Shown here piece by piece: positions 1 through 64,000 of a DNA stretch of 64,000 nt. The notes beneath the pieces were generated by a model, which made no database searches, was not told the origin of the DNA, and saw only the letters and a program-made list of their open reading frames with translations. The stretch comes from Artemia franciscana. Lineage: Eukaryota; Arthropoda; Branchiopoda; Anostraca; Artemiidae. The translations under genes and the position numbers were made by a program. The stretch is taken from NCBI RefSeq assembly GCF_032884065.1, contig NC_088881.1:5534171-5598170 (forward strand). The letters are read 5' to 3'. Numbering within the stretch: position 1 is the stretch's first letter; every line of letters starts with the position of its first letter.

Positions 1-1114
1 AACTTTTAAGTGCCAATTCCAAATATCCACAAAAGTTATTTAGTGGCTTCTGTTTCTTCATAAATGTAGAAATGGTTGCCCTTGCTGTTTTACTATTTCG
101 GCGTTAAAAATAGACCTAGGCCAAGGTGAGCGAAATCTGGCCCAAATGCATGGTGCCATAACGTCTTTACACTTTAGGAAATTGCTGCAATGGCAGCTGG
201 TAAAATATACTGAGCATAGGCATTTTCTGCTTTAAATGCTGTTTATCAAAGTCAGCATAAGAAAACATAGGAAACGAGCTGGTTTGGAGCTAGCAAAAAG
301 GACAAGAAATGAAAATATTTCGGCCGGTACCTCCCGTCGCCCGTTCAATGTGCTAAAAGAACAAGAGATCAATCATAAAAATAAGTGAAAGTGAAGAATC
401 ATCTGCTTGAACAGGAAAATACAACTGAATCGATAAATCAAACTTGAATAGCAAAGTAAACTTCCAATTGATAATTGATTTAATGCAAGGATTTTCTTAA
501 GTTAATTTTTATAAAAGCTTTTGCATTCAACTTACAACATTTGAAACAAATGAAGATTGATGTAGCTTTTTCAATAATATCCGAACATTTCATATCTTTT
601 GTTAATACATGACACTGTGAAGTCGTTTTATGAAAAAAGAAGGATTATAAGAAAAAGAACATTGTTCAATCCCCTAAATTCCGAATATTTTGCAACTTCA
701 TGACTCATTGAGTCCCTTAAAAGGCGAAAACTATTAATCCCAGTTCCGGTTCCAAAATTTGTATATAGGTTATATAAACTACCAATTAGTCCTTTCACCT
801 TTTTGACTCTCCAAAAATTATCATTGGATACTTAGAAATCCATCGTCCTCTTCTGTAGCCAGGTCTTCTTATCAGTTAAAAACCAATCATCCCACTTAAT
901 GTTCTTAATTCTATTGATGGGCTATGGGAAGTGCGGGTATTTGAGTTTCTTAACACCTAATCTTTAATCCCAAGTGTAAAATATAAAAAACAGACGAAAA
1001 TTTTGCAATGAAATACACTGAAAAACTAGAGTACAGGGATGAAATGACCGAGGAAATGACAAATTACGACTCATGATGTGAGATAGATCTTAAAAGTAAA
1101 TAACTTGACTTGAC
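1..1114. other. Non-coding stretch, nothing recognised
   Basis: AT-rich sequence with no long open frame on either strand, no RNA gene pattern and no repeat that I can match elsewhere in the window. It lies beyond the 3' end of the left-hand minus-strand gene. Confidence 0.5.
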
Positions 1115-1294
1115 TTAACGCTCTTGCTCAGCAAGGTCGCCAGCGTAGAGGGAACTGGTTGACAACGACATCAGTTTCCTCCATGTAGCCCTGTCCAGGG
1201 CTAAGGATGGAGCCTCGTTTAGTTTGATGTTGTTATTGAGCAGGTGTTGGTTTATTACATCAGCCCATCTAGTGCGTGCCATTCCTCGAGGGCG
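1115..1294 (-). pseudogene. LINE ORF2 C-terminal remnant
   Basis: Reading the minus strand from 1294 to the TAA at 1115-1117 gives about 59 open codons. They start RPRGMARTRWADVI, continue EAPSLALDRATWRKL and end AGDLAEQER before the stop. The R-x-R-G-x-x-R-T-R-W pattern followed by A-L-D-R-x-x-W-R is typical of the extreme C-terminus of non-LTR retrotransposon polyproteins, downstream of the reverse transcriptase. An in-frame stop lies just upstream at 1298-1300, so only the last domain is readable. This is a dead, 5'-truncated copy. The family assignment rests on motif recognition without an alignment. Confidence 0.6.
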
Positions 1295-1299
1295 ATTCT

Positions 1300-4045
1300 A
1301 GCCATTTTCCGAAATGATATCTGAAAAGGTAAAATATTTATTTCTTTGAATAACTTAGAATAAATTATCCACCTATGCTGCTTGAAAACCCTTGCCAGAA
1401 AACCCTTGTGACATTTGTGGGGTGTCAAGCACCCCTTTAAATACGCCCCTGCGTAATATGGCTGTAAATTCTCATTCCCGTTTAGTGGGTAGAAATCAAT
1501 AGAAATTGGCTTTAATAAAGGTAATAAAAACAATAGCTTACTCAGAACCCCAAAATCAACAAATCACTGCAAAAACACAAGGCTAAATTTAGACAGATTG
1601 TTAGTGCACCGCAATACCGATGGTATGCCAGTACACCACAAAAATATTTCTCCACCTTGGCATGTCTCTCATTGGCTGTGCGTCACCAATAAATTGGCGC
1701 GGCATCGGGTTTATCTTTTAGTTCTTGGAGGTTTTTTCTTATGTAGAACAAGGGACTCTAGTAAGCACTACTAAATAAGTGAGATATGATGAAGTAAAAA
1801 TGTCAAATAGAATTAATCAGAGTATTGCAAGTGAGGCTAAGATAAAATTTCTCAGTTGCTATTACTTACAGTTGGATATATTCTTTTTATTTCAACTGCC
1901 CACAGACAAACTTCCGTGTAATCTCGGACGGGACAATAATAGAAATGTTATCAAACAAAACGAAAAGAATCGTATCATCGCAAAAGTGCAGGGCCAAACT
2001 AAAATGAAACTACTGGGTCTTTGGCGTAATTTCAGAACTTTGTTCATTAAAGATTTACATTTCATAACCTCTCTTCTAGTTTTTGGTTTATCCTTCACAT
2101 ATAAGTCAAACAACAAGGACAATTGGCTCCGTAGGTATCATCACCCGAACTTAGACTGGTTTTATCCCTACCGCAGTTAAAAAGCTCTACATCATGTTTA
2201 AGTTTTATGGGTGACAATCAGGATATGTTTCATGGCATACTTTTAAGTATGTCTGTCAGTTTCGGACTGTAAGTAAAAGGGTAAAATTTTATTTATCAGC
2301 CTACATGTAGCAGCGTCACATGGAGAACCAAAGAAATAAAAAACGACAAGTTTGCCCCTCTAGACCTTAAAAAGTATATTTGCCTCCCTCCTTGCATTTG
2401 TTCGTGAATTGGTTCCCATTGCCTCTATGGGGACGCTTAAGCTCTGTTTTACTTTTATTCTTTTTTAATATTAGATTCTAGGAATTTGATGGGATTACCG
2501 TTCAAAGTGAAAATTCTTTGAGATAATTCAATTGTGGGATTATGTTAGCTACCTATAAATATGTTAGCTTCAGAACATATTTGTAGGAACCGATCGAATA
2601 TGGATGCTACTAATCCTCTTTTCACACAAGGAGGGTGGAACAAAGCACGTGCAAGGCTTTTTATGAATCAAACTCAAGAGTGAGAGTTTTTGAAGATGAA
2701 AACACAAAGAAAAGGCAATTTACTATTACCTTCTGGTTCCAAGGTGAACTGGAGATAGCAATCTAGGGTGTTAATATATTATGCCAACAATACCCTCAGA
2801 GGTATTACTCAACGACATCACCCAAAAATAACGTCATTCTAAAACCAACCCCAGAAACGATGCTCTAGAGTACCCATCGAAAGGCCCATATTTTGGGTAA
2901 AAAGTTAGTTTTATAGAGGAATCATTAACCCAAGAGTGAACAAATAGCTTAATGATTTCAATATACAGCGTTTTGTAATTGATTTGTTAATTTTACCTTC
3001 CAGGTTTCTTTGACGCGCACGCTCACATCCTTTAACGTCATAAGAGATCTATACAGGGACAGAATCAAACCTAGCCAAACGCAAACTTATTCATCAGAGA
3101 AAACTGGATGGCTAAGGACGTCATTTGGGGAGGGGTGGTTGTCCCTCCCCCCTACAATTTAGAGGACACATTATAATACAGCCATGCCCCTTGACTATCC
3201 GAATATGGACCATTCTCGCATCCCCCCTCCATCAATCAAAATGCTGGAGCGGGGCCCCTCTTCGAAGCTACCATAAAATGTTAGATATGGATATTATTAT
3301 GCGCCTTGAACGCAAGCGCAGCAATATTGATTATTATTAAAAACTACAGGGGGCTGTAGCCCTGCTCTAATTGGCTATAATTTGTGTTTGCACTAACAAT
3401 TGTGTAAAGATTCATTTCAATTCCTGTTCACTTCTGGATTCATTTATTCATCAATAGCAGCATTTATGTTTGATGTGCCTGTCCCAAGTTTTAATGTGAC
3501 TCTTTACTTTTCTTTGAAAAACGTTCCTTTTACATTTTTGTGATACTTATCTTCTAAATATTGACGTGGCTGGAATTGCAAGGGTGCAAAAAGTAACGGA
3601 AGCGCTAGAATTTATCAATAAAACTTACCATGCATCGGAGCTTCCATTGAAAATTTGCCTGATATTTGGATAATGATTTTCAAAACCTTTTAAATTTTTT
3701 TGGCTATTATGGGCTAGAGTTACTAGGTTGCAGGTACTGCTGCATCCATGATGTTATTCCCCAAGAGTATGGGACACGATCTGACATGTTATATAGGGGT
3801 AATTCTTTTATCTATTTCGAAATTCAATGCCTACTTAATTAATTTTTCGTTTACCTTATCTTTCTGACTGATTTTGTGTTTAGGGTAATAGCCATAAACT
3901 TCTCCCACTACCTCTACAATAACCACGAAACTGTGCTACGAATTCCAGTTTCCAGTCCCCAACATTGTGTTACAGTTGATATATGTAAAAAAAAATGCAC
4001 TGAAGCCATATAGCTCTTGGATAATGCCAGTTGGCTTATCACTTT
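1300..4045. other. Intergenic stretch without recognisable genes
   Basis: Contains a 133-codon open frame at 1779-2180 (+) and shorter shadows opposite it. None shows a recognisable domain, coding-like composition or splice context, so I do not call them genes. The G/C-rich patch near 3120-3260 resembles the cytosine-run mini-repeats seen elsewhere in the window but is too degraded to place. Confidence 0.4.
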
Positions 4046-4050
4046 TTTGA

Positions 4051-4310
4051 GTCGTCCTAGCCGAGTGGTTGGCACGCTAGGCTTGAAATTATTGTCCTTG
4101 AGGGGGTTCGAGTCGTGGTATTACTAGTTGTATGGTTTGAAATGGGGGTTATTGGCGTGCCTTTGCAAGCTCATTCAGAGTCAACCCAGCTCCAAATGGG
4201 TACCTGGAAAAACTTGGGTAGGGTAAACAGGAAGGGTGTGCAAAAGCACAGGATGGCTGAGCCCCAGCCCCCATTGAACTTCATGACTGAAGGTCCAGGA
4301 TTCTTCACAC
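4051..4310 (+). mobile_element. tRNA-derived SINE
   Basis: The head has both RNA polymerase III internal promoter boxes in tRNA order and spacing: box A TAGCCGAGTGG at 4058-4068 and box B GGTTCGAGTC at 4105-4114. A GGCTTGAAATT stretch between them matches the anticodon arm of a serine-type tRNA. The acceptor stem does not close at the 3' side, so this is not a working tRNA gene. The tRNA-unrelated body includes a block around 4190-4215 with AATGGGTACCTGG, which looks like a SINE body motif. The 3' boundary is uncertain and could reach about 4500. Confidence 0.6.
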
Positions 4311-5680
4311 TTTTTCACCAATATTTTTACCTTTTTCTATTTCTCTCTCTTTTACGTTGCTGTCCTTCCCAATCTCTTCCCCTTCTTTCCACCTCTGCAC
4401 ATGCCCTTTTTTTCCAGGTGTTTTTTTTTATAATATTGAAAACTGTGATCTGTTTTTTCTACATATTCCCGCACAAGCATACTTATGGAGGGTAAACAAT
4501 TTCTTATGTACGAATCTTAGAAACTAGATTTTATTTGAGTATTTTGTCTATTCTTCTCTTTATTGCAATAAAACTTCGAATTGAACTAAACATAGAAGCA
4601 CAAATAAAAAACAGGTATTTTATTTCAATACAGAAAACAAAATTAGAATCTGAGAATTTCAGAATTACCTCTTGATCTGAAAACAAAATAATATAAACAC
4701 ATATAAACTATCAAAGAAGAAAAAACAAAATAAAGTAAAAATGAACTTCGAAGTTACAACCACAGACTCAGATTGGTAAACTATTTCACGATAGCTTGAG
4801 CATTACTAAGCGTAACATAACTAAGTATATGAAGACGTTTCCAGCAGTGGTGTCAATTCACACTAATCCAAGTGGGAGGGGGAGGGGCAAAATACGTTTT
4901 CCAAATCCAGGGGATGGGTTGGAGGGATTTTTTTTCCATTTTTCGATACAAATGTTTTTTTTATGAAACTACAAAAAGTTATTTTTAGAAATAAAAGGAG
5001 AGGGTACAAATCTCGATGAAGGGAGGCAAAAAAATCCTCAGAGAATCGGGGCAAAAGTCTTGGGAGAATAAGACAAAAAAGCCTTGAGAGGGACAAAAGT
5101 CCCCTCTCCTTAACCTCACGAGATTCCAACCTTGACGCTACGGAAAAGTTATTAATCCAACTAAACTAAAGAAATAAAAGATATTTCAAGTAGCTTCGTC
5201 AGATGGCTTCATAAATTACCAAAATATTAATTACCAAATTACCATAATTTTATAAAACTGCGCATTTTATCAAGATACCAATCGAAATTAACCAAGATAC
5301 CAATTTTTTTTTAATCTTACTTGGTATAAAAGATGCAAAAAAGTATTTAAGTTTAAGCATTATGCAACGTGATGCTTTGCATGCGTTTGGCTGCTTAAGT
5401 TTCACTTTGTGCATGGTTTCAATCTTAATTCTTCAATAAGCAAAAACAAACTCATTTCATTTGATAAACAGTTTTTTAGACTACATTACATTTCTACTTA
5501 CAATTCAAACAAAAATATATAAAAAGCGGATGAAATATTTTTAATAAGACAGAGAAAACAAACAAGTAAGACTTGTTTATACCACAAATTTAAGTCCGAA
5601 TTAGTCGAACATTAAGATAGAAGTCAAACTGCCTGCTGCACAGTGTTTTTTTATGTACTAGTCATGGACTCTTTGAATTA
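4311..5680. other. Intergenic stretch, low-complexity DNA
   Basis: A pyrimidine-rich patch follows the SINE, then AT-rich DNA. At about 4855-4980 a G/C-run mini-repeat with AAATCCAGGGG resembles the degraded TIR mini-element family described at 52379. No coding signal was found. Confidence 0.4.
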
Positions 5681-5684
5681 GCCA

Positions 5685-6545
5685 ATAGTAAACAGTTCGT
5701 GGTAACAAACTGTAGGTAAGAAGTGATTCGGCTCATTAGTAAACAAAACTATAAAAAACATGAATTTGGATATATTAACGAATCTTAATTAAAATTACAC
5801 CATCAGATTACACATGGAAATGTCTCAGTGGCATTGCCGGGGAAATTTCCAGCGGGGTTGGAATTGTCTGGAGAATTTTCCATGGGATGAGATTTGCAGG
5901 AGAAATTTTACATGGAGGAACTTTCCGCGGGAGAAATTCTTCATGGGAGAATTTCCTGCTGGATCAACTTTACGTGAGGCAGGGGGAGGAATTTTCTGAA
6001 AAAAATTTTCCACAGAGGGGGGACTTTCGGCATGATTTGAAAAACTCAGAAACTGAAGTCTTTTTCAAACGAGAGTATGCTAACGAGAATTTTCAGGCGG
6101 AATCGTCCATAGCAAATTTTCAGCAAGGATGGAATTGCCCAGGGGGGGGGGATATTATGATAGAGAAATTTTTTACGGGGTAGGGAGGAAATTTTCACGA
6201 AGGGGGAGCCAGATTTCTCGGCGTTATTTAAAAAATGAAAATAAATATTTTTTGTTCAACATAGTAAGGAACAACATTAAAACTTAAAACGAACAAAAAT
6301 ATTCCGTCTATAAAGGAGTTCTCCCTCCTCAATACCTCACTCATTACACTAAGTTTGAAATTTTATCCCAATCCTTTAAGAACGATTCCTGAAACACAAG
6401 GGCCATTTAATTAGAACATAAAGCTTTATTAGAAGTACTAAAAGCTTTTGCAAGAAGAGTGAGCGATTGAGGAACGGGCAACCCCCTTCGTATACAGAAT
6501 AATTTCTATTCATTTTTAGGTTTAATGTTGCTCCTAAATTTCAAT
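5685..6545 (-). mobile_element. Foldback/hairpin repeat family, copy 1 (inverted)
   Basis: Copy in reverse orientation. Its tail end is the hairpin ACAGTTCG..ACTGT near 5690-5712. Reading the minus strand, blocks such as CTGATGGTGT and GAGCCG recur as in copies 2 and 4. Its head (about 6265-6545) is an inverted repeat. The left arm contains AAAACGAACAAAAATATTCC and CTCCTCAA, and the right arm has the complementary GATTGAGGAACGGG and GAATAATTTCTATTCATTTT. The two arms flank a centre near 6400. The body is G/A-rich and strongly diverged. There is no coding capacity; the small open frames inside are accidental. Confidence 0.6.
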
Positions 6546-7590
6546 GGAATAAAATTGTTTTTATTAAAATTTAATTTAATATACAAGGTTGCAGCAGTCT
6601 CTGACTTGCAACATAGTGTTTTTTGGTTACATATATTTGAATTTTGTTCAAAAGTGAGTTTCTTTTTGTTTTTTTCTTTCTTTCTCTTTTTATCTTTTTC
6701 TTTTTCTATCCTTTTACCTGTTTCCCCGTTAATAAAGGCTTCCCCCTGGGATTTAAAAATATTCGGACTTATATTATAGTTTTGTACTTGTGTTTATATA
6801 TGTCTGTTTGTGTGCTTGTATTTGAGGTTTGTAAGTTTTTGTATGTTTATTTTTACTGTTCTGTTAAAAAGAAATACCCGTTTTTCAATTTTTTTTCATT
6901 TTACTTATTCAATTATAATATTTATTTTCTATATTTCATTGTCACTATTAAGCATGTTAAACACATTAAACATGCCCCTGTAAGCTTAACATTAGTATGC
7001 TGATGATTAATATTTTGCATTTTAATTCATAATAAATTACTTATCAACGAAAAAATAAGAAAAAATCGGAATGACTCAAGATTACCAATAATAATAATTA
7101 ATTGGACATGATAGAAAATTCTATTAAAATAGCTATTAACTGAACACCAAGTTTTTTTTCCGAACATTTCTTTCACTCCACACTACTAGATTCATTTTCA
7201 TTGTAAACAAAGATTATGAAAATCTGGTAAGTGAGAAAGATGGTTCACTTCTAAAAAGTAGAAAAAAGGGAAAAACCTCCAATATCATATAGGGATACCC
7301 AGCGAAACCAAACACTTAATTACAAAAATCTATGAACAAATCACAGTTAAAAAATATACATTTTTTTACTGTTGCCTTACATGACGCCAGCAAAAGGGAC
7401 TAAATATTTGTGGGCCTTCTTTTTCTAGATAAACGATGTTCCGTTTTATAATCCTGAATAAGATTTAAGAATAAAAGAAATCGTCCAAGTTTCAATAAAT
7501 TTTAGACTAGAATCCAAAAATAAATAAACCTTTTATCAAAATCCATATGTTTGACAAAGAGGGACTTAGCTCAATTTAAATTTAATGTCG
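6546..7590. other. AT-rich stretch downstream of the left gene
   Basis: T-rich sequence (6640-6960) gives spurious hydrophobic open frames. No gene, RNA or family repeat was recognised. It probably lies beyond the polyadenylation site of the minus-strand gene ending at 7760. Confidence 0.4.
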
Positions 7591-7596
7591 ATTTAA

Positions 7597-7725
7597 GGCC
7601 GTATCCAGAGGGGGCTTAAGGGGTTTGCCCCTCACCACACCCCATCCTCTCCAAGAATATTTGTCTGACTCGTAAAAACGTAACAAAAATGGATATAAAC
7701 AAATTTTCTATGCGTTTTTAGACTT
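7597..7725 (+). mobile_element. TIR mini-element fragment (GTATCCAG family)
   Basis: Starts with CGTATCCAGAGGGGG and contains the family-specific core TCGTAAAAACGTAAC plus an AAACAAATTTTCTATGCG block, shared with copies at 52379 and 56341. The right terminal repeat is missing, so it is a truncated copy. It lies immediately downstream, in transcription order, of the last exon of the left gene. Confidence 0.5.
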
Positions 7726-7754
7726 TTTTTTTAATAAAGCAGTAGCGATCCCCT

Positions 7755-7760
7755 TTTATT
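7755..7760 (-). promoter_or_regulatory. Candidate polyadenylation signal AATAAA
   Basis: On the minus strand the stop codon TGA (7762-7760) runs directly into AATAAA, whose first A is the last base of the stop codon. Twenty-odd bases further there is a run of nine A. If used, the 3' UTR would be extremely short. Later signals further left are possible. Confidence 0.35.
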
Positions 7761-8065
7761 CAGTTTACTATTTTCTTTGTTTGTCGATTAAAAACACAAT
7801 CTAAACCTGACACTATTCCAGAGTTATTTATACATCCAATGTTTGACAGGGTTGTTCTCCTCTTCAATAAAGAACTTGGTATAATAGATTTTCTTTTTTT
7901 TCGTCCTTTGTTATTGATTACTTTCTTTTCTTCTATGGTATGTATTCCTTCAGAGCCCTTACTGGAGTTACTTAAGGATTCCCTTTTCTCTGATTTGATA
8001 AGTGATCTGGGAATTATTCGCCGCCATCTTTTTTTCTTCTTTATACCAGTAGACATGGGTGTTTT
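7760..8065 (-). CDS. Left gene, exon 5 (last coding exon)
   Basis: Acceptor AAATTCTAG ends at 8066. The exon opens with AAA ACA CCC ATG and runs 101 codons to TGA at 7762-7760. It encodes residues 142-242. It has two Lys/Arg clusters and two copies of the I-I-P-[RS]-S-L-[IL]-K motif, each followed by L-S-N, which suggests an internal duplication. The 99-codon frame would also open at the internal ATG (8056), so an intronless short product cannot be excluded. Confidence 0.6.
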   Translation of the reverse strand, partial: KTPMSTGIKKKKRWRRIIPRSLIKSEKRESLSNSSKGSEGIHTIEEKKVINNKGRKKRKSIIPSSLLKRRTTLSNIGCINNSGIVSGLDCVFNRQTKKIVN

Positions 8066-9226
8066 CTAGAATTTATATAGAAATACATTATTTAAGTAAA
8101 AAACAAATTACTCGAGATATAGTTCCTTACGACCAGTTCACAATGAAGTTTTACAAACCTCAAGATTCGTTTCGTTCCAAAGACTAAACAACGCTAGTAT
8201 TTTTTCCAAAACCACACAGCCTTTTCAATGATGGAACAAATAAGAGTTCCAAATAGGGAACGGTCCTTTTATTAGGCAGTAAAAAAAATATAGACAAAAG
8301 CTATTACAGAAGTCAAGATAGTTAATGAATCCTATAAGTCAATGGACCGGAAACTGGCCGTGACCCGGAAGTTATTATTTTGTTCAGTATATATATAGTT
8401 TGTTTTAATTTTGATATGTTAGTTTCTCTACTGATGATGATGACTGACTATGTAACCGAAATATCTAGAGCTTTTGTATCTATCCTTTAGTGTCTAATAA
8501 AAAGACCTATCCCTATTTGGAACTCTTATTTTTTTTTCACCAAAGACTAGCAAGATCTGACGCTAGCGATAGCATTTTAATTAGAGTTCAGATCCTAAGT
8601 TAAAATTTTTCGAAATAGTCAAAGAATGTCAAAATAGTCAATAATAATGATTAGCCAAAACTTTGTTTCATTAGACAAGCGGGTGATCACGAAGCTGCGA
8701 TGTGTTTAAAATAAAGAACCCAATGTGACGCAAGACCATTGTCACTCAGGACCATCTCTTTTTCGTTGGTATATGCCTCTTCAAGGCATGGGTGGGAAAG
8801 TATTGAATTTAGCAAAGGAAACCGAAACAATGCTGCTACAAGAAAAATGACACGTGAACTAACTTTGGCGTGGTCCACTACAACTAGAACAGCTGGATCC
8901 ATTCTCATGAGCCCAGCAAACCCAGCAAAAAGCGTCTTTCCAAAACTCTGACAAATTGAAGTCTCGCAGTAATGGAAGCTGATGGTTTGATTTTTAGTTG
9001 GTTTATAGTTGATGGTTTGAGCTGTAAAAAAGACTAAAAGAAAGCAATAAACGAGAGGGAAATAAGAAGCAAAATAAGTGCCACACAAACACACACACAC
9101 ACACACACAAAAAAAAAAAAAACAAACAAAAAAACACTAAAAAGAAAATAAGCGCAAAAAAGTTATTTGACAGCTAAATCCGTATCTGGTGGACCAGATG
9201 GGAAGATGGGAAAACAAAGTGGAAGG

Positions 9227-9281
<55 letters not shown>

Positions 9282-12200
9282 AAAAAGATGAGCACCCGTA
9301 TTAATTTTGTACAAAATCATGAGATATATATGTCACGCCTTCTTAATTCATTCGGCGAGAACCAGAAATTGTGCCGTTCTACCCGGCACCAATAGGTTTT
9401 GGAACTACTTCCAACGACCACTTTGATCTGTCGGCTGTAGTTTCCACAGCAATCTCCATCCAGCTTCTGTCCCACTTCCCATCAAGCACCCTGTAAGCCT
9501 TCCCATGATTCTAGATCACCTTTGATTTTTTTTCCATAGATTCTTGTTCTATCCTCCGGGTTGCTCTCCCCAGGAGGGTGGTGGCTCTAATACAAAAGCT
9601 TTTGATTTATTTTAAGGACCTTGGAATAACCTCTAATGACTATTTTAGTTGATTGGTTAAGTATCTTCTATAATCCTCAGCCAGTATGTGTCCCATTATG
9701 CATCAACAGTCATGTCTCCAGAAGTTCCCGAATAAAGTTTGACTCTTTCTCTCAAATCTACCTTTTAAAACAGTTAAAAACTTTAGCATTAAGAGCAGAT
9801 CGTTGAGGAGGGAACAGTCCCTTTCATACACGGCGTAATTTCTGTTCATTTTAAGTTTTAATGTCGTTCCTTACTTTTTAGTTAAGAAAAACTTGTTTTT
9901 CTTTAATTTAATTTCTGAATGTTTTTGAATTAATGCATGTTTTGATTTTGGTTCTGCGCACATAAGATAATTAAAAGTTTTAAAGATACCCCTTACTTTC
10001 AGTTGAATTTTTTTCATATTTATTTTATCATTGTTTTTTAAAATAATGCTAGAAAGTACTGCACCCCCTGCATGAATATTCTCTTCGCCCACGATAAATT
10101 CCTCCATGGAAAGATCCTCCCACATAGCCCCCTCCCCTCAACCCCTCCTTTCAAACCAAGAAAATTCCCCTAAAAACGTCTGTATACATCCCAATAACCA
10201 TTACTATAAGTAATGGTCAAAGTTTGTAAGTTACAGCTCCTCCCACGGGGACTGTGGGGGAGTAAATTGTCCCCAAAGACATAGTTAGCAGAGTAGCATG
10301 GATTAATCTTTGAGATAAGCATATGCTACTGGCAGGATCAACCAGATAACACATTCACGTTACCATCAGGCACATTAGAAACACACTGAACCAACGAGAT
10401 TTCCCTCTAGGAGTAGGCCACCTTGCCATGTCCTTTCAAGACCCTTTTTAATCCCATAATCCCCATTATCGACTATTTTGAATAAAATAACTATCTCAGA
10501 ATTCTGATCCGGTGACTTTGGGGAAAAATGAGCGTGGGAGGGGGCCTAGTTGCTCTCCAGTTTTTTTGGTCACTTAAAAAGGGCACTAGAGCTTTTGATT
10601 TCCGTAAGAATGAGCTCTCTCATGACATCCTAGGACCACTGGGTCGATACGATTACCCCTGGAAAAAACCCAAATAAACACGCATACGTGATCTGTCTTC
10701 TGGCAAAAAAATACAAAATTCCACATTTTTTAAGATATACAGTAGACTTCTACAGTAGGGTTCTCTGATTCGCTGAATCTGATGGTGTGATTTTCGTTAA
10801 AATTTTATGAGTTTCAAGGGGTGTTTCCTCCTATTTCCTAAAATAAGGCAAATTTTCTGAGGCTCGTAACTTTTGATGGGTGGGACTAAACTTGATGAAA
10901 CTTATATATTTAAAATAAGCATTAAAATGCAATTATTTGATGTAATTATTGGTATCAAAATTCCGTTTTTTAGAGTTCCTGTTAATGTTGAGCCGGGTCG
11001 CTCCTTACTACAGTTCGTTACCACGAACTGTTTGATCTAGCAAAGAAAAACCGCGGACTGGATGAGCAAATTTACACAAGTGCCTAAATGAGGGGAACCT
11101 ACTTCTAATTGAAGACTTTAATTGGCTTAAAACCATACAAGATCCAAAGCAAAAGAGCATAAAACAGGAGCAGTAGCATAGCGAAGAAATAAAAGAATAG
11201 TGAGAACCTGAAGAATATGGGATACTTGGAAGGAAAAGACTACGGAGAAAGACTCCCTTAAAGTGGATAAACGCAGAGGAAGCAGAGTAGATTGAATTTA
11301 TTGCAGTGAAAACATAACAGCAACAAATTTTGAAACATTTTTTTTTAGGATTGAAATAGCGATCAAAGATAGAAAAAAAAAGGATTCAACAAGAACAGAG
11401 GAACAACAGAAGAATTCAGACAGGGTATCTAGAACATAGTCAAATCTCAAACAGAAAATACAAAAGTACATACGCGAAATTAAAACTGAGAAGAATAGAG
11501 AAAAGAGATCATATGAAGCACGCCACTACAGTACAGGGTTGCTAACTTTTTGGTCTATGAATGTGTCTCCTGAGCATCCCAAAATGTGTCTTTTATTTAA
11601 AATATGCCCATATGTACAAATGGGAAATTTGTACCATGGGCACAAATTTCATTCAAGATTCTAGATTTCAGGGCATCTGGGAAATCATTCTAAATGGCGT
11701 CAAAATTGAAGTAGGATCGTATCGTTCTAGTTCAGATCTCAGATCGTTTCATTTTAAGTATCTATGACGCCCGCAACTTTCATTCAAGATTCTAGATTGC
11801 GTGGCATATAGATGGATAGATACTTGATTTTGTGATTAAACCAAAAACAGGTATTTCAAAGAAAAAAAAACAACAAAAAACACGTACACACTACAAAAAA
11901 AGTAGAAAAAAGAATACACACTATATCTGGGAAATTATTCTAAATGACGTCAAATTGAAATACGACCGTATCGTTCTAGTTCAGACCTGAGATAGTATCT
12001 TTTTCATTACCTATGACGCCCACAAATTTCATTCAAGATTCTAGATTTCATTGCATCTGGGAAATTATTCTAAATGGCGTCAGACTGAATAGACCAATGT
12101 TCTTATACAAAACGTTTCTTGGCACAGACTGGGCTAGACGAGGAAAATATTATAGTTATCCTTACTGTTTTTGAAAATTATAGAGCATTCTAACAAGCTC

Positions 12201-15200
12201 TGCCTAAAAATAATCCTCAACATTACCTGTGTTCCTTCCAAAGCAGATTTTTCAATACCCGTGTCTTCTGTTACAATAGACTTTTCAGAGTCGTAAAAGT
12301 CTGAGGCTTTTATACAACTCTCATCGGTCGGCTCACATACCCCTTGAATGTCTGCTATTCGATACCCCTCTTTCTAAAAATAAAGAAATATATAAATTCA
12401 CTTTTTCATATTTTTTAAAGTTATTAGTTAGTTATAAGTTATTATTTTTTTTATGTTAGCACAGCGTCTAAATATTTCATCGATTTCACTTATTTTTTAT
12501 TTCAACTTTTAAAGGTTCTGAATTTTTAAAGGTGCACAGTAGATTTAGAATTCAGCGAAAACGATCTCCTCTAAAAAAAAAGAATTTTTAGTTGAATACT
12601 CTTTCCCGGGCCCTAGTTTAGACTATAAATCCATTCCTTGGCGCACCTTATTTACCTAGCACAGTAGATTCAGAAAACGATCTCCTCTAAAAAAGGAATT
12701 TGTAGTTGAATACTCTTTCCCGGGCCCTAGTTTAGACTATAAATCCATCTTTTGGCACCCCTTAATAAAAGAACATTTATACTTTTAAAACCTTTAAAAG
12801 TTAATAACAAATAAAACCACCACAATATTAATAAAATAAAATTGTCACAACTGATCCACAAAGGTCACAGAAGCTAACAGAGTTACTGCGATAAGAACAG
12901 CTGCTTTGACGTTCTCATCAGAGCAACTCTTTTAGTTTGTGTGACCTATGTGGAACAGTTACAACAATTGCGTTTTTATTTTAGTTATACAGTTAAAATA
13001 TCAGTTCGTTTTAGTTTTTTTCATTTTTCCTCTCTACTGGCCGCAGTCTCCTTTGTCGTTTTTCATTGAGTTTTTTTTCTCTTTGTTGTTTTTCACATTT
13101 AGAGGCGCTGATATCTTCTCTGACCATAGCCTGATGGCAGCAAAAATCAGGGTAAAGTTGTCAGCCCCAAAAAAGGTGAGGATAGCTAGGCAACGGCCCA
13201 CTGACTGTGAAAAACTGAGTGATTTAGAAACCCGGGTACAGTTTATGTTAAAACTGACGAACAGATTTGAAACCCTGGATCTACCGCTAGATCTCTGTTC
13301 TTGGAGCAAGAACAGACGCATATCTCTCATCATGGGATTGCGGACCCTTTAGCCACAGTTATTCGTAGAGGCACACCTTTTTTGAAGCACCTGATCCCTT
13401 GTTTTCACTATCTACATTGGCATAGTGTTGTTTTGTCCTCAGTGCTTCCTTACATTTGTTTTATTGTTTTCTCTTTTTTTCTTTTTTTTATTCAATACAA
13501 CACTTTTATGCGTCTTGGGAAATAAATGTGTCATCGTCATCATCATTACTACAATCAGCTTACCATTAGATTTCGATCAGTATATATAGAAACTACCATG
13601 AGGCCAAATCCAGGAGGGAGGTCACCGGGTTTGACCCCCCCCCCCAAAAAAAAAAATTGGGAGGCTCATAAAACAAATAAAAAAATGCATTTAAAATAAT
13701 TTGATGCGTTAAAAAAATAAAATAAAAAATATGACCTCTTTGCTGCTAGAAGTGATCTCTTTTCTTTCGGTGCGACAATCTTGTGCTGTCGATAACTTCG
13801 TGATATCCTTGCCAATTATTTTGGGTGCTATACTATCTCCATTTTTGTTCGAAATGTTTACTCCAAGCATGGCCGCTAATTCAAGAATTCTTTCCTGAAA
13901 AAATAAATAAAGTAACTACGTATAAAATGAAAAAAAAGCCACAATCAGCATAATGCAATAATAAAAAATAGTTTTAAGTAGTTCAGAGGAATCTTCAATG
14001 ATATCTACTAGTTTGTAACATATCAAAAAAGGACTATTTACAAACGGGAAATTTCATTATAATAGATTTAGATTCATATATTTATCACTTCCCCAAAAAT
14101 AACATTATTCTCTAAAATATATGGAACTCTTTTTCTGCAAAATGTCATGAAATTTGTTTTTCAAATACTCACTACCAAATAACCAGAACTTGTAAAACTA
14201 TTCAATTCATTGAGTTTTCAACTCATTGGGAAACTATTCAATTCATTGAGAAAAAACATTCAAATTCAATTCAATCTCTCTCTCTTTAGTAAACAATTAC
14301 ATTATTTAAAAGCTCGAGAGCCACATAAAAGACATAAGTCCCAGGGGGGCTTTATCTTCTAACCATCTTTTGACATAGAAAATATTTAAAAAGTGGTTAC
14401 ACAAACATCTAATTTAAAAATTTTCCACAAAAAAAGAAAATCAATCTTCCAAGAAAAAAGATTTAAATCTTTCTTTCGTGCCACAACCTACCAGCCTGCG
14501 AACCACCCCATTTCCCGGCACCCCTCCATAAAATCCATAAATCTTAACCATCTATTTCAATACAAGAACTTTTTGACTTTGGTTTTAACAAAACTAAGTT
14601 ACCAGCAGCTCTAATACAACCCGGGATACCATTCCACTCTGAAAAAGCATTGTTTCCGTGAACCAATTATTCTGTGAAACAATAATAGTGAAACCCGACC
14701 TCGTGAATAATAATTAATACAAAATAATAACTTATTTCTAACCCAATTATAGAATAATCTGTAATAATAAAGAGAAAGAAAAAATTAAGATTGACGCACG
14801 GATTCAAAATTTTGAACAGCTGGTAATTAACTTACGTTAATGTCTGATTTTAATCTGAAATTAATTTATTCCAATTGCATGAAACATCCTCCTAGTACAA
14901 AGGCGAAAGAAAAACCAAAATTTACAGAAACGGAAACATTAAATACGAATAAAAGAAGATCATTCTTTCCCAAAAGTATGTAAAGGCCATAAACACAGAC
15001 AAAAGGTAAAACATTATGAATTTGTTAAGACAGAAAACAATTTGCATAAAGCTTTACATGAATATTTCCCTCTGATACCAAAAATCTTTGAGTACACAAA
15101 TCCTAATGTTCAGCCTGTGGAAACTAGCCGTCGGACGAACTAGGATGACTAATGGAAATTGGGGAAACTAGGTCGGAAACTAGCCGTGAACGAAAAAATG

Positions 15201-18200
15201 TAAATTAGTTGTAACGTTAATATTCCCTCCCCGAGGAGACAAGACAGTAGGGACGAAAAATATTTTACGAAGAAGGGGGCAAGAGGAACAGAAACCGAAG
15301 GAGGGGTACTCAGATTTATCAATATTCAGGTGAAGTTTTCAGTTTTTGAACAAGCGCAAATACTTTGCTTATACAATTTATTGATTTTGAAAGATTATTT
15401 TTAGATCTACTCGAAACTAAAAGATCATAAACAAAGGCTAGGAATGAAACGGTAGCAAAAGCGTAGAAATGATTTGGAGCTAGTTTCAAAAGTATTCGAG
15501 AAATTGCTAAATTAAACAGACCAGGAAACAAAACTCCTCCTTGTCAAACTCCCTTTCGATCACAAAGAGAACCATTAACTTTGATTTTAAGAAATGAAGA
15601 CAGGAACCAGTATTGAAGTACAAAAATGATGGACATTGTTAGAAATAATGAGCACATTGGAAATTAGAAAAAAAAATACCATTAGAAAATGACGAATGTA
15701 AAAGTTGAAAATAGTTAATGACCTTAGAAACATCAAGCACATAAAGACAAATATCTTAATATCTATTAACAGAAGCAAGTGAAGAATAGAAGATAGAAAA
15801 TGGTGAACGTAGCTGCATCCAACATGAAATCGACACCCACGCAGACTCCCCCCAAAATCGATGCTAGAAGCAACATGAGGAAGAATAATTTATTCTAAAA
15901 CTTTAGTTAGATTACAAGACTCTATAATACGACAAAGAGATGAACAATACAGGGGAAAATTATCTTTTTCAATTACTGCACAAAAAGCTGGCAGGTACAA
16001 TGGACGAACCCTTCGCATTTGAGAAAAATAATGGAAGATGCAAAAAAACTGGTTATATTTAGGCTGAAGGGGGATTGTTGAAATACCATCAAGATTAGTC
16101 AAAGAAGATTTCAGTCTTGACTGAGAGTTCGTTCCGTAAATTTACCTAAATACTGAAGTTACCGTACGGCACAAAAAACTGTCAGGTACAATGGATGAAA
16201 AAAGGCACATTTGAGAAAAATAATGGAAGATGCGATATCAACGGCTCATATTCAAGTTTAATGTGGTTTTCTAAAAAACCATCAAGACCAGTCAAATAAG
16301 ATTTCAGTCTTGACTGAAAGTTCTTTGTAAAAGTTTACCTTTTTAAGTACTGAAGTAACCGTAACGCAAAACAAATTGATAAGTACAGCGGATGAACAAG
16401 GTACATTTGAGAAAAATAATGGAAAATGCGATATCAACGACTAACATTCAGGTTGAAGGAGGTTTACTGAAATATTATCAGGATCAGTCAAAGAACATTT
16501 CAGTCTTGACTGAGAATTCTTTGTGTAAATTTACCTTTTTAAGTACTGAAGCAACCATGCCACTTAAAAAACTATGAGGCACAATGGATGAACCTGGCAC
16601 ACTTGTGAATAATAATGGAAGATGCGGTATCAACGACTAACATTAAGGTTGAAGGAGGTTTACTGAAATATTATCAAGATCAGTCAAATAACATTTCAGT
16701 CTTGACTGAGAATTCTTTGTGTAAATTTACCTTTTTAAGTACTGAAGTATCCATACCACACATTAAATCGTCAAGGACAATGGATGAACCTGACACATTT
16801 GAGAAAAATAACGAAAGATGCGATATTAACGGCTAACATTCAGGTTGAAGGTGGTTTACTGAAATACCATCAAGACCAGTCGAAGAAGATATCATTCTTG
16901 ACTGAGAGTTCTTGTTATAAATTTATCTTTTTAAGTACTGAAGCAACCATGCCACTTAAAAAACTATGAGGTACAATGGATGAGCCGGGCACACTTGTGA
17001 ATAATAACGAAAGATGCGGTATCAACGACTAACATTAAGGTTGAAGGAGGTTTACTGAAATATTATCAAGATCAGTCAAATAACATTTCAGTCTTGACTG
17101 AGAATTCTTTGTGTAAATTTACCTTTTTAAGTACTGAAGTATCCGTACCACAAATTAAATCGTCAAGGACAATGGTTGAACCTGACACATTTGAGAAAAA
17201 TAACGAAAGATGCGATATTAACGGCTAACATTCAGGTTGAAGGTGGTTTACTGAAATACCATCAAGACCAGTCGAAGAAGATATCAGTCTTGACTGAGAG
17301 TTCTTGTTATAAATTTATCTTTTTAAGTACTGAAGCAACCATGCCACTTAAAAAACTATGAGGTACAATGGATGAACCTGGCACACTTGTGAATAATAAT
17401 GGAAGATGCGGTATCAACGACTAACATTCAGGTTGAAGGAGGTTTACTGAAATATTATCAAGATCAGTCAAATAACATTTCAGTCTTGACTGAGAATTCT
17501 TTGTGTAAATTTACCTTTTTAAGTACTGAAGTATCCATACCACACATTAAATCGTCAAGGACAATGGATGAACCTGGCACATTTGAGAAAAATAACGGAA
17601 GATGCGATATTAACGGCTAACATTCAGGTTGAAGGTGGTTTACTGAAATACCATCAAGACCAGTCGAAGAAGATTTCAGTCTTGACTGAGAGTTCTTGTT
17701 ATAAATTTATCTTTTTAAGTACTGAAGCAACCATGCCACTTAAAAAACTATGAGGTACAATGGATGAACCTGGCACACTTGTGAATAATAATGAAAGATG
17801 CGGTATCAACGACTAACATTCAGGTTGAAGGAGGTTTACTGAAATATTATCAAGATCAGTCAAATAACTTTTCAGTCTTGACTGAGAATTCTTTGTGTAA
17901 ATTTACCTTTTTAAGTACTGAAGTATCCATACCACACATTAAATCGTCAAGGACAATGGATGAACCTGACACATTTGAGAAAAATAACGAAAGATGCGAT
18001 ATTAACGGCTAACATTCAGGTTGAAGGTGGTTTACTGAAATACCATCAAGACCAGTCGAAGAAGATATCATTCTTGACTGAGAGTTCTTGTTATAAATTT
18101 ATCTTTTTAAGTACTGAAGCAACCATGCCACTTATAAAACTATGAGGTACAATGGATGAACCGGGCACACTTGTGAATAATAATGAAAGATGCGGTATCA

Positions 18201-21200
18201 ACGACTAACATTCAGGTTGATGGAGGTTTACTGAAATATTATCAAGATCAGTCAAATAACATTTCAGTCTTGACTGAGAATTCTTTGTGTAAATTTACCT
18301 TTTTAAGTACTGAAGTATCCATACCACACATTAAATCGTCAAGGACAATGGATGAACCTGGCACATTTGAGAAAAATAACGGAAGATGCGATATTAACAG
18401 CTAACATTCAGGTTGAAGGTGGTTTACTGAAATACCATCAAGACCAGTCGAAGAAGATTTCAGTCTTGACTGAGAGTTCTTGTTATAAATTTATCTTTTT
18501 AAGTACTGAAGCAACCATGCCACTTAAAAAACTATGAGGTACAATGGATGGACCTGGCACACATGCAGTATCAACGGCTCACATTCAGGTTGAAAGTGGT
18601 TTGCTGAAATACCATCAAGATCTGTACAAGAAGATTTCAGTCTTGACTGAGATTTTTTTGTATAAATTTACCTTTTGAGTACTGAAGTAACCGTACCACA
18701 CAAGAAACTGATAGGTAGAATGGATGTACCTAGAAAATTTGAGAAAAAAAATGGAAGATCCGATATCAACGACTAACATTCAGTTTGAAGGTGGTTTGCT
18801 GAAATATTATCAAGATCAGTCAAAAAAGATTTCATTCTTGACTGAAAGCTCTTTGTATAAATTTATCTTTTTAAGTACTGTTGTGTAAATTCACCTTTAA
18901 AGTACCAAGTATACGTAACACATAAAAACTGTCAGATACAATAGATGAACAAAGGCAGAAAAAGGGAAATGCAATATAAACGGTTTACATTCGGGGTGAA
19001 GGTGATTTTCTGAAATACCATCAAGTTCAGTCGAAGAAGATTTCAGTCTTGACTGAGACTTCTTGTTATAAATTTATCTTTTTAAGTACTGAAGCTACCA
19101 TGCCACTTAAAAAAATATCAGGTACAGCGGATGAACCTGGCACATTTGAGAAAAATAACGGAAGATGCGATATTAACGGCTCACATTCAGGTTGAAGCTG
19201 GTTTACTGAAATACCATCAAGTTCAGTCGAAGAAGATTTCAGTCTTGACTGAGAGTTCTTGTTATAAATTTATCTTTTTAAGTACTGAAGCTACCATGCC
19301 ACTTAAAAAACTATGAGGTACAATGGATGAACCTGGCACACTTGTGAATAATAATGGAAGATGCGGTATCAACGGCTCACATTCAGGTTGAAAGTGGTTT
19401 GCTGAAATACCATCAAGATCTGTACAAGAAGATTTCAGTCTTGACTGAGATTTTTTTGTATAAATTTACCTTTTGAGTACTGAAGTAACCGTACCACACA
19501 AGAAACTGATAGGTAGAATGGATGTACCTAGAAAATTTGAGAAAAAAAATGGAAGATCCGATATCAACGACTAACATTCAGTTTGAAGGTGGTTTGCTGA
19601 AATATTATCAAGATCAGTCAAAAAAGATTTCATTCTTGACTGAAAGCTCTTTGTATAAATTTATCTTTTTAAGTACTGTTGTGTAAATTCACCTTTAAAG
19701 TACCAAGTATACGTAACACATAAAAACTGTCAGATACAATAGATGAACAAAGGCAGAAAAAGGGAAATGCAATATAAACGGTTTACATTCGGGGTGAAGA
19801 TGATTTTCTGAAATACCATCAAGATCAGCCGAGGAAGATTTCAGTCTTGACTGAGAGTTCTTTCTGTAAATTTACCTTTCTTAAGTACTGAAGTTATCGT
19901 ACCACAAAAAAAATGACATGTGCAATGGACGAACAAAAGGTACATTTGAGAAAAATAATGGAAGATGCAATATAAGCGGTTTACATACAGGTTGAAGTAG
20001 GTTTGCTGAAATACCATAAAGATTAGTAGAAGAAGATATCAGTCTTGATAAAAAGTTCTTTGGGTAAATTTACATTTTTCAGTACTGAAATTACCGTACC
20101 ACACAAAAAACTGTCAAGCACAATGGATGAACCTGGTATATTTGAGAAAAATAATGGTAGATGCGGCGTACACGGTTTACATTCAGGTTGAAATACCATC
20201 AAGATCAATCGAGGAAGATTTCAGTCTTGGCAGAGAGTTCTTTATGTAAGTTTACCTCTGTACTGAAGTTACCATCCCACACAAAAAAACTATCAGGTAC
20301 AATGGACGAACAAAGGCTTATTTGAGGAAAATAATGGAAGATACGACATAAACGGTTTACATTCAGGTTGAGGTTGGTTTGCTGAATACCATCTAGACTA
20401 GTTGAGAAATATTTCAGTCTTGACTGAAGGTTCTTTGTGTAAATTTACGGTTTTAAGTACTGAATTTACCCTACCACACAAAAAACTGTCAGGTACAATG
20501 GACGAACAAAGGCACATCTGAGAAAAATAATGGAAGATGTGACATAAACGGTTTACATTCAGGTTGAGGTTGGTTTGCTGAATACCATCAAGACCAGTTG
20601 AGAAATATTTCAGTCTTGACTGAAGGTTCTTTGTGTAAATTTATCTTTTTAAGAACTGAAGTTACTGAACCACAAATAAAAACTGTCAGGTACAATGGAC
20701 GAACAAAGACACATTTGAGAATAACAATGGAAGATACTATACCAACGGTATACATTCTGGCTGAAGTTTGTTTGCTGAAATACTACCAAGATCAGCCGAG
20801 GAAGATTTCAGTCTTTTTATAGCGTTTTCAAGAGATGACAAAGACACCACAAGGGTACGACATTACGATATATTGGATGGAATATATCAAAAAACAAGAC
20901 GGCTACAGCAGGAGTGAACGGCATAATTTGCTACAGAAAAATTACAGAATAGTATTGCCCCCATGTTTCAGGAATATAGAGAAAGGTGAATCACTCTCAA
21001 CCTTATCACAGATATTGAATTCTGTCGGTTCTTTTTGCGGTAAATCCTTCTTTTTGGTGAATTTTCCATGTTGATCAAAAACAAAACCATCAAGTTTACC
21101 TTTAAGAAATGCAGGCGAGCACCAATACTTCGGTATATACAGCAACGTCTGAATTATGTAACTAAATTAGGGAAGGAAATAAAGAGGGTTAGAGAAAAGA

Positions 21201-24200
21201 AGAGAAAGGGGGAGAGATTGTGTGAAAGTAGCATTTTTGTTCCAAACCTTTTCTTTTTAAAGAAATTTTTAAAGAAGGGATAATAATTTTTTCGTTTTAA
21301 AAAAGGGCTACTAAAAGCTGTAAAACTAAACTTTCGTTCATTACTTTAAGATAAGAGACAAACAGGTCTTTTGAACAACCTTCCAATCAGTTGGCAGCCT
21401 TCCCGAAGGCAACATAATCGAAACAATAGCAAAAAATATTGGAAAAACCACAACTAGAAAGTATTTTGGGTACTCTTTATAAATCACAGCTACTATACTA
21501 AAAGAGACAAAAAAAAAACAGCTATAATATGTACCTTTAAGTCACCTACCTTTGAGCCATGATACACTACAGTTGTTTCAATGACTTCTTCCATGTAAAA
21601 AGTGTCCAATGGATCGACACCATACTAAAAATAAATGATATTCGGTAGAGCAAATTCTCCTAGGTTTACAAAGGTAAGCCCTATCCTTACAGAGAGAGGA
21701 TCAAGCATGAGAGCATGCACTTACGGAGGTCGCATCCAATACTCGGATCCAACTGGTTCTAGGAAAACTTTTCCGTTAGTTTCCTAGATTCCATTAATTT
21801 CCACTTTAGGTAGATTAAGTTGTGACAAGAATTTAGGGATCCCAGCCAAAGTTGATGAAGATCCTTGATAAATTTATAAGGAATACCCTAATATAGGTTT
21901 CATCAGGTGTATACACTGAAAAGTCACACAAACAAGCCTAGATTTTACTTCTCAGTTCTTACCAAGTTTGGTCGGGGTAAAACGTCCCATTGAGGTAGAA
22001 TAAGGTGTGACAAGAATTAAACATCCCTCTCAGGAATCCATACCGATATTGGTGAATATATTTCGAAAAATTAATACATAATTCTCTAACAGAGGTTTGA
22101 TGAGGTGTACACTGTGCTCAGATAGTACATGACCTTCAGGTAGGTTAACGTGTGACAAGAATTTAGCGATCCCTGACAAAGCTGATGAAGATATTTTGAT
22201 ACATTTATAATGCATTGTCTAAGTGTTCCATAAAAAATGAGAATTTTATCTTTTTTAAATAATTTTGAATTTACCAGGTTCGGCGGACGTTTTCTTCTTC
22301 ATTTCATCAAAATAAGATTTTTGGATTTCTACCTATGGTGGTTGCAGAGCTACAGATCGGCGATCAGGAAACATGAGCGCTGCTAAGAAATAGCAGCGCT
22401 GCTCTGCCACACTATGAACCAAATGCTTCCGCATGACAAAATTAAATTAAAACTTGAATGTAGGTGAAGCGGCCTCTCTATTTGTGTGCTACTTTTATAG
22501 AAATAAAACATTTAAAAGATATTCTTTTAAAAATAGACAGGATGCTGTTTGACATTTTTCATTTGGATTGTTGTCATTAATGATACGTAATGACAATGAC
22601 AACAACGACTACGCCAATGTTATTGTTGATAAGTAACTTTTAAGTTACAATGCAAACAGGAACGACCAATTTTGCATCGACTACAAAATAAAAAAATGTG
22701 GCGTTATATTCCATCTACAAGAAAAATTTCATAGAGATTTTGGCCTAATAAGAAAAACTGATATTTACACAAATATTATTCTGAAACCTTCTTGTCTTAG
22801 CAGACCTTAGTTGATCTCTTCTTAGTTTAGACCAAACCAATTTTCAACTGAACAGCTAAAATCTTTTGACCTTGTCAGGGAACCATTGTGACGCATAAAT
22901 TTTTTTAAAAAAAATTATGCAATATTAAACAACAACTTAAATTTTACATTAAAATGGAACTAATCAAGCCACAGCATAAATATTAAACAGTAACGAGAAT
23001 TCCTATTCTCTCCACTAAGGATTTTTGGGACGCATCAGTCGCACAGCCTTATTCATGACTAAGCCTTCTTTAATATTTATATTGTAGTAGCAATTGAAAC
23101 TATTGCTGTGACGCAAAGGGAAACTGCGTGTCTCATTCTTGAACCAAATTTTCACAACTGTTTATTATTCATGCTGTGAATATTATGGTTGGATATACTG
23201 ACATAGTTTTCATACTCACAAACAACAAAATTTAAACAAACCATAAAGTTTAACTTCGTGAGTGCTTAGGTTAATACCCTAATATTTAAAAACCTACGGC
23301 ACTTGAGCCATATTTTCATTTTGACCTTTTCAGGCGAATTCGCCCATACCTTTTTGTTTTTCTGGCAGCTCCAATCTCTCATTGGTGCTTCTTAAGGCTC
23401 ACAAGGCAAATTGACAAATTTCATTTGTTTTTTTTTCTTGGGGTGCGGGGGGGGGGAGGAATAATATCCAGTGAACAAAAAGCTTTTTTCACAGTTGCCT
23501 ATTATTTATGGTATTTTGACTTGTAATAAATTATTATAAGATTATGATATTATAATAAAAAAATTAGTATTACTAAAAAGAATAATATAGTTGTTATACT
23601 AATAACAACATTTTACTTGTCTTCACAGTTTTTAGCTCCCTATGTAACTACTGGCAAATTATACAAAGAAACTAAGGCAGGGGTCAGAAGCATATGAAAC
23701 GCGTGTCATCAAGTGATTCATTCACAAATTTTAAATGACAAACTTTGGTTCAAAGAAAGTAGCCTATAAAAAGTAAAAATGGATAAATTATAAAATATAC
23801 ACATTGATAAAAAAAACTTGAGGGAAAAAACTTAAATAGCTACTAATACCAATGGTCTTGATCAATAAAAAAAAATATAAGAATGGATCTTCCAGTGAGA
23901 ACAATGGAAAACTTTCCAGTGAGATTCTTCGAACGAACTTGATTATTACAACGCGTATTGTGTGTAGCTTTCTCGGTTGACAGTCAAATTAAGTAGCACA
24001 ATAATAGTGAATAAGTTACTAAGTTAAAAAATAACAGCGCATTTCCTAAGTTAAATAATGATTATTACTTTTGAAAAATATTATCATGGAAACACAAATA
24101 GCAAAATTACGGTTATGTCAAGATGATCTGCTTGATAAGCATATATCTGTTGAAAATATTTATGCATTATACATACAGAATGTGTGGATATAGATCTGCA

Positions 24201-27200
24201 CGCATGTACTTACAGAAAAGCGTGTATGTACTGAAATAGTGACAAATTTATATGTACTCTATTAAATAACACCAAGATATAAGAGTATGGGTAACTTATA
24301 AGAGTGGGAACGGGCGCTAGAGTCGACAGAGAGAACTGCAACGCCATCTAGCATTTGGAGAAATTTGGCATTGTTTTTTTTTGCGAAATAATAAGAATTA
24401 TTACCTTAATTAGTGTTATTAGTAAAATTAATACATTGTTGTAGCTCTTAACATTGGTAAAAACCGCTAAATTGTGGAAAATAAAACTAATTCTTAAAGT
24501 TTTGTTATCAGGTACTGCAAACTTTGTTGCAGTTCTTAAAATTGGAAATTTATGTTAGATTTTAGAAAAACAATTCTTAAAGTTTTGTTACCAGGTACTG
24601 CAAACTTTGTTGCAGCTCTTAATATTCTTTAAAATACATTTAATTACGGAAAAAAAAACAAATTCTTAAAGTTTTGTTACCAGGTACTGTAAACTTTGTT
24701 CCAGCTATTAACATTAGTTAAACTACGTTAGATTTTAGAAAGAAAAATGGATTCTTAAAGTCTTGTTACCAGTTACTGCAAATTTTGTTGCAACTTTTAA
24801 AATTGGCAATCTACGTTAAGTTTAAGAATAAAAAAAAATGAATTCTTAAAGTTTTGTTGCCAGGTACTGCAAACTTTATTGCAGCTCTTAAATTTCTTTA
24901 AACTACGTTAAATTATGGAAAGCAACACGAAGTCTTAAAGTTTTGTTACCTGGTACTGCAAACTTTGTTGCAGCTCTTAAATTTCTTCAAACTACGTTAA
25001 ATTATGGAAAACAACACGAATTCTGAAAGTTTTGTTACCAGGCACTGCAAACTTTATTCTAGCGCTTAAATTTCTTTAAACTACGTTAAATTGTGGAAAA
25101 CAACACGAATTCTGTAAGTTTTGTTACCAGGTACTGCAAACTTTGTTGCAGCTCTTAAAATTCGGAGACATCGTTAAATTATGGAAAAAAAATCTTAATA
25201 TTTTGTTACCAGGTCTTGCAATCTTTGTTGCAGCTCTGAACGTCGGTGAAACTATTTTAAATATTTGAAGACAAACTTATTCTTAAATTTTTGTTACGGG
25301 TACTGCAAACTTTGTTGCAGATCTTAAATTGGCAATCAACGATTGCCAACGATTGGCAACGATTATAGAAAGAAAAAAAATTCTTAAAGTTTTGTTACCA
25401 GGTACTGCAAACTTGTTGCAGCTCTTAACGTTCTTTAAACTACGTTAAATTATGAAAAATAATACAAATTGTTAAAAATTTGTTACCAGACACTGCAAAC
25501 TTTGTTGCAGCTCTTAAAATTGGTAAACAATGTGAAATTATGGATAACAAAACAAATTCTTAATGTTTTGCTACCGGGTCTCGCAATATTTGTTGCAGCT
25601 CTTAACGTTGGTGAAACTATGTTAAATTTTTGAAAACAAAACGAATTCTTAAAGTTTTGTTACCAGGTACTGCAGACTTTGTTGCAGCTGTTAACATTGG
25701 TAAACTACGTGAAATTTGGGAATTTTTTCTTGAGAGTTTTGTTCCCAGGTACTACAAACTTTCTTGCAGCTCTTAACATTGGTAAAATACGTTAAATTTT
25801 GGAAAACAAAATTAATTCTTAAAGAGTTTTGTTACAAGGTACTGCAAACTTTCTTGCAGCTCTCAACATTGGTAAGCTACGTTAAATTTTCGAAAACAAA
25901 ACAAATTTTTAAAGAGTTTTGTTACCAGGTACTGTAAACTGTGTTGCAGCTCTTAACATTGTTTAAACTACATTAAATTATAAAAAAATAATAAATTCTT
26001 AAAGTTTTGTAACAAGGTACAGCACAATTTTTTTCAGCTCTTAACATTGGTTAAACTACGTTAAATTATAAAAAAAATATTAAAGTTTTGTTACCAAGTA
26101 CTGCAAACTTTGTTGCAACTCTTAAAATTGGTAAACTAAGTTAAATTACGGAAAACAAAACAAATTCTTAAAGTTTTGTAACCAAGTGCTGCAAACTTTC
26201 TTGCAGCTCTCAACATTGGTAAGCTACGTTAAATTTTCGAAAACAAAACAAATTTTTAAAGAGTTTTGTTACCAGGTACTGTAAACTTTGTTGCAGCTCT
26301 TAACATTGTTTAAACTACATTAAATTATAAAAAAATAACAAATTCTTAAAGTTTTGTAACAAGGTACAGCACAATTTTTTTCAGCTCTTAACATTGGTTA
26401 AACTACGTTAAATTATAAAAAAAAAAATATTAAAGTTTTGGTACCAATAACTGCAAACTTTGTTGCAACTCTTAAAATTGGTAAACTAAGTTAAATTATG
26501 GAAAACAAAACAAATTCTTAAAGTTTTGTAACCAAGTACTGCAAACTTTGTTGCAGTTCTCAGAACAATCAGAAAAACAAAAACACAAAAAAAGAAAAAC
26601 AAAAAAACACAAAAACAATCAGAAAAGGTACAATCAGAAAAACACAGACGGAAAGTAGATTTTTGAAAGAAGAAAACTTATTTACAAATTGTTTTATAGG
26701 CTTATTTAATGGCACATAAGAAGCAACGGGAAAAAAGGAGAAAAAAATAACCAATGACAAAAACAAAAATTTAAATCTTGAAGCAACTGGCATATAAAAT
26801 AGAAAGAAAAAGATAATGCATTAATCGAACTAATATTTCAATTACAAACAACAAGGTGTATTTAAGAGTTGAAAAGAAAAAAAATAAGCCGTAATAATGT
26901 TGAAAAAGAAAAGCATCTATAATCAAAGGAGTTGTTTTATTGTCTTTTGAATTCTAATGTTATCCTTTATTCAAATTTTGTGATTTAAGTTCGTCCTTTT
27001 CCAACACCAAGGACGCCATATATAGGCGCAATATTCGTTTGTTTCTTCTTATTTTCCTTCCTAGTGGTCTGCCTCGTTTGTGGCAACTGTAGCCAGCCTC
27101 GTTAGTGGGCGCGGTTTGCCTCGTGTTCTTTGTTGTCCTACTTTTCTTGGTTTGGAGGTTATATCTAACTTGTGATCATAGAAAGTAGACAGTTTGGTCT

Positions 27201-30200
27201 TAGATAGTTTGGTCATAGGTCCATTGTAGGAAATGCGCAAAATTTCTATTATAAAATTAGTTCCTTCCTTCTTCTTCTTCCCAGTAGCCATAGACCTATT
27301 GTTTTAAGTATTTATTTGGTTTCGAAATGGTTGAGAGAGTTGGGGAAATGTATTATTAGCTATAGCAGTCCAGCAGGCTAAAAATGCTAACAACAGGGTC
27401 AAACACAATTTGTCTGGTGACTCAATTAAAATTGTCGTTGACGAAAGTAAATTAAAAAAAAATACTTTTTTTCACTGAAATAAATTGAGAAACCAAATTT
27501 TTTCAACTAAAAGTAAGAAGCAGTGTTAAACTTAAAACGAACAGAAATGATTACGCATATGGGAGGCTGCCTCTTCCTCTTTATCCTAGATTCTAATTTT
27601 TTTTTTAATATTTCTTTTTCAAAGTCAATGACCTTTGTGTTTGAGCAGTCTTTTTTGAAGAATTGCAACAAAAAGTGAAGTTTTAGCGTAAAGGGCGCAT
27701 CCTATACGAAATAATTTCAGTTCGTTTTAAATGCTACTCCTTAGTTTCAGTTGAAAAGATTTTTTTCAATTTAATTTGTGACCCTTTTTTCAAATCATGC
27801 AAGAATATCCCTTTCCCATCCTCCTACATGAGTAAAATTTCCCTGAAACTTTCCTCCCCAAGAAAATTCCACTGTGAAAATCCCCCTCCCCAAATAAAAT
27901 TCCTTCCAAATAATTTCCATATACCAAATACTAGAGCTACAGATGAACAATGGGCCAATTGCATAACTTACAACCCTTTTCCTGGGGACTATGGGGGGGG
28001 GAATATCATCCTGAAAGGCGTAGTTATTGGACCTTTTAACTCTGCCGAATCAAAGGTTTATTTCAAATTTTTTATCAGATGAATTTGGCAAAAAATAGAG
28101 CGGGGAAGGAGGGCTAATTGCCCTTGAATCTCTTTGGCAACTTAAAAACGACACTATAACTTTTGATTTTTGCTAAAATGAGCCCTCTTTTGATCTTCTA
28201 GAACCATTGTTTCGATACAATCATCACTGGAAAAAAAACAAGCATCCGTGATCTTTCTCGCGGTCAAAAATACAAAATCCCGCATTTTCGTAGATATGAG
28301 CTTGAAACCTCTACATTAGAACTCTCTTACATATTGAATCTGATGGTCTCATACTCGTTGACATTGCTTGAACTTTCGGGGTTGATTCTTCCTTTTCCGA
28401 AAATCAAGCGAATTTTCCCACGCTCATAACTTTTGATAAGTACCATTAAATTTAATAAATTCTATACATTTAGAATTACCTTAAAAACTAATTCTTTTCA
28501 TGTATGTATTGTCATAAAAATTTCGCTTTTTAGAATTTCGGTTACTATTGGGCAGAGTTGTTCCATACTATCAGTTCGTTCCCATGAACTGTTTGAAATA
28601 TCACTGATCCGAAGGTCCTTTCAAAATTTATGTTTTTGCTGATGACCTGCAGCCGAAAAGGATTACCAACCCTTGACTAAAATATCGTTTTTTGACCAGC
28701 ACCACTCCCATTTTGTATTGAAGTTTTTTTTTTTTATTAATCTTAGAAAACTTTTTTCCGCAATGAAGTTTTTCAAAGAAAAGTAAAGAATTACATTAAA
28801 CCAACGATGAGCAGAAGTAAAGTCGAACATTTTTTTCAATGGTAAAACTGCCATAAATCAACATCAATAAACAAATGAAATCTAAAACGAACAAAAATTA
28901 CAATAAATAACCGAGCTAAACTCAAAACAAGCAGAAGCTAAGAGGAGTAGGGCTGATGCCCCCCATGTCTTCTAAAGAGCAGAAGATAATTTGTTTTTTA
29001 CTGAAGAAAAAATCCTTATTAGGAGCATGTGTCATTATTTCTCATTATATAAAAAAAAGAATCACCATCATAACCAAGATTACTGGAAAAAAGGTTGTGG
29101 ATTGACAGTTAAATACATATTGATATTCATACTAAATCTTAATTATTTTGGATTTATAGAAGTCAAAAAGCAAAAAATATTTAAAATGTATTTGGTAAAT
29201 GCAAAATGTAAATGTATGCACATAGTACATTTTTTTTTAGTTCAATATACCCCTAAACATGCACTAGAAGTTTCAACCTAAGGCTTAAAGCCTTGCTTCA
29301 GATGCTATAAATACGCCCTCTTGACTGTCTGAATAGACATAGCATTTTTCAATTTAATTTAACACCCCCCTAAGTATTTACAGAAAATATCTCCTTAGTA
29401 CCCTTAGCCGTAGTAGTAGTAACAGCCATATTACGAGTAGCAGTAGAAGTATACAAAAACTAACTTTTGCTTGTTTCAACATCCCACTGAGTATACACTA
29501 AACTTTCCGACCTAATACTCTAAGTCGTTACTAGGATATTGCTTTTACGTCTTTTAAATAAACTGAATTGACAAAGTGTGTTTCAATTTAGTTCAAGATC
29601 CTCCTCAACATTCCCTGGAAGGTTCACAGTAGTACCTTAGCTTTATTAGTACTACTAGTAAAAGTCCTTGCATTAGTAGTAGTCGTTATAGAAGTAGTAG
29701 CGGTTATAGTCGCAGTAGCAATAGCAGTAATAGCAGCATACAGATAGTGCCTTTTAGTCAGTCCAAAATCCTCCTTAACATACTATGAAAGTTTCAAGTT
29801 GGTACCCTAGCTAGACCAATCCCAGGATATTGCTCATTCGCCCTTTTGACAACCTTCATACAAAGAGTGTGTTTTGGTTTAGTTCAACGTCCCCTAAACA
29901 TTCACTGGAAGTTTCATCTTCATATATTTCTCCTCAGCAGTAGTAGTCGTAGTAGCATCAGTATTAGTAATAAAAGTAGTAATAGTAGTAGCATACACAG
30001 AGTGCCTTTTGATTACTTCATCATCCCTCTCAACACAACCAAAAAGTTTCAACAGCTCTGAGTCGTTCCTGAGAAATAGCTCATATATCCGTACGCCAAC
30101 TTGTATGCATATAGCGCGTTTTAATTTGTTCAACGTCCCAAAAAATATTCCGTGAAGATTTCACCTTATACCCTTAGCCTCAACAAGTAGTAGTCATAGA

Positions 30201-32284
30201 AGTATGAATAGTTGCAAGAGTGATACCTTGCAAATAAGTCCTTTTGGTTAGTTCACAATCCATCAGAAAATACCCTGAAAGTTTCAACTTAATACTCTAA
30301 AGCTGATTCTCAGATAGTGCTAGTGCACCCTTTCGACAATATACACATTCATAGTGTGTTTTGATTTAGCTGAACATCCACCTAAATATTCCCTGAAAGC
30401 TTAATACCATTAGTTTCAGTAGGAGCAATAGTTTTAATAGTAGTAACACCAGTAGTAGCAGCATGAGCATAGCACCTTTATTTTTTCAACGTTCACCTCA
30501 ACAACCTCTGATTCAGCTTAAAAACCTATACAGTTCTTGAGACATTGTTAATACGTCATTTTGACAATCTACATTCACATAGTGTGTTTTAATTTAGTTA
30601 AATTTCCTCTGAATATTCATAGAAATTTTTAACTTAATATCTTTAGCTTTAGTAGTAGTAGCTGTAGTAATAGTTATAGCAGTGACAGTAGTAAAAATAG
30701 TAGAAGCAGTGGTATTAGCATGCAAATATTACCTTTTGGTTAGTTCAACATACCCCACAATAAGCCTAGTAAATCTCAACTTCATACCCCAAGCCTCTCC
30801 TATGGTATTGCTGACACGCCCTTTGACAACCTGCATGCAAACAGTTTGTTTTGGTTTAGTTCGACTACTCCTAAAATATTCCCTGAAAGTTTCACTTTAA
30901 TATTCTTAGCCTTACAGGTAGTAGTTGTCGTTAGAGTAGTTGTCTTGGAGTAATAGAAGTAGCACAGGTATTAGCAGTAACAGTAACAGTAATAATAGTA
31001 GCAGTAGTAGTATGCACATATTGCCTTTTGGCATGTTCAACATCACTCTCATCATGCACAGGAAGTTTATAATTTAGTTCAACTTCCCTACCACTATTTC
31101 CTGATATTTTCGCCTTAATAACCTATGCCTTAGTAGTAGTCAATCGTAACAGTAGTCAAAAAGCAGTTAACGTCAATTGATCATCCCTCTCTTCAATATC
31201 CTCTTAATACCCTAAGCGATTCTAATTCCCAATTTCATAATTATCCAACCACTCATTGTTCAGATTTTTTGTATGAATTTCGTCCTACGTCAAGAGCGGG
31301 TTTCAGCATCCGTCATACTGGGTCAAAAATTTGATCAATTCCAGAATCAGTACAAGAATGTAGCAATAAGCGAGAGTTTTTAAAATTATTAAAAAAAAGG
31401 TATGATGGATTTTTATGTAAGTTATGATGGGTTTTCAAATATTTAAATAAATAACAAATGATTAAATGATTTGTGTTTAACCTGTTGCAGGGAATTATTA
31501 TTATTTTTTTGTATATTTATGCTGATGCTGTAGGCTTGCATTTATTTTGGCTTGATTTATTTTTATTTTGTCAGTGCTAACGTATGTAACATTGTCAGTG
31601 ATAGTTTCTATTTTCGTAGTGAACGTAACATTGTAACTTAATCACTGCTAAAGTATGCCACCAGGCATGTGCACTGGTTTGTCATATTTATTTCTGTAAT
31701 TGGTGCAAATAAAAAAGTATCTATCCATCTATTAGTAGCAATGGTTGTGGCAGGAGTGATAGTAGCAGCAGTGGTAGTAGTAGTGTAAATCTATTGTCTG
31801 CTGAACAATTGATCATTCTCTTCATTATTCCCCGAAATTTTCAACTTAATACTTTAAGTCATTCCTAAAATGCACCCTGTTGACAATCCGCAAGCAAACA
31901 TTATGTTTTGATTAAGTCCAACACTCCCCTCGACATTCCCTGAACGCTTTGCCTAGATGGTCTTGGCTATTTTGGACACAAAAAGTCAAACATTTCCCCC
32001 TTTCATAATAAAAAAAACACTATATGCAATTTCCAATTGGGTTAGCCCCTTCTGAAATTCCTACAACAACTTCTTCCACAAAAAAAGAATCTTGGTAAAA
32101 AAAAAAGAATAGGTAGTACATTGTGCCCAATTCACTCTTTACTTAGGATGCACTACTGCACCACTTAGGATTTAAATTGTAGTGTTATTAATTATTTTCA
32201 TAAATACAATTGAACATCAAAGTTAAAGAATTTGAAAATTACCTCTTTTGAAATGCTATTGATTATATCTGGTTCTGATTCCAT
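7760..32284 (-). CDS. Unrecognised basic protein gene, five phase-0 coding exons
   Basis: Reconstructed by eye as join(32284..32243, 21624..21550, 13894..13736, 12373..12227, 8065..7760) on the minus strand. This gives 242 codons plus stop. All four introns are bounded by GT/AG and all fall between codons, so the exons join without a frame break. The start ATG at 32284 sits in a strong context (CAAAATGG). Residues 1-40 are acidic or hydrophobic (MESEPD at the start, YGVDPLDTFYMEE at 15-27). Residues 142-242 are very basic, with KKKKRWRR at 150-157 and GRKKRKS at 195-201, which look like nuclear localisation signals. A motif I-I-P-x-S-[IL]-x-K followed by L-S-N occurs twice, at 158-174 and 202-216. 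I recognise no family. A nuclear role is inferred from the basic clusters only. Introns are 1.5-10.6 kb and full of satellites. Extra small phase-0 exons could have been missed. The exon 3 donor (GTCATA) is the weakest point. Confidence 0.6.
8066..8237. other. Intron 4 sequence, left gene
   Basis: Short AT-rich stretch between exon 5 and the inverted-repeat element at 8238. No feature seen. Confidence 0.4.
8238..8531. mobile_element. TIR element, 294 bp, non-autonomous
   Basis: Two perfect 22-bp inverted termini (8238-8259 and 8510-8531, core AAGAGTTCCAAATAGGG) flank an AT-rich interior with no open frame. The interior includes GATGATGATGACTGAC followed by CGAAATATC. The layout is that of a MITE. 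I could not see a clear target-site duplication, so the superfamily is open. It lies in intron 4 of the left gene. Confidence 0.65.
8532..9770. repeat. Intron 4: (AC)n, A-51 run, degraded repeats
   Basis: A dinucleotide (CA)n tract lies at about 9088-9108 and runs into A-rich DNA. An uninterrupted run of 51 adenines covers 9229-9279. Minus-strand reading around 9360-9520 gives fragments such as ADRSKW and KAYRVLDGKW that are weakly like LINE C-termini. I do not call a gene there. Confidence 0.45.
9780..11030 (+). mobile_element. Foldback/hairpin repeat family, copy 2, with rDNA insert
   Basis: Begins with the head arm (TTTAGCATTAAGAGCAG, GTTGAGGAGGGAACAG, CGTAATTTCTGTTC). It continues through the body (AATTCCTCCATGGA, GGGGACTGTGGGGGAG, GAATCTGATGGTGTGATTTT) and ends with GAGCCGGGTCGCTCC and the terminal hairpin CAGTTCGT-TACC-ACGAACTG near 11010-11031. 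Copies 3 and 4 align block by block. No open frame of note. Copy 4 lacks the segment at about 10288-10455, so that segment is an insertion in this copy. Bases after the hairpin read TTGATCTAG, but the CTAG is not shared by other copies, so a Helitron end is not demonstrated. Confidence 0.65.
10296..10450 (-). pseudogene. 18S rRNA 5'-end fragment with probable 5' ETS
   Basis: On the minus strand, 10348-10296 reads TATCTGGTTGATCCTGCC, then AGTAGCATATGCTTATCTC, AAAGATTAATCCATGC. This is the universally conserved first ~52 nt of eukaryotic 18S rRNA, with a one-base deletion and a few substitutions. The ~100 bp upstream (10349-10450) is not 18S and is most simply the adjoining external transcribed spacer. 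The segment interrupts repeat copy 2. It is too short to function and is a captured rDNA piece. Confidence 0.75.
11035..11560. other. Intron 4 stretch, A-rich
   Basis: Purine-rich sequence with repeated AGAA/GAAA words. No gene or repeat family assigned. Confidence 0.35.
11641..12095. repeat. Imperfect repeats with TTCATTCAAGATTCTAGATT core
   Basis: The core TTCATTCAAGATTCTAGATT recurs at about 11648, 11780 and 12027. It is followed by CATCTGGGAAAT-ATTCTAAATG and by CGTATCGTTCTAGTTCAGA blocks. The units are about 130 bp, partly truncated, and separated by an A-rich insert at 11850-11920. Confidence 0.55.
12227..12373 (-). CDS. Left gene, exon 4
   Basis: 147 bp, 49 codons (residues 93-141), phase 0 on both sides. 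Acceptor TTTTTAG at 12374-12380 and donor ACACAG/GTAATG at 12227/12226. The frame opens with KEGYRIADIQ and ends EKSALEGTQ. It is acidic and Ser/Thr-rich, without a recognised domain. The frame is fully open and consistent with its neighbours, which is the main evidence that it is a real exon. Confidence 0.6.
12534..12770. repeat. Two-copy direct repeat, ~120 bp
   Basis: Two adjacent copies share CACAGTAGATT, AACGATCTCCTCTAAAAAA, ACTCTTTCCCGGGCCC and TAGTTTAGACTATAAATCC, starting about 12536 and 12659. The second copy is slightly shorter. No coding content. Confidence 0.65.
12842..12967. mobile_element. Palindromic MITE, ~126 bp
   Basis: The left half (TTGTCACAACTGATCCAC, AAGGTCACA, AGAGTTACT) and the reverse complement of the right half (TTGTTGTAACTGTTCCAC, TAGGTCACA, AGAGTTGCT) match over about 57 positions at roughly 80 percent. 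The element could fold on itself along almost its full length. Confidence 0.6.
13096..13548 (+). pseudogene. RTE-like LINE endonuclease remnant with 3' tail
   Basis: The frame reads RGADIFSDHSLMAAKIRVKL, then KLSDLETRVQFMLKLTNRFETL. The G-x-D-x-x-S-D-H motif followed by a basic strand is the C-terminal end of the apurinic/apyrimidinic-type endonuclease of RTE/BovB-like retrotransposons (S-D-H contains the conserved catalytic Asp-His). The frame stops at 13350-13352. The 3' part has AATAAATG followed by TCATCGTCATCATCATTAC, a short-repeat tail as expected for RTE elements. The reverse transcriptase is missing, so the copy is internally deleted. It lies in intron 3 of the left gene, on the opposite strand. 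Confidence 0.7.
13596..13665 (+). repeat. C-run mini-repeat (AATCCAGG family) fragment
   Basis: AAATCCAGGAGGGAGG followed by a run of 12-13 C and then A matches the left part of the TIR mini-elements at 52379 and 56341. Truncated. Confidence 0.4.
13736..13894 (-). CDS. Left gene, exon 3
   Basis: 159 bp, 53 codons (residues 40-92), phase 0. Acceptor TTTTTTCAG ends at 13895. The frame starts ERILELAAMLGVNIS and ends KEITSSSKE. The donor AAAGAG/GTCATA (13736/13735) is a weak site. An alternative donor GGA/GTAAAC after residue 50 is also in phase and would give an 11-codon exon. The long version is preferred because the extra frame is open and looks coding. Confidence 0.55.
13895..15300. other. 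Intron 2 stretch, left gene
   Basis: AT-rich DNA. An open frame at 14393-14614 (+) shows no recognisable domain. A short repeated AACTAGCCGT word occurs at 15125-15190. Otherwise nothing assigned. Confidence 0.35.
15310..15975 (-). pseudogene. CR1/Jockey-like LINE reverse transcriptase remnant
   Basis: In different minus-strand frames the order of RT blocks is kept: DNFPLYCSSLCRIIE at about 15900-15970 (compare the N-Y-R-P-I-x-x-S-S block), then FGGSLRGCRFHVG, then FVFMCLMFLRSL, and finally LFPGLFNLAISRIL and FLAFVYDLLVSSRS (15310-15520). The last is the degenerate Y-A-D-D catalytic box, read here as FVYDL. Several frameshifts and stops, and the catalytic D-D pair is lost, so it is inactive. 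At about 15975 it abuts the satellite array. Confidence 0.6.
15976..20830 (+). repeat. Satellite array 1: 196-bp monomers, 392-bp dimeric higher-order repeat
   Basis: About 25 copies of a 196-bp monomer, countable from the TTGACTGA block near 16112, 16308, 16502, 16698 and so on to about 20812. In the homogeneous core (about 16600-18540) two monomer types alternate. One has GAAATATTATCAAGATCAG and the other has GAAATACCATCAAGACCAG. Identical positions therefore recur every 392 bp (17399, 17791, 18183). Monomers at both flanks are more diverged, and some are truncated or duplicated as a larger ~780-bp block (18560-18960 versus 19340-19800). Repeated 61- and 73-codon open frames are a by-product, because 196 is not a multiple of 3. 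The array lies in intron 2 of the left gene. Confidence 0.9.
20942..21148 (-). other. Possible alternative exon or TE protein remnant
   Basis: Minus-strand frame of 68 codons bounded upstream by an acceptor-like TTAGTTACATAATTCAG ending at 21149. The frame includes LYIPKYWCSPAFLKGKL and FVFDQHGKFTKKKDLPQ and stops at 20942. It would be in phase with exon 2 of the left gene, so it could be an alternative last exon. No convincing donor or polyadenylation site was found, and I recognise no domain. A decayed transposon protein is an equally good explanation. Confidence 0.25.
21149..21549. other. Intron 2 stretch next to exon 2
   Basis: AT-rich sequence with a purine-rich patch at 21170-21225. 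No feature beyond the intron donor at 21549-21548. Confidence 0.35.
21550..21624 (-). CDS. Left gene, exon 2
   Basis: 75 bp, 25 codons (residues 15-39), phase 0. Acceptor TTTTTAG ends at 21625 and donor TCAAAG/GTAGGT lies at 21550/21549, both good. The frame reads YGVDPLDTFYMEEVIETT and ends VVYHGSK. It is acidic and hydrophobic. No domain recognised. Confidence 0.6.
21815..22225. repeat. Three diverged ~170-bp repeats
   Basis: GTGACAAGAATT followed by a GATCCC or CATCCC block, a GATGAAGAT or GGTGAATAT block and a late GGTTT-ATCAGGTGT-CACTG block recurs at about 21820, 22010 and 22153. The third copy is truncated. Located in intron 1 of the left gene. Confidence 0.5.
22226..24480. other. Intron 1 stretch with one short hairpin
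   Basis: Mostly unassigned AT-rich DNA. At 22379-22403 there is a perfect 9-bp inverted repeat AGCGCTGCT-N7-AGCAGCGCT. At about 23085-23130 GAAACTATTGCTGTGACGC resembles part of the TA-flanked MITE at 43569, suggesting a decayed relative. A G run lies near 23445-23455. Confidence 0.4.
24485..26560 (+). repeat. Satellite array 2: ~24 monomers of 88-90 bp
   Basis: The block TTCTTAAAGTTTTGTTACC, then AGGTACTGCAAACTTTGTTG, CAGCTCTTAA and a linker GTAAACTACGTTAAATT recurs every 80-95 bp, for example at about 24498, 24580, 24670, 24760 and onward to 26523. Copies diverge by substitutions and linker indels. A larger block is duplicated about 355 bp apart (25850-26060 and 26205-26430). Most copies keep an inverted repeat CTGCAA-ACTTTG-TTGCAG. 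It lies in intron 1 of the left gene. No coding capacity. Confidence 0.9.
26561..27505. other. Intron 1 stretch, unassigned
   Basis: A-rich patch (26565-26640) then unassigned sequence. A 76-codon minus-strand frame at 27061-27291 has a Lys-rich start and no recognised domain. It may be transposon-derived but I cannot support a call. Confidence 0.35.
27510..28600 (+). mobile_element. Foldback/hairpin repeat family, copy 3
   Basis: Head arms are TTCAACTAAAAGTAAGAAGC and AAAACGAACAGAAATGATTA (27507-27560), and their inverse TTTAGCGTAAAGGGCGC, AATAATTTCAGTTCGTTTT and TTTCAGTTGAAAAG (27683-27758). The body follows the same order as copies 2 and 4: GGGGACTATGGGGGGG, AATGAGCCCTCTTTTG, TCCGTGATCTTTCT, GAATCTGATGGTCTC, CTCATAACTTTTGATAAG. 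It ends at the hairpin CAGTTCGT-TCCC-ATGAACTG near 28574-28594. It is more diverged than copies 2 and 4. Confidence 0.65.
28735..28965 (+). repeat. Truncated foldback-family head fragments
   Basis: Two partial arms: AAAGTAAAGAATTACATTAAA near 28780, and AAATCTAAAACGAACAAAAA with AAGCTAAGAGGAGTAGGGC at 28877-28955. They match the left head arm of the foldback family but lack body and tail. Confidence 0.4.
29290..31940 (+). repeat. Dimeric tandem array with embedded AGT microsatellites
   Basis: About nine diverged units of 220-290 bp. Each has a block with TTTAGTTCAACATCCCC and ATTCCCTGAAAGTTTCA. It is followed by a (GTA)n/(AGT)n tract, then a second related block with CTTTTGGTTAGTTCAACAT and ATATTGCT-ACGCCCTTTTGAC. 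First-block starts can be seen near 29346, 29578, 29870, 30117, 30357, 30587, 30848, 31070 and 31905. The array is interrupted at about 31240-31740 by unrelated DNA. It lies in intron 1 of the left gene. Confidence 0.75.
31240..31740 (+). mobile_element. Insertion inside the AGT array, possible retroelement 3' end
   Basis: About 500 bp of sequence without array words separates array units. It ends AATAAAAAAGTATCTATCC followed by ATCTATTAGTAGC, where the array resumes. An AATAAA with a short ATCT-type tail suggests a LINE 3' UTR in plus orientation. No protein remnant is readable, so the class is a guess. Confidence 0.35.
31941..32242. other. Intron 1 sequence next to exon 1
   Basis: Unassigned AT-rich sequence. 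The donor GTAATT of exon 1 lies at 32242-32237. Confidence 0.4.
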
Positions 32285-32305
32285 TTTGAGTCATACACTG
32301 TCAAT
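32243..32305 (-). CDS. Left gene, exon 1 (start codon exon)
   Basis: The coding part is 32284-32243, 14 codons starting MESEPDIINS and ending ISKE, with donor AAAGAG/GTAATT. Upstream in the exon are 21 bases of 5' UTR, back to an acceptor TTTTTCAG ending at 32306, so at least one more non-coding exon should lie further right. The leader contains an out-of-frame ATG (TGTATGACTC) whose short frame overlaps the true start, a possible translational brake. The main ATG has A at -3 and G at +4. Confidence 0.55.
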
Positions 32306-32514
32306 CTGAAAAATGATTATTAATAAAATACCAAATACAGTACATATATATAATTCATAAATATAAGGTTGTAATGTCAAGATAATAAATCTATTCTAAC
32401 GGCAGATTGCTGAACAAAGCCACTTGAGACCAAGGCAGCTGTGGACACTCCTCCTCATCTCCAATTAGCTCAACGCCTCACTCTTTACTCCTCATTAAAA
32501 GTTGCTATTCCTAT

Positions 32515-32745
32515 TTAACCCAGTGTTTTAACCTTGTACCAGTGCATTTTGTGACAAAATACTTTTTGCTTAGCCACAAATGGATGGCTAAAAATCAAGT
32601 CTTTGGCCATTTGACATAAATAGTGACCAAGACCACACTGCCTTTCTATCACATCTTCAGTGTGTTAACCTTGTACCAGTGCATTTTGTGACAAAATACT
32701 TTTTGCTTAGCCACAAATGGATGGCTAAAAATCAAGTCTTTGGCC
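32515..32745 (+). repeat. Two-copy direct repeat, ~90 bp
   Basis: AACCTTGTACCAGTGCATTT, GTGACAAAATACTTTTTGC and AAATGGATGGCTAAAAATC occur in the same order at about 32530-32612 and 32658-32741, 128 bp apart, almost identical. A recent local duplication. Confidence 0.8.
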
Positions 32746-33865
32746 ATTTGGTTTTACCATTTGGTAAAAAATAAAAATAATAATAAGTACAACCCTCTTT
32801 GCTCTTTACTTAAGCAGCACAATTAAGCTACCAATGATAAAGACTGTCATAAAAACACAATAGTGAAGAAATCCCCTTTCTAGGTGGTCTAATTTAGGTT
32901 TGATACAAATTTAGAGGTTGGCCTCTCTAGAAGAAAATATTTTAATTCTATAAACTGCTTAAAAAAAATATATTTACTAATATCATCCTTAAAAGCATCT
33001 CACTTTACTCTACCTCCTCTCTCATATAGCCCAAGTTATGCATTCTCCATGAATTTTCTGGAACAGGCAATACAAATAAATATTATACCATTAGATTCCT
33101 TATTTTAAGCAATTTCTATACATAAGGATTACTGTCTGACAATCTCATCCCTCTCCCTGATGGTCTCAAATATAGCTCGAATAATAAACCCCCTCCCCTT
33201 TAGTCAATTTTGGAGTATATCCTCAGTTCTTTGACTAAACAGGTTTTTGTAGTTTGATTTTGAAGAATGCAATTGCAGTTACACTTCATCCAATTTGCAG
33301 TTGATGATGAAAATTAGTCTTGTTGAACTAAAACTAGAGAACTGTGCACATAAATATTATTTGAAATGATTTTAAAAACTGAATAACAATGGAGAGAAAT
33401 ATGATAATCTATTTAATAGATTTATTTATTCTCCAAAACAGAAGCAAAGTCTACAATTTGCTTTTTCTGAAAAGTTTTATAATGTGATTCAAAGATCATT
33501 TGTAAGTTTCTTTTCTTGAGTCAATTGCTCATTTTTGAAATTTGGATAAATCCAAATCTTAAATCTTTTTTTTTTTACTGGTTCTTGTTTTAGAGTTATC
33601 ATAAGTTTTTGACTTTGTAATGAGTAAAAATTTGTAATTATGTTGCTAACTTCAATTTCACTCCTGTGGTTGACAAGAGAGAATGTTGCTAATTTGACAT
33701 ACAGCCATACAATTGCCTCTACAAAGTTTTGAAATTTGTCACTTTTACAATCCAATTTTGCAATAGTGAAAGAAAAACATTCTTTCTTAAAGTATTTGAT
33801 ACACTAGCCAATAAATACAATAAAAAACTAGCCTTTTAGAGTCAACCAGCTTTTGCAACCTTCAC
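32746..33865. other. Intergenic stretch, unassigned
   Basis: AT-rich sequence upstream of the left gene. An 88-codon minus-strand frame at 33489-33755 has no recognised domain. The non-coding first exon and promoter of the left gene should lie somewhere between here and 42 kb, but I cannot place them. Confidence 0.35.
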
Positions 33866-33867
33866 AC

Positions 33868-33958
33868 AAAAACACAACCTTCGCACACTTCATACAACCT
33901 TCGCACACTTCATACAACCTTTGCACACTTCATACAACCTTCGCACACTTCATACAAA
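33868..33958 (+). repeat. 20-bp minisatellite, about 4 copies
   Basis: The unit ACAACCTTCGCACACTTCAT is repeated with one or two substitutions. A partial copy precedes it (ACACAACCTT). The open frame across it is accidental. Confidence 0.85.
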
Positions 33959-34696
33959 AAATAACCTCTTATCAAGAAGAAGACCAATGTTTTGACTTAG
34001 ACCAAAAAATAACTAATACAGAGGCCTTGTTAATTTTATAAATAATGGTTTCTTATCAGATTAAAAAAATACATATTGTGAAGGCATGATATCCTTTTGG
34101 GGAGACATCAAACAGTGTGAAAGAGCAGAATATATGTACAAAAAGAAAGCTTTTGTAACACAGTCAAGCTTTAGGATAGACACTTGGAAGTAGACCTTGA
34201 AAGAACTAAAATACAATTTACACATTGTTTTAGATATTGAAGTGCCTTATCAGACAATTTGTACATAAGTACTGAAATAAAATATTGATTAGGCTACTAA
34301 CCATCTTTGCTTATGTATCCAGACACCAGGTATCATTCCTGTGGTATTGGGAATGCTCTCTAGGGAATCTATACAATAAGGTAAGACCCATCCATCCCTA
34401 AGATGATTTTATTGCAGAGAATATTAAACATTATCAGCTGCATGTTTCTATCTTAATCTCTCACCTGTTTAACCCCCATAGCATTATTTTAAGTTGAACC
34501 TCCTGTAGTATTTAGTATGGTCATATTTATATTAATGAAACTCTGCATTACATTATAAATAAACCACCTCCCATATTATTTCATTATTAATATACCCCTG
34601 CATAACACTAATAGGGCAAAAGGGATTTTTTGCAGAACCTGCCAATTTGGGTAAAATTTTCTGCCACCATTGTTTTTTGTTGGTTTTAATGCAAGG

Positions 34697-34965
34697 CCAA
34701 TATCAAAATTATATTTTACACTCTTAAAAGGAATATCATCCCCCCTCACTTATGCTACACATAATTTTTACATCCATTTTTTTTTGGTTAGAAAAGTTCT
34801 AATTTAATGCTTACCGCTAATTTTAACAACCACTAGCTTTAAGTGTCGTATTTACTTAAGTTTAAAAATTACATTCTACCAACTGGAAGTTCAGAAACTT
34901 ATCAGCAACCAATCAGCAGGCCAATATCAAAATTATATTTTACACTCTTAAAAGGAATATCATGT
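34697..34965 (+). repeat. 44-bp direct duplication
   Basis: The segment starting GCCAATATCAAAATTATATT and ending GGAATATCAT occurs at 34697-34740 and again at about 34920-34964 without visible differences. The intervening sequence is unrelated. Confidence 0.75.
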
Positions 34966-35229
34966 GTTTGTATAATAAGAGGCTCTCTAATTAAAATAAT
35001 GAAAGTATATATAGATATTCAAGGATATAAAGTATTTTCTATAGCCACCTCCCCCCCCCCCATAAAATTCAGCTTGTGGGTGCTAATGCATATAAATGTG
35101 GATAGGACACAGCCACACTTAAATCCTTATTTAATACAGAACCTGCAACTAACCCAATTTCCTATCTTAACCTCAGCAGTGTTATTCTTGTACATAGTAC
35201 TAATTACTTAAATGTATTTGTCTAGTATA

Positions 35230-35840
35230 CCATACAAGAATAAAACCTTTGCTTAAGCTCTTTTATCATCTGAATCAAATTCTTGCTTATAATCAATAAA
35301 ACTGAGGACTAATGGTGTTTGATGGCTCAAGAACTTCTTAATTTAATTAAAATCAATTAGTTGCAGGCATCAGGTAATGGTTCATTGTAGAAAAAGCCAA
35401 TACATATAGATTTGAATGAATGAGAGGCAAATCTGGCATAAGCTCTTAAGGACTGTATAAAATGATGTTATTTCACTTGTTGACAAGCGTGGAAATTTGG
35501 TCAACATGTCTTCTACCTTTCATAAAACCACACTTTTATTGTCTTAAAATTTGTCAACAAGATCAATAAGTCTAAATAGTATCATAATACTAAATTATTT
35601 GCTATTTCCAAAAACCAGGCCAATTACTCCATTGTTATTGCACTCACTCTTCTCATCTTTCTTAGACAGTGGCTTAATCAAGATTTTCTAAAAATTGCTA
35701 GGTACGTTCTCCTTTTCAGAAACATATTCATAATGTTTAGTAACTTTTTTCTAGCCTCATAACCACTTTATGGAAGAAACTCATCTAGCCTACCAAACTA
35801 GGCCTGTCAGCACCTTGGGGCTTATTATAAATCTTCCTTC
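35230..35840 (-). pseudogene. LINE reverse transcriptase remnant A
   Basis: The minus-strand frame near 35260-35340 reads LSHQTPLVLSFIDYKQEFDS. This is the RT block containing F-x-D-[YF]-x-x-A-F-D-S, where the first catalytic Asp sits. Flanking fragments follow in broken frames (PQGADRPSLVG near 35800). Many stops and frameshifts. The family (L2/CR1-like) is a guess. Confidence 0.5.
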
Positions 35841-36349
35841 ATATCCTAAGTGACACATAATTTTTCATTTTTGTATATTCATTTATGATGCAAATGAAGG
35901 TTATATTTAGATTCAGAAGGCAATTCCGGGAAGGCTATATAGCCTATTTGCACGTTAGGGGGGTGAGTCTACAGGCAATCCCTTTCCGAGATAGCCCAAA
36001 GTAGCTAAAGTAGAATTATACCTTTAATACTAGCGATAAGCTTCAAAATGACCAGATCCTGCTTTATTTACCGTAGGCTGGGGTAAGCATACTTCATACT
36101 TGGCCTTAATCGTGGCGTTCTTTTAAAATTTCAAATATAATGCCAACGAACAGACTAATCGCTAAGTTATAAACCTTTCGAAAAAACATTAATGTAAAAA
36201 CCAAGAGAATATTTTTTTCGTGTTTATGTTTTTTTGGTAGTAAAGTGCAAACAAAATCAGCATTTTTTAGAGGGTTGGGTGCTTTGAAAGAGACACTTGA
36301 TTGAAATATACTAGTAAGGGGTCCCAGTGGACAGAAAAAGTTGATGACA

Positions 36350-36960
36350 TGTTAACACAGCGAGTGAGACTCAAGCTGCTCAAACAATAGTGGCAATTTA
36401 AAGGATTGGAAGTTTTTCAAATCCCATATCTTGTTAATCCATCTAAGACGTTTCATTTTATTTAAAGACTTTGCACAGACTGCATCAACCTTTATCGACT
36501 CCGTCTGAGCCATGGGCCAAGACTTAGATGAGTATAACATAAAGTTACTGCTTTTGTGCTATCCTGAAGCTGTTGATCTATGATTTCTGAAATATTATTC
36601 TCGGAATGCAGCATTTTCATTTGATTAGCCAATCAAACCGAGGTAAATGAACCGCCTATCTACCTTAAAATTTTTACCGTTGGTTTTAATATTGTTGAGG
36701 AGGTTGTCCTCAGGTATTATTTTGGTCTTACAATAGTTCAATTTTAGATTAAGCTTTTTTGGAGCATTCGCTAGTCTTTTCAATGTATTTTTCTGCTCAC
36801 CAAGACTTTCACATATCAGTGGCACATCGTCAGCAAAAGCAACATTCGACATAAGTTTTTAAGCACATCCAATCCCAAAAAGATTCGCCAGTAATATTTT
36901 GTGACGAACGTGATCCATGACGAAGCTGAAAAATTCAAATGCATTAACCAAGGCTGTTTT
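36350..36960 (-). pseudogene. LINE reverse transcriptase remnant B (with YADD box)
   Basis: Minus-strand order: FSFVMDHVRHKILLANLFGI (about 36880-36935), then NVAFADDVPLICESLGEQ (about 36790-36850), whose F-A-D-D is the RT catalytic box. Next come KLNLKLNYCKTKII and FKVDRRFIYLGL, then the C-terminal SSKSWPMAQTESIKVDAVC (about 36470-36535). This matches the palm-to-thumb order of RTE-like elements. Frameshifts and a stop between the first two blocks show it is dead. Confidence 0.7.
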
Positions 36961-36964
36961 TTTT

Positions 36965-37085
36965 TCAATTTGGGGGGGGAGGGTACATAAAAAATTAAAG
37001 ACAAATAAAAATTACTTATTTTTATTTATAGTTACGTTTTTACGAGTCGGACACACATGTCGGAGGAGGGGGGAATTTTTTTGAT
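36965..37085 (-). repeat. TIR mini-element family fragment
   Basis: GTTACGTTTTTACGAGTCGG followed by a G-run is the reverse complement of the core seen at 52379. Terminal repeats are not visible. Confidence 0.4.
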
Positions 37086-38175
37086 GCTCTAGAGTTTTCC
37101 ATACCAGCTGTCTAATTGTATGGATTTGCTCAATAGCGGACAAACTGGATTTTCTCTGAACCCACCTTTCTCTGGAAGAGAATGGGACAAAGGCAGCTCG
37201 TTGCTATCTTAATGAACTACACCTCATGAAAAGTTTTTCAGGTACTGAAATTCAAACTCATGGAAATATTTATGAATTGAAAAGCTAGCTGGTGTGCTAT
37301 GACTTTGACATTTAAAATACATATTTCTTTGCTTGTCTGCAGTCATGATCTTTTAGCACATGCTTCGTAAATTGGATTCACAGAATCTCCTTAATAGGCT
37401 TAAATGCTATTAGCCTGTATATCTGCTAAAAATACCCTTTTTAAAACTTAGAGGCGCATCGTGTTTCTATAACATTCAACGAGGACCAACTAATATTCAG
37501 TGAACCAAAGGAATAACCTTCCGCTGTTTCTTATTTGAAGTCTAGTAAAGAAAAAACGACAAGAAATTAAAGCGTTAACTCTATTCCTGTTAAAATTAGT
37601 TTCAGTTCTTTGTGTGTGTGACTGGATTATCAATTCTAATTTGTGTTTGTTTTGGGTTTCATTGACCTATTTAAAGTGATTTTTGTTCGCTTTACGCTTG
37701 AGATATTATTTGGTTTCATTAGTAGTGTTGGTTTAATATATCTAGGCAATTTTCTTTAGAAAACTTCTTTTTTAACAAAAGTTTTTTTTTTAAATTGAGT
37801 ACCTTTAACAAAAATTGAAAAGATTGGTTTTGACAGGGGTGGATCTAGAGCAAAATCTGGGGGGAGGGGTGCTAATGAACAAAATCTTAATGTAAGAAGG
37901 GTGACAATAATCGACTAAATTGATAATTTATTATAAAAACGGAGTGAAAAAAAATAAAAAATAAACAAGTAATAGGGACACCAGATAAAATCTTTGGGGC
38001 ACTTTCTGGATCCTCTAGAGGGTTTTGAACCTACTAGTTCTGAAACCACTACAAAGAGACATAGTTGATAATGAAAAGAAGGAATTTATATAACTAAAGA
38101 ATCAAAACGATACTGCAATACTGACTAATTAAATCGTTTTTAGAAGTGTGCAGCGTAATAACTGGTTTAAGTAAA
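37086..38175. other. Intergenic stretch, unassigned
   Basis: AT-rich DNA with another short G-run fragment near 37840-37870 (GGGGTGGATCTAGAGC). No gene seen. Confidence 0.3.
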
Positions 38176-38179
38176 ACCG

Positions 38180-39120
38180 CCACGTGACAATACTTTGAAG
38201 CACTACCCTTATTCTAAACGTCCATTTTGGTTTGAGTTTAAATCATCGTTTCCCGTGGTTGCACAGTGCACGATAGTACGTAAAAATAAACCCCTCCACA
38301 TTCACTTATTGCTAGTTTAAGCAACATGATTTTCTTGGAACTTATTTTCAAACCTATTCTTATATCCTGAACTTTTAAAACCTTCAAAAATCATTTACTT
38401 TGCTTAAATTTTCAGTTTAGACGCTCGAATCATTAGCATAACCTAAGTATTGGATAATTATAAATTTGTTCTTTGATTTCAAGCTTTTTCATAGCCTTTG
38501 CCTTGTTACTTAGGACAAACTCTATCGATATTACCCGTGGTAAAACGCAACCAAACCAAATGAAATACAAAACCAGTAACTAACCTTATTTCGTGCAGCA
38601 TGTTTTTGTCTTACACGGTTATAGTTTTTAACTTCGTACCACACACGGATAGCAATTTCGCTAACGCTCTTTTGTATCGGCTGATTCAAACACTTGCTCA
38701 AAGTCTATTAAGCTGAGGAAAAAAGGGTTCTGATGACCCAAGGAATTCTCAACTATTAATTTAAGGGTGAACATTTTTACGAAGCCTTTCCAAAAACCAT
38801 GTTGTTTTTCCCTTAAGCTAAACTCCTAGATCTAAAACTTATCATCAAACTAAGTAATTTGCTCCCTATGGAAAGTCAGATAACTCCTCTGTAATTATCT
38901 AACTCTTATCAAACTTAGTTAGCCCAACATAAGGCTAGTTAAAGTTTTCACGAAATTGCTATTTTCTTCCCCTTTGAAGAATCCGTTCTCAAACAGCTCA
39001 AAATGTCCTCTCTCCGCGAGTACTGATACCAACTTATCCTCAAGTTTGGAAAGCTACTACTGGCGATTCAGAAGCATTGTTTAGTTTTTGCCACCTACTT
39101 CTTCAAAGCGTTTGCCTACC
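38180..39120 (-). pseudogene. LINE reverse transcriptase remnant C
   Basis: The minus-strand text reads, with interruptions, HQNPFFLSLIDFEQVFESAD (about 38680-38750, first catalytic Asp block). Then FGCVLPRVISIEFVLSNKAK (about 38490-38560, compare Q-G-C-x-L-S-P), KAMKKLEIKEQI and FLKVLKVQDIRIGLKISSKK (about 38310-38400). These are the palm and thumb blocks of a non-LTR reverse transcriptase in the expected order. The Y-A-D-D box has become LRLC plus stops. Numerous stops, so inactive. Confidence 0.65.
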
Positions 39121-40325
39121 CAAAGCAAGAATAAAATTGGACCGTTAAGATGACGCAACAATCGGTTTTCGGACTTTTGTTCCTGTTTGACAGTGCATTT
39201 GATTGTTCTTGTTTTTTTTTTCACTGTAAAATTTATTGATTTTGCAAGAAAAGTGTAATTTATGCAATTTAGTTACGTCCTAGGCCAAAATTGTGAAACT
39301 TATTTTTATTAAATGGCCCTTGACTTTATCTCAAAGACCGGTCAAAAGTGGTCTTAAAGTAAACTTAAAAGTTAAATAAATTAACAACAGGGATATTATG
39401 TATGTACCAATAATACATAAGTCACAATCAGATTTTACAAATACCAAGACTTAGCAACAATTATTTTCAGTCAGTCAGATTCTTCATAGAATTTTTCAAC
39501 TGACTCAAATATTCACCAAAAAATCCTCATTGACTTAAATAACCGATAGTTGTATCTCGATATTATTAAAATCTCATTGTGAATGAAGCACACAATTCTT
39601 CTAATTCTAAGCATAGAATATAACTGAAGTTTAATCACTGCTGGTCGCTAATCATATTTTTAAAGAAGTATATTTTGAGCCCCGCTTGCCCAACAATGTA
39701 CAAACTTTTATTTCACCTCCTACCTTCCGGTATTTGTATACAACTTGTCACACTAATGCAATTTGCGACTTTACTTATTGTTTTTATCTTCATTACAATT
39801 TAAAACTCCTCTACTGTCGATTTAGTTTATAACTAAGACGGTCAAAAGTGGCGTTAAAAGGATAGTTAAGTAAAATTAGGATGAGAAAGAAACTGCTAAT
39901 ATACCCATGACCTACTCGAGTACACTATAAATTTGTTCCTACAACTGTAAATAGAATTTATCTGAATCACAACTGTATTCATCAGTCGATTCTACCAGGG
40001 ACATAAGTAGGTCTACTTATTACAACCCTAATTTTTACCATCTACACTTATCGAGTTAATTATTCTTATTATTACACTGGAAAAAATGTCAAGTGTCGCC
40101 AAATGCTCTTTGGCATGACCAACTTCTAAGAGTGGAAAATGACACTAGTGTCAAGGAAATGAATCATCAAACACCATCTAGCATTTGATGTTTTATCAAA
40201 CACGGTAATTATAATTTTTTTTAGAAATTAAATCAGACATATGCTATATTACATTAATTTTGCCTTGAAATTGCACTAAAAATGCTGAGAAGCCCTAAAC
40301 ATTGACTCCAGCGCCACTTTCCACT
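39121..40325. other. Intergenic stretch, unassigned
   Basis: No open frame or family repeat was recognised. ACACCATCTAGCATTTG at 40169-40186 recurs in shortened form at 24340, suggesting a small dispersed repeat. Confidence 0.3.
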
Positions 40326-40329
40326 TTTA

Positions 40330-40490
40330 TGGGTAACCCATAGACAAGCCCCCCCATTTTTTTTTTTTGACTCGTTAAAACATAACAAGAATGCATACAA
40401 ACAAATTTTTGATATGTTGTAAAAAAATCATAACCCCCTCCCCTCACGATAAAAATACCCCCCCCCCCCGAACAAAAATACAGGCCTTTC
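40330..40490 (+). mobile_element. TIR mini-element family, degraded copy
   Basis: Carries the GACTCGTTAAAACATAAC core, the ACAAATTTTTGATATG block and C-runs on both sides, in the same order as 52379. Ends are degraded (ATACAGGCC at the right). Confidence 0.5.
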
Positions 40491-41593
40491 CCTTGTACAC
40501 GAGTCTTTGCCAACTCCTTTACATATTGCTGTGGATGCGCTTTGGAACAATTTTTTTTTAATTAGTTAGAATGAGTGAAAATCCTCTTTTTTATTCATTT
40601 TTAGCACACATTTTAAAACGTTTATGCCAAGAAGATATTCTGCCGATTTTTTTTTGATTTTTTTAATTTTTTTTTTTTGTTGCTTGAATTTTCCACAGTG
40701 TTTAGCTTTAGAATAGAAAGTGAAATACTCTTTGTGAGTCGAATCACTAAATAAATTCATTCATTCATTCATATGGTTTAAAATTCAGAGAAATAGAGAA
40801 AAAGGGAAGGAGAGGAAGAGAAAGATAAAAATACAGACAAGCAGACGAGTGAAGATGTGATACAGAGAAAAGGAGAGAGAGAAAATGTGAGGGAAATACA
40901 TCTTGATAAAAATCATACCAATGAAAGACAGGTATTTTTTAGAGCCAAATGTTCGATTTTTTAATGTTCATTTAAATTTTATAAACGTCTAAATGAGCTA
41001 TTATTACTTTCTTGCATTCAATTTTTTAAGGTCTGTAAGCTTACTAGGTCCTTAATTCTTCAATGCCTTCTGGTACAATCAATCCTAACGATAAACTTAG
41101 TTGATTTCAGAAATGATACGCTTGCTATTTAGTTTGTAGTCTTTGGTTTTCCTTCTTTTATTCGTGCGTTTCTCTTTTTTACTTTGCTATACTTATTTTC
41201 TTTTATTTCTCGTTTCAACTTAAATTTATTGTAGAAATATCGGGTTTCCGGTAGAGCCAAAAATAAAGGATCTATGTATACATTTATCAGCAATTATTTT
41301 GAATAAAGCCTCGTCTTAATTGACATCATTCACCCTGTCAGCAGCATTTTATTGGAAGTGTATCATTTTCGGAGAGCTGGATGTTATTGAATAATTTGTA
41401 AAAATTCCTTAGGCTACGGCTGGCTGTACAATCAAAGCCGATCTTGCTAGTGGCAAAGAGAATGGCGTAAATCAAGACAAGCCTTAAGCTGATGGTTCAT
41501 TCAGTGAAGGATAGAGAGAGAGAGAGAGTAGAGAAGGAGAATAAAAACAATTCTGGGTCTAAAATGAATTCAAGACAATGAGAGACATTATCA
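40491..41593. other. Intergenic stretch downstream of CNOT3
   Basis: Simple-sequence patches: T-runs at 40640-40680, a TTCA run near 40757-40772 and an (AG)n run at 41513-41529. No coding signal. Confidence 0.4.
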
Positions 41594-41599
41594 TTTATT
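41594..41599 (-). promoter_or_regulatory. CNOT3: Candidate CNOT3 polyadenylation signal
   Basis: AATAAA on the minus strand about 450 bases after the CNOT3 stop codon, within AAGTTTATAAATAAATG. It is a plausible position for a 3' UTR of this length, but other signals exist and no transcript evidence is available. Confidence 0.3.
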
Positions 41600-42050
41600 T
41601 ATAAACTTTTCTTTCCTTGCGACCAAATACTGCGCAAAACAAAAAGACAAGAGAAAACTGTACAATATCACTGCCAAGGAAATGGCGAATGTTCGATACG
41701 ACCCAGCCTAGGAAACAAAAACTCCAGACTTAAAACAGTGAGACTGTATTCAATGTGACAAGTCCGTTACAATAAAAAAAACTTTTTTTTTGTCAATTTT
41801 TTTCACTTTGACTACCTCAAACCACCTAGCATTGAAAACCCTAGATGGTTAGAGCTCCTTCAAAAGAACAAGAAAGAAAAGAGGAATACTCCTTGGAGGA
41901 AACAACATAATTTTCCTTTGTATCATAATAATCACAAGAACTATTACGACCCAGTAGCTTAATCGTGCTTGGAACAACAGATGTTGACAGAATTAAAAAA
42001 AAAAACAAATTAAGTGTGCGACCATAATGAGGTCAGCCGAGGTGATGACT

Positions 42051-62596
<20,546 letters not shown>

Positions 62597-63055
62597 CTAA
62601 AACAATTCCATAATTAATTAGGAAAATTAAACATCGGGAAGGTTGAAAAAAAATCAAAATGCTACAGTTCATAGGGTACTTGTATGATAAACACCTTACC
62701 TACTGCTCTTCTAATATGTATTAGAAAATAGTGACAGTACTACTGACAGAAGATATTCTGACGCTCAATTCTAATGAAATATACCAAAGCAAAATAAAAA
62801 TATAATACTTTAAAAACAATTTTGGGCTAATTATTTGCACATTAGGGAGGGTGGGGGTGGGGGGTGCTGGTTTGGCAAAGTATAGGGGGTCTGCATACCT
62901 AATCTGTTATGTGTATTTATTCCGCATTTTATGTAGTAAGAATTGTTTTCTAACATCACACTATCCAAATACTTTCCTCCGCCCTCCTATTGAGCAAATA
63001 TATAGCCCAATTTCCCGTCTATTCTGTCACTTCTCTTTGTCTTGAATCACGCTAA
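62597..63055. other. CNOT3 intron stretch
   Basis: No further CNOT3 exon seen. A G-rich patch lies at 62845-62870. The 64-codon plus-strand frame has no domain. Confidence 0.4.
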
Positions 63056-63104
63056 GCTGAAAGAAACTGATGAAAAAAAAGGTTTCTATAGTACGTCAAT
63101 GAAT

Positions 63105-63930
63105 GAACAACTTGAGAGGTAGGACGTTTATCACACAAGTATCGTTTATAGGAGAGTAGAGAATGATCCACAGGGTCTTCAAGAAAATCAAAAGCAGTTA
63201 CTATAGCCTGAGGAAAGCATCGAAATTAACTTGAGCGGCAGGGCGTTTATCATACAAGTATCGCTTATAGGAGAGTAGAGAATGATCCACAGGGTCTTCA
63301 AGAAAATCAAAAGCAGTTACTATAGCCTGAGGAAAGCATCGAAATTAACTTGAGCGGCAGGGCGTTTATCATACAATTATCGTTTATAGGAGAGTAGAAA
63401 ATGATCCACAGGGTCTTCAAGAAAATCAAAAGCAGTTACTATATCCTGAGGAAAGCATCAAAATTAACTTGAGCGGCAGGGCGTTTATCATACAAGTATC
63501 GTTTATAGGAGAGTAGAGAATGATCCACAGGGTCTTCAAGAAAATCAAAAGCAGTTACTATAGCCTGAGGAAAGCATCAAAATTAACTTGAGCGGCAGGG
63601 CGTTTATCATACAAGTATCGTTTATAGGATAGTAGAGAATGATCCACAGGGTCTTCAAGAAAATCAAAAGCAGTTACTATAGCCTGAGGAAAGCATCAAA
63701 ATTAACTTGAGCGGCAGGGCGTTTATCATACAAGTATCGTTTATAGGAGAGTAGAGAATGATTCACAGGGTCTTCAAGAAAATCAAAAGCAGTTACTATA
63801 GCCTGAGGAAAGCATCAAAATTAACTTGAGCGGCAGGGCGTTTATCATACAAGTATCGTTTATAGGAGAGTAGAGAATGACCCAGAGGATCTTCAAGAAA
63901 ATCAAAAGTAGTTTCTATAGACTAAGGAAC
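63105..63930 (-). repeat. 119-bp tandem repeat, ~7 copies, with a protein-like frame
   Basis: Copies start near 63111, 63229, 63348, 63466, 63585, 63704 and 63822 and are 95 percent or more alike. On the minus strand each unit reads VTAFDFLEDPVDHSLLSYKR then YLYDKRPAAQVNFDAFL, and the sequence GATGCTTTCCTCAG/GC at the unit border looks like a 3' splice site. 119 is not a multiple of 3, so there is no continuous frame. The outermost copies run into distinct sequence (TCLDCGRCVP at the right edge). I do not recognise the protein piece. A transposon ORF segment or captured exon is possible. Confidence 0.75.
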
Positions 63931-64000
63931 GCATCTACCACAATCAAGACACGTCACTTTGTAACCGTTCGACAGTTTCAAAGATTTGAGTGGTTTATTC

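Follow-up and report, generated by a model that had tools for sequence, protein, structure and literature searches.

Five short open segments on the minus strand of an animal genome can be joined into a single reading frame across 24 kb of repeat-filled introns. Do these segments form one gene, and if so, what could the basic, internally repeated end of its product do? The stretch of DNA analysed here, 64,000 nucleotides in length and referred to as the window, is animal nuclear DNA with a GC content of 30-39% in 2 kb steps. The neighbouring upstream gene is CNOT3 (42054..62596, minus strand), which is not part of the gene described. Its last two exons are found at 43491-43282 and 42149-42054, and the 102 residues encoded by the two when joined match CCR4-NOT transcription complex subunit 3 (PDB ID: 4c0g) with an E-value of 7.1e-60. 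Further exons near 48.8, 51.8, 54.4, 59.8, and 62.6 kb presumably belong to CNOT3 by continuity. The five segments lie downstream of CNOT3 on the same strand.

Structure of the five-exon gene

The joined segments yield a frame of 242 codons plus a TGA, 729 nt in total and without an internal stop, and the length of every segment is a multiple of three (42, 75, 159, 147, and 306 nt, the last including the stop). In the original prediction the segments had been assembled in exactly this way, and its coordinates, GT-AG borders, segment lengths, and 242-codon join could all be verified. Each of the four coding introns starts with GT, ends with AG, and is in phase 0, so the uniform phase that had been noted is real; runs of four phase-0 introns are not unusual in animals. 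Both alternative forward frames are interrupted by stops in all five exons; exons 1, 3, and 5 each have one reverse frame without stops.

The coding part of exon 1, MESEPDIINSISKE (32243..32284, minus strand as for all exons of this gene), begins with the Kozak-like start AAAATGG in the context CTCAAAATGG and ends at the donor gtaatt (3.4 bits). The adjoining stretch 32285..32305 (minus strand), read directly, probably represents the 5' UTR portion of exon 1; it has an in-frame TGA and is preceded by an AG acceptor of 2.5 bits. The in-frame TGA 5' of the ATG, together with the AG acceptor before 32305, makes a 5' UTR intron and a further 5' UTR exon likely. Exon 2 (21550..21624) has 25 codons, exon 3 (13736..13894) 53 codons, and exon 4 (12227..12373) 49 codons; all three are in phase 0-0 and have combined exon scores of 13.7, 16.4, and 20.1 bits, respectively. 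Exons 2 and 4 encode acidic segments (both pI 4.2), and the segment from exon 3 is near neutral with a pI of 8.2. Exon 5 (7760..8065) consists of 101 codons plus the TGA and comprises two diverged units of approximately 40-50 residues. Its product has a pI of 11.3, in agreement with the basic C-terminal exon of the prediction. At 7755..7762 (minus strand) the TGA stop and an AATAAA polyadenylation-like signal, both read directly, overlap, with the signal sharing the last base of the stop codon.

Exon scores compared with simulated sequences

Internal exon candidates were scored by a generic codon measure combined with splice-site weights, with the amino-acid frequencies and splice-site weights taken from general knowledge. 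Among the best non-overlapping candidates on both strands of the window, exons 4, 3, and 2 occupy ranks 6, 9, and 12. Rank 1 goes to the antisense of a CNOT3 exon, whole or partial CNOT3 exons fill ranks 2-5, 7, and 8, and plus-strand segments follow at ranks 10 and 11; exon 4 is thus the highest-ranking candidate of the window without overlap with CNOT3 exons. The antisense segment at rank 1 (62313-62592, plus strand) is open for 93 codons and has the highest coding score of the window, 45.4 bits, which indicates that codon scores alone can mislead.

Beyond CNOT3, at positions 1-42000 of the minus strand, exons 4, 3, and 2 take the first three places among the candidates, and all are in phase 0-0. 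Four candidates in this region reach at least 13.5 bits, namely these three exons and one segment in another phase (13.7 bits), and one candidate does so on the plus strand (13.6 bits). The null model consisted of 60 order-2 Markov sequences of the same length as this region. On average the simulated sequences contained 0.35 candidates of at least 13.5 bits (44 sequences with none, 12 with one, three with two, and one with three); one phase 0-0 exon occurred in 4 of the 60 sequences, and two occurred in none. The segment 30068-29906 (13.7 bits), which nearly ties with exon 2, was considered as an extra exon and rejected; its start is off phase by one base, which precludes a place between phase-0 exons.

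The shortness of exon 1 precludes scoring it alone. Exon 5, lacking a donor and having an acceptor below the threshold, falls outside the simulation test. The exon 5 acceptor is weak (-1.1 bits). The one listed acceptor that scores above 8065, at 8183 (-0.4 bits), is in another phase, and in the frame of exon 5 acceptors upstream of 8066 run into a TAG at 8068-8066. The donor of intron 3, gtcata, is likewise weak (-1.3 bits), and the four other donors listed in exon 3 score lower. With a generic codon score of -10.8 bits for exon 5 and -8.6 bits for its antisense frame, the codon measure does not speak in favour of exon 5.

An internal duplication in exon 5

The core of unit 1, from IIPRSLIK to KRESLSN, is located at 7967..8017 (minus strand), and the core of unit 2, from IIPSSLLK to RRTTLSN, at 7841..7885 (minus strand), both by pattern match and codon comparison. 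In the six frames of the window the relaxed pattern I-I-P-x-S-L-x-K matches only at 8017 and 7885, and R-x-x-L-S-N is found in both exon 5 cores and additionally at 9182 in a copy broken by a stop. The repeat covers most of the exon: 16 of 41 aligned residues are identical, four of these with the same codon. Self-alignment of the exon 5 product gave a local score of 53, which was reached by none of 2000 shuffles (highest score 49). Within the 15-codon core, 10 residues are identical despite base differences at 21 of the 45 positions, of which 6 fall on the first, 3 on the second, and 12 on the third codon position; a leucine (TTA/CTG) and a serine (AGT/TCA) are preserved across different codon boxes. 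In the five other frames at most 4 of 13 core residues are identical. Random-substitution controls without stops retained 10 residues in 0 of 9998 cases, a figure that overstates the strength of the result since the core alignment was picked for protein similarity; the shuffle test is the fairer one.

Thus, the predicted motif duplication within exon 5 holds. The proposal of a young sequence, on the other hand, found no support: third positions differ in 12 of the 15 codons and 10 of the 15 residues are unchanged, which indicates an old and apparently selected duplication. The shuffle test and the codon-position pattern argue that exon 5 is coding in the proposed frame, and point to an old duplication kept at the protein level under selection.

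Copy number and family searches

The genome in which the product was searched for comprises 1.27 Gb in 6468 contigs. Exon 5 alone matched this locus only among the 3 best candidates scored, and the whole product, at E-values up to 10, matched this locus only among the 6 best candidates scored, with four matches that correspond to exons 2 to 5. The candidates scored included neither a paralogue nor a processed copy. Pfam at E-values up to 10, with filters that drop most matches above approximately 0.1, yielded no family for either the product or exon 5. The Protein Data Bank, also at E-values up to 10, returned no match for the product or for either repeat unit; the 242-residue product is as unrecognised in these two databases as had been proposed. 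In viral contigs scanned with exon 5, nine stretches fit the peptide pattern and no relative was found. Hexamer strings of the form IIPxSL retrieved, from the portion of the literature that such strings reach, only flavivirus peptide and vaccine papers, a string search that is no proof of an unpublished gene. Within the window there was neither an Rfam match nor a tRNA according to ARAGORN. As a whole, the five segments look like one real gene for a small protein, single-copy as far as searched.

Properties of the product and proposed mode of action

Residues 1-141 are acidic overall (pI 4.5), whereas residues 142-242 are strongly basic, with a net charge of +20.8 over 101 residues. The product was compared with destruction box, Aurora, NES, NLS, Cy, SILK, and RVxF motifs as defined in general knowledge. 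Pattern matches include the basic clusters KKKKRWRR and GRKKRK, which resemble nuclear localisation signals, and four matches to K[KR]x[KR], which fall in two clusters. The stretch ILELAAMLGV near the start of exon 3 fits a nuclear export pattern. The Cy-type pattern matches twice (residues 41 and 161) and the NES-type pattern three times. No LxCxE or PxVxL motif is present in the 242-residue product. A nuclear role is plausible, being compatible with the charge and the NLS-like clusters; the protein is likely to be located in the nucleus and is probably mostly disordered.

In the proposed scheme, the C-terminal exon came about through an old internal duplication of the unit [basic cluster]-IIPxSL(I/L)K-[KR]Rxx-LSN. 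Nuclear import would be brought about by the basic clusters, and the pair of conserved cores would form a bivalent docking site for a single partner. Docking could perhaps be switched by basophilic kinases, as suggested by the R-x-[S/T]-L kept in both cores. Since most of what the two copies share (IIPxSL(I/L)K and RxxLSN) is non-basic, docking is favoured over a plain charge tail, and the assignment of the two cores to bivalent docking is put forward tentatively, at slightly under even chances. The best explanation as a whole, a real gene, single-copy as far as searched, with an old duplicated basic tail that encodes a nuclear protein with bivalent docking cores, is about evenly balanced between right and wrong. 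That the protein is an undescribed arthropod nuclear regulator whose tandem kinase-gated docking module (IIPxSLxK...RxxLSN) binds a chromatin or mitotic partner and represents a new motif class is considered decidedly unlikely.

Alternative explanations

Two alternatives concern the origin of the exons. The chain could be a chance join of open segments with no gene behind it, because large introns offer many GT/AG choices, the exon 3 donor and the exon 5 acceptor are weak, and exon 5 scores below zero. Yet one strand carries three phase 0-0 exons that reach 13.5 bits, in contrast with the 4 and 0 of 60 simulations that contained one and two such exons, and conservation of the duplicated core is mostly seen in the proposed frame, with 10 of 15 identical residues against at most 4 of 13 elsewhere; a mere chance join appears highly improbable. 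The exons could also descend from a mobile element, as the introns around them contain satellites and sequence that reads like retroelement fragments. This origin is disfavoured by the searches of 1.27 Gb in which exon 5 and the product matched this locus only (3 and 6 candidates scored, respectively), and it is regarded as scarcely conceivable.

The other alternatives accept the gene and differ in what they ascribe to its tail. The cores might be no docking sites but part of a plain nuclear-localisation or nucleic-acid-binding tail, and the high net charge with its two K[KR]x[KR] clusters could by itself explain the conserved lysines and arginines; most of the conserved residues (I-I-P, S-L, and L-S-N), however, are non-basic and are retained through synonymous change, and a plain tail is held to be somewhat unlikely. 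A cell-cycle regulated protein, with the core R-x-x-L as an APC/C destruction box or an Aurora/PKA-type phosphorylation site, would be in line with RESL at residue 169, RTTL at residue 211, and the basophilic sites KRES, KRKS, KRRT, and RRTT. In unit 2 RTTLSNI fits the longer pattern RxxLxx[LIVM], but unit 1 fits only RxxL, no KEN box occurs in the product, and such motifs are common in basic tails; this reading is unlikely. Alternatively, the cores could be ligands of the histone chaperone ASF1, in the manner of the B-domain in HIRA, CAF-1 p60, and codanin-1. The [IV]-x-P part of the B-domain pattern used here derives from the HIRA peptide and general knowledge. The ASF1-binding peptide of HIRA ends in DGRRRITPL (PMC8826447), to which WRRIIPRSL of unit 1 can be compared, codanin-1 employs two B-domains, for which two consecutive basic residues are the criterion (PMC11911400), and CAF-1 p60 is said to carry two as well (PMC10080907). 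Unit 1 with RRIIP fits the pattern [RK][RK][IV]xP, whereas unit 2 with RKSIIP lacks the second basic residue and does not; 727 of 20000 tail shuffles also contain the pattern, one of 12 motif patterns tried, and the conserved LSN lies outside the HIRA-like stretch. Binding of ASF1 is judged very unlikely. These partner readings (ASF1, APC/C, and Aurora-type kinases) rest on short motifs and may be due to chance.

Comparison with known systems

The ASF1-binding B-domain proteins HIRA, CAF-1 p60, codanin-1, and RIF1 are similar to unit 1 in having a basic motif followed by I-x-P, and codanin-1 in having two such motifs. They differ from the product studied here, which has no Pfam domain and in which RR precedes I-I-P in one of the two copies. 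For the conserved SL(I/L)K and LSN, no counterpart is known to us. For DSN1 of the MIS12 complex, phosphorylation of S100/S109 relieves the inhibition by a basic region (PMC8595645). The product shares with DSN1 a basic segment with basophilic sites, but it ends 26 residues past the unit 2 core and its 242 residues match 0 Pfam families at E-values up to 10. The conserved DSN1/MIS13 domain, which Pfam includes, is thus not among the matches at this threshold. A role as PP1 regulator is not supported either, with the SILK-like SLIK/SLLK present and an RVxF-type match absent. Lineage-restricted charged nuclear proteins form a class with which the product has in common that it is small and charged, without a known domain and with one copy found; the old tandem unit under protein-level constraint sets it apart from them. 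Because of the misfit of unit 2, the 727 of 20000 shuffles, the lack of a Pfam domain, and the weak cell-cycle readings, the gene was filed under no family. The gene is credible and unnamed, but does not amount to a surprising new system.

If confirmed, the finding would bring an unnamed gene, whose internal motif duplication is old and selected, to a group of animals that makes the annotation of small charged nuclear proteins difficult, and it would show that exons chained together by eye over 24 kb of introns full of repeats can be correct. Pathway pictures would be unchanged by the gene itself until its partner is known.

Genomic surroundings

Several tandem arrays were observed in the window. 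The intron between exons 2 and 3 contains an array at 15979-20815 with a 196-base unit in approximately 25 copies, with open frames of 60-84 codons across many units. An array with an 89-base unit in approximately 24 copies lies in the first coding intron at 24436-26560, and one with a 119-base unit in 6.9 copies with 96% matches at 63109-63935, near the 62.6 kb CNOT3 exon. Three segments, 36628-36858 (minus strand), 1118-1297 (minus strand), and 59992-60222 (plus strand), are taken to resemble pieces of non-LTR retroelements.

The same genome yielded 75 COX1 matches, many of them on large contigs, and seems rich in nuclear copies of mitochondrial DNA. In a COX1-matching contig, ARAGORN found no tRNA within the locus. 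In view of the 75 matches, this contig could itself be a nuclear copy. Translated with table 5, it reads trnM-ND2-trnW ... COX1-trnL(UUR)-COX2, a gene order suggestive of a pancrustacean; the tRNAs, ND2, and COX2 were read by eye, and trnL(UUR) between COX1 and COX2 is a mark of insects and crustaceans.
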